From Planococcus sp. 107-1 (GTDB lineage Bacteria; Bacillota; Bacilli; Bacillales_A; Planococcaceae), in the NCBI RefSeq assembly GCF_021513255.1, contig NZ_CP090977.1, positions 3,038,001 to 3,102,000 on the forward strand: a stretch of DNA of 64,000 nucleotides. The letters are read 5' to 3'. The notes beneath the pieces are model-generated. The model saw only the letters and a list, made by a program, of their open reading frames with translations, was not told the DNA's origin and did not search any database. A program made the translations under genes and the position numbers. Positions 1 to 64,000 of this stretch are shown piece by piece. Every line of letters begins with the position of its first letter. Within the stretch, counting starts at the first letter, position 1.

Positions 1-2
1 TC

Positions 3-566
3 TTGTTTCTGATTGCGTATTTCTTTTATATCGACGGCGTTGGCACGATCATTTCCATGTCGACGGCATACGGCACCGATCTCGGCTTAAGTTCGACCAG
101 TTTGCTGATTGTGCTCTTCGTCACTCAAGTAGTTGCTGCACCTTTCGCTATTTTATACGGTCGCCTGTCTGAACGTTTCACTGGAAAGAAAATGCTCTAT
201 GTCGGCATCTGCGTTTACATCGTCGTCTGCATTTACGCCTTTTTCCTGGAAACGATCACCGATTTCTGGATTCTCGCTATGCTCGTTGCAACGAGCCAAG
301 GCGGAATCCAGGCGCTAAGCCGCTCGTATTTCGGAAAACTTGTACCAAAAGAGAACTCCAACGAATTTTTCGGCTTCTACAATATCTTCGGGAAATTCGC
401 GGCGATTCTCGGGCCATTGCTTGTTGCTGTCACTTCCCAAGTAACCGGGAATTCAAGCATGGGCGTTTTCAGTTTAGTGGTTCTGTTCATTATCGGATTG
501 GTTATCCTATCGCGTGTTCCAGAACCGACACCGCATGCGCCGGTCGATGAAGTCGCTCCGGAATAA
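3..566 (+). CDS. UMF1/Atg22-like MFS transporter, C-terminal part
   Basis: The 3' portion of a major facilitator gene that enters from the left edge; 187 residues are visible and the start lies outside the window. About five hydrophobic segments are seen. The opening FFYIDGVGTIISMS and the later GGIQALSRSYFGKL are typical of the UMF1 (Atg22-like) branch of bacterial MFS proteins, as far as I can tell by eye. The TGIGVF-type end of the fold is followed by a short hydrophilic tail rich in Pro and Glu. The substrate is unknown. A hairpin terminator follows the stop codon, so this is the last gene of its transcript. Confidence 0.75.
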   Translation: MFLIAYFFYIDGVGTIISMSTAYGTDLGLSSTSLLIVLFVTQVVAAPFAILYGRLSERFTGKKMLYVGICVYIVVCIYAFFLETITDFWILAMLVATSQGGIQALSRSYFGKLVPKENSNEFFGFYNIFGKFAAILGPLLVAVTSQVTGNSSMGVFSLVVLFIIGLVILSRVPEPTPHAPVDEVAPE

Positions 567-574
567 AGTATTTT

Positions 575-606
575 AACTGTCCATGCTCCGGCATGGGCAG
601 TTTTTA
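575..606 (+). terminator. Rho-independent terminator of the UMF1 gene
   Basis: A stem of AACTGTCCATGC and GCATGGGCAGTT with a 4-base loop is followed by a run of T. It lies 9 bp after the stop codon of the transporter gene. Confidence 0.8.
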
Positions 607-691
607 TTTTTCAAATTCGAGATTTGCTGCGTTATGGCGATTCAAATATTTATTATGGAAGGAAGTATGTTTTTGAATTTGTAGACGTGCT

Positions 692-1687
692 ATGGTTTTA
701 GTTAAAAAAGCGGGGATGCCTGTGCTATGGAAAACGAGGAATGAGACTGCTGATAAAGAACGTGCAGAAGTACTGTTGAGGCGATTGCCGAAAACCCATC
801 CATCGTATATGTTGGCGAAAAACGACTTATGGAATGCCGAATCCGGAATCAGCGGGGAAAGGCGATTTGATGCGTATTTTTCGATGAGCAAAATCGATTT
901 TCCGCATCTTGTTTTACATGATGTTCCGCTGAAATCGGCCCTCCCTTTCCAGTTGGATTCGTTGTTGATCACACCTTGGTGTGTCTATGTGTTCGAAGTA
1001 AAGAATATGTCCGGCCGCCTGTTCTTTAAACAATCGCCTCCACAGCTCATCCAAACGAAAGAAGACGGCTCCGTCACCGGGCGCAAAAGCCCCATTGAAC
1101 AAATGGCGACAAACGAATGGCTGCTCGAAGAATGGCTTTCTTCTCGGGCGTATTTTTTACCGATCCGTTCCGTGCTCGTATTTTCATACACGAAACAGAT
1201 GCCCGAAAACTTTCCGAGAGAGCAAATCGCGTTGTTTTCAAATCAGCTGCCGATGTTTTTACGAAAACTGCAGCCTGAAAAAGAAATCATGAGTTTGAGC
1301 GAAATTGAGAAGCTCGCAACTGAACTGGCAGCGGCACACTCCCCTTATGCACACGAGCCGATCTGCGCGAATTCCGCTTTTCCTGTCGAAGCGATGCAGC
1401 GTGGCGTCTGGTGTGAGCCTTGCAACCGCATTGGCATGAAACGCAAGTACGGGACATGGGTTTGTCCGAGTTGCGGCGTTTCAAACAAAGATGCCCATAT
1501 TCGCACACTCAAGGACTGGATAATGCTGACCGGCGAACCGCTGACGAATAAAAGATGCCGGGAGATTTTGCAAATAGAGGATCATCGCTTAGCTAGCCGA
1601 CTGTTAATAAGCATGAAAATGAAGAAAACCGGTTCTTATAAAGATGCGAAATACATTTTTGAAGCTAGTTGGGAGTATTTTTTATGA
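692..1687 (+). CDS. NERD-domain protein with C-terminal zinc ribbon
   Basis: A 331-residue protein with an NERD (nuclease-related) domain at about residues 55-165. The segment around GERRFDAYF, QLDSLLITPWCVYVFEVKN and the following I-x-Q motif is the usual signature, related to restriction-endonuclease-like folds. The C-terminal third has a CxxC pair (WCEPC) and a second CxxC (VCPSC), a likely zinc ribbon, followed by a helical region. The start at 692 has only a weak ribosome binding site; it was kept because the paralogue at 20672 aligns from a similar N-terminus. The last codons and stop lie inside the first unit of a 21-bp repeat array. Role unknown; DNA processing is suggested by the family name only. 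Confidence 0.75.
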   Translation: MVLVKKAGMPVLWKTRNETADKERAEVLLRRLPKTHPSYMLAKNDLWNAESGISGERRFDAYFSMSKIDFPHLVLHDVPLKSALPFQLDSLLITPWCVYVFEVKNMSGRLFFKQSPPQLIQTKEDGSVTGRKSPIEQMATNEWLLEEWLSSRAYFLPIRSVLVFSYTKQMPENFPREQIALFSNQLPMFLRKLQPEKEIMSLSEIEKLATELAAAHSPYAHEPICANSAFPVEAMQRGVWCEPCNRIGMKRKYGTWVCPSCGVSNKDAHIRTLKDWIMLTGEPLTNKRCREILQIEDHRLASRLLISMKMKKTGSYKDAKYIFEASWEYFL

Positions 1688-1771
1688 AGTCGGGAGTATT
1701 CGGGTGAAAGTTGGGGATATTTCATAGAAAGTTAAGAGTATTTCTCCTTAAGTTGAGAGTAATTGCATTCT
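1667..1771 (+). repeat. Array A: five tandem 21-bp degenerate repeats
   Basis: Five consecutive units of exactly 21 bp start at 1667, 1688, 1709, 1730 and 1751. Each starts with AGT and carries a GGGAGTATT- or GAGAGTATT-like core. The first unit encodes the end of the NERD protein (WEYFL and stop). The units are related, with differences, to arrays at 7880, 20428, 21646 and 41836. No spacers separate the units. Confidence 0.85.
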
Positions 1772-1781
1772 CAACTCAATA

Positions 1782-1823
1782 AAAGAGCGGAGGACCAATC
1801 AATATTGGCCCTCCGCTCTTTTT
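1782..1823. terminator. Bidirectional terminator between convergent genes
   Basis: A long inverted repeat, AAAGAGCGGAGG with CCTCCGCTCTTT, further extended by CCAAT/ATTGG in the loop, has A-rich and T-rich flanks on both sides. It can serve the NERD gene and the minus-strand stress protein. Confidence 0.85.
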
Positions 1824-1827
1824 CTTA

Positions 1828-2640
1828 TTATTTATTATCTTTATTCTTCGGTGTAATGGTTGCGCCGCCTGAATCATTTTGCGTGATATCGGCATCGCCC
1901 AATTCCACTACCTGCGTTTTGCCTTTATCTTGGTTAGCTTCTTTTTCGGCTTTCTTCACTTCTTTTTCAACTTGCTTCTCTGCTTTTTCGTGTTCTTTTT
2001 TCGCTTTTTCTTCTGCTTTCGCTTCTTTGATGACTACTTTTTCCTGCTTCTTCAATTCTTTTTCTTCTTTTTTCTCCGTACGCTTCGCTTTCAGCTCATC
2101 GACTTTGCCTTTTGTTGCATCTGTCGCACCTGAAGCTTTTTCTTTAACTTGGCCGACTTTGTCTTTTACTTGGTCAACTGTGCCGCTCAATTTTTCTTTA
2201 GTTTTGCCAGCGGTATCGGAAAGTTTTTGCGAAGAGCCGGAAGTTTTATCTTTTACCACTGCCTGCATCTCTTTGCCGCTTTTCGGTGTCAATAGGAGGC
2301 CGGCTGCTGCTCCGATAATGGCGCCTGTAGCCGCTCCCTTGATAAATGCAGAGCTGCCGACGCTGCCTTTGCCTCCAGTTTGTGACAAGGGTTGATCAAT
2401 TTTTCCAGTCCGCACTAAGCGCTCTTCTACTTCTTCAACGATTTCCTGCAAAGTGCGGCCTCTTGCATCAACAAGAGGGACATTCATGTGAAAATCAGCT
2501 AAATCCTCTTGATCCCGGACAACTACACAATCGTAGTCCATTGAATCTGTCTTGTCGGTCAACATTTCCGCTTTATAGCCTTTTTGTTCTAATGCATTTT
2601 TTACGGATACAAACGGTTCTTCTACTGCAATTTTCACCAT
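1828..2640 (-). CDS. YkuS-like (UPF0180) plus YtxH-like stress protein
   Basis: A 270-residue protein. The N-terminal ~80 residues (MVKIAVEEP, DYDCVVVRDQ, GRTLQEIVEEVEERL) resemble the small YkuS/UPF0180 family of Bacillus. Residues ~95-125 contain a glycine- and alanine-rich hydrophobic stretch (AATGAIIGAAAGLLLTPKSG) typical of YtxH-domain general stress proteins. The rest (~125-250) is a highly charged Lys/Glu/Ala coiled coil. The two families normally occur as separate small proteins, so the combination is unusual. It probably attaches to the membrane by the short hydrophobic segment. No sigma-B promoter was recognised upstream. Function unknown. Confidence 0.75.
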   Translation of the reverse strand: MVKIAVEEPFVSVKNALEQKGYKAEMLTDKTDSMDYDCVVVRDQEDLADFHMNVPLVDARGRTLQEIVEEVEERLVRTGKIDQPLSQTGGKGSVGSSAFIKGAATGAIIGAAAGLLLTPKSGKEMQAVVKDKTSGSSQKLSDTAGKTKEKLSGTVDQVKDKVGQVKEKASGATDATKGKVDELKAKRTEKKEEKELKKQEKVVIKEAKAEEKAKKEHEKAEKQVEKEVKKAEKEANQDKGKTQVVELGDADITQNDSGGATITPKNKDNK

Positions 2641-2742
2641 CTTTTGTCCACTCCCTTTTCAAATTTGTCTCAATTTTGCTTATAGTGTTTTATTTCCCCT
2701 CTTTAGCGGTCGAATAAACGCAGTAGCAAGAATGAAACATTT

Positions 2743-3231
2743 TTAATATAAGGGTAATTTCGCTTGGCTCATAACTAGACGGCGAACAATCACCGCCCCA
2801 AGAATAGCTCCGGATAGGCTGGAGACGAGAAATGGCGGCATGAAGAATAGCGCTGCCGCTTCTGTGCCCATCAATAATTTGGCGTAAGGAACTGCAATGA
2901 GTGCGGCGAGAATGCCGGTGCCGACCACTTCCCCGAGTGCCGCTATCCAAACTTTGCCGAATTTCATGTAAATCAACCCGGCAAGCAATGCACCGATCAT
3001 GCCACCCGGAAAAGCAAGCAGCGAGCCGGTGCCTGTCATAACCCGGACAATCGCTGTCAGGAAAGCCACTAATACTGCAGCGGCAGGTCCAAAAATAACC
3101 GCTGCGATCACGTTCACCGCATGTTGGATGGGATAGGCGCGTGCAATGCCGGCTGGGAAAGAAACAAATGCAGAACCTGCCACGCTTATTGCCGAAAGCA
3201 TGGCAAGGATGACTAATTTTCTCGTTTTCAT
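2743..3231 (-). CDS. thiW: ThiW, thiamine-precursor ECF transporter S component
   Basis: A 162-residue integral membrane protein with five to six hydrophobic helices. YPIQHAVNVIAAVIFGP, GSLLAFPGGMIGALLAG and LGEVVGTG match the ThiW family, the substrate-binding subunit of an energy-coupling-factor transporter thought to import the thiazole precursor. It needs the shared ECF module (EcfA/A'/T), not present here. Its start overlaps the thiE stop by 4 bp, and it is the last gene of the riboswitch-controlled thiamine salvage operon. Confidence 0.9.
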   Translation of the reverse strand: MKTRKLVILAMLSAISVAGSAFVSFPAGIARAYPIQHAVNVIAAVIFGPAAAVLVAFLTAIVRVMTGTGSLLAFPGGMIGALLAGLIYMKFGKVWIAALGEVVGTGILAALIAVPYAKLLMGTEAAALFFMPPFLVSSLSGAILGAVIVRRLVMSQAKLPLY

Positions 3232-3884
3232 TTATGGGCACCTTCCATCGCTGAATCTCTTAAGGCTGACACTTCTGCTGCAATATCACCCGCATACGAA
3301 ATAGCGGTGATGACCGCAACTCCACAAGCCCCGGCTTTCCAAATAGCGGCAGCATTTTCAGAAGTGATTCCGCCAATACCGACAATCGGCAGGTTTGGAT
3401 AAGCTTTCTTAACTGTTTGGATGCCTGCCACTCCAGCTGGTGCTTTCGCATCGGTCTTGGTCGAAGTCGCAAATACGGGTCCCATGCCGACATAATCTGC
3501 TCCGCTTTCTACTGCCTGTTTTGCCTCCGCCAAGGAATGCACCGAAACGCCGAGCAGTTTGTCAGCGCCCCAAATTTTGCGAACCGCTGCAGCAGGTGCG
3601 TCGTCCTGGCCAATATGGATGCCATCTGCGCCAATTGCCCAGGCAAGCTCAATATCATCATTGATCAGGAAAGGGGTTTGGTAGCGCTGGCACAACTCTT
3701 TGCAATCAAGTGCAAATTTGAGCAACTCCGCGCCTTTCAACGCATTCGGCCCTTTCTCCCGCAACTGAAAATAATCGATGCCAGCCGTTAAAGCCGCTTC
3801 CAAAATCATCAATGGATCTTTCCCTCCCGCATTCTCCGTTCCAAGGATAAAGTAAACGACCGGTCCTTCACTGAATTTCGACAT
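3228..3884 (-). CDS. thiE: Thiamine-phosphate synthase
   Basis: A 218-residue TIM-barrel enzyme that joins HMP-pyrophosphate and thiazole phosphate to make thiamine phosphate in the cytoplasm. Family motifs are visible in order: YFQLREKG near residue 40, the INDD segment that binds Mg-pyrophosphate, DGIHIGQDD, VGVSVHS, DYVGMGPVFATSTK and the phosphate-binding VGIGGI. Length is normal. It overlaps thiD (upstream) by 17 bp and thiW (downstream) by 4 bp, so translation is probably coupled. Confidence 0.95.
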   Translation of the reverse strand: MSKFSEGPVVYFILGTENAGGKDPLMILEAALTAGIDYFQLREKGPNALKGAELLKFALDCKELCQRYQTPFLINDDIELAWAIGADGIHIGQDDAPAAAVRKIWGADKLLGVSVHSLAEAKQAVESGADYVGMGPVFATSTKTDAKAPAGVAGIQTVKKAYPNLPIVGIGGITSENAAAIWKAGACGVAVITAISYAGDIAAEVSALRDSAMEGAHK

Positions 3885-4704
3885 AGTTCATTTCCCTTCT
3901 TTCGTTCATGGATTTCCGGTAGGCAGCGTGATTGGTCGGCCCGTGGCCAGCTCCGATGTTCAATTCGCTGCTCAAAGCTGCGTGGATAAATTGTTTAGCC
4001 GTGTAAACCGCTTCTTTAAGCGACTTTCCTTTTGCCAGTTCAGCAGTCAGCGCTGCTGAAAACGTACAGCCGGTTCCATGTGTTTGCACTGTCGCAATTC
4101 GAGGCGACCGGAACAGCAGCTCTTCACCGTCCTGATAAAGAAAGAAATCTTCTGCGACATATTGGTCCTTGCCATGTCCGCCTTTGATGATCACCGACTC
4201 GGGGCCATACGACAGGATCTTTTGCGCCGCCAGTTTCCGGGACGCGGAGTCAATGATTTCAATGCCGCTCAAGACCTCCGCTTCCGGTATATTCGGCGTC
4301 ACTACGGCAGCTAAGGGCAGCAATTCCTTTTTAAGTGCAGCCCCTGCTTCTGCGCGCAATAAATTCGCTCCGCCTTTTGCAACCATGACCGGGTCGACGA
4401 CCAGCTGCCGCCAGTTGAAATACCGAATCCACTTGGCCGTTTCTTCAATGATTTCTTCATTAAATAACATTCCGGTTTTCAATGCCGCTAGCTGGAAATC
4501 CTTTCCGATAGCCTGCAATTGAGTCTGCACCGCTTCTCTTCCCATCGGGTAAATAGCGGCAACACCGAGCGTATTTTGCGCGGTCACGGCCGTCAGAACA
4601 GAAGTCGAATAAACTCCGAGTTCCTGGAATGTTTTAATGTCCGCTTGGATTCCTGCGCCTCCTCCGGAATCCGATCCGGCAATGGTTAATACTTGTGGAA
4701 TCAT
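3868..4704 (-). CDS. thiD: HMP kinase / HMP-phosphate kinase
   Basis: A 278-residue ribokinase-like enzyme that phosphorylates hydroxymethylpyrimidine twice. Visible motifs are the N-terminal TIAGSDSGGGAGIQADIKT, VVDPVMVAKGG, TPNIPEAEVLSG, VIIKGGHG and the anion-hole region THGTGCTFSAALTAELAKG with its catalytic Asp replaced in the usual GTGC context. Length matches ThiD. The start overlaps the end of thiM by 4 bp. With TenA and ThiM it forms a salvage rather than a de novo route, since no thiC or thiG is present in this window. Confidence 0.95.
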   Translation of the reverse strand: MIPQVLTIAGSDSGGGAGIQADIKTFQELGVYSTSVLTAVTAQNTLGVAAIYPMGREAVQTQLQAIGKDFQLAALKTGMLFNEEIIEETAKWIRYFNWRQLVVDPVMVAKGGANLLRAEAGAALKKELLPLAAVVTPNIPEAEVLSGIEIIDSASRKLAAQKILSYGPESVIIKGGHGKDQYVAEDFFLYQDGEELLFRSPRIATVQTHGTGCTFSAALTAELAKGKSLKEAVYTAKQFIHAALSSELNIGAGHGPTNHAAYRKSMNERREMNYVEIQ

Positions 4705-5495
4705 TTTGGCTGCAGCTCCTTTCCGGCAGGCAGTTCGGTATCGCCTATTCCAGGTCGGGCTAATTGGTTCAGGAATTCGATTTGAAAACTGCCAGGTTCA
4801 GGAGCTAAATGGCTTGCCCGCTCTCCCGCTTCCCCGTAAAAACGCAAGGCTTCTGCAGCAGCACTTAAAACGTTTTCCGGATAGACGGCTAGATAGGCAG
4901 CAACCACTGCGCTTAACAGGCAGCCAGATCCCGTAATTGCCGACATGAGCGGGTGCCCAAAAGGAATTTCCACGATTTCTTTTCCATCCGTAACAATATC
5001 AGTTGAACCTGTTACAGCTACAACCAGCCCGAGCCTACCGGCAGCTTCGACTGCCAGCTGCTTCACATCCGCTTCACCGCTGCCGGCATCGACCCCTTTC
5101 CCTTGCCATTCGGTTCCGCAAATCGCGGCAAGCTCGCCTGCATTGCAGCGCAGCACGGCAATATTCACTTCCGTTAAAATTCTTTTCGCCGCAGCCGCTC
5201 TGAAAGCTGTCGCTCCTACACCTACAGGATCCAGTACGACAGGGCGGCCCAATTGATTCGCTGTCTTTCCTGCAATGATCATGCTTTCCAAAGTTTGGGC
5301 GTTCAAAGTTCCAATATTGAGTGACACGGCTCCAGCAATTGCCGCAAGTTCAGCGGCCTCTTCCGGCGCTTCGCCCATGATCGGAGAAGCCCCAATGGCA
5401 AGCAATCCATTGGCCTGATAGTTTGAAACGACGTGATTCGTAATGCAGTGGACAATCGGATTTTCAGCGCGCAATTTCTCACTCACTTTAAACAC
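4701..5495 (-). CDS. thiM: Hydroxyethylthiazole kinase
   Basis: A 264-residue kinase that phosphorylates hydroxyethylthiazole for thiamine salvage. Recognisable are PIVHCITNHVVSNYQANGLLA and ASPIMGEAPEE at the N-terminus, the DPVGVGAT motif, and the C-terminal GSGCLLSAVVAAYLA that carries the catalytic Cys loop. Length is normal. The start overlaps the end of tenA by 8 bp. Confidence 0.95.
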   Translation of the reverse strand: MFKVSEKLRAENPIVHCITNHVVSNYQANGLLAIGASPIMGEAPEEAAELAAIAGAVSLNIGTLNAQTLESMIIAGKTANQLGRPVVLDPVGVGATAFRAAAAKRILTEVNIAVLRCNAGELAAICGTEWQGKGVDAGSGEADVKQLAVEAAGRLGLVVAVTGSTDIVTDGKEIVEIPFGHPLMSAITGSGCLLSAVVAAYLAVYPENVLSAAAEALRFYGEAGERASHLAPEPGSFQIEFLNQLARPGIGDTELPAGKELQPK

Positions 5496-6171
5496 CCGCC
5501 TTCGTGTATGGTTTTACCGTCCATGTCTGCATTGTCCAAGCCTGCTCCCAGAAATTCCATTCGTAATAGCTGCTTCTGCGGAAACGGTCCTTCAGTTCTT
5601 TGCGCCGTGTTTCGGTTAGTCCTTCTGCGAGAAGGTCCATCCGCTCGATCTGTTCGTTTACAAGTGCCGCAAATTCCTCTCCGCCATAAGTTTCGATCCA
5701 GCGGCTGTAGATTGGATGATCCGGCTTCGCTTCTTTAAGCCGGTCGCCGATTTCCTGATAAAGCCAGTAACAAGGAAGAATTGAAGCGAGGACGTCCGCC
5801 AAATCCCCTTCAGCCGAGCGGTACATATGCGATACATACGCGTAAGCATTCGGCGATGGTTCAAATTCAGCCCAATCCTCTTCGGTCACTCCAAGAAGTT
5901 TCATGAATGATTCGTGCAAAGCCATTTCAGCCGCACAAGTATGCTCGGCATGAAATGCGAAGCGCTTGGTCGTTTCTAAATCTTTGGCTTTTACCGCACC
6001 GATTGCCTGTACCTTTGCAAAATGTGTTAAGTAATAGGCATCCTGCATAACGTAATAGCGAAAAATGTCTAAAGGCAGTGTCGCGTCTGCGATTCCTTTG
6101 ACAAACGGATGTTCAAAACTTGCTTCCCATAATCCATTGCACTCCAACCGGACTTCTTCACAAAATTTCAT
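5488..6171 (-). CDS. tenA: Aminopyrimidine aminohydrolase (thiaminase II)
   Basis: A 227-residue all-helical protein that recovers HMP from thiamine breakdown products. The catalytic cysteine is Cys134 in ILPCYWLYQEIG and the catalytic glutamate is Glu204 in SYYEWNFWEQAW; both are intact. Length matches TenA. It is the first gene of the tenA-thiM-thiD-thiE-thiW operon and lies directly downstream of the riboswitch and its terminator. The ribosome binding site is AAAAAGGAG. Confidence 0.95.
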   Translation of the reverse strand: MKFCEEVRLECNGLWEASFEHPFVKGIADATLPLDIFRYYVMQDAYYLTHFAKVQAIGAVKAKDLETTKRFAFHAEHTCAAEMALHESFMKLLGVTEEDWAEFEPSPNAYAYVSHMYRSAEGDLADVLASILPCYWLYQEIGDRLKEAKPDHPIYSRWIETYGGEEFAALVNEQIERMDLLAEGLTETRRKELKDRFRRSSYYEWNFWEQAWTMQTWTVKPYTKAGV

Positions 6172-6195
6172 TTCGCCATCTCCTTTTTTGCAAAT

Positions 6196-6228
6196 AAAAA
6201 CGCCACTCTCCAGTTAAGGAAAGCGGCG
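6196..6228 (-). terminator. Riboswitch-controlled terminator before tenA
   Basis: Read on the minus strand, CGCCGCTTTCC pairs with GGAGAGTGGCG (loop TTAACT) and is followed by TTTTTATTTG. It sits between the TPP aptamer and the tenA start, the classical place for ligand-dependent attenuation. Confidence 0.75.
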
Positions 6229-6264
6229 TGTGCGTATGCATTGAAAGATAGAGAAATAGCATGC

Positions 6265-6358
6265 TTCTCGCCACTTCCCTACGCTGGTATGATCCAGATC
6301 AGGTTCAAAGGGTCCGGGCTTATGCCCGTCTCAGCCGATATCCGGCTCCCCTAGTGGG
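6265..6358 (-). promoter_or_regulatory. TPP riboswitch (THI-box)
   Basis: On the minus strand the conserved THI-box blocks are all present: the 5' part ending in CTGAGA, then ACCCTTTGAACCTGATC, and the 3' block CTGG/ATCATACCAGCGTAGGGAAG. The element is correctly placed upstream of tenA and is followed by a terminator hairpin, so thiamine pyrophosphate should switch off the salvage operon. Confidence 0.95.
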
Positions 6359-6382
6359 TGTTTTATTTGGTTGTCGAAATCA

Positions 6383-7518
6383 CTATAGCACAGATTCAAC
6401 TTCTGCAAAAGATTTATCTGAGTTTTCAGCTTTGATGCGCATCCCATTCTCGGTATCAAAAAAGTGGGCATGCGACATATCAAAAGCCAGGCGAGCTGTA
6501 TGGCCCGGCTCGATCGCGGTATCTGCCTCAACGCGCGCAATAAATTCCTGTTCAGCATAAGTGGCATAGAGAATGGTTTCTGCACCGGTCAATTCGGAAA
6601 CGGTGATCGTCGCATCAAACTCACTGACCGGGAGCCCGGATAACTCTTCGCTGTTGACGTGGATATGTTCCGGCCGAATTCCAAGCGTCAGATGCTTGCC
6701 TTCATACGCGGCTATTCAGAACATCCAAGGTTTCGCGCGGATGCTAATTGTCCGATCTCCCAACACAAATGCCCCTTTTTCCAATCGTCCATCAAAAAAG
6801 TTCATTGCCGGCGACCCGATGAAGCCTCCAACAAAACGGTTGGCTGGAAAATCGTAGACTTCTTTCGGGCTGCCGACTTGCTGGATATGGCCGTCCTTCA
6901 TAATGACAATGCGCGTTGCCATCGTCATCGCTTCGGTCTGGTCATGCGTGACATAAATGGTCGTAGTTTTCAGCCGATGATGCAGCTTAGCAATTTCCGC
7001 CCGCATTTGGACGCGCAGTTTTGCATCCAAGTTTGAAAGAGGCTCGTCCATGAGGAATACCTTGGCATCCCTGACAATTGCGCGCCCGAGCGCCACTACT
7101 GCCGCTGCCCGCCTGACAAAGCTTTCGGTTTTCTATCCAAGTATTCCCGCAAGCCAAGAATGTCCGCCGCATCTTCTACGCGCTTTCGGATATCCGCTTT
7201 CTTAAACTTACGCAATTTTAGTCCAAAAGCCATGTTTTCGAAGACCGTCATATGGGGATATAAAGCGTAGTTCTGAAAAACCATGGCAATATCCCGCTCT
7301 TTCGGCTGGACCTCATTCATCCGTTTTCCATCGATGAAGAATTCGCCTTCCGTTATCTCCTCGAGGCCAGCAATCATACGCAAAGTCGTCGATTTCCCAC
7401 AGCCCGAAGGACCAACGAAGACGATGAACTCCTCATTCTGGATTTCAAGATTAAAGTCTGTTACCGCTGTTGCGCCGTTGTCATAGGTTTTCCCCAGATT
7501 TTTAATTGAAATTTTGGT
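6383..7518 (-). pseudogene. Sugar ABC transporter ATPase (MsmX/UgpC type), disrupted
   Basis: Conceptually a ~370-residue ATPase of the carbohydrate family 1 (CUT1) importers. Walker A (GPSGCGKST), the Q-loop, signature LSGGQRQ, Walker B (VFLMDEP), H-loop (YVTHDQTEA) and the C-terminal regulatory OB-like domain (LTLGIRPEH) are all visible but not in one frame. A single-base loss right after LSGGQRQ creates a TAG at 7096-7098. A second disturbed patch around 6705-6725 gives TGA; two compensating indels would restore an ETLDVL-like stretch. The native start codon is also missing: homology begins at about 7515, exactly where a permease fragment begins on the other strand. It is best seen as a remnant. 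Confidence 0.85.
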
Positions 7519-7799
7519 GGAAAATCGGACTTCCGTTGACGAAGCCAGCCCTGGCGACCGTAGCAATTTTCTCATTTAACGGCGCTTGGAATGATTTTCT
7601 TGGTCCGCTTCTCTACTTGAATGATGAAAAACTCTATACCTTGCAGCTCGGGCTAGCCGTGTTTAAAGGGCAGCTGGATACGCAATGGAATTACTTGATG
7701 GCAGGATCGCTTCTCGTGCTCCTTCCCGTCATTCTATTGTTTTTCTTCTTCCAGAAATACTTTATCCAAGGCATCAACTTGCAGTCCGGCGGAAAATAA
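7506..7799 (+). pseudogene. Sugar ABC permease, C-terminal fragment only
   Basis: About 95 residues of a MalG/UgpE-type permease: the [13 protein letters not shown] region (downstream of the EAA loop), [21 protein letters not shown], and the final FFFQKYFIQGINLQSGGK. The first ~180 residues of a normal permease are missing. The homology starts at about 7515, abutting the ATPase pseudogene that runs the other way. The TTG at 7506 is probably accidental. It is likely a non-functional leftover of a deleted or inverted transporter operon. Confidence 0.85.
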
Positions 7800-7879
7800 A
7801 CGAAGTTTGCGCTGATACCCGTCTAGAACACGAGCGTTTCGCTGGTGAAATGCGCTTCCAAATACGAGATGCGAAGGCT

Positions 7880-7960
7880 ATTTGCGTTTAAATTTTTTTA
7901 TTTGCGTTCAAAGGAAGTTTATTTGCGCTTAGAAATTTTTATTTGCGCTCAGCAATTTAA
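7880..7960 (-). repeat. Array B: four 20-21 bp repeats
   Basis: ATTTGCG begins at 7880, 7900, 7921 and 7941, each followed by TT(C/A)A-rich sequence, giving a period of 20-21 bp. Read on the minus strand the unit is TTGAACGCAAATA-like, matching the first half of the units in arrays C and D. It sits between the permease fragment and the rlmN terminator. Confidence 0.75.
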
Positions 7961-7967
7961 ATAACCA

Positions 7968-8002
7968 AAAAAGGGCATCCCGAATGTCGGGATGCCCTTT
8001 TA
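7968..8002. terminator. Terminator of rlmN
   Basis: AAAAGGGCATCCCGA pairs perfectly with TCGGGATGCCCTTTT around a 3-base loop. It is nearly symmetric and can work in both directions; it lies just downstream of the rlmN stop on the minus strand. Confidence 0.9.
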
Positions 8003-8010
8003 CCCTGCTC

Positions 8011-9081
8011 TTAAACAGCGGCTGTTTTTTCTTTTTTGATTTGCTTGCTGCGCAATTGTCCGCAAGCTGCATCGATGTCGGCGCCTTGTTCTTGGCGAAC
8101 GCCGCAGTTGATGCCTTTTTTCTTCAATGCATCGTAGAATGCACTGATAGCTTCCGGCGTACTTTGCTGATACTGATCGTGTTCGCTGACCGAGTTATAC
8201 GGGATCAAGTTGACGTATGACAAGTGGCGCTTGTCTTCAAGCAATTTCGCCAATTGATTCGCTTCCTCGACATGGTCATTCACATCGCGCAATAAAATAT
8301 ATTCGAATGTGATGCGGCGATTTGACTTCTCTAAATAGTAGTCGATTGCAGCCATCAATTTCTCGATCGGGTACGCTTTGTTGATCTTCATGATGCGTGA
8401 ACGCAATTCGTTAGTCGGCGCATGGATGGAGATAGCTAAGTTAACCTGCAAGCCTTCGTCTGCATAATCGTAGATTTTCGGTACGATTCCGCTTGTCGAT
8501 ACTGTGATATGGCGTGCTCCGATAGCCAATCCTTTTTGGGAGTTGACCACATTCAAGAAGCCCATCAAGTTTGTATAGTTGTCGAACGGTTCGCCGATGC
8601 CCATAACCACAATATGGCTTACGCGCTCGTCTTTTTGCTGAGCATCAAAATGAGCTTGTACTTGCATGATCTGCTCAACGATTTCGCCCGCATTTAAATC
8701 GCGGCTCTTTTTCAAAAGTCCGCTGGCGCAGAAACTGCAGCCGATGTTGCATCCGACTTGAGTCGTTACGCAGACCGAGTTTCCGTATTTAAAGCGCATC
8801 AAAACGGTTTCAATCAAGTTGCCATCCTGTAAACGGAAAAGGAATTTGATCGTGCCGTCTGCCGATTCCTGTTTTACCGCTTCTTCAAGCGTACGGATGG
8901 CAAAATTATTTTCCAGTAATTCAATGACTTCTTTGCTCAGATTGTTCATCTGGGAAAATTCAGTCACGCGTTTAATATATAACCAGTCCCATACTTGTTC
9001 AGCACGGTACTTCTTCTGTCCATTTTCTAAAAACCAATCTTTTAGCTGATCTATCGTCATACCATAGATGGAATTTTTCAT
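8011..9081 (-). CDS. rlmN: 23S rRNA/tRNA adenine C2-methyltransferase RlmN
   Basis: A 356-residue radical SAM enzyme that methylates A2503 of 23S rRNA (and tRNA A37 in some bacteria). The CxxxCxxC cluster motif is in [37 protein letters not shown] and the C-terminal [14 protein letters not shown] are characteristic of RlmN, and the methyl-carrying Cys is in that last motif. It resembles Listeria-type RlmN more than Cfr. The start at 9081 (MKNSIYGM) is preferred over an in-frame ATG 15 bases upstream because GAGGG lies at the right distance from it. Confidence 0.93.
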
Positions 9082-9238
9082 TATTAGAACCCTCATTTCA
9101 GAATTTCACAATTGCTTATTATAATACTAAAAATTTGGCTTGACAACAACTATTTTTGTTTACACAGAAAAATCTGTCTTTAAGATTGTCTAATCTCCGG
9201 CATTTCCGGGTAAAGAATCGGGTAAAGGAGGTCTGTTT

Positions 9239-9709
9239 ATGGGAGAAATTACGCACATCGGCTTAGCAGTTCCGGATCTCGACCAAGCCATTGACTGGTA
9301 CAGCAAAGTATTCGGATTTTACACATTGGCAGGGCCATTTGAATTTGAAGCGGTTGAAGCAGACGAAGAAAACATGACACAGGATTTGCAGGGAACCGAA
9401 GTACAAAAAATGCGCAATGCCCACTTAATGTCGCATAACGGAATCGGCATCGAATTATTCGAATTCCAACAACCCGCTTTCAACGATGAAAACCCTCCGC
9501 TCCATAAGGGATTTTTCCACATTTGCCTGATTGTCGATAATCTCGTGGAATCGATTGAACGAATTGTCCAGCACGGAGGCAAACAGCGCAGCAAAATCTG
9601 GCAAACCACGAAAGGCAAGCCGCATTTTCTGGTATATACGGAGGACCCTTTCGGCAATATCATCGAGCTTTATACAAGAAACACCTCTGAAATGTATGCC
9701 AATAAATAA
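9239..9709 (+). CDS. VOC-family (glyoxalase-like) protein
   Basis: A 156-residue vicinal-oxygen-chelate protein. It starts THIGLAVPDLDQAIDWYSKVFGF and ends DPFGNIIELY, the two halves of the beta-alpha-beta-beta-beta fold, with a metal-type His near the start, Glu in GIELFEF, His in GFFHICLIV and Glu in NIIELY. The specific reaction cannot be read from the sequence. A strong ribosome binding site (AAAGGAGG) precedes the ATG. It is transcribed alone, with a terminator shared with the convergent CoA-transferase gene. Confidence 0.85.
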   Translation: MGEITHIGLAVPDLDQAIDWYSKVFGFYTLAGPFEFEAVEADEENMTQDLQGTEVQKMRNAHLMSHNGIGIELFEFQQPAFNDENPPLHKGFFHICLIVDNLVESIERIVQHGGKQRSKIWQTTKGKPHFLVYTEDPFGNIIELYTRNTSEMYANK

Positions 9710-9712
9710 AAG

Positions 9713-9745
9713 AAACCAGCTGATTGATTACCGATCAGCTGGTTT
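9713..9745. terminator. Convergent terminator
   Basis: AAACCAGCTGAT pairs with ATCAGCTGGTTT around a 9-base loop, between the VOC gene and the convergent acetyl-CoA hydrolase gene. Confidence 0.85.
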
Positions 9746-9752
9746 TATTCGT

Positions 9753-11267
9753 TTAAACAAGTTGTTCTTTTTTAGGAAGCATGGAGCCGTGCTGCGCAAA
9801 ATTAGCGTGCCATGAGAAAGCTTTCTCAAGAACATGCGGTGTTTGCCCTCCGCGCGTCAATGCCTCGTCGTAATATTCACGCAGTGCTCCCCGGTAAGAA
9901 GGATGCACACAATTTTCGATAATCACTTCGACGCGCTCGCGCGGTGCGAGACCGCGAAGATCGGCGTAGCCTTGTTCAGTGACGACGACATCCACGTCGT
10001 GTTCCGTATGGTCGATATGAGATGCGAAAGGCACGATGCTTGAGATATTGCCGCCTTTGGCAATGGATTTCGTTACAAAGATTGCGAGACGCGCATTGCG
10101 GGCAAAATCGCCTGATCCGCCGATGCCGTTCATCATTTTTGTTCCGCACACATGCGTTGAATTGACGTTGCCGTAAATATCAAATTCCAGCGCTGTATTG
10201 ATGGAAATCAATCCAAGGCGGCGGATCACTTCCGGATGGTTGGAAATTTCCTGTGGACGCATGACGATTTTATTGCGGTAGTTATCGAATTCACTGAAGA
10301 CCTGTTTCATCTTTTCCTCTGACAAGGTGATGGAACAGCAAGAAGCGAATTCCACTTTGCCGGCATCGATCAAATCGAAGACCGCGTCCTGCAGCACTTC
10401 CGAATAGACTTCCAATCCTTCAAACTCCGAATCCAGCATGCCGTGGAGAACCGCATTCGCGACTGATCCGATGCCTGACTGCAACGGTGCCAAAGTTTCC
10501 GTCAATCTCCCCGCCCGGATTTCAGCACGGAAAAATTCAAGCAAGTGATCAGCCATGATTTTGGTTTCGGCATCAGGCGCAACAATGGTGGACGGTGAAT
10601 CCAATTGTTCTGTGAAGACAATCCCTTTGACCTTTTCCATATCGATTGGAATGCCGATCGTTCCGATGCGCTGATCGACTGTTGTCAATGGAATCGGTGA
10701 ACGCTCGCCTTGTTTGCCGGTATCATAAATGTCGTGCAGCCCTTCAAATAATTCAGGCTGGGCCATGTTGATTTCCACGATGATGTTTTTTGCGTGCTTG
10801 GCAAAAACAGAAGAGTTTCCGACAGAAGTCGTCGGAATGATCATGCCATCTTCAGTAATAGACAAGGCTTCAACAATCGCAAAATCAATCGGTTCTGTAA
10901 CCCCAGATCTGACCCATTCAGCTGTGTGGGATAAATGATGGTCGACAAAAAGCATTTCACCTTCATTGATTTTTTTGCGCATCGCTGGCTCAGCCTGGAA
11001 AGGCAAGCGTTTGTTGACGATGCCCGCTTCTGCAAATACACGGTCGATGTCTGATCCGAGCGACGCGCCTGTAAAGATGTTCACTTTAAAATCTTCCGTT
11101 TCTGCCCGCCTTACCAAAGCAAAAGGAACCGCTTTCACGTCGCCAGCACGCGTAAATCCGCTAAGCCCCAAAGTCATTCCGTCTTGGATCCATGAAGCAG
11201 CCTCTTCCGGTGTCACGATGCGCTGCTGTAATTCAACAGCCTTGATGCGTCCAAGTTTGTTCTCCAT
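9753..11267 (-). CDS. Acetyl-CoA hydrolase / succinate:acetate CoA-transferase family
   Basis: A 504-residue class I CoA-transferase of the Ach1/ScpC/Cat1 type. Visible motifs: GLSGFTRAGDVKAVP, FTGASLGSDID, LQSGIGSVANAVLHG, the Glu-containing ALEFDIYGNVNSTHVCGTKMMNGIGGSGDFARNA region split over two motifs, and the C-terminal GYADLRGLAPRERVEVIIENCVHP. It exchanges CoA between acetate and a dicarboxylate, or hydrolyses acetyl-CoA. The ATG at 11267 follows GAGAG at good spacing; an in-frame TTG upstream is less likely. A close paralogue lies at 12253-13745 beyond a LytTR regulator. Confidence 0.9.
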   Translation of the reverse strand: MENKLGRIKAVELQQRIVTPEEAASWIQDGMTLGLSGFTRAGDVKAVPFALVRRAETEDFKVNIFTGASLGSDIDRVFAEAGIVNKRLPFQAEPAMRKKINEGEMLFVDHHLSHTAEWVRSGVTEPIDFAIVEALSITEDGMIIPTTSVGNSSVFAKHAKNIIVEINMAQPELFEGLHDIYDTGKQGERSPIPLTTVDQRIGTIGIPIDMEKVKGIVFTEQLDSPSTIVAPDAETKIMADHLLEFFRAEIRAGRLTETLAPLQSGIGSVANAVLHGMLDSEFEGLEVYSEVLQDAVFDLIDAGKVEFASCCSITLSEEKMKQVFSEFDNYRNKIVMRPQEISNHPEVIRRLGLISINTALEFDIYGNVNSTHVCGTKMMNGIGGSGDFARNARLAIFVTKSIAKGGNISSIVPFASHIDHTEHDVDVVVTEQGYADLRGLAPRERVEVIIENCVHPSYRGALREYYDEALTRGGQTPHVLEKAFSWHANFAQHGSMLPKKEQLV

Positions 11268-11493
11268 ATCGATCACTCTCTTTCCGATTTTAGTCAATAA
11301 AACAGCATATATTCACAAGATAAAGCGTTTTCATGAGCGTGCGCTCAGTCAAAACTCGCATTCAATCTAATAGGGACTAGTTTTTTAATTATTAGATAAC
11401 TTTATCTTAAAATGTGTCTAAAATGTGTTTTACCGGTTAGAAGAGTGAGAAAAATGAGTGAGGCAGAAAATTTCGCGCCTCAAGCAGCATTTT

Positions 11494-12138
11494 CTAAAAT
11501 CCGAGCATTTTCCGGAAATAACTGGAGTAGGATTGGCTGACGGGAATTCGATCTCCGTTGTTCATCGCCAGCACAAAAGTTGAATGGGTGTCCGGATAGA
11601 TTTCTTTTATATGGTGAACATTGACGATAAACGAACGGTGGCACCGGATGAACATATCCCGGGGCAATAAAAATTCAAATTCCTGCAATGTGTTTTTATT
11701 GGTACCGGATAGCTTAGCTGTATAGACATGGGTTTTCCGCTCTTTCACTTCCAGGTAAGCCACTTCTGCAAAAGGAATAGGCTTCCAGCCATCGGAAGTT
11801 TTGACGGTCACAACCGATTTCCCTTCAGTGAGTGTTGGATAGATGGCAATTACACAACCCTCGAGCACGCCTTCTTTTTCGAAAGGCACAGCCATTCCAT
11901 GATAAGGCACTCCAAAAACATCCCGATCGACGAACTCAGAAGATTTTTGATTAGTTGTTAATGCCATATGCGCCATGCTGCCTTCTTTTATCGGATCCCC
12001 GGGACGGATTTTCAAATCGATTCTTTTACTTGGCCGGTAATAGATATATTCTTTCGTATTGGTGACGACAATCGATACTTCATCGGAAAACAATTCTCCC
12101 ATCACATCAAGCAATGAGCTTTGCGTAAACCATTCCAT
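11494..12138 (-). CDS. LytTR-domain transcriptional regulator
   Basis: A 214-residue protein. The C-terminal ~100 residues (VAYLEVKERKTHVYTA, FLLPRDMFIRCHRSFIVNVHHIKEIYP, DRIPVSQSY) are a LytTR DNA-binding domain. The N-terminal ~110 residues (SSLLDVMGELFSDEVSIVVTN, FGVPYHGMAVPF) look like a PAS/GAF-type sensor and there is no receiver domain, so it would sense a ligand directly. It lies between two CoA-transferase paralogues on the same strand and probably controls them (inference). The ATG at 12138 was chosen over an upstream GTG because of AGG at 9 bp. Confidence 0.85.
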   Translation of the reverse strand: MEWFTQSSLLDVMGELFSDEVSIVVTNTKEYIYYRPSKRIDLKIRPGDPIKEGSMAHMALTTNQKSSEFVDRDVFGVPYHGMAVPFEKEGVLEGCVIAIYPTLTEGKSVVTVKTSDGWKPIPFAEVAYLEVKERKTHVYTAKLSGTNKNTLQEFEFLLPRDMFIRCHRSFIVNVHHIKEIYPDTHSTFVLAMNNGDRIPVSQSYSSYFRKMLGF

Positions 12139-12252
12139 AAGACGGCGCCTGCCTTTCTTCACTATTATTTCTTAATGATACCGTTCTCGCTCCTGACTAT
12201 CACTATAAGTTAAAACAGCTGCCCCCTAATAGGACAGCTGCTGCGTTTCTTT

Positions 12253-13745
12253 CTAAAGCATCGTGCCGGTCTGAGCTAATTTTGTATGCCAAGAGAAAGC
12301 TTTTTCCAGAACATGCGGCGTTTGTCCGCCGCGTTCCAGTGCTTCCTCGTAGTATTCAAGCATTTTTTCTTTGTATGTCGGATGCACACAATTTTCGATG
12401 ATCAGCTTCGAACGCTCCCGCGGCGCAAGTCCGCGCAGGTCTGCATAGCCTTGTTCCGTAACGACGATATCGACGTCGTGTTCCGTATGGTCAATATGCG
12501 TGGCGAAAGGCACAACACTTGAAATCCGACCGCCTTTTGCAATCGATTTTGTCACAAAAATGGAAAGCCGGGCATTTCGTGCAAAGTCCCCGGATCCGCC
12601 GATGCCGTTCATCATTTTTGTGCCGGATACATGAGTCGAGTTGACGTTGCCGTAAATATCAAATTCCAGTGCCGTATTGATGGAAATAAGTCCAAGGCGG
12701 CGAATGATCTCAGGGTGATTGGAAATTTCCTGAGGACGCAATATGAGTTTGTCCCGGTATTTTTCAAAATTCGAGAATACCTGCTTCATTTTTTCTTCAG
12801 ACAAAGTAATGGAGGAACTGGAAGCGAAACGGACTTTACCGGCATCAATCAGCTCGAACACCGCATCCTGCAGCACTTCCGAATAAACTTCCAAATCGTC
12901 GAACTCCGAATCGATCAATCCATGAAGCACGGAGTTCGCCACTGTTCCGATGCCGGATTGCAGCGGAGCAAGTTTATTGGTCAAGCGTCCTGCCTGGACT
13001 TCAGAACGCAGAAAGTTCAGCAAATGCTCCGCCATCATTTCGGTTTCTTCATCTGCTTCTGCAATCGTCGACGGCGAATCTTTTTGATGCGTAAAAATAA
13101 TTCCGCGCACTTTTTCCAAATCCACCGGGATTCCCGGTACGCCGATTCGGTCGCTTACATGCGTCAATGGAATCGGCGATCGCTCTCCTTGCTTGCCGGT
13201 GTCGTAAATATCATGGATTCCTTCGAATAAATCCGGTTGAGCTGTATTGATTTCCACAATAACATTTTTTGCGTACTGCACAAAAAGAGCCGAGTTTCCG
13301 ACAGAAGTCGTTGGAATGATCAAGCCCTCTTCCGTAATACCCAACGCTTCAATTATCGCAAAATCAATCGGTTCAATGACACCTGCTTTGATCCATTCTG
13401 CCGTCTGAGAAAGATGATGGTCCACAAACAGCATTTCGCCTTCGTTAATTTTTCGGCGCATCGTCGCATCTGCCTGAAATGGCAGACGTTTGTTGACAAT
13501 GCCCGCCTCTGCAAACAGTTTGTCAATATCCGAACCTAGAGAAGCACCCGTGAATATGTTCACTTTAAAGCTTTCGGTTTCAGCACGTTTAACAAGTGCC
13601 AGCGGAACCGCTTTAGCGTCTCCGCGCGTGTAAATCCACTTAATCCGAGCGTCATGCCGTCCTGGATCCAAGAAGCTGCAAGGTCGGCGTCGATAACTCG
13701 GTCCTGCAATTGAATGGCTTTGATGCGTTCAATGGTTTTTTCCAT
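12253..13745 (-). pseudogene. Second acetyl-CoA hydrolase/CoA-transferase, frameshifted
   Basis: A paralogue of the 9753-11267 gene, with very high similarity along its length. The first ~37 residues (MEKTIERIKAIQLQDRV and GMTLGLSGFTRA) are in one frame and the rest (GDAKAVPLALVKRAETE onward) in another. A single missing base near 13627, inside CGCGCGGAGAC, explains the switch; the intact copy has GGTGACG-like sequence with the additional base. All downstream motifs are preserved (LQSGIGTVANSVLHG, ALEFDIYGNVNSTHVSGTKM). Either a recent pseudogene or a sequencing error. It ends in LAQTGTML. Confidence 0.85.
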
Positions 13746-14050
13746 TACAGTCACCTTTCGTGGCTTGAATGCCGTTCTTATTTATCTTAATTATACCTTA
13801 CCTCAGCCCTTCTTCCGTAAACCCTGGCACTGTGTTTCTACTATATTAAGTTCATTCTTCACATCACTGTAACATATGAAGGAAACTCCGCACCTCGATG
13901 TAAGCGTTTTATTTGACCGCCATAATTATGATATTTAAATAATTTAATATTAGAAATCCCATTCTAATAGGCTCTGTAAGTTTTGCGAATATTTATATAA
14001 TGAAATAATAAATTGCTTTGATAACATACTATTTTTATGTTCAAAAACCA
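13746..14050. other. AT-rich intergenic region
   Basis: No gene seen. It separates the leftward CoA-transferase copy from the rightward MFS array and must hold the promoter of the former. TGTAAGCGTTTTAT at 13899-13912 matches 12 of 14 positions of a catabolite-responsive element (cre), a weak hint of CcpA control. The rest is AT-rich without clear structure. Confidence 0.4.
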
Positions 14051-14079
14051 TTGACTTTACAGTTTTTTCATCATAATAT
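14051..14079 (+). promoter_or_regulatory. Sigma-A promoter of the MFS array
   Basis: TTGACT (14051-14056), 17-bp spacer, TAATAT (14074-14079). It precedes the truncated MFS gene. A very similar promoter, down to the following AGGRAAG, lies before the third MFS gene, so promoter and gene were probably duplicated together. Confidence 0.7.
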
Positions 14080-14147
14080 AGGAAAGTTGTTAAAACTAGT
14101 GATGTTTATGAAATAATATTATTCGAAACGAGGCTCCATTAATCGCT

Positions 14148-14649
14148 TCACCCCAACTGAAAAAGATGATGATCTTATTGATTACTTTATTTATTACAAT
14201 AACAAGTTTCGGAATTACAGGACCGGTCATTCCTGCTTATCTGGAATCGATTAACCAAGGCCGCATGGCTTCTGGAATGATTATAGCCATCTTTGCCAGT
14301 GCACAGCTCTTATTCGCTCCCCTTGGCGGAAAATGGACCGATCAATTCGGCCGCCGAAAAATGATCATCATCGGGTTGATGCTCATTACTGCCGGCGGTT
14401 TTTTTATTTTATCTAACCGATACATTAGGGGTTCTCTACGTTTCACGGGTCATTAGCGGCATCGGCAATGTCATCGGTCCGATTTCTGCCGGTATGCTTT
14501 ACGATATCAATTTAGTCGTCCCTTTCATCCTCGGACTGGTAATGCTTGGCATCACGATTTCCATTACGGCCATTTGGCATCTGTCCCGTCTTAAGAAAAC
14601 GATTGAGCTTGAAGCTAATCTTCCTGTTTCAGCCCTGGCCGATAAATAA
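14148..14649 (+). pseudogene. MFS exporter, internally deleted copy
   Basis: The N-terminal ~80 residues (LFITITSFGITGPVIPAYLESINQ, LFAPLGGKWTDQFGRRKM) match the start of the two intact MFS genes downstream. After a frameshift near 14405-14415 the sequence continues as VLYVSRVISGIGN and then directly VIGPISAGMLYDINLVVPFILGL, which belongs near residue 350 of the intact paralogues. About 240 residues are missing, apparently joined at the short similarity between SRVxGGIG and MSIGNVIGP. The start codon is also not evident. Non-functional. Confidence 0.85.
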
Positions 14650-14685
14650 AAGAATTCATTTTATAGAAAAGAGGATTTACCTGTA

Positions 14686-15918
14686 ATGTCACCTGAACAA
14701 AGAAAGAAAATCACCATCTTGATGGTGAATATGTTTATCGCAATTGCAAGCTTCGGAATTATTGTCCCTATCCTGCCGGCCTACCTGGTTTCTATCAATC
14801 AAGGAGGAACGGCGGCGGGATTAATGATCGCCATTTTCGCCGGCGCTCAATTATTGTTCTCACCGCTCGGCGGAAAATGGGCGGATGTCTACGGACCGCG
14901 TAAAGTCATCATCATCGGTTTATCGCTACTGACCATTTCTATGCTGATGTTCTATGCCACAGATTCCATCTGGATATTGTACGCTTCCCGCATCGTCGGC
15001 GGAATCGGCGACGCGTTCCTCGTCCCCGGAATCTTCACATATGTAGCAGGCATCACTACGCCCGCCCAGCGCGCTAAAGGAACCGGGCTTGTCACAGCTT
15101 CCATGTCGCTCGGCTTGGTCATCGGACCTGGAATCGGCGGATTTTTGGCTGAATTCGATTTGAAGCTGCCGTTTCTGGTTTCAGCATTCGTCACATTGAC
15201 AGCCGTGCTGTTCTCATTTGTCATGCTGAAAGAAATTGCACCGACTGCAGACAGCCAAAAGCAGGCAGAGGAATTTGCAAAAGATGAATCCATGCTTGAG
15301 CAGATTGGGCGTTCGGTCAAAATGCCGTATTTCATCCCGCTCATCATCACCTTCGTCATGAGTTTTGGCTTGGTGGCCTATGAGTCGGTCATCGGTATGT
15401 ACTTAACTACGGAATATGGCTCCACTTCAAAAGATATTGCCCTGATGATTACGGCAACCGGAACCGTTAGTGTCATTGTCCAAATGTTCATTGTTGACCG
15501 CCTGGTTCGCCGTTTCGGAGAAGTGCCCGTATTGATCGCATTTCTGGCTCTCGCGACAGTCGGCTTTATGCTGTCCATGGTTGCCGGAAGCTACGCCACG
15601 TTTTTCGGCGTTTCGCTCGTCATTTTCCTGGCGATGGCGATCCTGCGCCCCGTGCTCAATATCCTGATTTCGAAGATGGCGCAAGGCGAAGTCGGATTTG
15701 CGATGGGCATGAACACTTCGTATATGAGCCTTGGCAATGTCCTTGGACCGTTGTCTGCCGGTTTGCTATTCGATTTCAATATCAATCTTCCCTTTATCCT
15801 GGGGCTTGGGCTTTTGATTGTCACTTTATCAATCGCTGTGGCGTGGCGCAGTTCACGCGCTGCTAAGGCCTTGGCACTCATGCATAATGAAGAATTGAAA
15901 GCTGAACCTCTTGCTTAG
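14686..15918 (+). CDS. MFS multidrug efflux transporter (NorA/TetA-like)
   Basis: A 410-residue protein with 12 predicted membrane segments of the DHA1 drug:proton antiporter type. Motif A is GGKWADVYGPRKV between helices 2 and 3; motif C-like VIGPGIGGFLAE lies in helix 5. It resembles NorA/Bmr-type exporters; substrate unknown. The second gene of a tandem array of three, about 65-70 percent similar to the next by eye. Probably transcribed from the promoter at 14051. The ribosome binding site GAGGATTTACCTGTA is only moderate. Confidence 0.88.
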   Translation: MSPEQRKKITILMVNMFIAIASFGIIVPILPAYLVSINQGGTAAGLMIAIFAGAQLLFSPLGGKWADVYGPRKVIIIGLSLLTISMLMFYATDSIWILYASRIVGGIGDAFLVPGIFTYVAGITTPAQRAKGTGLVTASMSLGLVIGPGIGGFLAEFDLKLPFLVSAFVTLTAVLFSFVMLKEIAPTADSQKQAEEFAKDESMLEQIGRSVKMPYFIPLIITFVMSFGLVAYESVIGMYLTTEYGSTSKDIALMITATGTVSVIVQMFIVDRLVRRFGEVPVLIAFLALATVGFMLSMVAGSYATFFGVSLVIFLAMAILRPVLNILISKMAQGEVGFAMGMNTSYMSLGNVLGPLSAGLLFDFNINLPFILGLGLLIVTLSIAVAWRSSRAAKALALMHNEELKAEPLA

Positions 15919-15934
15919 AGGCTCAGCTTTTTCA
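15897..15934 (+). terminator. Terminator overlapping the MFS stop codon
   Basis: AGCTGA-CCTC pairs with GAGG-TCAGCT and is followed by TTTTTC; the left arm lies within the last codons of the upstream MFS gene. Confidence 0.75.
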
Positions 15935-15982
15935 TTGTAAAAATTTCGGTAAAAAAATAATTTAACGCATGAGTTCATTCCG

Positions 15983-16011
15983 TTGACACGGCCTATGTAC
16001 TCAAATAATAT
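15983..16011 (+). promoter_or_regulatory. Sigma-A promoter of third MFS gene
   Basis: A perfect TTGACA (15983-15988), 17-bp spacer and TAATAT (16006-16011), 56 bp before the MFS start codon. Confidence 0.8.
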
Positions 16012-16067
16012 AGGGAAGCTGAGAAAAAATATTCACAACATTATATAGAAGAAATGAGGGTGTTTCG

Positions 16068-17267
16068 ATGTCGCCAGACCAACGAAAAAAGATTTTTATT
16101 TTAATGATTAATATGTTTATTGCCATTGCGAGTTTCGGAATTGTCATTCCGATTCTGCCTTCGTATTTAGAATCGATCAATCAGGGCGGTATGGCTGCCG
16201 GTTTGATGATCGCCATTTTTGCTGCCGCGCAATTCCTGTTTTCTCCGATTGCCGGCAAATGGGCGGATCAGTACGGCCGCCGGAAAATGATTATCTACGG
16301 CTTGCTTGGTCTGACAATTTCTATGTTTGTCTTTTACGCGTCAGACCTTATTTGGGTTCTTTACATCTCCCGTGTAATCGGCGGCATCGGAGCTGCGATG
16401 TTAGTTCCAGCTATCTTCGCCTATATCGCTGATATCACAACTTTTGATCAGCGCGCAAAAGGCACCAGCCTTGTTTCGGCTGCTATGTCGCTTGGGATTG
16501 TAGTGGGACCGGGAATTGGCGGATTTTTAGCTGATTACAGCTTGAAGCTGCCATTCCTGATTTCGGCACTTGTTTCATTGGTTGCGGTGCTGTTTTCTGT
16601 GGCGCTTTTGAAAGACAGCGACGCTGTGGAAGAAAACCCAGTAGTGGCTGCAGCTGCCCCAGACGATGAATCCATGTTCAAGAAAATCGGCCGTTCAGTA
16701 AAAATGCCGTATTTCATTCCCCTCATCATTACATTGGTCATGAGTTTCGGATTGCTTGCTTACGAATCGGTGGTCGGCCTGTATTTAGACAACCAATTCA
16801 ACTCGACGGCTAAAGACATCGCCTTCATGATTACCGCTACAGGCGTCGTCAGCGTTATCGTTCAATTATTTATCGTGGACCGCATTGTCCGGCGCTTCGG
16901 AGAAGTAGCGATATTAGTTTTCTTCCTTGGAGTTACAGCCGTCGGTTTCCTCTTTTCATTATTTGCCGGAAGCTACGCCATGTTCTTCGGCGTATCGCTC
17001 GTGATTTTCATGGCGACTTCCATTTTGCGCCCTGTTTTGAACACTTTGATTTCAAAAATGGCTGAAGGCGAAGTTGGATTCGCGATGGGCATGAACAACG
17101 CTTATATGAGCATCGGCAATGTCATCGGACCGCTTCTTGCCGGTGTCCTTTACGACGTCAACATCATCTATCCGTTCATTCTGGGCCTTGCGATGCTGTT
17201 AGTGACGATGTTCATCACAGTCATGTGGCAACGTTCAAGAACTGCTAAATCCACGGCAACTGTTTAA
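16068..17267 (+). CDS. MFS multidrug efflux transporter, third of array
   Basis: A 399-residue 12-helix DHA1 transporter, paralogous to 14686-15918. Motif A is AGKWADQYGRRKM, a better match to the consensus than in the neighbour (which has VYGPRKV), and GPGIGGFLAD follows. The same central loop (DESMFKKIGRSVKMPYFIPL) is present in both. It has its own promoter (15983) and terminator, so it can be expressed independently. Substrate unknown; a role in drug or toxic-compound export is inferred from the family. Confidence 0.88.
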   Translation: MSPDQRKKIFILMINMFIAIASFGIVIPILPSYLESINQGGMAAGLMIAIFAAAQFLFSPIAGKWADQYGRRKMIIYGLLGLTISMFVFYASDLIWVLYISRVIGGIGAAMLVPAIFAYIADITTFDQRAKGTSLVSAAMSLGIVVGPGIGGFLADYSLKLPFLISALVSLVAVLFSVALLKDSDAVEENPVVAAAAPDDESMFKKIGRSVKMPYFIPLIITLVMSFGLLAYESVVGLYLDNQFNSTAKDIAFMITATGVVSVIVQLFIVDRIVRRFGEVAILVFFLGVTAVGFLFSLFAGSYAMFFGVSLVIFMATSILRPVLNTLISKMAEGEVGFAMGMNNAYMSIGNVIGPLLAGVLYDVNIIYPFILGLAMLLVTMFITVMWQRSRTAKSTATV

Positions 17268-17283
17268 TAAAGTCCAAAATGGA

Positions 17284-17312
17284 GGGCTCCTTTTATAGGA
17301 GCCTTCTTTTTA
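17284..17312 (+). terminator. Terminator after MFS array
   Basis: GGCTCC and GGAGCC around TTTTATA, followed by TTCTTTTTATT, right after the MFS stop codon. Confidence 0.75.
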
Positions 17313-17364
17313 TTGCTTTTTGCTTATACAATTTCGGCTAAACTTTGCGGTATTCCTTATATAG

Positions 17365-17383
17365 TTGTATAATTATTATACAA
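17365..17383. promoter_or_regulatory. 19-bp palindrome upstream of the CarH-like gene
   Basis: TTGTATAATTATTATACAA is a perfect inverted repeat (9-bp arms, one central base), 28 bp before the start codon of the MerR/B12 regulator. Each half contains TATACA/TGTATA, compatible with the TnTACA core described for CarH/LitR-type regulators. Autoregulation is likely (inference). It may overlap the -10 region. Confidence 0.6.
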
Positions 17384-17410
17384 ACAATCTAAAGAAATGT
17401 AGGTAATGCT

Positions 17411-18315
17411 ATGTACAATATTAAAGCAGCTGCCAAAATTTTAGATATGCCGAAAGTGACGATCCGTTCGTGGGAAACCCGTTATAACGCCATTACACCT
17501 GCGCGTACGGAATCCGGACACCGGCTTTACTCGGATCAGAACCTCGAAGATTTAAAATGGCTTAAAATTCAAGTGCAAGATCGAGGCATCAAAATCAGTG
17601 AAGCCGTGAAGCAATTGCATGCTTCCAAAAGAAATCCTGTCGAAAAAGAGAAAACGCCTGAACCGATAAGTTCAGAGCCTTACCATAAACAAGTCCAGGA
17701 ACTGTATTTGGCAGCTTCCGAAATGGACACCGAACGTTTCAACTATTTATTGGACCTCCATTTTTCTCTGTTCCATTACCGCACTGTATTCTTTTCCATC
17801 ATTGTGCCGTTAATGGTGCGGATTGGCGAAGAGTGGGAAAACGGTTCGTTGACGGTAGCGCATGAACATTTGATCACCAATATTGTCCAGCAGCGCTTTA
17901 ACCAATTTTTCCGCGTATTTCCGATTTCGCCCGAGCTGCCGAAAGTCATGGCACTGTGCCCAAGCGGTGAGCATCACCAATTAGGCTTATTGCTATTCAG
18001 TTTGTTCATGCGCGAAAATGGCTACCAAGTGATGTACTTTGGCGAAAATACGCCGCTTGACGGCATTGCCCAGCTGACAATCGAACACGATATTGAAATT
18101 ACTTGTATGGCGGTTTCTTCCCGCGCATGCTGCCTGTGGTCAATCAATACATCGACAGCATCGCCGCAGAAAAGCCTGAAATGCAATTCTTGATAGGCGG
18201 TGCTGGCATCAGCGAACAGAAAGCCGAAAAAAACAGATGGTTCCTTGGCAATTCTTACGAATCATGGCAAGAATGGCTGGATCAACAAGCGAAAAACCCC
18301 TTAAGCAGAGCTTAA
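17411..18315 (+). pseudogene. CarH/LitR-like B12-binding MerR regulator, frameshifted
   Basis: An N-terminal MerR helix-turn-helix (residues 1-70, KAAAKILDMPKVTIRSWETRY), a linker, a helical bundle with Trp142 followed nine residues later by Glu152-His153 (the Wx9EH signature of CarH light sensors), then a Rossmann B12-binding domain with Glu187-x-His189-x-x-Gly192, the lower-ligand motif. These are the residues expected for an adenosylcobalamin-based photoreceptor-repressor. Near 18115-18125 a one-base loss shifts the frame: the end of the B12 domain (MLPVVNQYIDSIAAE, FLIGGAGIS) is encoded in a second frame to 18315. Either a recent pseudogene or a sequence error. No carotenoid genes are in this window. 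Confidence 0.8.
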
Positions 18316-18327
18316 GGGGTTTTTTTG
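18292..18327 (+). terminator. Terminator of the CarH-like gene
   Basis: AAAACCCCTTAAGC pairs with GCTTAAGGGGTTTT (loop AGA), followed by T; it overlaps the final codons of the gene. Confidence 0.9.
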
Positions 18328-18364
18328 TATTTATTAGGAGGCTTGCTCTATTTTAAAATTGGGT

Positions 18365-18598
18365 TTAAGAATAATGGATAGAATATAAGAAATACAAAAC
18401 AATGCCGCTCACCAAGAAATTCATCGTCCCCATCATCTTGTTTTTTTGGCGAAATTCAGTGATGCCTGAAGTGATAAGCATGAAGGCTAAAAATAATGGC
18501 AAATAAGAGATTATGGTCTTAGTTGATTCTTTTGCGGCCAAAACATAGACAGATAAAGCCAAAACTATGGCAGCTAAAAGAAAAGTAAGTTTTTTCAA
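18365..18598 (-). CDS. Small membrane protein, DUF3953/YczI-like
   Basis: A 77-residue protein with three hydrophobic segments (LLAAIVLALSVYVLA, LPLFLAFMLITSGI, MNFLVSGIVLYFLYSI). The layout and the ITSGITEFRQKNK motif are like the YczI/DUF3953 family of Bacillus. The TTG at 18598 was chosen because GGAGG lies 8-9 bp upstream; a longer in-frame reading from 18625 lacks a ribosome binding site and would put this Shine-Dalgarno inside the gene. Function unknown. Confidence 0.65.
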   Translation of the reverse strand: MKKLTFLLAAIVLALSVYVLAAKESTKTIISYLPLFLAFMLITSGITEFRQKNKMMGTMNFLVSGIVLYFLYSIHYS

Positions 18599-18637
18599 TG
18601 GCGGCGCCTCCAAAAATTTCATCAAAATAGCCTGATC

Positions 18638-18668
18638 AAAATGGCCATCCAGCTGATGGCCATTTTTG
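18638..18668. terminator. Terminator between two small genes
   Basis: AAAATGGCCATC pairs with GATGGCCATTTT; it serves the small gene 18686-18871 on the minus strand. Confidence 0.75.
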
Positions 18669-18685
18669 ATTAGGTTTTTTATTTA

Positions 18686-18871
18686 TTAAAGCAAATCCAG
18701 GTCTTGATAATCTTTTTGGTAAGGTCCGTTATCCGTCACTTCCGAATGATACAAGGCTTTCAACGCAAAGTTTTTTTCCAGTTCCATATCTTTCATCAAA
18801 ACTTTCAAGCGCTTTTTCAGCTCCGGATGATCGTTCACGAGCTGCTCCATCTTTGATTTCGTGTATTTCAT
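18686..18871 (-). CDS. Small hypothetical protein
   Basis: A 61-residue, mostly helical, charged protein (MKYTKSKMEQLVNDHPELKK at the start, ending in DYQDLDLL). AAAGGAG lies 12 bp before the ATG at 18871; the upstream in-frame TTG directly adjoins the Shine-Dalgarno and cannot use it. It is followed by its own terminator. I do not recognise a family; the rich Lys/Glu composition suggests a small soluble protein. Confidence 0.55.
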   Translation of the reverse strand: MKYTKSKMEQLVNDHPELKKRLKVLMKDMELEKNFALKALYHSEVTDNGPYQKDYQDLDLL

Positions 18872-18940
18872 GTTTCGTGCCAACTCCTTTCAGATCTCTT
18901 GCCCCCATTATACCACCTAGCCGCGGCAAGCTTCAAAATA

Positions 18941-18978
18941 ACGAAAAACGCACCTGCTGCTGCAGATGCGTTTTTCGT
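18941..18978. terminator. Terminator of the purine permease gene
   Basis: ACGAAAAACGCA pairs with TGCGTTTTTCGT around a 14-base loop, just downstream of the permease stop on the minus strand. Confidence 0.85.
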
Positions 18979-18988
18979 TTTATTGCGT

Positions 18989-20287
18989 TTAGCTGATGAC
19001 GTGGAAGACGAAATTCATCAGGAACAAACCTGCAATGACGTAAAGCGTCAATGACACTTCCCGCCATTTTCCGATTGCGATTTTCAGCACGGGATACAAG
19101 ATAAAGCCGATGGCAATACCGTCCGCGATGCTGTACGTAAACGGAATCAATGCAATGATAAATAGCGCCGGGAAACTTTCGCTCATGTCTTTCATGTCCA
19201 AGTTGCGGATATTCTGGAGCATCAGTCCGCCAACGATGATCAGGATTGGCGCAATTGCGCTATCCGGAATCAGTTTGATGACAGGGATGAAGAATACCGA
19301 AACGAGAAACAGCAATCCGGTTGTGACAGCCGTCAAACCTGTACGGCCCCCAGCAGCCATCGCCGACGCACTTTCAGCACTTGCCACAGTCGGGCTCGTC
19401 CCGAAAATGCCGGAAGCCATCGCTGATACGGAAGTTGCCTGGAACGCACGGCCGAATTTTTGCGGACGTTCGATGAAGGACACTTGCCCTTGCACAGTGC
19501 CGATGTTTTCAAAGACAATGACCATCGTCAATGAGAAAACAGCAATCCAGAATGTCATCGACAAGATGCCGTCAAAAGTCATCGCACCAAAAACAGCGAA
19601 CGCTTCCGACAATTCGACGCCGGATCCGCTCATTCCACTCGGATCAATCAATCCGAAAAACGAAGCAATCACTGTACCCAGCACAATCGTAATCAGGAAA
19701 TTCCCCGGCACATTGCGGATGAATAAGACAATCGCCACGACAAAAGTCAAAACGGTCGCCAATACATGCGCTTCGCCAAGAGAACCCAGCGCCAGAATTG
19801 AATTGGAGCCATTCACCACGATGCCGCCTTTTTCAAGACCGATCAGCATGAGGAACAAACCAAGTCCAACCGTAATCGCTTCTTTCAGCGAATATGGCAC
19901 TGCAGCACTCAGCATTTTTGCCAAACGCGTAAACGCGATAATGACGAAAATGATGCCGGATACAAAAACCACAGTCAATGCTTCTGGCCAAGACAAGCCC
20001 ATCGATTGCACCATTGTATAAGAGAATAACGCATTGATTCCCATGCCAGGTACAAGCAAAATCGGTGCATTGCCCCAGAAGCCCATGACGAGGCAGCCAA
20101 ATACGGACGCTGCAATCGTCGCGATAATCGCGGCTTCAAGCGGCATTCCCGATTCGGACAAGATCAATGAGTTGACGGCGATGATGTACACCACTGTGAA
20201 AAAGCCGATAACACCTGCCGACATCTCCCGTTTAACTGTCGTTTCGTTCATTTGAAGACCAAAAAACCGGTCCATCCAATTACTCAT
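18989..20287 (-). CDS. NCS2/AzgA-type purine permease (PbuG/PbuO-like)
   Basis: A 432-residue, 12-14-helix transporter for hypoxanthine/guanine-type purines by family. The start KREMSAGVIGFFTVVYIIAVN, the NAPILLVPGMGINALFSY segment, GTSPTVASAESASAMAAGG and GRTGLTAV are characteristic of the AzgA-like branch of NCS2. No purine riboswitch was recognised upstream, in contrast to Bacillus pbuG. The upstream region instead carries repeat array C. AGAAGG precedes the ATG. Confidence 0.9.
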   Translation of the reverse strand: MSNWMDRFFGLQMNETTVKREMSAGVIGFFTVVYIIAVNSLILSESGMPLEAAIIATIAASVFGCLVMGFWGNAPILLVPGMGINALFSYTMVQSMGLSWPEALTVVFVSGIIFVIIAFTRLAKMLSAAVPYSLKEAITVGLGLFLMLIGLEKGGIVVNGSNSILALGSLGEAHVLATVLTFVVAIVLFIRNVPGNFLITIVLGTVIASFFGLIDPSGMSGSGVELSEAFAVFGAMTFDGILSMTFWIAVFSLTMVIVFENIGTVQGQVSFIERPQKFGRAFQATSVSAMASGIFGTSPTVASAESASAMAAGGRTGLTAVTTGLLFLVSVFFIPVIKLIPDSAIAPILIIVGGLMLQNIRNLDMKDMSESFPALFIIALIPFTYSIADGIAIGFILYPVLKIAIGKWREVSLTLYVIAGLFLMNFVFHVIS

Positions 20288-20427
20288 TTATACGACCTTC
20301 TATTAAATTAGCCCTCTCCCAACCCGCTCTTCCCAATAAATAAAATAGGTGAGCCAATATAGGAGTTTAATCGAAAAAGCCAGGTGTGTCAAGGTATGGA
20401 GCTTGATACTAATGGGACAGAATTTGC
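20288..20427. other. Intergenic region before array C
   Basis: Holds the presumed promoter of the leftward purine permease; no riboswitch, terminator or small gene seen. Confidence 0.4.
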
Positions 20428-20547
20428 GAACGCGCGCATTTCTGTTTGAACGCACGCATTTCTCTCTGAACGCACGCATCTTGTTTTGAACGAGCGTATT
20501 TTTTCCTGAGCGCGCGCAAATTCAAATAAACGCGCACATCGGCTCAT
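20428..20547 (+). repeat. Array C: six tandem 20-bp repeats
   Basis: Six units of exactly 20 bp start at 20428, 20448, 20468, 20488, 20508 and 20528. The consensus is GAACGCGCGCATTTCTNTTT with variants (GAACGCACGC, GAACGAGCGT, GAGCGCGCGC, AAACGCGCAC). It is between the divergent purine permease and NERD gene; a shorter array of the same unit follows the NERD stop codon. Confidence 0.9.
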
Positions 20548-20671
20548 CCGTCCTTTTTTCTTTCACTTTTCACAAGCGAAAAGTAAGCACTCAGTTCTTT
20601 TGTAAAAATTGCTGCCTCAATTTATTAAGAGAATGCTATACTTCATTTAATTCAATCGAAAGAGGTGTTTT

Positions 20672-21625
20672 ATGGAAAAGAGACCAATCGGAATGATGCC
20701 CCGTGCTGAGGGATTAAAGCGGTTAATTAATCGGCTGCCAGCTGAGCATCAAAGTCAAAGTTATCTTCAGAAAGAGCTACACCGCACTACTTCCGGTGCA
20801 AGAGGTGAACAGCGAATCGAAACGCGGTTCAACGAGTTTTATTTAGATGAGGATTTTCGTGTGATGTGGAATGTCCAATTACAATTAGGGAATTGGCCGG
20901 TCCAAATAGATGGATTGCTTTTGACAAAACGCTGCGCAATCATCATCGAATCCAAAAATATTAGCGGCCAAATCCATTTCGACGAACAGACCGGTGAGTT
21001 TTACCGAATTGATGATGATGGCTTAAAGACTGTTATGGAAGATCCCCAGATTCAGCTTCGCAAAAATATCCGATTTTTGTCCGTCTGGTTCAAGAAACAT
21101 AAGATCTTATTGCCAATTCAAGGCCTTATCGTATTCACAGCGAAAAAATGCGAGTTTATCACGAAACCCACCCGAACGCCTATTTGCAAAACTTATCAAA
21201 TGCCTGAAATGCTTTTGAAAATTTACGAAGCCCTCCCCCCAACGGCTGCGAACCTTTCACTTCTCAAAATAAAAAATGTACTTCTATCAAGTCAAACCCC
21301 TTTTATAGAAATTCCATTGTGTCAACGATATTTTATTCATCCTGGTGAATTGAAGACAGGCGTATATTGCCGAAATTGTCAATTGCCAACAATGTTCCGG
21401 ACGAAACGGAGCTGGCATTGTCAAACCTGTCATCATCATGACCTGCTGGCTCACGAATTTGCGCTGCAGGAATACTTTTCTTTAATCGATACAACCATCA
21501 CGAATGAAAGATTCCGCGAGTTTTGCGGGCTCGATTCTCGCCATGTCGCTGGGCGGCTATTAAGCCATTTTGATTTGCAAACGATCGGCGAATCGAAAGC
21601 GCGGCGGTATCGGTTGAAAAATTAG
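20672..21625 (+). CDS. NERD-domain protein with zinc ribbon, second copy
   Basis: A 317-residue paralogue of the protein at 692-1687, with low but clear similarity in the same layout. N-terminal helical part; the NERD domain at ~45-155 (GARGEQRIETRFNEFY, QIDGLLLTKRCAIIIESKNISG); then VYCRNCQ and HCQTC, a four-Cys zinc ribbon. The family fold is nuclease-like; activity is not demonstrated. The ribosome binding site is AGAGGTG. Its stop codon is immediately followed by array D, and array C precedes it. Single gene; no partner gene indicates a defence or DNA-repair role. Confidence 0.75.
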   Translation: MEKRPIGMMPRAEGLKRLINRLPAEHQSQSYLQKELHRTTSGARGEQRIETRFNEFYLDEDFRVMWNVQLQLGNWPVQIDGLLLTKRCAIIIESKNISGQIHFDEQTGEFYRIDDDGLKTVMEDPQIQLRKNIRFLSVWFKKHKILLPIQGLIVFTAKKCEFITKPTRTPICKTYQMPEMLLKIYEALPPTAANLSLLKIKNVLLSSQTPFIEIPLCQRYFIHPGELKTGVYCRNCQLPTMFRTKRSWHCQTCHHHDLLAHEFALQEYFSLIDTTITNERFREFCGLDSRHVAGRLLSHFDLQTIGESKARRYRLKN

Positions 21626-21705
21626 AAGTGCACGTATTTTTTGTTGAACGCGCGCATTTCTCTCCAAACGAGCGCATTCCCATTTGAACGCGCGCAAACA
21701 AAATC
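21625..21705 (+). repeat. Array D: 20-bp repeats after NERD gene
   Basis: Units start at 21625 (degenerate, 21 bp), 21646, 21666 and 21686, with GAACGCGCGCATTTCTCTCC as the best copy. They are the same sequence family as array C, 1.1 kb upstream, in the same orientation. The array begins at the last base of the NERD stop codon. Confidence 0.88.
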
Positions 21706-21778
21706 ACCTCGCTGAAAAATCAACCTATATGCCAAAACCAGGAGCGTTTCGCCCGCGAAACACCCCGACAAAACAAAA

Positions 21779-21818
21779 AAACCCCTCATCCGCAGGAAAT
21801 TCTCTGCAGATAAGGGGT
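21779..21818 (-). terminator. Terminator of nupC
   Basis: Read on the minus strand, ACCCCTTATCTGCAG pairs with CTGCGGATGAGGGGT and is followed by a run of T. Confidence 0.8.
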
Positions 21819-21831
21819 GGATTGAATCTTA

Positions 21832-23046
21832 TTACATGAACATACCGGCGATCGCAGCACTTAGAAGTGAAGCGAGCATACCTGCCGCAACAGCACGAAT
21901 ACCTAGACGCGCGATATCGGGGCGGCGGGACGGTGCCATTGCACCAAGTCCGCCAAGAAGGATTGCAAGTGAACTCAAGTTAGCGAAACCACAGAGGGCA
22001 AAGCTGACTACGATTACTGTTTTTGGTGACAAGTCGGCAATTTCAGGGGCAAATGCAGTATAAGCAACGAATTCGTTGAGTACTAATTTTTGTCCGATGA
22101 AGCTACCTGCTTGGACGGCTTCCGCCCAAGGAACACCAATAGCCCAAGCAAGTGGTGCGAAGATGACGCCGAGGATGCTTTGGATAGTCAGGTTATCAGC
22201 GCCGAACCAGCCGCCGATTCCGCCAAGCACACCATTTAGCAAAGCGATCAATGCGATGAAGGCCAAAAGCATAGCACCGACATTTAATGCCAACTGCAAA
22301 CCGTCAGATGCACCGCGTGCTGCAGCATCCACAACGTTTACAGATGTTTTGTCTTTTTCCATCACAATGTCTTCTCTTTCTGAAACATCTTCTGTTTCAG
22401 GAATCATCATTTTAGCCATGATCAAACCGGCTGGAGCTGCCATGAAACTTGCAGCTAATAAGTATTCAAGCGGTACGCCAAGAAGTGCGTATCCCGCAAG
22501 CGTTGAACCGGCTACGGACGCAAGGCCACCTGTCATGACGGCAAACAATTCGGATTTTGTCATGCCTGCGATAAACGGACGGACAACTAGCGGTGCTTCC
22601 GTTTGGCCGACGAAAATATTCGCTGCCGCTGAAATCGATTCCGCTTTACTTGTTCCAAGCAGCTTTGATAACGCGCCTCCAAGAAGTTTGATGATGACTT
22701 GCATAATGCCAAGATAGTAGAGAACAGAAATTAGAGAAGAGAAGAAGATGATGATTGTCAGTACCTGGAAAGCGAAAACAAAACCGAAATTTGTTGTATC
22801 AGCCGCTGGTCCAAATACGAAAGAAATCCCTTCTCCTGCGTAGTTAATTACGTTTTGTACAAGATTAGAAAGGCCGAGCAGGGCTTTTCTTCCTAGATCC
22901 CATTCAAGTACCATAAATGCAAAAAGGATTTGGATGGCCAAACCGCCAATAATTGTCCGTGGCTTGATCGATTTTTTACCGCTTGATAAGAGAAAGGCGA
23001 TTCCCAGTACTACGAAAATCCCAAACATGCCCCATAATAAATTCAC
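21832..23046 (-). CDS. nupC: Concentrative nucleoside transporter (NupC)
   Basis: A 404-residue CNT-family symporter that imports nucleosides. Visible are the start [19 protein letters not shown], the substrate-site motif [23 protein letters not shown], the EFVAYTAFA segment and [20 protein letters not shown]. Length and order are normal. The start is GTG at 23046 with GAGGTGA upstream. A near-match to a cre (TGTAAGCGTTTCA, one base short) lies about 40 bp upstream; CcpA control of nupC is known in Bacillus but is only a hint here. Confidence 0.92.
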
Positions 23047-23212
23047 AACTTCACCTCATTATTTATTCCATCGTGAAACGCTTACATTTCATGATGGTCG
23101 TCTAGCAGATTAGTCCTCTGTCGTCAGACATCTTACCAAATTCTAAAAGAGATGTAAATGGCTATCGTGTGACAAAATGGCTGGCCATAAAAAGTTCCAA
23201 TGCAATGAAAAT

Positions 23213-24650
23213 TCACTCTTTCTTGATTTCTTTTCTATTTTTTTGCGATGTTTTTTTCCTTAAGAAGAACGCCAGGAAAATCCCGATGCCGCTAAGGACG
23301 CCTACAACAATAAAGGAGATATTGACACCGCGCACGAGACCTTCTGCTCCATACTGTTCCGGATCTAAAGCAGTACCGGTCATAATCGTCACCAGCAGCG
23401 CTGTGCCGATGGACCCCGATACTTGGCGCATGGTGTTGCTCATTGCCGTGCCGTGCGGAACAAGGCGTTCAGGCAGCTGATTTAAACCTGCAGTCGTGAC
23501 CGGCATCATCACCATAGAAACGCCGAACATGCGAATGGCATGCATGACTGTTAGATAAGTGAACGAAGTAGCCGTCGTCAATACCGTAAATTGAAAAGTC
23601 GAGACGGTGACAATCGACAAACCGACGATGGCCAGCCACTTCCCCGCCAACCGCATCGAAAATCTTCCCCGTGATGGGATTCATGAATCCCATCACCAAA
23701 GCACCCGGCAGCAGCATCAAACCCGATTCAAGCGCGCTGAACCCATGCATATTCTGCATATAGATCGGCAATATCGTAGCGCTGCCGATCATCGAGATGA
23801 AGACGATGACACTTAAGATAGTAGATAAGGTAAAGATGCCATAAGAAAAAACCTTAAACTCCAAAAGCGGTTCTTTCAAAATCGATTGCCGGTGAATGAA
23901 GATGAGTAAAGAAACGATTCCGACCGCGATAGAAATCAGGACCGGCGCACTGCCCCAGCCCATATTGCCGGCACTGGAAAAGCCGTATAGAATTCCGCCG
24001 AACCCTAGCGTCGACAGCACCACCGATAAGATATCGAGAGCAGGAAACGTCTGTTTTGTCACATTGCGCAACACAAAATAAGCGAGAACCAAATCGATGA
24101 TGGCAATCGGGATGACGATGTAAAACAGCGCCGCCATGGATATTGGCCTACTACCCAGCCGGACAAAGTCGGACCGAGGGCTGGCGCAAACGAAATGACA
24201 AGGCCGAACAGTCCCATTGCCTGCCGCGCTTTTCCACTGGGAAAACCAAAAAGAGAATTGTCTGGGTCAGCGGCATCATGATGCCGGCGCCAGAAGCTTG
24301 AATGATGCGGCCAAGCATCAATAAGTTAAATCCAGGCGCGACTGCACAAATAATCGTACCTAAAGCAAATAAACCAATTGCCGTAAGAAACAATTGCCGG
24401 GTTGAAAATTTTCCGATTAAAAATGCAGTTATTGGAATCATGACCCCATTGACTAGCATGAATACGGTTGTCAGCCACTGGGCAGTGTTCGCATTTATCT
24501 CCAAATCCTCCATAATATGCGGCAATGCCGTCGCGAGTAAAGTTTGGTTCAAAATCGCAACGAAAACGCCGCCATCAATACAGCTAAAAATGGGCCTCGC
24601 CGGAAGTCATTTTCTTTTACGGAAATACTCGCATTCTCCAATAGCTTCAC
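23213..24650 (-). pseudogene. DHA2 (EmrB/QacA-type) drug exporter, multiply frameshifted
   Basis: Conceptually a ~475-residue, 14-helix MFS exporter starting at GTG 24650 (KLLENASISVKEN). Reading needs at least three frame changes: near 24553 (…VLMAAF to ILNQTLLATALPHIMEDL), in the 24140-24230 stretch (EKRG to LFGLVISFAP, then GWVVGQYPWR to ALFYIVIPIAI), and near 23655 (FDAVGG to KWLAIVGLS). The last two look like loss or gain of one G in G-rich runs. The DHA2 motif C region and the C-terminal helices are otherwise well preserved, so it is either a young pseudogene or hit by sequencing errors. Confidence 0.85.
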
Positions 24651-24711
24651 CTGCCTTGTCCTGCTAAAAACAGCAGTTATCCTTAATACCCTGATTACCC
24701 TTTGCCAAAAG

Positions 24712-24742
24712 AAAAAAACGCATAGCTTTTCAGCTATGCGCA
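24712..24742 (-). terminator. Terminator of the RND pump gene
   Basis: On the minus strand, CGCATAGC pairs with GCTATGCG (loop TGAAAA) followed by TTTTTTTC. Confidence 0.85.
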
Positions 24743-24749
24743 ACATGTT

Positions 24750-27700
24750 TTAAGCCGCTTTCTTTTTGCGGTGGTTAATTCGGTAAAAGACAAGATATAA
24801 CGATGGAATCATGACCAATGTGAACAAGCTCGAGAATGCCAAGCCTGCGATAATGGTAATGGCCAGCGCTTCAAACAGCGGATCTCCTGTCAACGCTACT
24901 GGAATCAGCGCCACAATCGAAGTGACCGACGTTAAGATGATCGGTTTAATGCGGGCATATCCAGATTCCATGATGGCTTCTTTGATTTCAAAGTCACCGG
25001 ACAAGCGACGTGTTTCCACGAAATCGATCAAGACGACTGCGTTTCGCACAACAATCCCGGTCAGTGACACAATTCCCATGACACCTAGGAAACTAAGCGG
25101 CGTCTGTGTGATGAACAGGCCAAGAATCGCTCCTGAAATCCCAAGGTAAACGGCCAGCAAGACCAGGAATGGCAAGCTGAACGATTTGAATTGGAAAGCG
25201 ATGACTAAATACACAAGGAGGATAACCACCAGGAATAAAACCCCGATTTCGGTAAAGAAGGCTTGCTGGTCCGAGTTCTCTCCGCCAGTTGAAATTTCGT
25301 AGCCTTCTGGCAATTCCTCTTTTTCTGCATCAACGGTTTCGAGCATCTTATCTTCAAAGCCTTCGATTTCGCCAAATGCTTTTAAGGTAATCGCCCGTTC
25401 TGCATTTTGGTGAGGAACTTGCGCAATAGAAGTGGTCTCTTCAGCCGTCAACAATTCATCCAGTCCGACGAATTGCGGCGGTCCTGGCGGTGCCCCTTCT
25501 TCAGCTGCTGCAGGCAATTGGAATTGGGCCAAATCAATCGGCTCTCCCGCTTCGATTCCTGCTTGTTTTAAGACGACATCATACGGTGTCTGCCCTTCGT
25601 AAATACTCGCTAAAGGAACACCTTGCGTCAGCAATTGCAGCTGTCCAGTTACCGTGCTTAACGGAATCTGGTTTTCTTCCAATGCTTCTGAATTCGGTAC
25701 ATATTCGATCGCTGGAACTTCGTCGCCCAAATCATCTGTTACGACATCTGCTCCATTTTCAAGCATCTTTTCTTTTAAGCTGTCGCGAATAGCTGTCAGC
25801 TCTTCCAGGTCCACTCCACTGATTGTTGCCGTTACCGGCGCACCTGTCGGCGGCCCCTGGACAATCGTGCTCAAGAAAATTTCTGCATCCGGGTAGCGTT
25901 CACGCAATTCCGGCTGCCATTTTTCAATGAAATCCGCAGCGGTAGTCTGCTCCCGGTCGATGCGGAAGGCGACTTGTCCCGTATTCGCTCCCGTATTGTC
26001 CATTGACGAAGCAAATAGATTCGGCAATCCTTCTCCGCTGAAAACAGAGATTTCATCGATATGTTCATCTTCATTTCTTAATTGCTCCGTTAATTCAGTC
26101 AAGAATTCATCTGTTTCTTCAATGCTTGTGCCTTCCGCCAAGCGGACGTCCATCGTCACTTCTTTGCGGTCAGCAGCCGGGAAGAACTCAAACGGCGTAA
26201 AGAAAGCAAGCGACAATAGTCCAGTAGCAACTAACAAGCCGCTAAGGCCGACCAAAAGCGGCCGTTTTAAAACACCGCGCAAGATTTTATCCGAATAGAC
26301 TTTCGCAAGCCATTCAAGCGGTTTCCCTAAAAAACCGGGAGTATCGGAGATTTTCTTCACCTTACGCTTCGTTTTCAAATACTGCATCATCGGCACTAAT
26401 GTAATGGAAAGAACCGTAGATGCAATAATGGTTGTAATCAAAATGCTTGGCAACGCCTTGATAAACGCCCCATTCCCTCCAGATAGGAGTAATAATGGAG
26501 AAAACGTCACAACGATCGCTAGACTGGAAGAAATAATGGAAGGATAAACTTCCCTGACGCCCGTAATCGCACCATTTAGCGGTGAATCGCCAAGCTTATA
26601 GCGCCGTTGAATATTGTCATTGACTACAATACTGTCGTCGACCAGTATCCCGATGGCAATAATCAACCCAATGACTGAAATTTGATTTAAGTCAACGCCG
26701 AGCAGCGGGATCGGAATTAGTCCGATTAATACAGAAGCCAGAACCGTCAAGGCTACTGTAAATGCGCCATAAATCGTCAAGCCGGCTGTCGTAACGACCA
26801 AAACAGCAAGTACGGCGATCAATAAAGAAACATATAATCCTTCAAAAATCGTATTGACGTTTTCCGCTTGCGACTCATAACGTTCTGCCTCTACCCCTGC
26901 AGGCAATTCGTCCGTAAATGCTTCAATAATTTCTGAAACATTTTTATCAACAGAAGGAACATCTTGGGCCGTCTTCAAGAATACGGTATAAGAAATGGCA
27001 GACTCGCCTTCGAAAGTCACAATATCTTCCGTTTCCTGGTCGACAAGTTCAATCGTTGCAACTTCTTCCAATGGAACAGCCGCAGATCCGACTTGCAAAG
27101 CTTTCAACTTCTCGATGCCGTTTTCTTGCTGCACCGTCAATACGAGCTGTTCGTTGCCATTGTCATGGGTTCCAAGAGAAATCGGCTGATTTGCCTGCTG
27201 CAAAGATTCAATGACTTCAAACGGCTGGAGCTGATTGGCCGCCAACTGTTCCGTGTCCAGTTCAATCAATACTTGCTGGCTGTTCAAGCCTTTAACCGTC
27301 GTACCGGCAACTCCGTCCACGGATTCCACTTCATCGGATAACTCAGCAAGCGCTTCTTCCATATTCGCTAGCTCTGCCTCGTCTCCGTAAAACATATAAG
27401 AAACCAATGGGAATGTCAGATCCAGCTTTTCAACGGTTGGTGTTTGAGCCTGATCCGGGAATTGGCCTGTTGCCCGCTGCACTTGCTGCTGAATTTCATT
27501 TACCCGCTCATCGGGATCGAAGCCATCTTCAATTTCCAGCGTAATGATGGAAGCTGAATTCGAAGAAATGGATTGCACAGAAGCCACACCATCTGCTTTC
27601 TGAATTTCTCTTTCAATCGGATTGGTGATGGAATTCTCGATTTCTTCCGGGCCGGCCCCTGGCAAAATGGTCGAAATCAACACCAGGCTAGGCGGAGTTT

Positions 27701-27806
27701 CTGGAATTTCGCGCTGCGGCAATGTAGTGAATACATATACACCAATCAACATTAATATGAATATCAGGAATAAAAAAAGTTTTCCCCGCTCTAATATGTA
27801 TTTCAT
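24750..27806 (-). CDS. RND efflux pump (SwrC/AcrB family)
   Basis: A 1018-residue resistance-nodulation-division transporter, full length for the family. Visible: the first helix with IFILMLIGVYVFTTLPQREIPE, two large extracytoplasmic loops, the TM4 pair of aspartates in GILVDDSIVVNDN that carries protons, and a C-terminal helix bundle with VRNAVVLIDFVE. The Gram-positive SwrC type works without a membrane-fusion or outer-membrane partner, and none is present. The ATG at 27806 has AAAGGGG at 7 bp; an in-frame TTG 6 bp earlier is less likely. Upstream lie two TTGTATAA octamers 11 bp apart (27827-27845). Confidence 0.92.
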   Translation of the reverse strand: MKYILERGKLFLFLIFILMLIGVYVFTTLPQREIPETPPSLVLISTILPGAGPEEIENSITNPIEREIQKADGVASVQSISSNSASIITLEIEDGFDPDERVNEIQQQVQRATGQFPDQAQTPTVEKLDLTFPLVSYMFYGDEAELANMEEALAELSDEVESVDGVAGTTVKGLNSQQVLIELDTEQLAANQLQPFEVIESLQQANQPISLGTHDNGNEQLVLTVQQENGIEKLKALQVGSAAVPLEEVATIELVDQETEDIVTFEGESAISYTVFLKTAQDVPSVDKNVSEIIEAFTDELPAGVEAERYESQAENVNTIFEGLYVSLLIAVLAVLVVTTAGLTIYGAFTVALTVLASVLIGLIPIPLLGVDLNQISVIGLIIAIGILVDDSIVVNDNIQRRYKLGDSPLNGAITGVREVYPSIISSSLAIVVTFSPLLLLSGGNGAFIKALPSILITTIIASTVLSITLVPMMQYLKTKRKVKKISDTPGFLGKPLEWLAKVYSDKILRGVLKRPLLVGLSGLLVATGLLSLAFFTPFEFFPAADRKEVTMDVRLAEGTSIEETDEFLTELTEQLRNEDEHIDEISVFSGEGLPNLFASSMDNTGANTGQVAFRIDREQTTAADFIEKWQPELRERYPDAEIFLSTIVQGPPTGAPVTATISGVDLEELTAIRDSLKEKMLENGADVVTDDLGDEVPAIEYVPNSEALEENQIPLSTVTGQLQLLTQGVPLASIYEGQTPYDVVLKQAGIEAGEPIDLAQFQLPAAAEEGAPPGPPQFVGLDELLTAEETTSIAQVPHQNAERAITLKAFGEIEGFEDKMLETVDAEKEELPEGYEISTGGENSDQQAFFTEIGVLFLVVILLVYLVIAFQFKSFSLPFLVLLAVYLGISGAILGLFITQTPLSFLGVMGIVSLTGIVVRNAVVLIDFVETRRLSGDFEIKEAIMESGYARIKPIILTSVTSIVALIPVALTGDPLFEALAITIIAGLAFSSLFTLVMIPSLYLVFYRINHRKKKAA

Positions 27807-27826
27807 TTTCAAACCCCTTTCATGTT

Positions 27827-27845
27827 TTGTATAAGTATTGTATAA
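27827..27845 (-). promoter_or_regulatory. Two 11-bp-phased TTGTATAA repeats before the RND gene
   Basis: TTGTATAA occurs at 27827-27834 and 27838-27845; on the gene's strand this reads TTATACAA twice, 11 bp apart, ending about 20 bp before the start codon. Each contains TATACA, which fits the TnTACA core, and 11-bp direct repetition is the described arrangement of CarH operators. The same octamer forms the palindrome in front of the CarH-like gene at 17365. Confidence 0.45.
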
Positions 27846-27889
27846 CTAACTACTGACTATTTCCACAATTCAGCTCTAAATCCCCGTAA

Positions 27890-27926
27890 AAAGATGAATT
27901 GAGGAGAATTCCCTCAATTCATCTTT
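27890..27926 (-). terminator. Terminator of the 81-residue membrane protein gene
   Basis: AAAGATGAATTGAGG pairs perfectly with CCTCAATTCATCTTT around a 7-base loop. Confidence 0.85.
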
Positions 27927-28170
27927 AAAGAGGCTGTATCGTTTTTTGCTTGAGATAATATGCAATTGCAAAAATAGCAAGCGGCGGAACGATACATAAA
28001 CGGAACCAGATCCCTTGGCCGCCAAGAAAAATCGAGAGCATGGGGACCAAAAGTGCTGCTCCACTCCAAACCAAAGTTTTCCATGAATGTTTCCATAGAC
28101 CGTAAATGAACAAAGCAATTGAGACAATGACCAGCGCCCATAAGAGAATACCAACAAGGAAGAATCCCAT
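27925..28170 (-). CDS. Small membrane protein, unrecognised
   Basis: An 81-residue protein with three hydrophobic segments (LVGILLWALVIVSIALFIYG, LVWSGAALLVPMLSIFLGG, LCIVPPLAIFAIAYYL) and a short basic tail. A strong ribosome binding site (GGGAGGAG, 7 bp) precedes the ATG, and a perfect terminator follows. Overlapping readings in other frames lack these signals. No family recognised. Confidence 0.65.
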   Translation of the reverse strand: MGFFLVGILLWALVIVSIALFIYGLWKHSWKTLVWSGAALLVPMLSIFLGGQGIWFRLCIVPPLAIFAIAYYLKQKTIQPL

Positions 28171-28250
28171 TTTTTGCTCCTCCCGACCTGCTAACGGATG
28201 ATTTTCTACCCTATACCCTTTTCCTTACTTTTTTATACAACGAAATGTAA

Positions 28251-28285
28251 GAAAGCCGAACAGCAAGGATCTCCGTTCGGCTTTC
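28251..28285 (-). terminator. Terminator of the TraB-family gene
   Basis: AAAGCCGAAC pairs with GTTCGGCTTT directly downstream of the stop codon on the minus strand. Confidence 0.8.
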
Positions 28286-28290
28286 GCATG

Positions 28291-29457
28291 CTATAGATTT
28301 TTGATGAACAGGCGGATGACATCAGCGCCGCCAATGATATTCCCTGCTGCTGTCCCTAAATTGGTAAGGACCACAACCAGCAGAACGCGCGTGACTTTAT
28401 TGTCCCAGAAGCCTTTAATCGTAAATACGTCTTTTGAAAGAGTTTCAAAATCTCCGACATTCGGCCGGCGCACATACGCTTGGGCAAGGCCCGAGAACCA
28501 GCCTGCGGCCAGCAAAGGATGCAGCGCACCAATCGGTCCTCCGACAAATGCGGTCAAGATGGCAAATGGGTGGCCAAATGCGACCGCTGCCCCGATGGCA
28601 CCGAGCGATGCGGTCCACAGCACCCAGCTGATCGTTTGGTCGATTCCGGCTGCCGGATTGTTGTAAAACGTAATCGCAATTAATGCGACCAATACGAGCG
28701 GAATCATCCAGCCAATAATTTTCGGCCACTTCGACTTCTCCGGCACTTTTGACAGTTTCGCTAAATCATGTTCGTTATGGATTTCTTTAGTGATTCCCGG
28801 TACATGGGCCGCCCCAAGAACCGCCACGATTTTTTCGCCGGGAGCCTCTTTGATCTTCTGGGCCAAATACTGGTCCCGCTCATCAATAAGCGGCGTTTTC
28901 AACTTAGGAAAAGATTGTGTGAAATCGTCCAGCACAGCATTTAACGTATCTTGCGATTTCATCTTTTCTAGGTCTTCTTCTGAAATGGTTTCTTTGCTGA
29001 AGATGCTGAAAAACACCGAAGTCAGAAGCTGCGCTTTGCCCATAACGCCAAGATTTCCCCAAATCCGTGAGAAAGTCACTTGAATGTTCCGGTCAGCCAG
29101 CACCAGTTCAGCGCCTGTCGCTTTTGCCGATTCAATGCCTTGAATCATTTCCTGCCCCGGTTTGATGTCGAACTGATCAGCCAACCGGTTCTGGAAAGAA
29201 GAAATGGCCAAGTTCATCAATAACAGACTGGCTTTCTTTTCTTTTAGGACTTTGAAGATGTCCGTTTCTTTCCATTTGCTATTTTCAGTAACGGACTGGT
29301 AACGCTGTGCATCCAATTCGATGCACACCGAATCCGGGCGTTCCTGTTCAATGACGGTTTTTACTTGTTCCGCACTTTGCCGGGAAACGTGGGCCGTACC
29401 GATTAAAACAATCTCGCGGCCGTCCAGCTGAATGCGTGTAATATTTTCTTCCTGCAT
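28291..29457 (-). CDS. TraB/PrgY-family membrane protein
   Basis: A 388-residue protein. The N-terminal ~230 residues form the TraB domain, a likely membrane-tethered metallohydrolase of the Tiki/EreA superfamily: GTAHVSRQSAEQV near residue 20, CIELDAQRY, and the second conserved GAAHVPGI. The C-terminal ~150 residues hold four to five membrane helices (WMIPLVLVALIAI, WVLWTASLGAIGAAVAF). PrgY/TraB of Enterococcus reduces pheromone activity; for chromosomal copies in Bacillales the substrate is unknown. Single gene with its own terminator. Confidence 0.85.
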   Translation of the reverse strand: MQEENITRIQLDGREIVLIGTAHVSRQSAEQVKTVIEQERPDSVCIELDAQRYQSVTENSKWKETDIFKVLKEKKASLLLMNLAISSFQNRLADQFDIKPGQEMIQGIESAKATGAELVLADRNIQVTFSRIWGNLGVMGKAQLLTSVFFSIFSKETISEEDLEKMKSQDTLNAVLDDFTQSFPKLKTPLIDERDQYLAQKIKEAPGEKIVAVLGAAHVPGITKEIHNEHDLAKLSKVPEKSKWPKIIGWMIPLVLVALIAITFYNNPAAGIDQTISWVLWTASLGAIGAAVAFGHPFAILTAFVGGPIGALHPLLAAGWFSGLAQAYVRRPNVGDFETLSKDVFTIKGFWDNKVTRVLLVVVLTNLGTAAGNIIGGADVIRLFIKNL

Positions 29458-29591
29458 GAATTTACTTCCTTTATAGAACCTAATTTCCCCTCGCGCACTG
29501 CGTGAAAAGACTGTCTATTTCAATAATGAATCACATTGCCAAAAATATCAATGCCCGACTCTTCAGTTCTTCAACTTTCAAGGGTTCCCCG

Positions 29592-30440
29592 TCACAAATC
29601 ATTTGCGTTGAAGGTATCCCCGGCTTGAAGGTTACCGGCTTCAAAGCCTTTGTAGAACCAGTTCTTACGCTGTTCAGAAGTGCCGTGCGTGAAACTTTCA
29701 GGCACGACGTAGCCGCGCGAGCGCTGCTGGATCGTATCATCTCCGACTGCACTTGCAGCAGTCAGCGCTTCATCCAAATCCCCTTCTTCGAGAAGGTCCA
29801 TCCCTTGTGCATGGTGGGCCCAGACGCCGGCATAATAATCCGCTTGAAGCTCGAGCTTCACTTGCAGCTTATTGTATTCCTCTTCACTCAATTGATTTCT
29901 GAGCGGCTGGACTTCTTTCATGACCCCGAGCAAGTTCTGCACGTGGTGCCCGACCTCATGGGCGATTACGTAAGCCATCGCGAAATCACCGGGTGCTTGG
30001 AACTGATTCTGAAGCTCTTCATAAAAACTGAGGTCGATGTATAATTTCTGGTCTCCCGGACAATAAAACGGTCCGACTGCAGCCCCTGCTGTTCCGCAAG
30101 CAGAATTTACACTGCCATCGAAAAGCACTAAGGTCGGCTCCACGTACTCCAGGCCTTCCTCTTCAAAAACCTGCGCCCATACCGTTTCCGTATCCGCCAA
30201 GACAACTGCCACAAAATCGGATAGCTCTGCTTCCTGCTCGGTTTCCACGTAAGGTTCGTTTGTCTGCGTTCCGCCTGAATCTAAGCCATTCAATATCGCT
30301 CCTGGATCTCCGCCAAGAAATGCAACAAGCAGAACAATCAGCAATCCGCCAATTCCGCCGCCGGCAACTAGCTTACCGCCGCCTCCCGACCCACGCCTGT
30401 CTTCTACATTTCCACTCGCTTTTCTGCCTCGCCACTTCAT
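29592..30440 (-). CDS. YpfJ-like neutral zinc metallopeptidase
   Basis: A 282-residue protein of the YpfJ/neutral zinc metallopeptidase family. It has a cytoplasmic Arg/Gly-rich start (WRGRKASGNVEDRRGSG), one membrane segment (GGLLIVLLVAFLGG), then the conserved VNSACGTAGAAVGPFYCP with two Cys, and the HEVGHHVQNLLG zinc motif (HExxHH). The substrate is unknown. The ATG at 30440 has GGAG at 7 bp. Confidence 0.9.
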   Translation of the reverse strand: MKWRGRKASGNVEDRRGSGGGGKLVAGGGIGGLLIVLLVAFLGGDPGAILNGLDSGGTQTNEPYVETEQEAELSDFVAVVLADTETVWAQVFEEEGLEYVEPTLVLFDGSVNSACGTAGAAVGPFYCPGDQKLYIDLSFYEELQNQFQAPGDFAMAYVIAHEVGHHVQNLLGVMKEVQPLRNQLSEEEYNKLQVKLELQADYYAGVWAHHAQGMDLLEEGDLDEALTAASAVGDDTIQQRSRGYVVPESFTHGTSEQRKNWFYKGFEAGNLQAGDTFNANDL

Positions 30441-30499
30441 CAAACCACTCCTTCAACAACCTCTTTCTCCCGTTATACCCCTATTTACAAGTTTTCAAA

Positions 30500-31104
30500 T
30501 CAATACACGGAAAGCCGATATATCAAGAACCGTTCCCGAAGATTCTTTCCGGAAGAAGGCAATTCAATTTCTTCAGCCACTTCGAACGGAGTCCGCTGCG
30601 CCAAATAACCGATAAAGTCATCAGAAGGAAAAAATAAGATCAAGTCTATTTCCCTTGCTCTTTGTTCATATGATTTCATGATGTTATTGACAACCGCGAT
30701 GAAAATCTGAACAGAAAAGGGATTGAAGAAATAGAATTTATTATCTGTTTCTTCCACCTTGTATTCTTCAGCCAAACACTAGATAAATCGGATGCTTCCT
30801 CCTGTCTTCCGTTTCTTTTCATAAGCCTGTAAATTTTCTTGCGCCTGCTGATGAAAATCAGGATCCATTTCTATTCCGGCAGTTTGGGCTCCAAAGCGGT
30901 GATGAACGTAAAAGTTCAACCGCCCTTTCCGCTGCCAAAATCGACGAGCCGATCCGAAGAAGATAAGGAGTACCGGTCGAACAATTTATCAAGAAGCGAA
31001 TAAGGCGTCGGTTCATAGCGATTGTGATGAACCGATTCGGGAAACCCTTGCTGGATTTCCGACGTTTGGATAGTTAATTCCTTGTCTCTCCGCTGTTCTT
31101 CCAT
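30500..31104 (-). pseudogene. Class I SAM-dependent methyltransferase, disrupted
   Basis: The start (MEEQRRDKELTIQT, RYEPTPYSLLDKLFDRY) leads into the SAM-binding loop DRLVDFGSGKG. A single-base loss in the run of G near 30922 then shifts the frame, and the sequence continues as LNFYVHHRFGAQTAGIEMDP. An in-frame TAG at 30779-30781 replaces what was probably CAG (FIQCLAEEY in related proteins, from context). The remainder (NKFYFFNPFSVQIF, LPSSGKNLRERFLIY) is intact. The nonsense codon argues for real decay and not only an indel artefact. Confidence 0.8.
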
Positions 31105-31214
31105 AACACAGCTCCTTTCTTTTTAACTAAATCAAGTCAGCATGGCTTGCAATATTCCATTATTTTTGATATGGTCTAGCTAATTCAATATTTTCTTGCC
31201 CGGATATTCCGGGT

Positions 31215-31365
31215 GAGGATAGAGGTGCAAAGACCATCAGTACGCTTACCGAGGAGTATGGGATCCGTTGACGTTTGCTGAAAGGGGAATTTGCCGAAGC
31301 GATGAAAGGCTCATACTGGCTATCGCTGGTTCTGCATTGAATAAATGCTGAACTGTCATATAGGA
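31215..31365 (+). promoter_or_regulatory. Lysine riboswitch (L-box)
   Basis: The conserved L-box blocks appear in order: GATAGAGGTGC, ATCAGTA, GAGGAGTATG, AAAGGGGAATTTGCCGAAG, GAAAGGCTC, CTGGCTATCGCTGGTTCTGCA, and the closing AACTGTCAT (the longest block is split here for reading). It lies upstream of dapA and is followed by a terminator, so lysine should repress dapA by attenuation. Confidence 0.95.
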
Positions 31366-31392
31366 AACTATATGGAGGGCTATCTGACACAA

Positions 31393-31451
31393 AGAAACAA
31401 GCGCATGACATTGTTTCTATGGCAGCAACGAGACCCTCGTTGCTGCTTTTT
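31393..31451 (+). terminator. Riboswitch expression platform and terminator
   Basis: GCAGCAACGAG pairs with CTCGTTGCTGC (31422-31446) followed by TTTTTG. Just before it AGAAACAA and TTGTTTCT (31393-31418) can form another hairpin, a candidate switching element. Confidence 0.85.
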
Positions 31452-31516
31452 GTTTGTTAAAGACCGACCCGTTTACCTCTAAAAGCAAACCAAAAAAATG
31501 AGAAAAGGGTGGTACG

Positions 31517-32407
31517 ATGAATTTCGGACAAGTAGTGACAGCAATGGTGACGCCATTCGACGCACAAGGTGATATAGATTTTCAGGCAACCAAAAAACTA
31601 GTGGAGCATTTGATCGCGAACGGCACGGACGCGCTAGTCGTAGCCGGTACAACCGGTGAATCTCCTACGCTGTCAACGGATGAAAAAATTGAGCTATTTA
31701 AGTTTGTGGTTAAAATAACCGACGGACGCATCCCGGTCATTGCAGGCACAGGCTCTAACGATACGCGTTCTTCGCTTTCGCTCACGCGCGCAGCAGAAGA
31801 AATCGGCGTGGACGGCGTCATGCTCGTGACCCCATATTACAATAAACCTTCCCAGGAAGGCATGTTCCAGCATTTCCAAGCAATCGCCGCTTCAACGTTC
31901 CTGCCTGTGATGCTTTATAATATTCCAGGGCGCAGTGTCGTGAACCTGTCTCCTGAAACCACCATTCGCCTGTCTGCCATCAAAAACATCGTGGCGATAA
32001 AAGAAGCCAGCGGCGATCTGGATGCAGCAGCGGCAATTATTGAAAATACACCAGCTGACTTTGCGGTTTACAGCGGAGATGACGGCTTGACCTTGCCAAT
32101 GCTTTCAATCGGCGGACAAGGCATCGTTTCGGTTGCAGCCCATATTATCGGGAACGATATGCAAGAAATGATTACCCTGTTCAAAGGCGGCAATGTCCAA
32201 GAAGCGGCAGCTCTTCACCGTAAACTCTTGCCGGTGATGCATGCGTTATTTGCGGCGCCAAACCCGGTGCCTGTAAAAACAGCCTTGAACTTAAGCGGCA
32301 TAGAAGTTGGCGGTGTGCGTTTGCCAATGATCCCATTGAATGAGCAGGAACAGCAAGCTCTTCAGCACGTGCTTTCGGAAAGTCCAGCTAATCTTTCTAA
32401 ACTTTAA
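31517..32407 (+). CDS. dapA: 4-hydroxy-tetrahydrodipicolinate synthase
   Basis: A 296-residue TIM-barrel aldolase that condenses pyruvate and aspartate semialdehyde, the first committed step to lysine and cell-wall diaminopimelate. Catalytic residues are present: the Thr pair in GTTGESPTL (Thr45/46), Tyr134 in MLYNIPGR and Schiff-base Lys162 in IKEASGD. It stands alone here, whereas in Bacillus subtilis dapA lies in an operon with asd and dapG, and it is directly behind a lysine riboswitch. A second dapA elsewhere is possible. Confidence 0.95.
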   Translation: MNFGQVVTAMVTPFDAQGDIDFQATKKLVEHLIANGTDALVVAGTTGESPTLSTDEKIELFKFVVKITDGRIPVIAGTGSNDTRSSLSLTRAAEEIGVDGVMLVTPYYNKPSQEGMFQHFQAIAASTFLPVMLYNIPGRSVVNLSPETTIRLSAIKNIVAIKEASGDLDAAAAIIENTPADFAVYSGDDGLTLPMLSIGGQGIVSVAAHIIGNDMQEMITLFKGGNVQEAAALHRKLLPVMHALFAAPNPVPVKTALNLSGIEVGGVRLPMIPLNEQEQQALQHVLSESPANLSKL

Positions 32408-32424
32408 ATCCATTTCATTCAACG

Positions 32425-32464
32425 AAAAAACTGCTGAAGCAGCTTGATGCTTCAGCAGTTTTTT
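32425..32464. terminator. Terminator between dapA and rsbR-like gene
   Basis: AAAAAACTGCTGAAGCA pairs with TGCTTCAGCAGTTTTTT (loop GCTTGA); it serves both convergent genes. Confidence 0.9.
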
Positions 32465-33305
32465 ATGGATTGGCAGTAAGTTTTTTAAACGTTTGTTTCA
32501 AGCTGCCGCCAAGCGAAAGCTGGCTGACATCGATTCCCAGGCTGATCATCGTCTGTGCCATTTCCGGACGGATGCCGGTCAGCATGCTGTGCACGCCAAC
32601 CAGCCTTAATGACTGGGTCACTCGGATAATCTGCTCCGCTACTACCGCATCGACTTTAATGACCCCGGACAAATCAATAATCAAGGTTGAGATTTTTAAA
32701 CGGCTGGCTTCCAGTAAGGTCTTTTCCAATATGTACTGAGCCCGATCGATATCAATTTCTCCAATCAATGGCAAAATAGCGATTTGATCGTTGACAGGCA
32801 CCACCGGGGCAGACAATTTCATGAATTCATCCCGCGCATCGCTCAAGCTCTTCTGGTATGAATTGATATAGGCAAAGCTATAGGAATACGCCGCGTGATC
32901 CAAAAGTGTATGGAAATACTCCATAATTTCAAAAAGGTGCTCGAGCTTGATTTGATTGCGCAGCGCTTCGGTCTTAATGATCTTGCCGATATGCTTTCGG
33001 TAAAGAGATGTTTCTGCCAAAGCAGCATCAAGCGCCATATTTTGATCGAGAAAATAATTCCCGGTTTTTTCTCCCCAAACAGAAATTTCATCGTAAGCTG
33101 TTTGCGGATCCAAAAAATGTTCAAATGACTGGGCAAGCAAACCGATAAAGCCTGCGCGGAATTCAGTGACTGCATCGATAAAACCAGCGTATTCTTTCGC
33201 TTCTTCAAAACTGATGTCTTTAGAAACTTCTTCCTGTATCAATTCAGCGATGACATAGCGTTCTTCTTCCACCCGTTTGCCTAGCATTTTAATTTCTTTA
33301 TCCAT
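32463..33305 (-). CDS. RsbR-family STAS protein lacking both phospho-threonines
   Basis: A 280-residue stressosome-type protein: an N-terminal globin-like helical domain (1-150), the linker MKLSAPVVPV, and a STAS domain (~165-277: ILPLIGEID, TLIIDLSGV, GIRPEMAQTMISLG). In RsbRA of B. subtilis Thr171 and Thr205 are the RsbT phosphorylation sites; by position the equivalents here are Ile186 (GEIDIDRA) and Ala220 (KVDAVVA), so neither can be phosphorylated. The paralogue at 47252 has both Thr. It may be a structural or constitutive stressosome part. GGGGG precedes the ATG. Confidence 0.85.
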   Translation of the reverse strand: MDKEIKMLGKRVEEERYVIAELIQEEVSKDISFEEAKEYAGFIDAVTEFRAGFIGLLAQSFEHFLDPQTAYDEISVWGEKTGNYFLDQNMALDAALAETSLYRKHIGKIIKTEALRNQIKLEHLFEIMEYFHTLLDHAAYSYSFAYINSYQKSLSDARDEFMKLSAPVVPVNDQIAILPLIGEIDIDRAQYILEKTLLEASRLKISTLIIDLSGVIKVDAVVAEQIIRVTQSLRLVGVHSMLTGIRPEMAQTMISLGIDVSQLSLGGSLKQTFKKLTANP

Positions 33306-33441
33306 CCTGATCCCCCATGGTTTGAATTCAGTAGTGTTTTGAATCCATTATAACCGCCTTTCAGGTTCACGGCATACTTTTATTTAAAAGAAATTAAACC
33401 GTCTGCAAGCAAGCTTGACCAGCCACCCACACCTTCTATTT

Positions 33442-34380
33442 TTAAAATGCCGTCACCCGATTGCGGCCGCCCTTTTTCGAAGCATACAAGGCTTTATCTG
33501 CCCGGCTGTATAATGTGATGCCGTTATCTTTTTCCGAAAAAGATGCAAGGCCGATACTGACAGTGATTGCTGCATGGGCCCATTCATCCTGCTCCACACG
33601 CATTCGGATCTCTTCCGCTAAGCTTTTTGCCTGCAAGTGGTCAAACCCGGGCAATACGATGATAAACTCTTCTCCGCCAAGTCTTGCTACAATGCCAAAG
33701 GCTTCTGCTTCGCTCCGCAATTTATCAGCCAGTTCACGGAGCACCAAATCCCCTATATGATGGCCATATGTATCATTGACGTTCTTGAAAAAATCGATAT
33801 CGATCACCAATGCAGCGAGCGGCAATCCTTCTCGTGCCCGCCCAATTAAATTATCCATTTCCTTTTCCAAATAGCGCCGATTTTTCAAGCCGGTTAAAGG
33901 ATCCGTGTTTGCGAGATGCTTCAAGCCGCTATTAAGCTTTTCGAGTTCCAGCTGCTTCATTTCCACTTCCGAAAGAAGAGTCTGAAGCTTTGCATAAGCT
34001 TCCGCCGATTCCTGATTGATTCTTTCGGCCTTTTGCTTTGCCAAAAGCAGCTCCTTCTCGTATTCACCCCGGATGCTCATTTCGATCAACGCACATTCAA
34101 AAAAGCCATTCCGCTCAACGCTATTCATCAAAACCGGGATAGGCCCTTTCTGGCTTTTGATGGTGAGGGACATTTCAGTGACTTTTTTATGTAAAGTGAT
34201 GGCCGGCAAAAAATAAGTTTGGAAATAAACCATCGAAGCAACCGTCAATAGTTGATGTACATGCTCCGGAACTGCATCTTTTCCGATTATCTTTTTCATC
34301 TCTTCGTTCACTTCGATAATCCGGCATTCGTGGTCCATTACCAGGTAACCGAAGGGTGCCTGATTTAACCGTTCCTCCAT
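33442..34380 (-). CDS. PAS-GGDEF diguanylate cyclase
   Basis: A 312-residue protein: PAS-like domain (1-105, GYLVMDHECRIIEVNEEM), coiled coil (105-155), GGDEF domain (155-312) with DPLTGLKNRRYLE, DIDFFKNVNDTYGH and an intact active-site GGEEF at 235-239. It should make cyclic di-GMP. No inhibitory RxxD I-site precedes GGEEF (residues 226-229 are EAFG). It starts 11 bp after an RsbQ-like hydrolase gene, with the PAS domain as the probable receiver of the hydrolase signal, in the position that RsbP (PAS-PP2C) has in B. subtilis. Confidence 0.88.
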   Translation of the reverse strand: MEERLNQAPFGYLVMDHECRIIEVNEEMKKIIGKDAVPEHVHQLLTVASMVYFQTYFLPAITLHKKVTEMSLTIKSQKGPIPVLMNSVERNGFFECALIEMSIRGEYEKELLLAKQKAERINQESAEAYAKLQTLLSEVEMKQLELEKLNSGLKHLANTDPLTGLKNRRYLEKEMDNLIGRAREGLPLAALVIDIDFFKNVNDTYGHHIGDLVLRELADKLRSEAEAFGIVARLGGEEFIIVLPGFDHLQAKSLAEEIRMRVEQDEWAHAAITVSIGLASFSEKDNGITLYSRADKALYASKKGGRNRVTAF

Positions 34381-34391
34381 CTCGCTCGCCT

Positions 34392-35192
34392 CTATTCCTT
34401 CAAATACGCCTGGATGTGAGCGATGGTCTCTTCTGCATCACTTAAATGCGGATTATGTCCCTTGGCTTCCATGAGAACCAGTCGGCTGTTTTCAATTTTA
34501 GCATTTACGTAGCGCCCGACTTCAACCGGTGCAATCGCATCAAATTGAGTCTGCAGGATCAAGGTCGGAACTTTCACTTTCCCCAGCTCTTCCCGCATAT
34601 CGGACTTGAATGTAACTTCTGCAAATTGGCGCGCAATGACAGGATCATTCGAGCAAAGAATACTTTCGAAATCGTCTGTTAAAGTGGGCCGGTCGCTATT
34701 TTGCATGATGACAGGCGCCAAATACTTCGCCCATTCCTTATAATTCACTTCCATCATATCAAGCAATTCATCGATATCAGTTGGTTCAAACCCGCCTCGA
34801 TAACCTTCCTCGTTCATATAATAAGGCGAAGGCGCAATCATTATCAGTTTCGTGATCAATTCCGGACGTTCGTTCGATGCCAGCATGCCGATCATGCTGC
34901 TGACGGAATGGCCGACAAAGACTACATTCCGAAGATCCAAGGCGTCGCATAAATCGAATAGGTCCTGTTTATAGCCGTGCAGCGTACTGTAGCGTTCCGT
35001 CGAGTATTTCGATTTATCGCTTTTTCCCGATCCTACATAATCGAAAAGCACCACTCGGTATCGGCCTTCAAATGCTGGCGCAATACGATTCCATACATAT
35101 TGATCACATCCAAATCCATGGGCAAATACCAGTGTCTGCTTTCCTTCCCCTATAATCCGTACATTATTTCTTTTGATAATCGCTTCTTTCAC
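34392..35192 (-). CDS. rsbQ: RsbQ-like alpha/beta hydrolase
   Basis: A 266-residue alpha/beta hydrolase very similar to RsbQ: AHGFGCDQYVWN, LFDYVGSGKSD, FVGHSVSSMIGMLAS and the catalytic triad Ser96, Asp218, His246. RsbQ acts with the PAS domain of RsbP in energy-stress sensing and is related to plant KAI2/D14 receptors. Here the partner gene encodes a PAS-GGDEF protein, so the output is probably cyclic di-GMP rather than dephosphorylation of RsbV. The start is GTG with GGGAG at 9 bp. Confidence 0.88.
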   Translation of the reverse strand: MKEAIIKRNNVRIIGEGKQTLVFAHGFGCDQYVWNRIAPAFEGRYRVVLFDYVGSGKSDKSKYSTERYSTLHGYKQDLFDLCDALDLRNVVFVGHSVSSMIGMLASNERPELITKLIMIAPSPYYMNEEGYRGGFEPTDIDELLDMMEVNYKEWAKYLAPVIMQNSDRPTLTDDFESILCSNDPVIARQFAEVTFKSDMREELGKVKVPTLILQTQFDAIAPVEVGRYVNAKIENSRLVLMEAKGHNPHLSDAEETIAHIQAYLKE

Positions 35193-35426
35193 CCATTACC
35201 ACTCCCATTGCGTCATTGCCGATTACGTAAAAATAACCGCTACCGTTCATACTACCATCTCTCGCTAAAAGTAACAGCCGTTCAATCTGGCTGTTCGAAT
35301 GTATAGCCAATTCCCGCCATTAGTCCGTTAAATAACTAGTTGCCTCCTGGATGACTGAGTCTAAATGCTAAGGATTCCCAACTGCCATTAAGGCCTTTAT
35401 AACCAGCCATTATTTTTTCATCCCAA

Positions 35427-35463
35427 ATAAAAAACGAACCCGTTCGGCTCGTTTTTTATTTGG
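35427..35463 (-). terminator. Terminator of SDR genes
   Basis: AAATAAAAAACGA and TCGTTTTTTATTT enclose an additional CC/GG-paired loop, just after the SDR stop codon on the minus strand. Confidence 0.8.
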
Positions 35464-35477
35464 TCAATCTTCCAGCT

Positions 35478-36365
35478 TCATGCGTTTTCGGATTCCCCCG
35501 AGACTTCAGTGCCGATTTCAAGCGGTTCGTGCAGACTGCCGGATGTCGGCGGCGCTGGCGGCGCATCTTCTATCACTTTCTTTACTTGCACCGAATTCAT
35601 CTTTTCGGTCAGTTTCGGCATGAGGCTCCGCGACAACGCGGTTCCTTTCACTTTCGTTCCTACTCCAATGGATTCCTGCGGGTCATCGATCAGGCTGATG
35701 ATCGCCTCAATGACCGGTTCCGGTTCGTCCATCGGCTTCATTTCCGCTTCGTGCCCTGTGTAGTTGGCCGTATGCAGAAACCACGGCGTGTCGGTCGCCC
35801 ATGGATGGACCATGCAGACATGAATATTCTGATGGCCTTCCAATTCGATTTCCTGATAAAGGGAAGCCGTTAACCCGATCACTGCAAATTTCGTCGTACT
35901 ATAGGGAGTATAGTACGGGAAAGGCACTTTTCCTGCGACCGAACCGATATTGATCAAGGTGCCATGTCCTTGCTGCTTAAACTGGCGCAGTGCATAATGG
36001 CTGCCAATCAGCGTACCGATGACATTGATTTCAACTGCGCGTGCCATGTCCTTCCCTGGCACTTCCGTATAAGGGCCGATCGCCCCCACCGCTGCGTTAT
36101 TAATCCAGACATCGATTTTCCCGAAAGTGGATAGCGCCGTCTCAAAAAGATGCTTCATATCTTTTTCCTTGCTGACGTCTGTGGTAACGGCAATGGCATT
36201 CGAACCCAGTTCATTGGCCAATTCCTCTAACAATGCAGTTCGGCGGGCAGCGAGAACCACATTCGCTCCGTCAGCCGCCAATTGCCTCGCTGCCCCTTTT
36301 CCAAAACCGCTTGAAGCACCGGTAATAACAACCGTCAAACCCTGCCTTTTTTCATTTTCAGCCAT
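35478..36365 (-). CDS. SDR-family oxidoreductase (second of tandem)
   Basis: A 295-residue short-chain dehydrogenase. NAD(P) binding TGASSGFGKG near residue 15, NNAAVGAIG, catalytic Ser in IGSVAGKV, and Tyr-Lys in YSTTK. The C-terminal ~60 residues are an extension beyond the classical fold that ends in TGSLHEPLEIGTEVSG, also found in its neighbour. The substrate is unknown. AAGGAGG precedes the ATG at 36365; an upstream in-frame start would overlap the neighbouring gene. It is the second gene of a two-gene operon of paralogues. Confidence 0.85.
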   Translation of the reverse strand: MAENEKRQGLTVVITGASSGFGKGAARQLAADGANVVLAARRTALLEELANELGSNAIAVTTDVSKEKDMKHLFETALSTFGKIDVWINNAAVGAIGPYTEVPGKDMARAVEINVIGTLIGSHYALRQFKQQGHGTLINIGSVAGKVPFPYYTPYSTTKFAVIGLTASLYQEIELEGHQNIHVCMVHPWATDTPWFLHTANYTGHEAEMKPMDEPEPVIEAIISLIDDPQESIGVGTKVKGTALSRSLMPKLTEKMNSVQVKKVIEDAPPAPPTSGSLHEPLEIGTEVSGESENA

Positions 36366-36384
36366 GCGATTTCCTCCTTGCCGC

Positions 36385-37284
36385 TTATTTATTGCGGAAA
36401 CGTTCACGCATCTTGCCAGAGACTTCGGTTCCTTCCATACGCGGTTCGAACAAACTGCCGGATGTCGGTTCAGCAGGCGGTGAACTTTTCAGCATCCGGT
36501 CCAGAAAATGGCCATCCAATTTCTCGACAGTGTCCGGCATCAATTTGTGTATGATCGCTGTGCCTTTTACTTTAAAGCCGATTTCCAGACTTTCTTGCGG
36601 ATTATCGATCAGCCCGAGAATCTCTTCGATGACTTCTTCCGGGTCGTCAGCTGGACCAATTTCAATGGCATGTCCGCTGTAATTTCCGGCATGTTCGGTC
36701 CAAGGCGTATCCGTCACCCACGGATGAACCACGCAAACTTGGATGTCCTTCCAGTCATCCAGCCGCATTTCCTGATACAAGCCTTTGCTGAGCCCCGAAA
36801 TTCCGTATTTGGTCGCCGTATAGGCGGCTCCGAATGGAAGCGGAACACTTGTGACAAAAGAAGAGAGATTGATCAATGTTCCGTAGCTTTGCTGCTTAAA
36901 TTGCTTTAAAGCAAAGCGGCTGCCGTACATCGTTCCCATGAGATTCACCTGGACGAGCCGCATCTGATCCGCTAGTGGAATTTCCGTGAATGAACCGATA
37001 ATTCCGAGCCCTGCATTATTAATCCAGACATCCACTTTTCCAAAATCCGCAAGCGCTGTATCCATCAGCCGTTCCATATCGCCTTCGATACTGATATCCG
37101 TCGTAACAGCAACTGCATTCTGCCCCAACTCTTCCGCCAGCTGCTCGATCAGCTCCGTCCGCCGGGCCGCCAAGACGACATTCGCGCCTTCTGCTGCAAG
37201 CCGCTTCGCCATCCCTTTGCCAAAGCCGCTTGAAGCACCGGTGATGACAACGGTGAGGCCTTGCCTGGATTTTTTGTCTGCCAT
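36385..37284 (-). CDS. SDR-family oxidoreductase (first of tandem)
   Basis: A 299-residue paralogue of the next gene: TGASSGFGKGMAKR, NNAGLGIIG, Ser in LSSFVTSV and YTATK. The C-terminus has the same TSGSLFEP and EGTEVSGK blocks. Tandem duplication is evident. DUF-like C-terminal extension of unknown role; substrate unknown. GAGGAGG precedes the ATG; 19 bp separate it from the second gene. Confidence 0.85.
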   Translation of the reverse strand: MADKKSRQGLTVVITGASSGFGKGMAKRLAAEGANVVLAARRTELIEQLAEELGQNAVAVTTDISIEGDMERLMDTALADFGKVDVWINNAGLGIIGSFTEIPLADQMRLVQVNLMGTMYGSRFALKQFKQQSYGTLINLSSFVTSVPLPFGAAYTATKYGISGLSKGLYQEMRLDDWKDIQVCVVHPWVTDTPWTEHAGNYSGHAIEIGPADDPEEVIEEILGLIDNPQESLEIGFKVKGTAIIHKLMPDTVEKLDGHFLDRMLKSSPPAEPTSGSLFEPRMEGTEVSGKMRERFRNK

Positions 37285-37387
37285 TTAAACTCCTCCTCAG
37301 GTAGAGAATGTTTTGTTGCTTTTGCCATACCCCTTTCTCTGCAATGAAAACGCAAGCGTCTTGTAGATCTGCCAAGGAATTAAATCC

Positions 37388-37423
37388 AAAAAACGGACAC
37401 CCCATGAATGGAGTGTCCGTTTC
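37388..37423 (-). terminator. Terminator of the sigma/anti-sigma operon
   Basis: AACGGACAC pairs with GTGTCCGTT; on the minus strand it is followed by TTTTTTGG. Confidence 0.85.
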
Positions 37424-37435
37424 TTCCTTCTATTC

Positions 37436-37882
37436 TTAAATCTCGGAGCTCAAGACGATTTCTCCCTGCGGCGAGGCATTGCCAGCCTGAGGTTCGAGCG
37501 TAATTGCGATCGTATCCCAGTCTTCGGTATTGTCTTCCAGACTGTAATACGCATTCCCTTCTCCATTGGCACTCGGAGTAAAGGCTCCTGCCGGAATCGG
37601 TTTGCCTTCTTTCAAGAGCCAAATCTGATAGACTTGTTCACCTTCAAGGGCTTCCAATTGTTCGGCTTGCACGACCAATTCAAGCGACTCCTCTTCCCGG
37701 ATGATTGCGGCTTTCGCCGTTCCGCCAAATACTTCATTCGGCTGAAGATCGATGGATTGGAAGGCCATCTCCCCGCCGGTTTCCGGCTGTTCCGACAGCT
37801 TCAGCAAGGCATAGCCATTGCCGAGCAGCGATACGAACAAGGCAGCCGCAATCAGCACCGGCCATCTATTCTTCTTTTTCAC
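37436..37882 (-). CDS. RskA-like anti-sigma C-terminal domain protein
   Basis: A 148-residue protein with one membrane helix (PVLIAAALFVSLLGNGYALL) and an extracytoplasmic domain of the RskA type (GEQVYQIWLLKEGKPIPAGAF, IAITLEPQAG). This domain usually forms the C-terminal half of a single anti-sigma factor whose N-terminal half is the zinc-finger domain. Here that half is encoded by the preceding gene in another frame, overlapping by 17 bp. The start would be GTG at 37882. Natural split or a single-base frameshift in the AAAAA run near 37886: both are possible. Confidence 0.75.
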   Translation of the reverse strand: MKKKNRWPVLIAAALFVSLLGNGYALLKLSEQPETGGEMAFQSIDLQPNEVFGGTAKAAIIREEESLELVVQAEQLEALEGEQVYQIWLLKEGKPIPAGAFTPSANGEGNAYYSLEDNTEDWDTIAITLEPQAGNASPQGEIVLSSEI

Positions 37883-38150
37883 CGCTTTTTGTGTGATAAG
37901 CGGAGCGGGTTCCCCGCTTCACTTCTTCGGATTTCTTCTGCTCTTCTTCGAAGACAGTAGACAAGATTCTGGCTTTCATCCCGGCAGGTGGATCGACAGG
38001 ATCTGCAAGGTAAGGGAGATCGCCCGTCATTTCAATGATTTCCTGACAATCCGTACAGGTTTTCAAATGCTGTTCAAATTCAAGCTGTTCTTCTTTACTG
38101 AGCGTTCCGTTCAAATAATCGATGACGTGGTCACAATTCAGTTTCGCCAT
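37866..38150 (-). CDS. Zinc-finger anti-sigma factor (ZAS domain)
   Basis: A 94-residue soluble protein with the HxxxCxxC motif (His28, Cys32, Cys35, in EQHLKTCTDC) of ZAS-type anti-sigma factors, which bind their ECF sigma factor in the cytoplasm. No membrane segment; the charged tail ends in GEKEE. Its start lies within the end of the sigma gene (13-bp overlap), typical for coupled sigma/anti-sigma pairs. Possibly the N-terminal half of one protein with 37436-37882. Confidence 0.85.
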   Translation of the reverse strand: MAKLNCDHVIDYLNGTLSKEEQLEFEQHLKTCTDCQEIIEMTGDLPYLADPVDPPAGMKARILSTVFEEEQKKSEEVKRGTRSAYHTKSGEKEE

Positions 38151-38710
38151 GGTGAGTCCCCCCTTTCCTGCATATCATGCAAAGTCCCTTTCAGTTTTTT
38201 CAAAGCGAGCCGTATCCTGCTTTTGACGGTCCCAAGCGGAACCTCGCATAGCTCAGAGATTTTTTCATGTGTGTATCCTTTAAAATAAAACAACTGGACC
38301 ATTTTTTGCTGCTCGGCAGATAAATCTTTTACAGCCAATTGAATCTGTTCTTTCTTTTCCTGCCATTCTGCCGTTTCTTCCACACTCGATGCTGGACTAA
38401 CCAATTCTCCAGCCTCTTCAAGCGCCACTGACGGCTTTTTCTTCTTGCGGATCAAATCGATGGCGGCATTCCGTGACATCGTGAATAGCCAGGAAGTGAA
38501 TTTCCCTTTGCTTTCATCGTACTCTCCAACACCCCGCCAGACTTTCATAAAAACTTCCTGCAGCGCTTCTTCTGCCAAATCCCGGTCTTCGGTCATTTTC
38601 ACAAGAAACGAGAAAAGAATTTTTTCATAGCGGTCGTATAATTGTTCAAGCGCTTCTTTGTCTTTGTTCCGTACACGTTCATATAGAACAAAGTCTGAAC
38701 TTTTCTCCAT
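38138..38710 (-). CDS. ECF-type RNA polymerase sigma factor
   Basis: A 190-residue group 4 sigma factor. Region 2 covers ~10-80 (LYDRYEKILFSFLVKMTEDRDLAEEALQ in parts, FTSWLFTMSRNAAIDLIRKKKK) and region 4 ~125-175 (LSAEQQKMVQLFYFKGYTHEKIS, LGTVKSRIRLALKKLK). It is the first gene of a sigma/anti-sigma operon and is divergent from a gene for an MPATG surface protein, which with its paralogue carries the likely cognate promoter (38929 and 43424). That motif was not found before the sigma gene itself. AAGGGG precedes the ATG. Confidence 0.93.
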   Translation of the reverse strand: MEKSSDFVLYERVRNKDKEALEQLYDRYEKILFSFLVKMTEDRDLAEEALQEVFMKVWRGVGEYDESKGKFTSWLFTMSRNAAIDLIRKKKKPSVALEEAGELVSPASSVEETAEWQEKKEQIQLAVKDLSAEQQKMVQLFYFKGYTHEKISELCEVPLGTVKSRIRLALKKLKGTLHDMQERGDSPWRN

Positions 38711-38928
38711 AACTGGTCCCCTTTATTCAGATTTCATTCCTCAAGCTTACTATAACTCAGCGTTAGCCAACACAATAAAGTTAAGGAATCGAGAATTCGA
38801 AGATAAGAAGAGTGAAAATGAACGATGCATTTTCATTCTTTTATTCGCAGCTACTTCTTTTTGCTTTCTTACTCCTCTAACGGATCGATTCGTTTTTTAG
38901 TTCACTTTTAAAAGTTTTTTTAAAAAGA

Positions 38929-38955
38929 GTGATCTATTTTCCAACAGGTTCCGTT
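38929..38955 (+). promoter_or_regulatory. Putative ECF-sigma promoter of surface protein 1
   Basis: GTGATCTA (38929-38936), 15-bp spacer, CGTT (38952-38955), preceded by a TTTTTTTAAAAA tract. Exactly the same arrangement lies before the paralogous surface protein at 43376. The spacing and the CGTT -10 core fit ECF sigma promoters. Confidence 0.65.
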
Positions 38956-38991
38956 AGGTAAGCAAGAAATGAAAAAAGAGGAGTGTTGACG

Positions 38992-40326
38992 ATGAAATGG
39001 AGAAAAATTTTAGCGCCGGTATTAGGGGCAGCGCTGCTGCTGCCAGGAATGGGAGCAACGGCATTTGCACACGATGGCCCGCACGTGGATACAACAGGAG
39101 ATGAATTGCGGGCGACGCTTGATGGTTTGCTGTCTGAGCACTACGCTCTGGCTGTCGACTCGATGATGAAAATCTACGACGGCGATAAAGCAGCCGAAGC
39201 GGCCATGGCTGCATTGGATGAAAACGCAGCCGATATGGAGCCGGTCATCGCATCCGTTTATGGTGAAGAAGGCGGAGCGGCATTCGAAGAAATTTTCGCA
39301 AAGCATAATGTTGGAACAGATGACTATGCAATGGCCGTAAAAGACGGAAACGAAGAAATGAAGCAAGAATCCCTTGATCAGATCCAGTCATTTGTTGACG
39401 AGATGGGCACGTTCCTCGCAACAGCAACGGAAGGCAACCTTCCAGAAGAAGGAGCCAAACAGGCGTTGCGCCAGCATGAAGATTTCGTACAAGATACATT
39501 CGACTTATATGTAGCTGGTGAATACGAAGCGGCTTATACTTCTTATCTTGAAGGCTTTAAGCAGATTTTCGGAGCTGGCAGTGCCATCAGCGGTGCAATT
39601 GCCACTCAATTCCCTGACCAGTTCACGGACCCGAATACACCGGCCGGCGATTTCCGTTCAACAGTGAACCGAATTGCGGCAGAACATTTTGCACTCGCAC
39701 AATTGAGCATGGCAAAAGGCTATAACGGTTCAGCAGACTTTGACTTTGCTGATTGGGCACAAGACCAGAATACAGAAGAGTTCCGCGGCGCTTTAGCTTC
39801 TGTCTATGGGGAAGAAGCAAGCAACCAATTCACCGCTCTTTGGAACAACGAACACATTTCAATCCAAGGCAATTTAGCCGCTGCTTCCGCTTCTGAAGAT
39901 CAGGAAGCTGTAGACGGTGCCGTCATGACATTAACAGATACATTTGCAAACGAATTAGGTACTTTCCTAAACACAGCGACTGAAGACCGCATGCCGCTTG
40001 AAGAAACGATTGCTGCTGTTGCGGCACACGAGAAATCAGTAGTAGATACATTCCAGCAATATGTTTCTGGTGATTATGCAGCTTCCTACGAGACTTACCG
40101 CACTGGCTATGCCATCATGTTCGATATCGGCAAAGGCTTAAGTGGTGCAGTTGTAGATCAATTCCCTGAGAACTTTGTCAATGCAGCCCCTGAAAAAATG
40201 CCCGCTACCGGATTTGGCGGCAGTGAAAGCCAATCCAGCACGATGATGCTTTGGGTAGCTTTAAGCGCATTGATCTTAGTTGGCGCAGGAACTATCACGT
40301 ATCGTCAAAGTAAACAACAATCATAA
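38992..40326 (+). CDS. Cell-wall-anchored helical-repeat protein 1 (MPATG)
   Basis: 444 residues: signal peptide (1-29, cleavage after ATAFA), two ~165-residue all-helical repeats (about 38-200 and 215-385; each has an xEH-AL motif near its start, YGEE, ATE-R/N-LP, and QFP-F at its end), then sorting signal MPATG (403-407), a membrane helix and a short charged tail. Conserved His residues in the repeats suggest a metal or heme site, without proof. Such repeats are sometimes annotated as copper amine oxidase, with no catalytic motif that I can see. GAGGAG precedes the ATG at 38992. Next gene is a class F sortase. Confidence 0.82.
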   Translation: MKWRKILAPVLGAALLLPGMGATAFAHDGPHVDTTGDELRATLDGLLSEHYALAVDSMMKIYDGDKAAEAAMAALDENAADMEPVIASVYGEEGGAAFEEIFAKHNVGTDDYAMAVKDGNEEMKQESLDQIQSFVDEMGTFLATATEGNLPEEGAKQALRQHEDFVQDTFDLYVAGEYEAAYTSYLEGFKQIFGAGSAISGAIATQFPDQFTDPNTPAGDFRSTVNRIAAEHFALAQLSMAKGYNGSADFDFADWAQDQNTEEFRGALASVYGEEASNQFTALWNNEHISIQGNLAAASASEDQEAVDGAVMTLTDTFANELGTFLNTATEDRMPLEETIAAVAAHEKSVVDTFQQYVSGDYAASYETYRTGYAIMFDIGKGLSGAVVDQFPENFVNAAPEKMPATGFGGSESQSSTMMLWVALSALILVGAGTITYRQSKQQS

Positions 40327-40339
40327 ATGACAGGAAATA

Positions 40340-40363
40340 AGAGAGGGCTTTTTAGCCCTCTCT
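40340..40363 (+). terminator. Hairpin between surface protein 1 and sortase
   Basis: AGAGAGGGC pairs with GCCCTCTCT (loop TTTTTA). There is no T-run behind it, so it is probably an attenuator or RNA-stability element and not a full stop. The sortase start follows 29 bp later. Confidence 0.6.
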
Positions 40364-40391
40364 ATTCCTACTTTAATGGGAGGGATGGAAA

Positions 40392-41342
40392 ATGAAGCAG
40401 ATTGTGACAATGGGCATCGCCGTTTTTTTGGTCGCTGCCTTATTTTTCATTTTAAAGCCGTTGGCGAATGGCCCGGCGGATAAAGAAGAAAGCGTACAAC
40501 TTGAAGAAAACAGTGAAAAAGAAGTGACGGCGGGAAATGTTGTCGACAAAATCGCCGAATTCCCCATCTTTCCTGAACAGCGCGAAAAACTGGAAATGGT
40601 CCAAAAACAACGGCAAGAAAGCATTAAAGGCATGGAGCCGACGCGCATCGAAATCGAGTCCATCGGAGTTGAGGCAGCAATCGAACCGACCGGGATCCTT
40701 GAAAATGGCGAAATGGGCGTCCCAGAAGATGTCGATCAAGTAGGCTGGTTTGAACCCGGTTTCAAAGCTGGCGCTAAAGGACATGCTGTCCTTGCTGGCC
40801 ATGTCGACAGCTTGACCGGCCCAGCCGTATTCTACGAGCTGAAAGACGTTAAGCCTGGTGATCAAGTGAAACTATTTGATGCAACAGGCCGGGAAATGGT
40901 ATTTGAAGTTCAAAAACTGGCAAGCTATGAAACCGATGCAGCACCGATTGAAGAAATCTTCGGAAATGCAGACGGACGGTTCATCAACCTCATTACTTGT
41001 ACTGGCGACTTTAACCGTGATATCGGTTCGCACGAAGAACGATTGGTGGTAACAGCTGAACTCATCTCCGACTCGGCAGTTGAAATTGCAGCTCCCAAAG
41101 CACCGGAGAACGTCACTGCAACTGATTTCAATGTTTCGTGGCATGCTGTACGGGACGATGCCATTATCGGCTACCGCGTCTATGAAGAAGACATTGCATC
41201 CGGTGAGATGAAGAAAATTGAAACCGTCTCCCTGTTCGACCGCAAGAATATTACGATCGAGCCAAGCGAAGGCAAGCGCTACTACGTTTCCTCCGTAGAT
41301 GTGGATCTGAAAGAATCACAGAAAACAGAAGCGTTAAAATAA
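40392..41342 (+). CDS. Class F sortase with C-terminal fibronectin-III-like domain
   Basis: 316 residues: N-terminal membrane anchor (IAVFLVAALFFIL), linker, sortase domain (~82-225) with the catalytic His137 (VLAGHVDS), Cys203 (LITCTGD) and Arg217 (HEERLVV); VGWFEPG and GPAVFYEL are typical of class F. Residues ~235-316 (PENVTATDFNVSWHAV, IIGYRVYEED, KRYYVSSVDV) look like a fibronectin type III domain, unusual for sortases. It is encoded next to an MPATG protein, its probable substrate, from the same transcript. Confidence 0.88.
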   Translation: MKQIVTMGIAVFLVAALFFILKPLANGPADKEESVQLEENSEKEVTAGNVVDKIAEFPIFPEQREKLEMVQKQRQESIKGMEPTRIEIESIGVEAAIEPTGILENGEMGVPEDVDQVGWFEPGFKAGAKGHAVLAGHVDSLTGPAVFYELKDVKPGDQVKLFDATGREMVFEVQKLASYETDAAPIEEIFGNADGRFINLITCTGDFNRDIGSHEERLVVTAELISDSAVEIAAPKAPENVTATDFNVSWHAVRDDAIIGYRVYEEDIASGEMKKIETVSLFDRKNITIEPSEGKRYYVSSVDVDLKESQKTEALK

Positions 41343-41384
41343 AAACTGTGGAAGCATATCTAAAGGGCTTCCACAGTTTTTATT
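41343..41384 (+). terminator. Terminator of the sortase gene
   Basis: AAAACTGTGGAAGC pairs with GCTTCCACAGTTTT, followed by TATTT, immediately after the stop codon. Confidence 0.88.
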
Positions 41385-41559
41385 TGCTTTTAAAAGTTTT
41401 TCTGGTTATCAGGTTTCTCTTGGACTTTAGCCAAGAAAGTGGATTATGGTTTTACTGATTCTTTTTGTTAATGCCTGACGCACTTCGTTTTTATAACTTG
41501 AAGATAAGTTAAAAGATTTTCAGGCGGTATTTTTCTTCGAGTCTATGCGGTGAAAAAAG

Positions 41560-41800
41560 TGTGGAATATTTTCTATACGACGGATGCTGAAGCAGCCTCT
41601 CGGGCGTCCACCCTTGCAATGATGCGGGTTCGTTACATTCGCTCTTTCTTAAACGATTCGATGCAGGGATTGTCGCAGGGCTCCCCTTTGCGACTCATGC
41701 TGATTTTTACTTTCTTCGCTTTTAATAAAGTTATGTCCTCATTCGAACAGTAATGAGAGCCTCGACTGAAGCAGCGAATCGACTTCTTCGAGCGGAAACT
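41560..41800 (-). mobile_element. Decayed IS3-family transposase fragment
   Basis: On the minus strand the translation contains SRGSHYCS, LLKAKKVKISMSRKGEPCDN and CIESFKKE, which match the DDE-region end of IS3-type OrfB (RGSQY, ISMSRKGNCYDNACIESF). The remainder is out of frame and carries stops. No inverted repeats were recognised. A short plus-strand reading frame (41550-41753) is only its shadow. Confidence 0.7.
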
Positions 41801-41835
41801 CTTTTCTAAGACTATTTTCACTCTCGGTTTTATCC

Positions 41836-41919
41836 GGGCTTATTTTTGCCTTAACTGGGCGTATTCTTTCGACTACTGGGCGTATTTCTTCCTTAACTGA
41901 GCGTATTTTAAATTCGCAG
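41836..41919 (+). repeat. Array E: four 21-bp repeats
   Basis: GGGC/GAGC cores at 41836, 41857, 41878 and 41899, exactly 21 bp apart. The units read CTGGGCGTATTTCTTCCTTAA with variants, matching TTRAnYGnGCGYATTT, the consensus shared with arrays C and D. They lie between the IS3 remnant and the terminator of surface protein 2. Confidence 0.8.
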
Positions 41920-41963
41920 GAACAACCGCTTCTTTAATTTTACGGTCAATAACAAGCAAGAAA

Positions 41964-41996
41964 AAAAGCAAATCCGGTAAATCCGGATTTGCTTTT
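41964..41996 (-). terminator. Terminator of surface protein 2
   Basis: AAAAGCAAATCCGG pairs perfectly with CCGGATTTGCTTTT; T-rich on the minus-strand exit. Confidence 0.88.
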
Positions 41997-42011
41997 AAGA
42001 TTTTCTGCTCT

Positions 42012-43376
42012 TTATTGCTTGCGGTAACGGACCGCCACTGTTGTAGCAAGAGCCGCTAACATTAAGCCGGCCATGATCCATAGGAACGGCGTTGTGGATG
42101 AAGCGGCTGTTCCGCCCATACCTGTTGCCGGCATTTCAGATGGCATTTCCGCAGCCCCGAACTGATCCGGGAACTGGTCAACGATGGCTGCCGATAATCC
42201 GGCTGCTGGCATTGACATATGCGCATATGCTTCACGAATCGAGTTATAAGCGGCATCGAAGTCTCCTGCAACGTAAGAGTCAAAAGCTGCTAACAATTGG
42301 CCCGTGTGTGCTTTCAAGCCTTCTTCTAACGCATCTGCCGGTACACGGCCTTCAGTGGCTGCATCAAGAAGTGCCGCTTGTTCGATGATGTATTGATCCA
42401 AATCAGCTTTCGCTTTTTCCTGGCCTTCCATATTGCCTTCGCCTGTCGCTACTACGTAATCAACAAAGTAGCCAATATGTGATTTCCAGATTTCTTCAAA
42501 CTGAGCTCCAGCTTCATCGCCGTAGACCGACGCAACAGCTGCAGTTAAATCGTCAGCGTTCGCAAGCAGCGCGGCAGATGCCTGGTCGAAACTTTCAGCT
42601 CCGTCTGCTCCGTCCTGCATCGCCATTGCCGCTAAGCCGGCATGCTCTGTAAAGGTCATGTTCAATTGAGCACGTAAGTCAACAGCCGGTGTATCCGGAT
42701 TCGTATTATCGAATTTCTCCGGGAACTGGTCTGCGATCGCTACAGACAAAGTTTCTGCGAACATGCTCATGTGATGGATCGATTCGCGTTCAAGTGCGTA
42801 CGCTGTTTCAAAATCACCAGCTACATAAGCATCAAAAGCTTCTACTAATTGATCCACGTGCATATCCAATCCTTCTTGAACAGCTGCTGCCGGTAAACGA
42901 CCTTCAGTCGCTGCGTCGAAAAAGTCCGATTGTGTTTTCTTGTATTCTTCCAAATCTGCCAAGGCTTTGTCTTTTCCAGCCTGGTCCTCTTTCGCAGTCG
43001 CTGTTACATAATCAACAAAATAGCCGATATGCGATTTCCAGATTTCATCGAATTGCGCTGCACCTTCGTCACCGTAAACAGAAGCGACTGCCGCTTTTAA
43101 ATCATCGGCGTTTGCAAGAAGCGCTCCAGAAGCCTGATCAAAATCTTCAGCGCCATCTACGCCTTTTCTCATCGCCTCAACTGCCAGGAAAGCATGCTCC
43201 GTCAATACCGTATCCAATGCGATCCGAAGTTCTGCCGCTGGTGTTGCCGTACCCGCTTCCATTGCTGAAGCTGAAGCCGGTGCTGAATGTGATTCATGTC
43301 CGTCTGCCAATGCCGCTGTCGGCACCAATAATGAAAGGGTTAATGGAAGAGCTACTAATAGTTTGTTCATTTTCAT
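42012..43376 (-). CDS. Cell-wall-anchored helical-repeat protein 2 (MPATG)
   Basis: 454 residues: signal peptide (cleavage after AALA), His-rich start (DGHESHS), two ~165-residue helical repeats (about 47-212 and 222-390) with higher mutual similarity than in protein 1. Recurring motifs: TEHA-LA, VASVYGDE, EIWKSHIGYFVDYV, DAATEGR, DAYVAGDF-AAY, and QFPD/EKF. His in TEHA, KSHIG and (M/A)H(V/T) recur in both repeats. The sorting signal is MPATG (415-419), then a helix and RYRKQ. GGAG precedes the ATG at 9 bp, and the putative ECF promoter lies 47 bp upstream. Confidence 0.85.
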   Translation of the reverse strand: MKMNKLLVALPLTLSLLVPTAALADGHESHSAPASASAMEAGTATPAAELRIALDTVLTEHAFLAVEAMRKGVDGAEDFDQASGALLANADDLKAAVASVYGDEGAAQFDEIWKSHIGYFVDYVTATAKEDQAGKDKALADLEEYKKTQSDFFDAATEGRLPAAAVQEGLDMHVDQLVEAFDAYVAGDFETAYALERESIHHMSMFAETLSVAIADQFPEKFDNTNPDTPAVDLRAQLNMTFTEHAGLAAMAMQDGADGAESFDQASAALLANADDLTAAVASVYGDEAGAQFEEIWKSHIGYFVDYVVATGEGNMEGQEKAKADLDQYIIEQAALLDAATEGRVPADALEEGLKAHTGQLLAAFDSYVAGDFDAAYNSIREAYAHMSMPAAGLSAAIVDQFPDQFGAAEMPSEMPATGMGGTAASSTTPFLWIMAGLMLAALATTVAVRYRKQ

Positions 43377-43423
43377 CTAAAACATCTCCTTTTTTCCTGT
43401 TTAATTTTTTGTACTGCCAACAA

Positions 43424-43450
43424 AACGCAGGAAGAAATGGTTTAGATCAC
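43424..43450 (-). promoter_or_regulatory. Putative ECF-sigma promoter of surface protein 2
   Basis: On the minus strand GTGATCTA, 15-bp spacer, CGTT, preceded by TTTTTAAAAAAA: the same elements and spacing as at 38929-38955, although the spacers differ. Confidence 0.65.
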
Positions 43451-43595
43451 TTTTTTTAAAAATAAAATATTTTTTTGGGGAATTCCGTATGTTAATGAGG
43501 AATACGACCTTCAAAAAAAAGGGATTGGCCATGGTTTTCAAGAAAGCTAGTAACATCGAAATTATTTTATTTCCATATAAGTGAGGAGCAATGAA

Positions 43596-43994
43596 ATGGC
43601 AAACGATAAAATCACACGAAAAAATCCAGCCGGCGTCTCTGAGCCTGTCGGCAACTACACACATATTACGAAAATCCCTAGAAACGCTGAACTGTACGTG
43701 ACTTCCGGGCAAATCGGTGTGGATCAAAACGGAAAGCTGCCAGAAAGCCTGGAAACGCAAATCACTAATACATTCCACAATATTCGAGCTGTCTTGGAAT
43801 CAGAGGAACTTTCAGCAGATAACATCATCAAAGTGAATATTTGGGCAACTGAAAAAATCGATTGGGATTTCATGTACGGCGAATGGTCTGCACTATTCGG
43901 AAATAATTACCCTGCGATGACTGTCGGCTACATTACGGAACTGGGATGGCCGGAAATAAAAATAGAAATCGAAATCTGGGCAGCGAAAGTGTGA
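43596..43994 (+). CDS. RidA/YjgF-family protein
   Basis: A 132-residue member of the RidA (endoribonuclease L-PSP, YjgF) family: GNYTHITKIP, LYVTSGQIGVD, FHNIRAVLE, VNIWAT, and MTVGYITELGWPEIKIEIE, where family members usually have an R-x-AVGV-LP-A-VEIE motif. The catalytic Arg of deaminating RidA is not evident, so it belongs to another subgroup. The ATG at 43596 has GAGGAG at 7 bp. Confidence 0.83.
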   Translation: MANDKITRKNPAGVSEPVGNYTHITKIPRNAELYVTSGQIGVDQNGKLPESLETQITNTFHNIRAVLESEELSADNIIKVNIWATEKIDWDFMYGEWSALFGNNYPAMTVGYITELGWPEIKIEIEIWAAKV

Positions 43995-44176
43995 AATTCT
44001 GCTGCCCGGAGTTTTTTCTTAGCTTTGCAAAAAAATGTCGAAACAATGTCGGCTTGTAAAGAAAAAGGAATCATTTTTTCGATAAACCGGAACGTGTCAC
44101 TGTATGGTTTTTAGGCTCTCGTGCTAAACTATTTTTAATTTCAAAAAAAGGAGGCGTTTGCATTGGGAAGGGATTA

Positions 44177-44563
44177 ATGAAGATTGGCGAAATTGCACAA
44201 TTAAGCGGAGTATCGACCAGAACAATCGATTATTATACGAATCGCGGGTTATTGTCAGTTGAGCGCTCGGAAAAGAATTACCGGCTTTATCCCGATTCAG
44301 CCCTTCAAACGCTCGAACGGATTCACCAGTTGAAAAAACAGCGGCTGTCGATTGCCGAGATTAAAGAACTGCTCGATTCGAGCAGGCTGCCGGAAACTGA
44401 AGTGCTCGCTGAAGACGTATATGAAGAATTCGATTGTCTGCAGAAAAAAATCATCCGCTTAGAGGAACAAATGAAAGATGCACCGGCTCATGTCAAAGTG
44501 CAAATCAGCAAAGCACTTGAGAGCAAATTGGTGGCCATTGCCTCCCTGCTCGCTCTGCTGTAA
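44177..44563 (+). CDS. MerR-family regulator
   Basis: A 128-residue regulator with a full MerR helix-turn-helix (MKIGEIAQLSGVSTRTIDYY, GLLSVERSEKNYRLY) and a dimerisation coiled coil (residues ~80-115). No Cys that could bind metal and no effector domain seen. It precedes the two CNNM/CBS genes by 40 bp and could control them. A four-codon reading frame (TTG at 44163) with a perfect Shine-Dalgarno AAGGAGG stops at TAATG, overlapping the start codon. Confidence 0.88.
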   Translation: MKIGEIAQLSGVSTRTIDYYTNRGLLSVERSEKNYRLYPDSALQTLERIHQLKKQRLSIAEIKELLDSSRLPETEVLAEDVYEEFDCLQKKIIRLEEQMKDAPAHVKVQISKALESKLVAIASLLALL

Positions 44564-44571
44564 CTAATTTC

Positions 44572-44605
44572 GGAGGTGAATCCCTTTTAAAAGGGAACAT
44601 AAGTG
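44572..44605 (+). promoter_or_regulatory. Shine-Dalgarno/hairpin/GTG leader of CNNM gene 1
   Basis: GGAGG (44572-44576), then the 14-bp palindrome CCCTTTTAAAAGGG (44582-44595), then the GTG start at 44603. The 26 nt between Shine-Dalgarno and start shrink to 12 nt if the palindrome folds as a hairpin. The paralogue at 45974 has the same arrangement with a different stem sequence. Confidence 0.7.
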
Positions 44606-45907
44606 GACATAATTACGATACTGAATTTAGGGTTATTGGTACTATTACTTGCGCTGACGGCATTTTTTGTCGGCTCGGAATTTGCGGTTGTTAAGATTCG
44701 CATCTCACGCCTGGATCAGCTAATTGCAGAAGGCAATAAAAAAGCGATTACTGCAAAGAAAGTCGCCAGCGACTTGGATTACTACCTTTCAGCTTGCCAG
44801 CTCGGAATCACCGTGACGGCACTTGGACTCGGTGCCCTTGGTAAGCCGACAGTTGAACGTTTGATGTATCCAATATTTGAATTTCTTTCCGTTTCAGATG
44901 CGGTTGCATCTGCCTCTTCCTACGCGATTGCGTTTTTGCTTGTCACATACTTGCACGTGGTGCTTGGTGAAATGGCACCGAAAACATTAGCGATCGAATA
45001 TGCAGAGAAAATGTCGTTATTGCTTGCCCCTCCTCTTTTCTGGTTTGGTAAAGCATTGAAGCCTTTTATCTGGCTATTAAACGGTGCTGCCCGGATTCTT
45101 TTAAGAGCATTCGGCGTTCAGCCTGCCGGACACGACCAAGCCTACTCGGAAGATGAGTTAAAGATTGTCATGGCGCAGAGCTATGAAGGAGGCGAATTGA
45201 ACGAAACTGAGTTGTCTTATATGGAAAACGTCTTCACATTCGATGAACGTGCTGCGAAAGACATTATGGTCCCTCGTACTGAACTTATTACGTTGGATAA
45301 AGATATGCCGCTTGAAGAAATTGTCCAAATACTGGATGAAAACAATTACACACGCTACCCAGTGACCGAAGACGGAGACAAAGACAGCATCATCGGTTTC
45401 GTCAGCGCAAAGAAAATGCTTCCGCATATCGTAGCGGGCCGCCCGTGGCAATTGCAGGATTTTGTCCTTGAAGTTCCGACCATTTTTGAAATGACCGGAT
45501 TGCAGAACGCATTGCTGCGAATGCAGCACGCGCGTGTCCACATCGCCATTGTCGCAGATGAATACGGCGGAACTGCCGGAATGCTGACATTGGAAGATAT
45601 TCTGGAAGAAATCGTCGGGGAAATCCGCGATGAATTCGATGAAGATGAACAGCCTGAAATTGACCAGATCGGTGAACATCAGTATTTGATTAACGGACGG
45701 GTTCTACTGAGAGATCTTGAAGAGCGTTTCGGCCTGACTTTTGAGGAAAGCGCAGATATTGATACGATTGGCGGCTGGGTCCATTACAAGAGTGTCGGGG
45801 AAGTTCAAACCGGCGATACGCTGAGGAAAGAAAACTCATTGTGGACCGTCACCGAAATGGACAATCAACAAATTAAACAAGTTATGTTCCATCGAGAACC
45901 TGAATAA
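44603..45907 (+). CDS. CNNM/CBS membrane protein (hemolysin C/CorC family) 1
   Basis: 434 residues: CNNM transmembrane domain (1-~190; LTAFFVGSEFAVVKIRISRLDQL, LDYYLSACQLGITVTALGLGALG, HVVLGEMAPKTLAIEYAE), CBS pair (~215-335; IMVPRTELITLD, TRYPVTEDGDKD, VADEYGGTAGMLTLEDILEEIVGEI), and CorC_HlyC domain (~350-430). Homologues such as MpfA or YhdP take part in Mg2+ export or tolerance. The start is GTG after a structured leader. Hemolysin is a historical family name. Confidence 0.9.
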   Translation: MDIITILNLGLLVLLLALTAFFVGSEFAVVKIRISRLDQLIAEGNKKAITAKKVASDLDYYLSACQLGITVTALGLGALGKPTVERLMYPIFEFLSVSDAVASASSYAIAFLLVTYLHVVLGEMAPKTLAIEYAEKMSLLLAPPLFWFGKALKPFIWLLNGAARILLRAFGVQPAGHDQAYSEDELKIVMAQSYEGGELNETELSYMENVFTFDERAAKDIMVPRTELITLDKDMPLEEIVQILDENNYTRYPVTEDGDKDSIIGFVSAKKMLPHIVAGRPWQLQDFVLEVPTIFEMTGLQNALLRMQHARVHIAIVADEYGGTAGMLTLEDILEEIVGEIRDEFDEDEQPEIDQIGEHQYLINGRVLLRDLEERFGLTFEESADIDTIGGWVHYKSVGEVQTGDTLRKENSLWTVTEMDNQQIKQVMFHREPE

Positions 45908-45941
45908 ATCTGAATGCCTATCCTGCTTTTGACTATTTAAT

Positions 45942-45976
45942 GGAGGTGAATCCCCTGTTACAGGGGAGCCATATTG
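45942..45976 (+). promoter_or_regulatory. Shine-Dalgarno/hairpin/TTG leader of CNNM gene 2
   Basis: GGAGG (45942-45946), then CCCCTGTTACAGGGG (45952-45966), then the TTG start at 45974. 27 nt between Shine-Dalgarno and start become 12 nt after folding. Identical to the leader at 44572 in GGAGGTGAATCC and in the CATA before the start, but the stem pairs differ by compensating changes. Confidence 0.7.
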
Positions 45977-47029
45977 GAAGGACAAATAATCATTAATCTG
46001 CTGCTCGTCGCGCTGATGATTCTCGCGACTGCATTTTTCGTCGGTGCTGAATTCGCTATTTTAAAAGTGCGGATGTCAAGAATCGACCAACTTATTTCAG
46101 AAGGCCATAAAAAGGCCATACGCGCAAAAGAAGTAGCCAACAATCTCGATTACTACCTGTCGGCTTGCCAACTCGGAATCACCGTGACCGCTTTGATTCT
46201 TGGGGCATTGGGGGAACCGACAGTTGAAAAAATGCTGCATCCGGCATTCGACTATTTTGACGTACCGGAAGCTTTAGCGACAGCTCTTTCGTATGCAATT
46301 GCGCTTGGAATTGTCACGTTTTTGCACGTTGTCATCGGCGAACTCGCGCCCAAAACCTTAGCGATTCAATTTGCGGAAAGAATGACCTTGCTTCTTGCAC
46401 CGCCTCTTTACTGGTTCGGGAAGATCATGAATCCATTTATTTGGCTCATGAACGGCTCAGCGCGCCTTTTCCTTAAACTCTTCAAAGTAGAGCCTGCCGG
46501 ACACGAAGAAGCGCATTCTGAAGAAGAACTTAAATTGATTATGGCTGAAAGCTATAAAAGCGGTGAAATTAACCAAACCGAATTAACGTATCTAAAGAAT
46601 ATTTTCGAATTTGATGAGCGCATTGTGAAGCACATCATGATTCCCCGCGAGAACATCGTCACGGTCGATCGAGGACTATCACGCGAAGAGTTTTTCAGCG
46701 TACTGGATCAGCACGAATACACCCGCTATCCGGTGACTGAATCTGACGACAAAGATCAAATGCTTGGATTTATCAATACGAAAGAATTGTTGACCGGAAT
46801 GGCCGCTGGACGCGTTCAAGAACCGGATGAACTGCTGCACAAAATGCCAAGCTTTCCGGAAAACACGCCAATTCAAAAAGTGTTGAACAAAATGCAGCAA
46901 AGCCGCACCCATATGGCGATCGTTACAGCAACAAACGGGCAGACGGCAGGCATTGTAACGATGGAAGATATTCTAGAGGAAATTGTTGGAGAGATCAGCG
47001 AAGAATCTCTCGAGATCAATCCCATTTAG
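45974..47029 (+). CDS. CNNM/CBS membrane protein 2, without CorC_HlyC domain
   Basis: 351 residues, paralogous to 44603-45907 over the CNNM domain (ATAFFVGAEFAILKVRMSRIDQL, LSACQLGITVTALILGALG) and the CBS pair (IMIPRENIVTVDR, TRYPVTESDDKD, GIVTMEDILEEIVGEIS). It stops right after the CBS domains, ~80 residues earlier than the first gene, so the C-terminal CorC_HlyC domain is missing. I see no remnant of it downstream. Whether this is a natural short form or a truncation is not clear. It starts with TTG behind the same structured leader. Confidence 0.87.
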   Translation: MEGQIIINLLLVALMILATAFFVGAEFAILKVRMSRIDQLISEGHKKAIRAKEVANNLDYYLSACQLGITVTALILGALGEPTVEKMLHPAFDYFDVPEALATALSYAIALGIVTFLHVVIGELAPKTLAIQFAERMTLLLAPPLYWFGKIMNPFIWLMNGSARLFLKLFKVEPAGHEEAHSEEELKLIMAESYKSGEINQTELTYLKNIFEFDERIVKHIMIPRENIVTVDRGLSREEFFSVLDQHEYTRYPVTESDDKDQMLGFINTKELLTGMAAGRVQEPDELLHKMPSFPENTPIQKVLNKMQQSRTHMAIVTATNGQTAGIVTMEDILEEIVGEISEESLEINPI

Positions 47030-47068
47030 CAAATGAACCGACTATCCTAAAAACAAATTTCCACATTT

Positions 47069-47099
47069 AAAAGTTCGGCATTCTGCTGGACTTTTTTAT
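47069..47099 (+). terminator. Terminator of CNNM gene 2
   Basis: AAAAGTTCGGC and GCTGGACTTTT with a short loop, followed by T and A; imperfect stem. Confidence 0.6.
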
Positions 47100-47251
47100 T
47101 TTCCCCCTCCCTTTTACTAGATATTTTGATTTGAGTGGGTATTCTATATTACAATAAGCCTCAAAGCCATTTTTTCAGAATGCAATTCAACTGCATCCTG
47201 TAAGAGTGCAGAGAAATGAAGCGAAAAGAAATGACGGAGGCGGAATAAGAA

Positions 47252-48094
47252 ATGATGAGAGACGAAAAACTGCACGAGTTCCTGTGCAGCAAAACGGATT
47301 TCCTGACAGAACAATGGTATGAATCTCTAGATAAATCAAAAGACGGTGTTTACGGGGCAACAGATCCGGAAACCATTAAACGTGTAAAAGCACAAAATCA
47401 TGCATTTCATGTAAAGTTTTGCGGCATGTTTGAAAAAGAAGACACGGAATGCATAGAGGATTTCCAGGACTGGATTAAAACCATCGCCAAAGATGAAGCC
47501 CACTTAACGACTCCGCTTGAAGAAATCATCGAGGAGTTTTTCAGAACCCAGCAGCAATACCTGGATGTAATTGAGGAATACACCGAGGCGAATTTAGATG
47601 TGCTTTCGATCAGACAAGTCGCGGCATGGAATCGCGGGGTTGTTGAAACGATCAACCGGATTATTCTGGAGTTTACTCTCCAGCATTCACTTGCGACGAA
47701 AACTCGGTTAAATGCGCAACGGGAAATGATCGTCGAGATGAGTGCCCCTGTCATTTCACTGGCACATGACATCGGGTTTCTTCCGCTAGTCGGTGAAATC
47801 GATACGTATCGCGCGTATATCATTTTTGAAAAGGCACTGGCGCAATGTGCTGAACAACGCTTAAACAAGCTCTTCATTGATTTATCCGGCGTTCCGATCA
47901 TCGACACGATGGTTGCTCACCAGATTTTCCAGTTGATTGACGGACTGAATTTGATTGGCGTACGGACCGCTTTATCAGGAATCAGCCCGGATATTGCTCA
48001 AACAGCCGTTCAATTAGGCCTCAAGTTTACCAACATCGAAATTCATAACACGTTAGCCCAGGCTATGCGCTTGAATAAATTGAACTTCGCCTAA
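47252..48094 (+). CDS. RsbR-family STAS protein with both phospho-threonines
   Basis: 280 residues: N-terminal globin-like domain (1-~145), linker VEMSAPVISL, STAS domain (~165-275; FLPLVGEIDTYRA, LFIDLSGVPIIDTMVAHQI, GISPDIAQTAVQLG). Thr185 and Thr219 are at the positions of RsbRA Thr171 and Thr205, so it can be regulated by RsbT-like kinases and RsbX-like phosphatases. Compare the paralogue at 32463 without both. It belongs to the stressosome that controls sigma-B or another output. GGAGG precedes the ATG at 10-11 bp. Confidence 0.88.
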   Translation: MMRDEKLHEFLCSKTDFLTEQWYESLDKSKDGVYGATDPETIKRVKAQNHAFHVKFCGMFEKEDTECIEDFQDWIKTIAKDEAHLTTPLEEIIEEFFRTQQQYLDVIEEYTEANLDVLSIRQVAAWNRGVVETINRIILEFTLQHSLATKTRLNAQREMIVEMSAPVISLAHDIGFLPLVGEIDTYRAYIIFEKALAQCAEQRLNKLFIDLSGVPIIDTMVAHQIFQLIDGLNLIGVRTALSGISPDIAQTAVQLGLKFTNIEIHNTLAQAMRLNKLNFA

Positions 48095-48121
48095 CCTTAT
48101 TGCCGTTATAAAACTACACAT

Positions 48122-48157
48122 AGAAAGGGCCGCTGAATCCCCAGCGGCCCTTTCTTT
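48122..48157. terminator. Convergent terminator
   Basis: AGAAAGGGCCGCTG pairs with CAGCGGCCCTTTCT around AATCCC. Confidence 0.9.
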
Positions 48158-48169
48158 AAATCGATTTAT

Positions 48170-48367
48170 TTAGTAGCTCAACGCTTTTTCATACATCCAT
48201 CGCTTCAATGTTCCCATGGAGTTGAAAGACACAGCTTCACCGGTAGCCTTGTGCTCTGCTTTAATAATGACATCGAATTCATCCACTATGAATGACCAGC
48301 CTTCCTCAACCAGGCTGCGTGCCGTTTTGACAATCATGCTTGACCCTCGAACTGTTCCCAATTTCAT
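48170..48367 (-). CDS. Small hypothetical protein
   Basis: A 65-residue protein (MKLGTVRGSSMIVKTARSLV, EEGWSFIVDEFDVIIKAEHK, RWMYEKALSY at the end). GGGAG lies 9 bp before the ATG at 48367. It could be a small alpha/beta protein. No family recognised; it has its own terminator. Confidence 0.55.
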   Translation of the reverse strand: MKLGTVRGSSMIVKTARSLVEEGWSFIVDEFDVIIKAEHKATGEAVSFNSMGTLKRWMYEKALSY

Positions 48368-48586
48368 CACCTTCAACTCCCTTAACTAAAATGATGGCTG
48401 AACCGTTGCAGCCTCTTAATCATAATTGTACTTTTCCATTCCTTATTTTTCTAGTATTCAAACCTGAAAAACACATAAGTCACAAAAAATACATAAGCTT
48501 ACTCCCCCAAGGGCTCAGCTGCCATTTAAACCTCCCGTAAATTGGGCTGATTCCCTATTCCTTAGCCCCTATTTACACCCTGAAAT

Positions 48587-48613
48587 GTTTAGGGTTTGAA
48601 AGAACGGGGGTAC
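48587..48613 (+). promoter_or_regulatory. Probable sigma-B promoter
   Basis: GTTTAG (48587-48592), 15-bp spacer, GGGTAC (48608-48613); the sigma-B consensus is GTTTAA, 13-15 bp, GGGTAT. It lies 55 bp upstream of a general stress protein gene. The remaining sequence between 48368 and 48586 shows no gene. Confidence 0.55.
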
Positions 48614-48667
48614 ACTAGCAGTACCTTACTTTACAGGAATCCAATTTTGCACAGGAGGAATTTAATA

Positions 48668-49504
48668 ATGGCTAAACGTGAAAATACATTTATCGGAACT
48701 TTTGATGTACAGGCAGAAGTATTAAGCAAAATCACAGAACTGAAATCTCAAGGTTATCGAGAAGAAGATATGTACGTGATTGCTCAAGATGAAGATCAGC
48801 TATCCATGATTAAAGGGCAAACAGATGTGAAACTGGATACGCAGGAAGATCAAGGCTTCATGGGAAGATTCATTTCCACATTAGCAGGGGAATCTTCATC
48901 ATATGAAGCGTTCGATACGATGGGAATTGATTCGGATGAGTCCGATGTTTATAAACGCGAAGTTGAAAATGGAAAAATTCTGCTATATGTAGACAGCGAA
49001 TATGGGCCGTCTTATGACCGCTACAGCGAATCACGCGCAAATACCGGCGGCGCGAGCTCTACTTTCACAAATGGAACAGATGCTTCAACAACAGACGAAG
49101 AGCGCCTTCGCTTGCATGAAGAGCATTTGAAAGTGGATAAAGAACGCGTTCAAACCGGTGAAGTCAATGTCGGAAAGCATGTCGTTGAAGACACGCAAAC
49201 GATTGAAGTACCAGTAGAACGCGAAGAAGTATACATTGAACGCCGCCCTGTAAATGAAGCGACAGATTCAACCACTACTGGCGGATTGACAGGGAAAGAC
49301 GCTTACCAGGACGGAGACAACATCCACATTCCAGTTTCTGAAGAGCGTGTGGAAGTTTCGAAAACGGATGTCGTTTCTGAAGAAATCGTCGTTGGGAAGC
49401 GCAAAGTCCAAGATACGGAACAAGTCACAGAAACGACTCGCCGTGAAGTAGCGGATATTGATGAGGATAATGATTCAACTACAAACGGGCGCAAGCCTTT
49501 ATAA
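48668..49504 (+). CDS. YsnF-like general stress protein (DUF2382)
   Basis: A 278-residue soluble, acidic protein. N-terminal ~105 residues: general-stress 17M/YflT-like domain (FIGTFDVQAEVLSKITELKSQGY in part, YVIAQDEDQLSMI). C-terminal ~140 residues: the DUF2382/YsnF-AvaK domain with RLRLHEEHLKVDKERVQTGEV, and two copies of a VEVPVEREEV/IPVSEERVEVSKT repeat. Sigma-B-dependent by the promoter at 48587, in line with YsnF and YflT in B. subtilis. The ATG at 48668 has AGGAGG at 8 bp; an upstream in-frame start has none. Confidence 0.88.
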   Translation: MAKRENTFIGTFDVQAEVLSKITELKSQGYREEDMYVIAQDEDQLSMIKGQTDVKLDTQEDQGFMGRFISTLAGESSSYEAFDTMGIDSDESDVYKREVENGKILLYVDSEYGPSYDRYSESRANTGGASSTFTNGTDASTTDEERLRLHEEHLKVDKERVQTGEVNVGKHVVEDTQTIEVPVEREEVYIERRPVNEATDSTTTGGLTGKDAYQDGDNIHIPVSEERVEVSKTDVVSEEIVVGKRKVQDTEQVTETTRREVADIDEDNDSTTNGRKPL

Positions 49505-49511
49505 TTACCGA

Positions 49512-49553
49512 AAGCAGCATGGGTGGCGAGAGCCGTTCCATGCTGCTTTTTTT
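49512..49553 (+). terminator. Terminator of the stress protein gene
   Basis: AAAGCAGCATGG pairs with CCATGCTGCTTT, followed by T. Confidence 0.88.
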
Positions 49554-49567
49554 AGGATTTCCCCTCG

Positions 49568-50302
49568 TTATACTGCGCCTTCACTTAGCCTTGCAACAAT
49601 CGCATAATATTCTCCAGGCTCTGTCGAGTAATGCACCGGTTCAAATGTTGCGATAAATCCTGCCTCTTTTAAAAGGCTTTTCCATTCCGGCATGGAAAAT
49701 AAACCGGATTGCGAGCTATCCGATTCAGTAAAAACCTTTCCGTCCTCATTTCTCATCATATAAAGGTAATGCGTTTCCGTCCTATGATCGTCGGGATCGC
49801 TGTCATAGGTCCATTCCAAATATCGCATACCGCGGCCATCCTTATCGATTCCTCCATGATGGGTGCCGCCTGAAAAAGTTTCCGTGAACTGGTCGGTCGT
49901 GATGAGCAACAGACCATCCGGATTCAAATGTCGTCCTGCATTCCGAAAAACGGCCAGCAAATCATCCGGTTCCTTAAAATACGTGATGGCGTCATGGACG
50001 AAAACCAAATCATAATCTGCTCCTGCATCCAAAGTGCGCATATCGCCTTGCAGATGTTCGCATTCCGGGTTCAACTGCTGGCTGACAGCGAGCATATTGG
50101 GCGAAAGATCCGCCAAGACGATTGGAAAATGCTGTTTCAGATAAAATGCGTTGCTGCCCCCGCCTGATCCAAACTCCACAGCTTTTTTCACACCCGGGTG
50201 ATGGCGTTGAATGATCTCCGCATAAATTGCAGCTTCTTCTTCATATTCCGTATGCGGCGACATGAGTGGCCACCATTCCGCCAATTCCTTGTACAATTTC
50301 AT
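49568..50302 (-). CDS. Class I SAM-dependent methyltransferase
   Basis: A 244-residue methyltransferase with motif I VEFGSGGGSNAFYL near residue 40, an acidic motif II (VLADLSPNML), and motif IV VFVHDAITYF. The substrate is not predictable; small-molecule methylation is most likely. The ATG at 50302 (MKLYKELAEWW) is preferred over GTG at 50314, which lies too close to the Shine-Dalgarno AAGGGCGG. Confidence 0.83.
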   Translation of the reverse strand: MKLYKELAEWWPLMSPHTEYEEEAAIYAEIIQRHHPGVKKAVEFGSGGGSNAFYLKQHFPIVLADLSPNMLAVSQQLNPECEHLQGDMRTLDAGADYDLVFVHDAITYFKEPDDLLAVFRNAGRHLNPDGLLLITTDQFTETFSGGTHHGGIDKDGRGMRYLEWTYDSDPDDHRTETHYLYMMRNEDGKVFTESDSSQSGLFSMPEWKSLLKEAGFIATFEPVHYSTEPGEYYAIVARLSEGAV

Positions 50303-50385
50303 GATTTTCTGCACCGCCCTTCTTATTTTCCTTCATTATAATCAGCTGACAATTGGAGAAATAGTTTTACGGCTTGAAGAACCCG

Positions 50386-50421
50386 CAAAAAAACGGCCAC
50401 GGAAATTTTCCGGAGCCGTTT
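50386..50421 (-). terminator. Terminator of the RDD gene
   Basis: AAACGGC-CGGAA and TTCCG-GCCGTTT fold into a stem; on the minus strand it is followed by T-rich sequence (A run at 50387-50393). Confidence 0.75.
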
Positions 50422-50428
50422 CGCTTTT

Positions 50429-50818
50429 TCATTGTTCTTTTACGAACGTATTCGCATAAGCATCGTGAGGGAATTTCTCGCCTTGGGAATCTGCGTATTT
50501 TTGGCGGTCGCGCAAATAAGCAAGCGGACCGATCGTATCTCGGTGCACAACACGTTTCAAAATCTGGGCATCTGTCAAGTCGCCACCGTCTTCGCTTTCC
50601 ACTTTAATGCCGAATGCTTTTTGGCCAAGCGTCTGCCCTTTCAGGCGAAGCTGCGCATATTCAAGCCCCCAGAAAACGGCTGTGGGCAGCACCACTTGAA
50701 GGAACGTCTCATTCTTGATCTTTTTACGCAAAACCGGTTCCAAAGCTGCCGTCACCACTGTCGAAACGACCGAATCAACCATAACTGCTTTCGTGCGTTT
50801 TTTCGTCAATTCGTACAT
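50429..50818 (-). CDS. RDD-family membrane protein
   Basis: A 129-residue protein with the RDD-family pattern: Arg-Ala-Asp in the first helix (KKRTKAVMVDSVV), two hydrophobic segments, and GQTLGQKAFGIKV near residue 65. The C-terminal ~60 residues are hydrophilic (RVVHRDTIGPLAYLRDRQKY). The function is not defined; some members act in transport or Na+ export. GGGGGG precedes the ATG. Confidence 0.75.
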   Translation of the reverse strand: MYELTKKRTKAVMVDSVVSTVVTAALEPVLRKKIKNETFLQVVLPTAVFWGLEYAQLRLKGQTLGQKAFGIKVESEDGGDLTDAQILKRVVHRDTIGPLAYLRDRQKYADSQGEKFPHDAYANTFVKEQ

Positions 50819-50901
50819 TAAATCCCCCCACTTTCCAATAGATTACTTCCATGATAGAAGACTCACAGATAGAAGGCAAAGATTCCGTAAAAATGATACA
50901 A

Positions 50902-50936
50902 AAAAACTCCGCCCTTTTTCAAGGCGCGGAGTTTTC
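50902..50936 (-). terminator. Terminator of the GPH symporter gene
   Basis: AAAACTCCGC pairs with GCGGAGTTTT around a T-rich loop, 2 bp from the symporter stop codon; T run on the minus-strand exit. Confidence 0.85.
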
Positions 50937-50937
50937 A

Positions 50938-52473
50938 TCACTCAGGGTTTGGAAATGCATTCAGTGGATCTCTTTCTTTTTCAGTTTCAATATATACTGG
51001 AGCAGCTGCAGCTTTTGCCTGCTCTGCTTTTTCTTTCACATCTGCAATAGAAGTTTGGATTTCAGCCATTTTCTTACTGTCCAAGTGGTAGAACTTCATT
51101 GCAACCAACGAAGCGATCCAGCCAAGGACTGGAATTCCGAACGCCAGGAAAATGGTCATTCCGAATAAAGAAGTTGTCAATTCATCTTCGATTGTAGGAA
51201 ATTCATCTTTAAAGCCGATTATCGCTACCGCTACTCCAACCAGTGCAGGAGCCAGCGAAGAAATTAATTTATCAACGAAGGAAAACAAGGTACCAATCAT
51301 TCCCGGGACATAACGGCCGGACTTAAACGTTTCATAGTCGGATACATCGGCAATCATCGGATTGACGAGTGCAGTCGGCAAGCTTCCGAAGGCCATACCG
51401 AGTGTATATAAAATGATAAAACCGATAGTGGCAAGTCCCATATTGCTAAGTGAAATCGCAGTCGTATCAATGGTGAAGAGGAAAACCACCAGTGCAGCAA
51501 ACGAGATAAGGCCGATCCAAGTTGAAATGACAAACGCTTTTTTCAAATCCGTCTTCCGGGCATACGCTACACCTACGAATGTAATAATCAGCGTTGGTAT
51601 GATAATGATCATGGAAATCGTACCACTTAATTCATAATCTCCAAGGAGAATTCCGAATAGCATGACGACGACTACTGCGTGGCGCAGAACGCTCAATGTC
51701 AATTTATCGCTGGATGCGGCAATGATCAGCATCTGCAGCGGCCGATTCCCTTTTAAAATAGGCCAGTAATCGCGAAACTTGGTCTGTACTGTTAAATCTG
51801 CGAGACCATAGAATTCTTTCTGGTCTTTACCTGCGATCCCTAGGACAGCTAATGCTGTGAATACGAAGCCGAAGATGATGGCATAGGTATTCAATTCAGT
51901 GAAGAGAGACATGGTGAAACCGCCGTGCTTAGCTACCAGGTAGGAAGCGACAAATATTTGCCCACCGGTCAATAATAAGGTGTTATTGACACCGTCAAAT
52001 ACTGCAAAAAGCGGGCGCTGTTTCGGATCATTTGTCAAAACCGTCTGCGCTGCTTTTGTACATGCAGTCTGCATCGTATAACCAACGATGTAAATCGCGT
52101 AGATTAAAATGAAGAATAACATTTGCAGCGATTCTGGCAGCAGGTGGGTGAAATTGTACATGATCAGGATGGAACCGGCTAAAATGATATTCCCAATAAT
52201 CATCATCGGACGGAACTTGCCGAATTTCGATTCGGTTTTATCGATGATAAAGCCGATAATCGGATCTGTTATTCCATCGAATACACGCATGAACGTTAAA
52301 ATCGTACTGATTGCCACTACTGTTAAACCGGCAATGCCAGTAGCGTAATAGCTGACAAATGCCAAAATGAACATATACATATTGGTCGCCGTATTGTTTA
52401 AAGTGAAAAAGCCGATCTGCCAAAGTTTCGCATTATGATATTGTCCTTTCACAGTGCTTGCTGCAGTTGTCAT
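50938..52473 (-). CDS. GPH-family glycoside/uronide:cation symporter
   Basis: A 511-residue, 12-helix transporter of the glycoside-pentoside-hexuronide family. The start KLWQIGFFTLNNTATNMYMF and the FDGITDPIIGFIIDKTESKFGKFRPMM block (shown here in two parts: FDGITDPIIGFIID and KFGKFRPMM) are characteristic, as is SLPTALVNPMIADVSDYETFKSGR in part. An additional C-terminal hydrophilic tail (~50 residues) is present. It lies downstream of the oxidoreductase operon and probably imports its substrate with Na+ or H+. Confidence 0.88.
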   Translation of the reverse strand: MTTAASTVKGQYHNAKLWQIGFFTLNNTATNMYMFILAFVSYYATGIAGLTVVAISTILTFMRVFDGITDPIIGFIIDKTESKFGKFRPMMIIGNIILAGSILIMYNFTHLLPESLQMLFFILIYAIYIVGYTMQTACTKAAQTVLTNDPKQRPLFAVFDGVNNTLLLTGGQIFVASYLVAKHGGFTMSLFTELNTYAIIFGFVFTALAVLGIAGKDQKEFYGLADLTVQTKFRDYWPILKGNRPLQMLIIAASSDKLTLSVLRHAVVVVMLFGILLGDYELSGTISMIIIIPTLIITFVGVAYARKTDLKKAFVISTWIGLISFAALVVFLFTIDTTAISLSNMGLATIGFIILYTLGMAFGSLPTALVNPMIADVSDYETFKSGRYVPGMIGTLFSFVDKLISSLAPALVGVAVAIIGFKDEFPTIEDELTTSLFGMTIFLAFGIPVLGWIASLVAMKFYHLDSKKMAEIQTSIADVKEKAEQAKAAAAPVYIETEKERDPLNAFPNPE

Positions 52474-52535
52474 CGAATCTCCTCTTTTCTTCCCTAGAAT
52501 GATGTTTATTGCCAGTAAATTTTCAAGCTTTTAAA

Positions 52536-52549
52536 TGAAGACGCTTTCA
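52536..52549. promoter_or_regulatory. Probable cre (CcpA site) 1
   Basis: TGAAGACGCTTTCA matches 13 of 14 positions of the cre consensus (TGWAANCGNTNWCA), about 60 bp before the symporter start. Confidence 0.6.
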
Positions 52550-52604
52550 AATTGATCCTTTTAAAAATCTGTTTTATTTCCAGAAGGCTATAAAAAATAT
52601 ATTA

Positions 52605-52621
52605 TTTGTTTAGCCAACAAA
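52605..52621. promoter_or_regulatory. XylR/ROK-type operator candidate
   Basis: TTTGTT, TAGCC, AACAAA; together with the following CTA this closely resembles the Bacillus xylO operator (TTTGTT, five bases, AACAAACTA). A ROK-family regulator is encoded at 58085. Confidence 0.5.
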
Positions 52622-52642
52622 CTATATAACTAACAATATATA

Positions 52643-52656
52643 TGAAAGCGCTTAAT
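52643..52656. promoter_or_regulatory. Probable cre (CcpA site) 2
   Basis: TGAAAGCGCTTAAT has the full cre core (AAGCGCTT) and 12 of 14 consensus positions. It is the second such site in this 270-bp intergenic region, suggesting catabolite repression of the symporter. Confidence 0.45.
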
Positions 52657-52706
52657 CAAGCAAGCGTTTTTTACAATCTTCCGAAAATAAACCTTTTTGA
52701 CTAGAC

Positions 52707-52745
52707 CATTTAAACGCCAACTGCATAGTGCAGCTGGCTTAAACG
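52707..52745 (+). terminator. Stem-loop after Gfo/Idh/MocA gene 1
   Basis: CCATTTAAACGCCA-CTGCA and TGCAG-TGGCTTAAACGG form a long imperfect stem. The T-run lies on the plus-strand side (TTTTTATTTTG), so it would not terminate the minus-strand operon cleanly; it may be a processing or partial stop signal. Confidence 0.5.
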
Positions 52746-52749
52746 GTTT

Positions 52750-53823
52750 TTATTTTGTGGGGTCAACTGCTTGCTGCTGTGCAAGCAGGCATAGTTCTGC
52801 CGCTTTAAATGCATGCGCTTGAGTCATCGCATTTTCTGTACGGTTTATGCAGTCTTTGATGAATTCACCGAAAAACGGGAATCCGACGGTTCCAGACAGG
52901 CTAAAATGCTTCTCGCCTTCCTTATTGACCAAATACAGATGGTCGCCGGTTTCTTCCCGGGCAACGTCTACGTATTTACGGATTTCAATCGTGCCTTCCG
53001 TGCCGGTGATGAATGTACGGCCATCTCCCCATGTCGTGAGTCCGTCCGGTGTAAACCAGTCGACTTTGAAAATTTGTGTGGCTCCGTTATCGCCGATCAA
53101 TGTCGCATCGCCGTAATCTTCCAATTCCGGATGTTCCGGGTTATTGTAATTGCCGACTTTGCTGTGAAGGACTTTCGCATCTTTGCAATCTGCGTAATAC
53201 AGAAATTGTTCAATCTGGTGGCTGCCGATATCGCAAAGGATTCCACCGTATTGCTCTTTATCGAAGAACCAGTCCGGACGGCTGTCTGCATTTAAGCGGT
53301 GCGGACCGAAGCCAGTTACTTGAATGACTTTGCCGATCGCTCCGTCTTTGATTAGCTGACCAGCAAACACTGCTCCTTCCACATGGAGGCGTTCGCTGAA
53401 GTAAACCATATACTTCTGGCCTGTCTTTTGGACCACTCGCTTCGTTTCTTCCAATTGCGCCAACGTCGTAAAAGGTGTCTTGTCGGTAAAATAATCTTTG
53501 CCCGCTTCCATTACCTGATTTCCGAGAGCGCTGCGCTTTGAAGGAATCGCGGCGGCAGCGACCAGCTTCACTTCAGGGTCTTTTAAAATCTGTTCAAGCG
53601 ATTCGGCGGCAGCTGTTTGCGGGAATTTCCCGATGAATTCTTCCACTTTTTTTGGATCCGGATCATACACCCATTTCAAGGTGGCGCCTGCTTCCAACAA
53701 TCCATTGACCATGCCGTAAATATGGCCGTGGTCAAGTGCTGCTGCTGCTATCGGAAATTCTCCTTCAGCTACAACGGGATTCGGCTTGCCTTTTGGCGCA
53801 TATGTCATTCCATCTTTACTCAT
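52750..53823 (-). CDS. Gfo/Idh/MocA oxidoreductase 1
   Basis: 357 residues. N-terminal Rossmann domain (AAAALDHGHIYGMVNGLLEAG, in an uncommon glycine pattern), then DKTP at the position where the family has the catalytic EKP lysine, and the C-terminal alpha/beta domain with GGILCDIGSHQIEQFLYY, which carries the conserved Asp and His. The variant motifs set it apart from its two neighbours. It likely oxidises a sugar or sugar derivative with NAD(P). The ATG at 53823 is chosen since the first ATG directly adjoins AGGAGG. Last gene of a five-gene run. Confidence 0.82.
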   Translation of the reverse strand: MSKDGMTYAPKGKPNPVVAEGEFPIAAAALDHGHIYGMVNGLLEAGATLKWVYDPDPKKVEEFIGKFPQTAAAESLEQILKDPEVKLVAAAAIPSKRSALGNQVMEAGKDYFTDKTPFTTLAQLEETKRVVQKTGQKYMVYFSERLHVEGAVFAGQLIKDGAIGKVIQVTGFGPHRLNADSRPDWFFDKEQYGGILCDIGSHQIEQFLYYADCKDAKVLHSKVGNYNNPEHPELEDYGDATLIGDNGATQIFKVDWFTPDGLTTWGDGRTFITGTEGTIEIRKYVDVAREETGDHLYLVNKEGEKHFSLSGTVGFPFFGEFIKDCINRTENAMTQAHAFKAAELCLLAQQQAVDPTK

Positions 53824-53839
53824 TTGCTTCATCCTCCTG

Positions 53840-54718
53840 TCAGTTCACCGCTGCTGCCTCGAACCAATCTGCATACCCAAGTTTGCGTAAGTTTTGAGCT
53901 GAAATTTCCAGGCAATCGAACGGATCGCGTCCATACGTATCATCCTGTTCCACTAAGAAATACTTCGCTCCGCTTGCGAGCCCGGCATCGATGACCGCTG
54001 GAATATTCATATTGCCTTCGCCCACTTCTGCAAATTCAATCAAATTGAAGAATTTGTGGAAGAACTTTGACATGTCTTTGAAGTCCTCTTCATTTACATC
54101 CAATTGGCCGATACGGTAATCCTTCAGATGCAATAAAGAAATGCGGTCTTTGTATTGCGTAATGATATCGACAGGGTTTTCGCCTGCACGCTGGATCCAA
54201 TGAACGTCCAGTTCAAAGCCTAATTTGGTCGTGTTGTTCTTAATGAGGTCCAATAAATAGACGCCATCGAATTTCTGGAATTCTACATGATGCGTATGGT
54301 AGTAGAGCTCGATCCCCTGATCTGCCAAACGGTGCGCCATTTCTTCAGCCTTTGCGATGAACTCCATGATTTTGTCTTTATCGCCCATAATATTCAATGG
54401 CAGCATGCCAATGCGAAGGAAGCTGCAGTCCAAAATTTTGCAGTCTTGGACAATTTTATCGAAATCATTGGCCAAGGTTTCGCCCGGCATTCCTGGCATC
54501 ATCGGTTCCAGCGGAGCGGACAAGGCCGCAATTTCGATATCAAAATCCTGGCTCGCTTTCTTCAAATCTGCCACATTTTCACTTGTCATTGGAATTTGTG
54601 ATACTTCTACTGCCCGGTAGCCAAGCTCATAGATCTTTCTCATCGTTTCATATACACCGATTTCCATGACTTTGTCTTTCAGCATCATCATTTGCACACC
54701 GATTTTCCCGTTTTTCAT
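53840..54718 (-). CDS. Sugar isomerase/epimerase-like TIM barrel
   Basis: 292 residues, AP-endonuclease-2/xylose-isomerase-like TIM barrel (IolE/Hyi-type): KIGVQMMMLKD at strand 1, YRAVEVSQIPMT, YYHTHHVEFQKF, LGFELDVHWIQRAGENP, ISLLHLKDYR, and AEVGEGNMN, VEQDDTYGRDPF. The Glu-Asp-His-Glu residues form a likely divalent metal site. Together with Gfo/Idh/MocA dehydrogenases such barrels act as isomerases, dehydratases or 3-keto-glycoside lyases. The start overlaps the previous gene's stop by 4 bp. Confidence 0.85.
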   Translation of the reverse strand: MKNGKIGVQMMMLKDKVMEIGVYETMRKIYELGYRAVEVSQIPMTSENVADLKKASQDFDIEIAALSAPLEPMMPGMPGETLANDFDKIVQDCKILDCSFLRIGMLPLNIMGDKDKIMEFIAKAEEMAHRLADQGIELYYHTHHVEFQKFDGVYLLDLIKNNTTKLGFELDVHWIQRAGENPVDIITQYKDRISLLHLKDYRIGQLDVNEEDFKDMSKFFHKFFNLIEFAEVGEGNMNIPAVIDAGLASGAKYFLVEQDDTYGRDPFDCLEISAQNLRKLGYADWFEAAAVN

Positions 54719-55725
54719 TGGTAGACCTCCATTGTGATTTCTTTTCTGCTTTCGCTTGACTCACGGATGGCTTCAATCATTTCCATTGAGACTTGTGCCT
54801 CTTTTGCATGGATATAGCGATCCGTATTTTGCCGAATGCATTCATAGAACTCGTTGATCAACTTCAAATGGCTTGCGCCGTAATAAAATTTGGTTCCAGG
54901 CAATTTCTGATCTTCTTCTACGATTCGCTGCGTTCCATCCGAAAGAGTTTCCAATAGAATACTGTCTTTGATGGTGAATTTGCCCTTTTCAAACAGCACT
55001 TCCAGCTCGATCGATGAATTTTCCGAATTGGCATTCGTTGCAAACAGCAGCCCTTTCGCACCGTTAACAAATTCGATGCGGGCAGAAGCGGTATCTTCAA
55101 TATCCAGGCCATAGTCCAGAAGATTGTCGATTGACCCTTTTATCTTTTTGATATCTCCACCGACCAATTGCATCAAGTCCATCGTATGCAGCGCCTGATT
55201 GATCATCACGCCGCCTCCCGCGTACTTCATCTGTCCACGCCACGGTTTAATGCCGTAATATTCTTTTGGACGGAACCAAGCGACGATTCCTTTAATGCCC
55301 ATCACTTGCCCATACTCGCCGCCTTCTGCCAATTCCAACAGCTTTTCCACCGTTTCATTTCTCCGGTTCTGCAGTGAGATTCCAATTTTGATCTCCGGAT
55401 GCTGTGCTTCCAGCTCTACTAATAGCCGGCCTTCTTCTGCATTTAATGCCAACGGCTTTTCTTGAAAAACATGGACGCCTTTTTCGACGCATACTTTAGT
55501 GGCAGTGTAATGAAGGTGGTGCGGCAAGCAGATATGCACACAATCAAGTGCTTCTTGTTCCAGCATCTCACGATATTCGGTATAGAAAGAAGGCCCCTCG
55601 ACCATTCCTTCCATTGTCGGATCAATATCGCAGACCGCCACAAGTTCAGCATTGGGGTTGCTTTGAATGGCCGGAATATGGATTTTTGAAATATCGCCGA
55701 GGCCAATGACGCCTATTTTCAGCAT
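54715..55725 (-). CDS. Gfo/Idh/MocA oxidoreductase 2
   Basis: 336 residues. Rossmann motif GVIGLGDISKIHIP, catalytic Lys in QEKPLALN near residue 95, and GGGVMINQALHTMDLMQLVGG with the conserved His in the second domain. Typical for sugar dehydrogenases of this family. The ATG at 55725 has GAGGGG at 8 bp; a longer in-frame start has no signal. It overlaps the TIM-barrel gene by 4 bp. Confidence 0.87.
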   Translation of the reverse strand: MLKIGVIGLGDISKIHIPAIQSNPNAELVAVCDIDPTMEGMVEGPSFYTEYREMLEQEALDCVHICLPHHLHYTATKVCVEKGVHVFQEKPLALNAEEGRLLVELEAQHPEIKIGISLQNRRNETVEKLLELAEGGEYGQVMGIKGIVAWFRPKEYYGIKPWRGQMKYAGGGVMINQALHTMDLMQLVGGDIKKIKGSIDNLLDYGLDIEDTASARIEFVNGAKGLLFATNANSENSSIELEVLFEKGKFTIKDSILLETLSDGTQRIVEEDQKLPGTKFYYGASHLKLINEFYECIRQNTDRYIHAKEAQVSMEMIEAIRESSESRKEITMEVYQ

Positions 55726-55789
55726 ATGAATTCCCCTCTTTGAAAAACAACTCAACACCGGCAAAGGCGCTGAGTTTATTTTTTCCTGA

Positions 55790-56950
55790 TTATTTTTGGA
55801 CTAACGCACTTTTTTCTTCTTCGATTTTTTTCTGAAGTTCGGCGAAGTAAAGATCTTCATCTACCGGCAATTCGACTTCTTTCCCGAGCCAGCTGGATAA
55901 GTGAATCGCGTTCGCAAGAGCTACGCCGCGAATGCCGTCGCTTCCCGGTGCAAGAAGTGGAGTGCCATCCAATACGTTCGCTGCAAAGTTTTCCAGCACA
56001 CTGGTATGCTGCACTCCCCATACGTCGTTGAACTCAAGCACTTCTTCGTCGTAGATGTCTTCTGCACCGCCGCCCATGAAAATTTTCATGACGTCCTGCA
56101 TATCCATGCTCGCACTCATTTCCGCTTCCGGGCGTCTCAAGCGCTTGATCGTCACTTTTTTGCTGTCATCAACCACGATTTTCCCTTTGTCGCCGTGGAT
56201 TTCAAAACGGTCAGTCCCCATAATATCGTGTGTAGCTGTGATGAAGACGCCCGTCGCGCCGTTGCCGTAGTCGAATAAAGCCGTCACTTCGTCTTCTACT
56301 GCAATATTGCGCTGATAGCCGTATTTCACATTGGAGTAGACTTTCTTCGGCATGCCGGCAATCCACTGCATCAAATCCAGCTGGTGCGGTGCTTGGTTGA
56401 CAAGCACGCCGCCGCCTTCGCCTTCCCAAGTGGCTCTCCAAGCGCTTTGGTCGTAATAGCCTTGTGGACGCCACCATGTTGTGATGATCCAGTTCGTGCG
56501 GCGGATGCTGCCAATTTCGTCGTTGTCGATGATTTCTTTTACTTTCTGATACAATTCGTTCGCACGTTGATTGAACATGATGCCGAAGGTCAGCTCCGGT
56601 TTTGTCGCAGCAAAATCATTCAATACTTTTACTTGCTTCGTGTAGACGCCTGCCGGTTTTTCCAGCAATGCATGGATGTCTCTTTCCAATGCCTGGATGC
56701 CCATTTCCGGATGCAGGTAATGCGGAACACAGGTGATGATCGCATCCACGTTTCCGCTTTCCATCATCGCAATATGGTCAGTGTAAAATGGAACATTCGG
56801 ATACTTTTCAGCAGCCACCTCTTTTTTTGCCGGATCGATGTCGCAAATGGCTCCAATTTCCATGTTCGGTACGCGGCCTTCCGAGATAAAACCTGCATAT
56901 GCCCCACCTTGAGCGCCCAAACCAATAATTCCTAATCTCACTTTTTTCAT
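55790..56950 (-). CDS. Gfo/Idh/MocA oxidoreductase 3
   Basis: 386 residues. Rossmann motif GIIGLGAQGGAYAGF, catalytic Lys in LEKPAGVY, GGGVLVNQAPHQLDLMQWIAG with catalytic His; a C-terminal extension compared with gene 2. Two of the three dehydrogenases (2 and 3) keep both catalytic residues. It overlaps the AraC regulator's stop by 4 bp, so it is co-transcribed with it. Confidence 0.88.
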   Translation of the reverse strand: MKKVRLGIIGLGAQGGAYAGFISEGRVPNMEIGAICDIDPAKKEVAAEKYPNVPFYTDHIAMMESGNVDAIITCVPHYLHPEMGIQALERDIHALLEKPAGVYTKQVKVLNDFAATKPELTFGIMFNQRANELYQKVKEIIDNDEIGSIRRTNWIITTWWRPQGYYDQSAWRATWEGEGGGVLVNQAPHQLDLMQWIAGMPKKVYSNVKYGYQRNIAVEDEVTALFDYGNGATGVFITATHDIMGTDRFEIHGDKGKIVVDDSKKVTIKRLRRPEAEMSASMDMQDVMKIFMGGGAEDIYDEEVLEFNDVWGVQHTSVLENFAANVLDGTPLLAPGSDGIRGVALANAIHLSSWLGKEVELPVDEDLYFAELQKKIEEEKSALVQK

Positions 56951-57828
56951 ATTTTCTTCTCCTCACTGTATTGTAGTTGACGGTGATTCCGGTAAACTTT
57001 CGCAGTCATTCCGACCTTTTCACGGAAGTAGCGGCTGAAATGGGAAACGCTTTCAAAACCGCTTTCACTTGCGACGTCTTTTAATGCCTTATCCGGTTCT
57101 GTCACCAGCAATTGTTTGACCCGATTTAATCGGCAGCCCATCACATATTCCATAATGGTGAAACCTGTCATTTCTTTAAAGACATGCGATGCGTACGATT
57201 TACTTAAATTCAAGGCTTCAGCAATGGAAACAATCGATAGTTTCTGCTGGAAATTTGCTTGAATATAAGAAGCGATGTTTTCTGCATGCGTTTCTTTTTC
57301 CGGTTTCTTTCTTGGCTTTTTCAGTGAATCTAACTCTCCGAGTTTATTGACCGCTACTAAGATCTGCATCAGCAGGATTTTCGCCTCGGCTTCTTTTTCG
57401 CCATGCCCAATTTCCGTTTTCCGATAGACTTCTTCTAAGCGCTGAATGAGCCTTTCCAATTCCTTGGAATCTTCGCTTTGCCGGGTGCGGATCAGGCAAT
57501 GATGCAGTTTCTGGAAAACCTCCAGCAAATAGCCCCCGCCCACTCCGTCCAGAGATTTTTCAATCCATTGCGGCGAAAAATGAATCGTGCTGCGGATGTA
57601 TTCACTGTTTGGCGGGGTATTCGGCTTATGCAGCGCCATGCCGTCCATCAGCAAAATATCGCCCGGCTCCAAATCGTAAATCTGGTCGTGGATTAAATAG
57701 CGGCAGGAACCTGCATGGAAAAAGTAAATTTCATATTCCTGATGGGAGTGGTAATCGATATGCCCCCAATATTTATCCATCCGGTAATGCACCATAAGCG
57801 GCTGCTCCATAACAACTTTGCCTTTCAA
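56947..57828 (-). CDS. AraC-family regulator
   Basis: 293 residues: N-terminal cupin-type ligand domain (YWGHIDYHSHQEYEIYFFHAG, PGDILLMDGMALHKP) and a C-terminal double helix-turn-helix (~190-290; IASYIQANFQQKLSIVSIAEA in part, LNLSKSYASHVFKEMTG, GFESVSHFSRYFREKVG). Probably senses the carbohydrate handled by the locus. It begins with TTG (GGAGG at 10 bp) and is the first gene of the run araC-gfo3-gfo2-TIM-gfo1. Confidence 0.88.
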   Translation of the reverse strand: MKGKVVMEQPLMVHYRMDKYWGHIDYHSHQEYEIYFFHAGSCRYLIHDQIYDLEPGDILLMDGMALHKPNTPPNSEYIRSTIHFSPQWIEKSLDGVGGGYLLEVFQKLHHCLIRTRQSEDSKELERLIQRLEEVYRKTEIGHGEKEAEAKILLMQILVAVNKLGELDSLKKPRKKPEKETHAENIASYIQANFQQKLSIVSIAEALNLSKSYASHVFKEMTGFTIMEYVMGCRLNRVKQLLVTEPDKALKDVASESGFESVSHFSRYFREKVGMTAKVYRNHRQLQYSEEKKI

Positions 57829-58084
57829 AATGAATCTACCTCCATTTTATAGCCTTTTCAGACAATTTCATTAGCTGAAAATGCTTACATTGCCTACTAT
57901 ATTATCTGAGAGTGCTTTATTAATAAACTTTTTAGTCAATAAATCTTCGAAACTATTTTCTAGTGCTTTGAAAAAGCCTTGACCTTTGAGATGACGGATT
58001 CTTAAAAACCGCCTTTATGTTATCCTTAAACTAAAGATAAAGCCGAATGGCTACTGCAAATGTGAAACAATGGAGGAAAATAAT

Positions 58085-59287
58085 ATGGTGACTGGCGACG
58101 GATCTTATATTAAACAAATAAATAGAGGTTTGATTCTCCAACAAATCATCGAACACGGCATGATTTCCAGAGCCGATTTATCAAAAAAAGTGGGTTTGAA
58201 CAAAGCGACCATCTCTGTACAGGCCGCGGACCTTCTCGATGAAGAGCTGATTTACGAAACCCAGCAAGAACACCGTAACTTAGGCAGGCGCCCGATCATG
58301 CTATCGCTAAACCGCCAAAGCGGCTTTGCGCTCGGCATCGATTTGGACGCCAAGGACATTACCTATATCCTTTCCGATCTCCTGGGCTATCCCGTCCATA
58401 CGGAAACGGTTCCCCTTGAGACTTCGGATTACGACAGCATTCTTGCTTTGCTTTCGGCACAGATCAAAAAGTTTCAGGCACAATGCGCTGACAGCCATTA
58501 CGGACTGATCGGCGTCGTCATCGGCGTCCACGGGACGGTCGGGAAAAACGAGAAAGTCTTTTTTGTCCCTCAGCACCAATGGGTGGATAAAGAGTTAAAA
58601 GCGGATCTTGAAAAAGAGGTCGATGTAGCTATACAGATCCAAAACAACGCCAATGCTTCGGCTTTTGCCGAAAAAGTCTTTACTTCACAGGACAGTGAAA
58701 ATCTGCTTTCCATTTCGATGTATTCCGGCATGGGTCTCGGCATCATCATGGACGGGGAATTGTTGAAAGGCTATAACGGCTTTGCCGGTGAGATGGGCCA
58801 TATGATTGTGGTGCCAGGCGGCAAGCAATGCACATGCGGCAATAAAGGCTGTTGGGAAATGTATGCCTCAGAGGCAAGGCTTTTGCAAAATCTGGCTGAC
58901 ATCAAAAAGAAAAACAAGCTCAGCTATGACGATGTGGAAAGCTGGATTGCTGCGGAAGACAAGGAAGTTATCCAGCAAATCGATGAATTTTTTGAGTTTT
59001 TGGCAATCGGATTGAACAATATCATCAACCTTTACAATCCGGAGACAATTGTGCTCAACAGCCAAGTGCTGAAGATGGATCCCCACGCCATCGAACGCAT
59101 TGAAAGCCTGCTGACTTCGTCGGTGAGCCAGTACCGTGAATTGAAAATTTCCGAACTCGGCAAGGAAGCGTGCGCGATGGGTGCATGTGCGCTTGCCATC
59201 AAGAGTTTCCTGAAAGTTCCTGAGCTGCGCTTGGACTTATCAACTGAACATCTTCCAGCTGATGACTACACAGAAACGGTCAGCTAA
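58085..59287 (+). CDS. ROK-family transcriptional repressor (XylR/NagC-like)
   Basis: 400 residues: N-terminal winged helix (NRGLILQQIIEHGMISRADLS in part, KVGLNKATISVQAADLL), ROK sugar-kinase-like domain with the ATP-like motif ALGIDLDAKDITYILSDL, GEMGHM and the zinc motif CTCGNKGCWEMYA. It lacks evidence for kinase activity and is a sugar-responsive repressor by family. It is divergent from araC and convergent with uxaC. Candidate operators lie at 52605 and 60781. ATG at 58085 has GGAGG at 8 bp. Confidence 0.9.
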   Translation: MVTGDGSYIKQINRGLILQQIIEHGMISRADLSKKVGLNKATISVQAADLLDEELIYETQQEHRNLGRRPIMLSLNRQSGFALGIDLDAKDITYILSDLLGYPVHTETVPLETSDYDSILALLSAQIKKFQAQCADSHYGLIGVVIGVHGTVGKNEKVFFVPQHQWVDKELKADLEKEVDVAIQIQNNANASAFAEKVFTSQDSENLLSISMYSGMGLGIIMDGELLKGYNGFAGEMGHMIVVPGGKQCTCGNKGCWEMYASEARLLQNLADIKKKNKLSYDDVESWIAAEDKEVIQQIDEFFEFLAIGLNNIINLYNPETIVLNSQVLKMDPHAIERIESLLTSSVSQYRELKISELGKEACAMGACALAIKSFLKVPELRLDLSTEHLPADDYTETVS

Positions 59288-59323
59288 AAAAATCCCCCTT
59301 CCGAACTGCGGAGGGGGATTTTT
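59287..59323. terminator. Convergent terminator, ROK gene and uxaC
   Basis: AAAATCCCCCTTCCG and CGGAGGGGGATTTT around ACTG, with T on exit. Confidence 0.88.
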
Positions 59324-59339
59324 TGTTTAACGTGTTTTA

Positions 59340-60758
59340 TTAAGCAGTGGGAATTTGTGCTTTTACGTGGAAGAATTGTTCAGCGTTGTAATAGCAAATA
59401 TTCTTCACGTATTTCTCCAAGAGTTCCGGATCATTCGGCATTTTGCCTTCCTCTACCCACGTACCCAGTAGATTGCAAAGAATTCTTCTGAAGTATTCAT
59501 GCCGTGAGAAGGACAGGAAGCTTCGTGAATCCGTCAGCATGCCGACGAAGTTGCTGATAAGCCCAATATTGGCCAAAGTTTTCATATGCGCTTCCATGCC
59601 ATCGATATGGTCATTAAACCACCACGCCGTGCCTGCCTGGACTTTCCCAGGAACTTCATCGTTCTGATAATTGCCCGCCATTGCAGCTAAGATATTATTA
59701 TCTCGTGAGTTCAAGCTATAGAGCACCGTTCTTGGCAATTGGTCTTTGACGTCCATTGCATCAAGCAAACCGACCAATTTATCCGCAAGCAACAAATCTC
59801 CAATCGAATCAAAACCGGCATCCGCACCGATGCGTCTGAACATTTTCGTATTCGTGTTGCGAAGGGCATTGATATGAAGCTGCATCACCCAGCCTTTTTC
59901 TGTGTAGAGCTTCGCTAGTTCCAGCAGCGTATAGGTCTTGAATTGATCGATTTCTGCCGCCGACAATTCTTCTCCATCCAACCGTTTACGGAAAACGGCT
60001 CCAGCCTGCTGTTTATCTGTTTCTTCGTAAAACAGCACGGAAATTCCGTGGTCAGAACTCCGGCAGCCGTGCGCTTCGAAATAATCCACACGGTCGGATA
60101 ACGCTTTCAAAAAGGCTGCATAATCTTCGATGGCGAAGCCTGCTGCCGCTTCTAATTTTTCTACCCATGATAAAAACTCGTCTTTTTCGATTCCAAGTCC
60201 TTTATCGGGACGGAATGATGGAGAAACAGTGCTTTCATAGCCTTCTTCCGCGAGCTTTTTGTGTGCTGCCAAATCATCAGTCGGATCGTCTGTCGTGCCA
60301 ACGAACGTCACTTGTTCTTTTTTCAAAATCGAACGGACGGAAAGTTCCGGTGTCGCAAGTTTGCGGTTCGCTTCTTCCCAAATGGCTGGCGCTGTTTTTT
60401 CGTTCAATACTTCATCGATGCCGAAATAATTCAGCAATTCCAGATGCGTCCAGTGATAAAGAGGGTTGCCGATCAAATTCGGAATGGTCTTCGCCCACGC
60501 CATAAATTTTTCGTAATCGCTCTTATCGCCCGTAATGTAATCCTCGCTGATTCCATTCGCCCGCATCGCCCGCCATTTGTAATGGTCTCCCGCAAGCCAG
60601 ATTTCCGTTAAATTCCGGTAGTTCTTGTCTTCTAAAATCTCTTGTGGATCTAAATGATTATGGTAATCGATGATCGGCAAATGCTTTGCTGTCCCATGAT
60701 AAATCGCCTTAGCGGTGTCATTGTACAATAAGAAATCTTCTGTTATGAATGTTTTCAT
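59340..60758 (-). CDS. uxaC: Glucuronate isomerase
   Basis: 472 residues, the usual length of UxaC, which converts D-glucuronate to D-fructuronate or galacturonate to tagaturonate. Characteristic segments: LPIIDYHNHLDPQEI at the start, DHYKWRAMRANG, TDDPTDDLAAHK, GAVFRKRLDG, LHINALRNTN, and SFLSFSRHEYFRRILCNLLG. It stands alone with a 31-bp inverted repeat directly upstream. No uxuA/uxuB or kdgK/kdgA follow, so the rest of the pathway must lie elsewhere or be provided by the neighbouring dehydrogenases. Confidence 0.93.
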   Translation of the reverse strand: MKTFITEDFLLYNDTAKAIYHGTAKHLPIIDYHNHLDPQEILEDKNYRNLTEIWLAGDHYKWRAMRANGISEDYITGDKSDYEKFMAWAKTIPNLIGNPLYHWTHLELLNYFGIDEVLNEKTAPAIWEEANRKLATPELSVRSILKKEQVTFVGTTDDPTDDLAAHKKLAEEGYESTVSPSFRPDKGLGIEKDEFLSWVEKLEAAAGFAIEDYAAFLKALSDRVDYFEAHGCRSSDHGISVLFYEETDKQQAGAVFRKRLDGEELSAAEIDQFKTYTLLELAKLYTEKGWVMQLHINALRNTNTKMFRRIGADAGFDSIGDLLLADKLVGLLDAMDVKDQLPRTVLYSLNSRDNNILAAMAGNYQNDEVPGKVQAGTAWWFNDHIDGMEAHMKTLANIGLISNFVGMLTDSRSFLSFSRHEYFRRILCNLLGTWVEEGKMPNDPELLEKYVKNICYYNAEQFFHVKAQIPTA

Positions 60759-60780
60759 CCTCTAACCCCTTTTCAATTTC

Positions 60781-60811
60781 TTTAATTTGTTTGATCGCCA
60801 AACAAATTAAA
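60781..60811. promoter_or_regulatory. 31-bp inverted repeat, operator of uxaC
   Basis: TTTAATTTGTTTG, ATCGC, CAAACAAATTAAA: perfect 13-bp arms with a 5-bp spacer, 23 bp upstream of the start codon. The TTTGTTT/AAACAAA halves resemble ROK (XylR-type) operators, although the half-site spacing differs from that at 52605. Confidence 0.65.
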
Positions 60812-60888
60812 AGATTTGGATTTATCATAGCCTGTCTTTTTGAAAAATTCAAGTTGCACCATGAGATTGAGTATTTTCACATAAAAGA

Positions 60889-60916
60889 ATGGACAGCCCT
60901 TGCGGAGCTGTCCCTT
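60889..60916 (-). terminator. Terminator of the two-component operon
   Basis: GGACAGC pairs with GCTGTCC (loop TCCGCAAGG); on the minus strand ATTCTTTTAT follows. Confidence 0.7.
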
Positions 60917-60920
60917 CTTT

Positions 60921-62630
60921 TCAAACCGGTACGATAATGCGGACAGAAGTGCCTTTTTCAAGTGTGCTCGCTACTTGGATAGAACCGCCGTGCAGCTGGA
61001 CAAGCTGTTTCGTAATCGCAAGCCCAAGTCCGGTGCCTGTGCTGGAATCATGGGTATTCGTCCCGCGGTAATAGCGGTCAAACAATTTATCCAGGACTTC
61101 CGTTTCCATGCCAACACCGTCGTCTTCAATGACAATCACCGCTAGATGCTGTTCAATCGCTGAAATGGAAAGTTTGATTTCCGTTCCCGCTGGATTGTAT
61201 TTCATCGCATTGACAATCAGGTTCTCAATAATGCGCTGGAACCACTTCGGGTCGATCGCAGCGTCGACACTGTCAGAAGCGGCATAAAAGGAAAACTTCC
61301 AATTTCCGTTCGCCGGATCGTTGATGAACTGGATGACGATCCGGCGGATGAATTCATTAAGGTTTACTGTCTCTTTCGAAAGCGGCAAGGCTTGGTTTTT
61401 CAAACGGAATGTCAAGGTCAATTCTTCCAATAAATCCATCATGTAAGTGGATTTATCATTCATAATGGCCGCAAATTCCCGGATCTCTTGTGCAGACCAT
61501 TCATAATCCGGTGATTCCAGCATTTGCGCGTAGCCTGAAATCGACGATAAAGGCGTTTTCAAATCATGCGACAACCCACTGATCCAGTCTTCCCGCGTCC
61601 TCTCCAACTGCTTTTGCTGATGCTGGTGCAATTCCAGCTTAGCCGTCAATTGCTCAAGCGTGGCGACAAGGTCTTTATAGAGCCGGTATTTCTTTTTGGT
61701 TTTGCCATTTCGTTTAGTAATCAACGACTCGTTTTTTTGGTTCACGGGTTGTTCGTAGCGTCCGTCCCCGAGATTTTTAATCCATTGCATCATGACAAGA
61801 AGCGGCATGCCGAATTTCCGCGCATACCAAAGCGTGCCGCCGATTAACAAAATCAACAGGACGACCAGCACGATATAGAAATTCCGTGTTTTCAATATGG
61901 TTTCCAGCGCATCGGATGGTGGTGCCGCAGCTCCTGCAATCACCGCTTTCCCGGTTTCAGGATCTGTCTTTATCGCCGTAGAACGGTGGTCCGCAGTCAA
62001 CTCGCCAACTTTTCGGATAGTATAGTTTTCCTGTTCTTTTACATCCCCGTAACTATCAAGGACTTTGCCATCCGGACCAATCAATTGCATCCAAGCCGCT
62101 TCTTCCTCCAGTTCTGCTTTCAACTCCGCCGCTAAATTCAAGTCCTCTTTTTCCCAGTCAATTGCCGGTTCAGCCAAAGCGAGCCATTGGGCAGCAAGGT
62201 TCTCCTTGCCGTAAAGTAAAAACAAGGTTCCCCGCCCCGTATTTTCCAATTCCCAATAATGATGCTGCCCGTCAGCCGAATCGCTCCAAATTCGCGCTGC
62301 TATTTCTTCGACTGCAAACTGTTCAGGCAGTTTTCCATCGGTATTGAAAGAATCCAGGACCCGCCCATTGGAATCCAATAAGATCAGCCAGCCGTCTTGA
62401 GCTTCCGCCAATTTTCTCAAATCGCTTTTAATCGAAGCGCCATTTTTATCGAAATCGAATTGATTCACAAAATAACTGCTTTCTGCATCCGCTAAATCCC
62501 GGGCTGCTTCATCTTCAGTGATGAAATAGCCGATTGCTCCCCAAAGCGTCAGCATGAATACCAGAAAAACGAATGACAACAGGAAGAGCTGGATAAAGAA
62601 CTGCACCATAAACCGCTTATGCAGATTCAT
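60921..62630 (-). CDS. Sensor histidine kinase
   Basis: 569 residues: first membrane helix (IQLFLLSFVFLVFMLTLWGAI), a ~230-residue extracytoplasmic sensor, second helix (FYIVLVVLLILLIGGTLWYA), HAMP, then the HisKA domain with catalytic His in SGLSHDLKTPLSSISGY and an HATPase domain (ENLIVNAMKYNPAG, DDGVGM, GTGLGLAITKQLVQLHGG). The ATG at 62630 (GGAGGAGG, 6-7 bp) overlaps the response regulator by 14 bp. Located divergently from an ABC-2 permease gene, its likely target. Confidence 0.93.
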   Translation of the reverse strand: MNLHKRFMVQFFIQLFLLSFVFLVFMLTLWGAIGYFITEDEAARDLADAESSYFVNQFDFDKNGASIKSDLRKLAEAQDGWLILLDSNGRVLDSFNTDGKLPEQFAVEEIAARIWSDSADGQHHYWELENTGRGTLFLLYGKENLAAQWLALAEPAIDWEKEDLNLAAELKAELEEEAAWMQLIGPDGKVLDSYGDVKEQENYTIRKVGELTADHRSTAIKTDPETGKAVIAGAAAPPSDALETILKTRNFYIVLVVLLILLIGGTLWYARKFGMPLLVMMQWIKNLGDGRYEQPVNQKNESLITKRNGKTKKKYRLYKDLVATLEQLTAKLELHQHQQKQLERTREDWISGLSHDLKTPLSSISGYAQMLESPDYEWSAQEIREFAAIMNDKSTYMMDLLEELTLTFRLKNQALPLSKETVNLNEFIRRIVIQFINDPANGNWKFSFYAASDSVDAAIDPKWFQRIIENLIVNAMKYNPAGTEIKLSISAIEQHLAVIVIEDDGVGMETEVLDKLFDRYYRGTNTHDSSTGTGLGLAITKQLVQLHGGSIQVASTLEKGTSVRIIVPV

Positions 62631-63333
62631 GGCTGCCTCCTCCTGGAACAAATTTATAGCCAAGTCCTCTAACGGTTACGATCAACGCCGGACTGCTGGG
62701 ATCGGCTTCGATTTTTTCCCGTAATTTCCGGATATGGACCATGACGGTATTGTCTTCGCCGAAAAATTCTTCGCCCCATACATTTTCATAAAGCTGGCTT
62801 TTGCTGAATAATTGATTAGGATGCTTACAGAAAAACAGCAGCAATTGATATACTTGAGCTGGCAATTCAACGGGATTCCCGTGAACTTTCACTTCACCTG
62901 CGTTCGGATTGACAGAAAGTGCACCGTATTCAAAAAGCGCCGGTTCAAGCTTTGGCACATTGCCAAGCCGCCTTCTGAGATGCGCTTTAATGCGGGCTGC
63001 CACTTCCAGCGGATTAAAGGGCTTCGTGATGTAATCGTCCGCCCCCATCGCAAATCCGGTCAATTTATCGAGATCGGTTGAGCGGGCGGTCAAAAAGAAA
63101 ATCGACGCGTCCGAGATCTCCCGGATGAGCGGACAGATTTCGAGGCCGCTCCGCCCCGGCAGCATGACATCCAGCAAAATCAGATCATAAGATTTCGATT
63201 TGCATAATTCCAGCGCCTCTTCCGCAGTGCCGGCCGTATCGATATGCCGAAAATCTTCCCTTTTTAAAATGGTTAACAGCATATGTAAAATCGCTTGTTC
63301 ATCTTCTACGATCAATAATTGAGGGTCTTTCAT
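62617..63333 (-). CDS. OmpR/PhoB-type response regulator
   Basis: About 238 residues from the ATG at 63333 (GGAAGGGA upstream); an ATG at 63351 with AAAGGA is a possible alternative. Receiver domain (PQLLIVEDEQAILHMLL, phospho-acceptor in LILLDVMLPG, TARS, TKPF) and a winged-helix DNA-binding domain (QVYQLLLFFCKHPNQLFSK in part, VMVHIRKLREKIE, TVRGLGYKFV). First gene of the operon with the histidine kinase. Confidence 0.93.
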   Translation of the reverse strand: MKDPQLLIVEDEQAILHMLLTILKREDFRHIDTAGTAEEALELCKSKSYDLILLDVMLPGRSGLEICPLIREISDASIFFLTARSTDLDKLTGFAMGADDYITKPFNPLEVAARIKAHLRRRLGNVPKLEPALFEYGALSVNPNAGEVKVHGNPVELPAQVYQLLLFFCKHPNQLFSKSQLYENVWGEEFFGEDNTVMVHIRKLREKIEADPSSPALIVTVRGLGYKFVPGGGSHESA

Positions 63334-63512
63334 CGAGACATTCCCTTCCATCTTGTTTCCTTTATTTATCATATCATTCCCGTGATTTAATTAAGGAGAA
63401 TTAAGGAAAAATTAAGGCAACGGTTCTTTCAGCTTAAGGAACCGGTTTTATAATGAAGACAGATACAAGCAAACGGGCTTTGCGCCCAAAAGAACTTTGG
63501 AGGGAAATCATC

Positions 63513-64000
63513 ATGATTGCCATTGGAAAAAGAGAATTCATCAGCATGTTCAAAAGCGTTAAATCCATTATCATCATCGCCATACTGCTCCTCACATCCT
63601 ATTATTCAGCGAAATTCTCCGGACTATTAGCGTCCGGCATCGCGCTTACTGAAAAGGAAATGGCCGATATCCATACCGTCGGGCTGCTGATCCTGCTGTT
63701 CATCTTCGGCCAATTATTCGTGATGGGTTTGTCGCATGACAGCATCAACAAAGAAAGCCATGAACGCACGATGCGGTTTCTCGTCACCCGGACTTCCCGG
63801 CTGCAAATCCTGCTCGGCAAATTTGCCGGTGCTTGGCTGTTCTGGTTTACATGCCTTGTGATTTCATTTTTAGTAATCGCCATTTTTGCTTTGAAGTTCG
63901 ATTTCTTCATCTTCTCTCAAGTGATGGCTTTGCTCACATTCCAGATCGCCTTGACGATTTTGCTGTCTGTCGCCATCCCGAAACCGTCCGCGACCATGTT
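63513..64000 (+). CDS. ABC-2-type permease, N-terminal part
   Basis: An open frame of at least 162 residues without a stop before the right edge. It starts with ATG at 63513, GGAGGG at 8 bp: MIAIGKREFISMFKSVKSII, with a first membrane helix (IIIIAILLLTSYY), further segments (LLILLFIFGQLFVMGLSHD, LFWFTCLVISFLVIAIFAL), and the INKESHERTMRFLVTRTSR loop typical of ABC-2 permeases such as YhaP/NatB-like exporters. It is divergent from the two-component operon, whose target it may be. The ATPase gene probably follows outside the window. Confidence 0.8.
   Translation, partial: MIAIGKREFISMFKSVKSIIIIAILLLTSYYSAKFSGLLASGIALTEKEMADIHTVGLLILLFIFGQLFVMGLSHDSINKESHERTMRFLVTRTSRLQILLGKFAGAWLFWFTCLVISFLVIAIFALKFDFFIFSQVMALLTFQIALTILLSVAIPKPSATM

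Follow-up and report, generated by a model that had tools for sequence, protein, structure and literature searches.

The window, by which the whole analysed stretch of 64,000 nucleotides from Planococcus sp. 107-1 is meant, contains five arrays of short tandem repeats (Table 1). Three of these flank two genes of one type, coding for proteins with a NERD (PF08378) nuclease domain, a zinc ribbon and a winged helix. In the 317-aa protein, the NERD domain covers residues 41-156, the zinc ribbon consists of C233, C236, C250 and C253, and the winged helix extends from about 260 to 315. An AlphaFold2 model of this protein (mean pLDDT 92.2) ends in a helix at 290-298 followed by strands at 302-305 and 312-315.

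Table 1. Genes, arrays and hairpin discussed in the text, in positions of the window.
Position	Strand	Feature	Remark
692..1687	+	Gene of a 331-aa protein with NERD, zinc ribbon and winged helix; owns the 1667 array	Pfam NERD 2.9e-16
1667..1771	+	Array, 5 units x 21 bp, AGTTGGGAGTATTT-like	Starts inside the last codons of the 692..1687 gene
7880..7960	-	Array without NERD gene, 4 units, TTGAACGCAAATA-like	RlmN-like gene with its 3' end 50 bp away
20428..20547	+	Upstream array, 6 units x 20 bp, TTGAACGCGCGCATTT type	Belongs to the 20672..21625 gene
20672..21625	+	Gene of a 317-aa protein with NERD, zinc ribbon and winged helix; owns the 20428 and 21625 arrays	Pfam NERD 4.5e-15
21625..21705	+	Downstream array, 3 clear 20-bp units and a degenerate first one, TTGAACGCGCGCATTT type	Type and orientation as in the 20428 array
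21748..21759	.	Hairpin TTCGCCCGCGAA	Element frequent beside NERD arrays of the genus
41836..41919	+	Array without NERD gene, 4 units x 21 bp, AACTGGGCGTATTT type	Position shared with P. ruber

All five arrays had been predicted from the sequence, and each was identified at the position given in Table 1, with a self-match of 0.57-0.67 at a lag of 20 or 21 bp which was equalled by none of 2000 dinucleotide shuffles per array, any lag of 10-30 being counted. Tandem Repeats Finder at a score of 30 listed three of them (7879-7958 in two rows, 20428-20492 and 41836-41909). They had been described as intergenic, which is not strictly the case for all, since the first unit of the 1667 array supplies the final codons of a gene, which ends at 1687. 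The original prediction also assigned one common unit to the five arrays; several unit types were found instead, differing from gene to gene. Because three arrays are those of NERD-zinc ribbon-winged helix genes, which differ from one another in their unit, the earlier consensus merges several types, and a single drifting repeat family was rejected. The array at 7880-7960 has its highest score with the unit belonging to a NERD gene in another Planococcus genome (L034) and is reduced in P. ruber, and the unit of the array at 41836-41919 is ambiguous among several types. A genome-wide search, carried out for the 20428 type, gave 37 matches at up to three mismatches versus one for the reversed pattern; they represent the two gene-flanking arrays, nine other places and two lone matches which are possibly due to chance. 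Rfam identified no structured RNA at the arrays, its only matches in the window being lysine and TPP riboswitches elsewhere, and an RNA element was for this reason rejected as their identity.

Seven genes of the NERD-zinc ribbon-winged helix type are present in the genome, each with its own unit. All seven proteins reach 47-62 bits to NERD (cut-off 22.1), the only domain above the Pfam cut-off, and the PD-(D/E)XK active-site residues D80, E93 and K95 are invariant in 26 sequences. In a fold comparison with solved structures, R.BspD6I, Bax1, Can2, McrC and BstEII were among the top matches, the best E being 2.0e-3 and none 1e-3 or below. Within a sample of Planococcaceae, 112 of 121 genomes gave a profile match at E 0.001, with 0 to 12 gene copies per genome; the weakest of the matches may differ in architecture. 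A search of 72,556 plasmid records with the window protein 20672-21622 found no match, nor did searches of 50,697 phage records with one window protein and of viral contigs with the protein alignment A3; given these results and the chromosomal location, a plasmid or phage element was rejected. Three of the seven proteins match PHROGs entries without an assigned function (best E 2e-6), the matched region being the N-terminal and NERD part. The proteins could not be assigned to a known anti-phage system: among the PADLOC models, PglW matched one of the seven at an E of 0.0057, and in NCBIfam the antiphage model MAD6 matched three of the seven over the NERD part, at best with 18.4 bits for a cut-off of 460.

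At 80 of 89 loci of the genus, an array of at least three units is located within 500 bp of the NERD gene, as compared to 18 of 189 control ORFs; the count of 80 was obtained from 86 by subtracting six matches to a coding repeat of the neighbouring gene. For at least four units the numbers are 74/89 and 6/189. The detector was blank at nine loci, three with nothing and six with only the coding repeat, and five of these six yielded an array once unit profiles were used. The association is restricted to the architecture of NERD, zinc ribbon and winged helix: among 30 NERD genes without the zinc ribbon, arrays of at least four units were found at none and three units at four. From other genera and families 34 loci were collected, 23 of them with a readable frame, and an array of at least three units was identified at 21 of the 23, including all six from other families of the class.

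The unit length, originally described as strictly held, is indeed constrained: of 999 spacings, 950 measure 20 or 21 bp. Arrays of 5 or 6 units are the most common (133 of 231), and whole units are gained and lost. A few arrays consist of 25-54 units. The gene lies between two arrays of one unit at 68 of 112 loci, where the flanking arrays have the same orientation, and many upstream arrays start 120-350 bp ahead of the gene. The median similarity of a unit to its own reverse complement is 0.30, exceeding 0.6 at one of 112 loci (L152), and that to the reverse complement of the unit from another locus is 0.25.

Over 112 loci, the similarity of the units follows that of the proteins (Spearman 0.31, reached by none of 300 permutations, a test which overstates independence because the compared sequences are related), the median unit similarity being 0.25 below 30% protein identity and 0.91 at 80% or more. 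The covariation is centred on the winged helix and is strongest at the predicted recognition helix and wing: for residues 286-315, rho was 0.70 and the partial correlation 0.45 (1017 pairs of 40-80% identity), and no 30-residue segment starting before residue 241 exceeded a partial correlation of 0.18. Within the winged helix, variability is highest in the wing, and the recognition helix is no more variable than the rest. At one site, the alleles of nuclease and array that lie between the same flanks differ between the genome studied here and P. ruber. The protein of this genome at the M42 site (L006) has a counterpart in P. ruber (L085). For the site M42, the absence of the gene is deduced from the length of the gap, because nucleotide BLAST also misses a NERD gene of the genome itself (L248).

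Arrays were also found dispersed in the genome. In 400 kb, sampled as 20 roughly even stretches (11% of the genome) avoiding NERD genes and the window, five arrays resemble NERD-type units with no NERD gene adjoining, one of them weakly (L028, 22.6, the highest shuffle score being 17.9). A gene 3' end is adjacent to 51 of 53 dispersed arrays, at a median distance of 61 bp and in 39 cases within 100 bp; of the 53, 27 lie in convergent, 24 in tandem and two in divergent gaps, versus 15, 66 and 33 of 114 control gaps. No pattern of strand or replication bias was seen by eye. The dispersed units share a key letter with their NERD locus. This letter is C in 28 of 31 dispersed units (nine loci) of the genome and in 33 of 36 (seven of the nine known loci) of P. 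ruber, with 6/7 and 8/10 at the respective NERD loci. In four genomes it is T, in 37/37, 72/84, 16/16 and 27/28 dispersed units and in 12/12, 28/28, 6/6 and 8/8 units at the NERD locus. The match holds also at identical intergenic sites, and the contrast between C and T may reflect no more than one or two events on the tree. Between sister species, identity at dispersed arrays is 328/352 in the core, 186/221 in the spacer and 640/772 in the flank, whereby the core is somewhat favoured by having been picked through motif matches in either species.

Of the nine dispersed arrays of the 20428 type, seven occupy identical sites in the sister species and two were not compared; for the GCAAACAA type, all seven do. 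The GCAAACAA unit is present at none of the NERD genes of the genome, yet its arrays survive there in a reduced form, with 28 recognised units versus 39 in P. ruber at the seven common sites. Dispersed arrays are fewer where the nuclease is missing. The spacers of distant arrays have a similarity of 0.617 within and 0.658 between the genomes of this pair, and over five genomes of 0.618 within versus 0.586 between genomes. A comparison of 60 loci around dispersed arrays with 119 NERD proteins gave similar stretches of at most 32 residues, in two loci. An earlier pass over 20 such loci contained one NERD-like stretch of 35 residues (L270).

Block duplications of array plus spacer occur, and in P. 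ruber the two arrays of one gene have a block in common, as have neighbouring arrays in G030. Because of this block copying, part of the change of the units could be conversion. The earlier proposal that the arrays slip and homogenise locally is borne out by the gain and loss of whole units and by the block common to both arrays of one gene, but there is no clear homogenisation of spacers between distant arrays, the cores are conserved and the units follow the protein.

The association, its restriction to one architecture, the fixed period, the conservation of core over spacer, the covariation and the letter match of the dispersed arrays are shown, by computation alone. Each array is probably a multi-site docking element for one particular predicted nuclease, which would also bind it in trans. 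The chromosomally encoded protein combines a NERD domain of the predicted PD-(D/E)XK type, presumably active as a nuclease, with the zinc ribbon and a C-terminal winged helix, the recognition helix and wing of which would read the 10-12 bp core of the unit. The period corresponds to two helical turns, as originally pointed out, and protein binding on the same face is judged the best reading of it: the usual 4-7 units may align a row of protein molecules on one side of the DNA, bound jointly. In addition to the arrays flanking its own gene, the protein would occupy in trans those which mostly lie a short way beyond the end of an unrelated gene. After a change in its specificity the arrays would have to follow, and after its loss they would decay. 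Most likely, the arrays hold or concentrate the putative nuclease at gene ends, where it is either kept harmless or placed where it is active. A speculative extension, which we regard as rather improbable, is an addiction pair without an antitoxin gene, in which the dispersed arrays are the antidote holding a sequence-reading nuclease inert at gene ends and the seven pairs work without cross-talk; the arrays would then be maintained only in the presence of the nuclease, and both specificities would have to change together.

Ordinary slippage repeats, located near such genes by chance, would account for the gain and loss of whole units and for the few arrays of 25-54 units, but are extremely improbable and as the sole explanation were rejected, in view of the absence of arrays of at least four units from the 30 other NERD genes, the covariation with the protein, the conserved core and the peak of the copy number at 5-6. 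That the protein is a plain transcription or termination factor, with the arrays as operators or roadblocks and the nuclease fold used for binding only, would agree with the winged helix of the predicted model, the upstream arrays beginning 120-350 bp ahead of the gene and the 51 of 53 dispersed arrays adjoining a 3' end (median 61 bp, 39 within 100 bp). However, the invariant D80, E93 and K95 and the avoidance of divergent promoter regions make this unlikely.

Two further explanations assign the arrays to the activity of the nuclease itself. As a selfish pair resembling RAYT and REPIN, the nuclease would make or spread the arrays as non-autonomous offspring, as might be concluded from cognate repeats which flank the gene and are further dispersed, from the varying number of gene copies (0 to 12 per genome at E 0.001), from the rarity of dispersed arrays between divergent genes (2/53 versus 33/114) and from the block duplications with spacer. 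The sites common with the sister species (seven of nine arrays of the 20428 type, two not being compared, and 7/7 of the GCAAACAA type) stand against it, no fresh insertion was seen among the compared sites, and spacers are no more alike within a genome for the pair with P. ruber and only slightly so over five genomes; we consider this origin doubtful. Alternatively, in a homing-type process the nuclease would cut the arrays, and repair from another array would homogenise the units and could carry the gene along. The gene between arrays of one unit at 68 of 112 loci, the blocks common to both arrays of one P. ruber gene and to neighbouring G030 arrays, and the differing alleles between the same flanks would agree with such a process. 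It is nevertheless quite unlikely, since the core is more conserved than the spacer, the spacers of distant arrays are not clearly common and NERD-like stretches do not exceed 32 residues in the 60 dispersed-array loci (35 in L270 in the earlier pass).

The arrays and their NERD genes share features with several known systems. RAYT genes are chromosomal and flanked by cognate REP or REPIN repeats, with more copies between genes, as is the NERD gene by its own repeats; however, RAYTs belong to the Y1/HUH transposases and REP sequences are palindromic, whereas the NERD protein has a winged helix and shows no Y1/HUH transposase domain above the Pfam cut-off, and its repeats are direct, mostly non-palindromic and arranged in arrays of about 5-6. 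The iterons of theta plasmids, direct repeats of about 20-22 bp, likewise form short arrays next to a gene for a winged-helix Rep protein and are similar in unit length and neighbourhood, but the present system is chromosomal, with a nuclease domain and many dispersed arrays. Like a homing endonuclease gene, the NERD gene lies between its own presumed sites, but no intron or intein was seen, the sites are tandem, and many gene-less sites are stable between species. In TnsA, a restriction-fold nuclease is joined to a winged helix, and the ends of Tn7-like elements carry repeated sites of 20-odd bp; both traits would have a parallel here, with the differences that arrays on the two sides of a NERD gene have the same orientation and that chromosomal positions are common between species.

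SmdA of Staphylococcus aureus likewise has a NERD domain, with partial similarity, but is a membrane protein of cell division; its authors were aware of no study on the function of NERD (PMC9040797, 2022). In the accessible portions of the open-access literature nothing was found on NERD genes with repeats, nor any description of the arrays, in agreement with the earlier statement that they belong to no named family. A nuclease with its own scattered arrays would represent a widespread type of genome element which has apparently not been described. The NERD domain would thereby gain a partner, and more than 100 natural pairs of protein and unit would be ready material for studying how winged helices recognise DNA, with several pairs of different specificity together in one cell and scattered sites changing along with one protein, a directly testable system.

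A hairpin of the form TTCGC-n-GCGAA was considered as part of all arrays and rejected, since it is rare outside the NERD loci of the genus, with six matches in the 400 kb comparison, six in 191 kb around dispersed arrays and occurrence at two of 34 loci of another set, one of them downstream of a NERD gene. At the NERD loci of the genus, it is present with 90 matches in 115 kb, at 50 of 96 loci.

The original prediction of five arrays with a unit of 20-21 bp was borne out for all five, far beyond chance, and three of them are directly adjoined by two open reading frames, both of which encode a NERD domain (PF08378). A search of the Planococcus sp. 107-1 genome, which is one contig of 3,513,248 bases, identified eight NERD genes. 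Seven of the eight proteins share an architecture of NERD domain, four-cysteine zinc ribbon and C-terminal part, with a length of about 310-330 residues; in the model of one of them, the C-terminal part is a winged helix. Arrays border all seven NERD-zinc ribbon genes, with a unit specific to each gene (read by eye: TTCGCACCTC, AGTTGGGAGTATTT, TTCGGACAGTATTT, TTGAACGCGCGCATTT, AATAGTGTAAGAACAA, AAAGTGCTCATAGAA and GAAATTACCC). The eighth gene is of another make, and an array is absent from its 3.2-kb locus. The window also contains two riboswitches and a coding repeat, which has the same period as the arrays and misleads array detectors.

Arrays and other features of the window
Feature	Position	Remark
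Array	1667-1771	
Array	7880-7960	
Array	20428-20547	
Array	21625-21705	
Array	41836-41919	
NERD frame	692-1687	
NERD frame	20672-21625	317 aa
Hairpin	21748-21759	GC(T/A)TTTCGC...GCGAAA(A/T)GC
Lysine riboswitch	31212-31390	
TPP riboswitch	6259-6362	
21-bp repeat	1938-1990	within coding sequence of YtxH/UPF0180-like protein

Within the genus, 35 of 40 genomes (own included) match a profile of the seven proteins, with 1 to 11 matches each. Among the matches listed, 96 loci were examined, and an open NERD frame was readable in 89. An array was scored as a series of 8-mers spaced by 18-24 bp, each differing from a seed at no more than one position, at most 500 bp from the gene. The raw detector found at least three units at 86 of the 89 loci and at least four at 80; six of these matches (L002, L061, L091, L098, L103, L104) are a repeat within the coding sequence of an adjacent gene, leaving clean counts of 80/89 and 74/89. 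Unit profiles later recovered arrays at five of the six. The corresponding counts for control ORFs (250 codons or longer) from the same genome as the window were 18/189 and 6/189, and part of the array-positive ones adjoin dispersed arrays, which have no NERD gene beside them. Among 30 NERD genes lacking the zinc ribbon (30 of 42 listed places in 20 genomes picked for weak profile matches), 4 had three units and none had four. From other genera and families, 23 of 34 loci had a readable frame, 21 of them with an array of at least three units.

Within the family, the profile matched 112 of 121 genomes at E 0.001, and within the class 128 of 299, the weaker matches including other architectures. 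At E 1e-30, 6 of 398 sampled genomes of the phylum (own included) were found, all from the class of the own genome. Planococcus or Planomicrobium account for 23 of 29 named loci, the remainder being Indiicoccus plus five records from uncultured organisms or metagenomes, of which three are partial matches.

Unit profiles were built for 112 of 119 loci, with none obtained for seven. Neighbouring units less than 30 bp apart (n=999, from seeds permitted at 18-24 bp) are spaced by 21 bp in 696 cases and by 20 bp in 254. Two or more units flank the gene on each side at 68 loci; 37 loci have them downstream only and 7 upstream only, as scanned on the single strand of the gene's orientation. Among 231 arrays at 111 loci (234 minus three overlaps), 72 have six units, 61 five, 27 seven and 24 four; longer sets frequently repeat an entire block plus its spacer. 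Oversized arrays of about 25, 31, 54 and 41 units, compared to the usual 5-6, were seen at L283, L285 (genome G034), L171 and L181. Arrays of the GCAAACAA type mostly have six units, degenerate ones counted, with a recognisable first unit. With one exception, units are not palindromes. Arrays of the own genome differ from those of the sister species P. ruber by entire units, and in P. ruber a block of the upstream array recurs downstream. At L257, two arrays at minus-strand coordinates 3995 and 5282, 1.3 kb apart, have units 2-5 and spacers in common but not the flanks; this common block is likely a conversion tract.

Higher protein identity is accompanied by higher unit similarity. For 1017 pairs with 40-80% identity, residues 286-315 predicted the unit better than the whole protein (rho 0.70 versus 0.62). 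The AlphaFold2 model (mean pLDDT 92.2, pTM 0.77) places helices at 260-271, 278-285 and 290-298 and strands at 275-277, 302-305 and 312-315, which is the order of elements in a winged helix. Since the pairs are non-independent, this covariation is a strong indication, not proof.

The unit of the 20428-20547 array occurs at nine additional places in the own genome. In six genomes, the letter at a key position of dispersed units, C or T depending on the genome, equals that of the same genome's NERD-locus arrays, as recovered with a pattern derived from the C form and biased against T-form arrays. This match persists at one common intergenic site (own, P. ruber, G035, G010, G002) and at a second (own, P. 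ruber, G034, G002). In seven orthologous pairs from the own genome and P. ruber, identity was 93.2% in cores, 84.2% in spacers and 82.9% in flanks (core versus spacer p = 0.001, spacer versus flank p = 0.76). Of 55 dispersed loci, 53 were classifiable by gene context, orthologues being entered separately: 27 convergent, 24 tandem and 2 divergent; 51 of the 53 arrays adjoin a gene 3' end, at a median distance of 61 bp.

Downstream of an M42 peptidase gene, the NERD gene has the TCATAGAA unit in the own genome, G035 and G037, GCAAAYAA in P. ruber, GCAAGTAA in G029 and GCAAACAA in G030, G031, G015, G034, G020 and G012, and these variants sit between alignable flanks. In G002, G010, G016 and G017, the flanking genes are about 405-500 bp apart, which is too short for a NERD gene; the G018 alignment likewise has no space for it. 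Remnant units were identified at the gene-less site in G002 (three), G018 (four) and G010 (a three-copy remnant), and none were detected there in G016 and G017. Matches of the TCATAGAA type number 20 in the own genome, 26 in G035 and 30 in G037, versus 3 in P. ruber and 0 in G030 and G002. The GCAAACAA unit is present at none of the seven own-genome NERD genes. At seven common sites, 28 GCAAACAA units were recognised in the own genome versus 39 in P. ruber (fewer at five sites, equal at one, more at one), which fits decay after loss, with the arrays nonetheless still clearly present.

The simplest account is that the NERD protein putatively binds its own multi-site arrays, both near and far. 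Each known kind of system considered departs from this pairing in some feature; RAYT/REPIN is the nearest of them in logic.

The hairpin listed in the table, often followed by ATCC, lies at most a few hundred bp from NERD genes of the genus (L007, L040-L043, L045, L106 and others) and is rare away from them. A distinct inverted repeat, GGACCAAAATTnAATTTTGGTCC, was seen in another genus of the family at NERD loci L152, L153 and L154, with a variant in L168.
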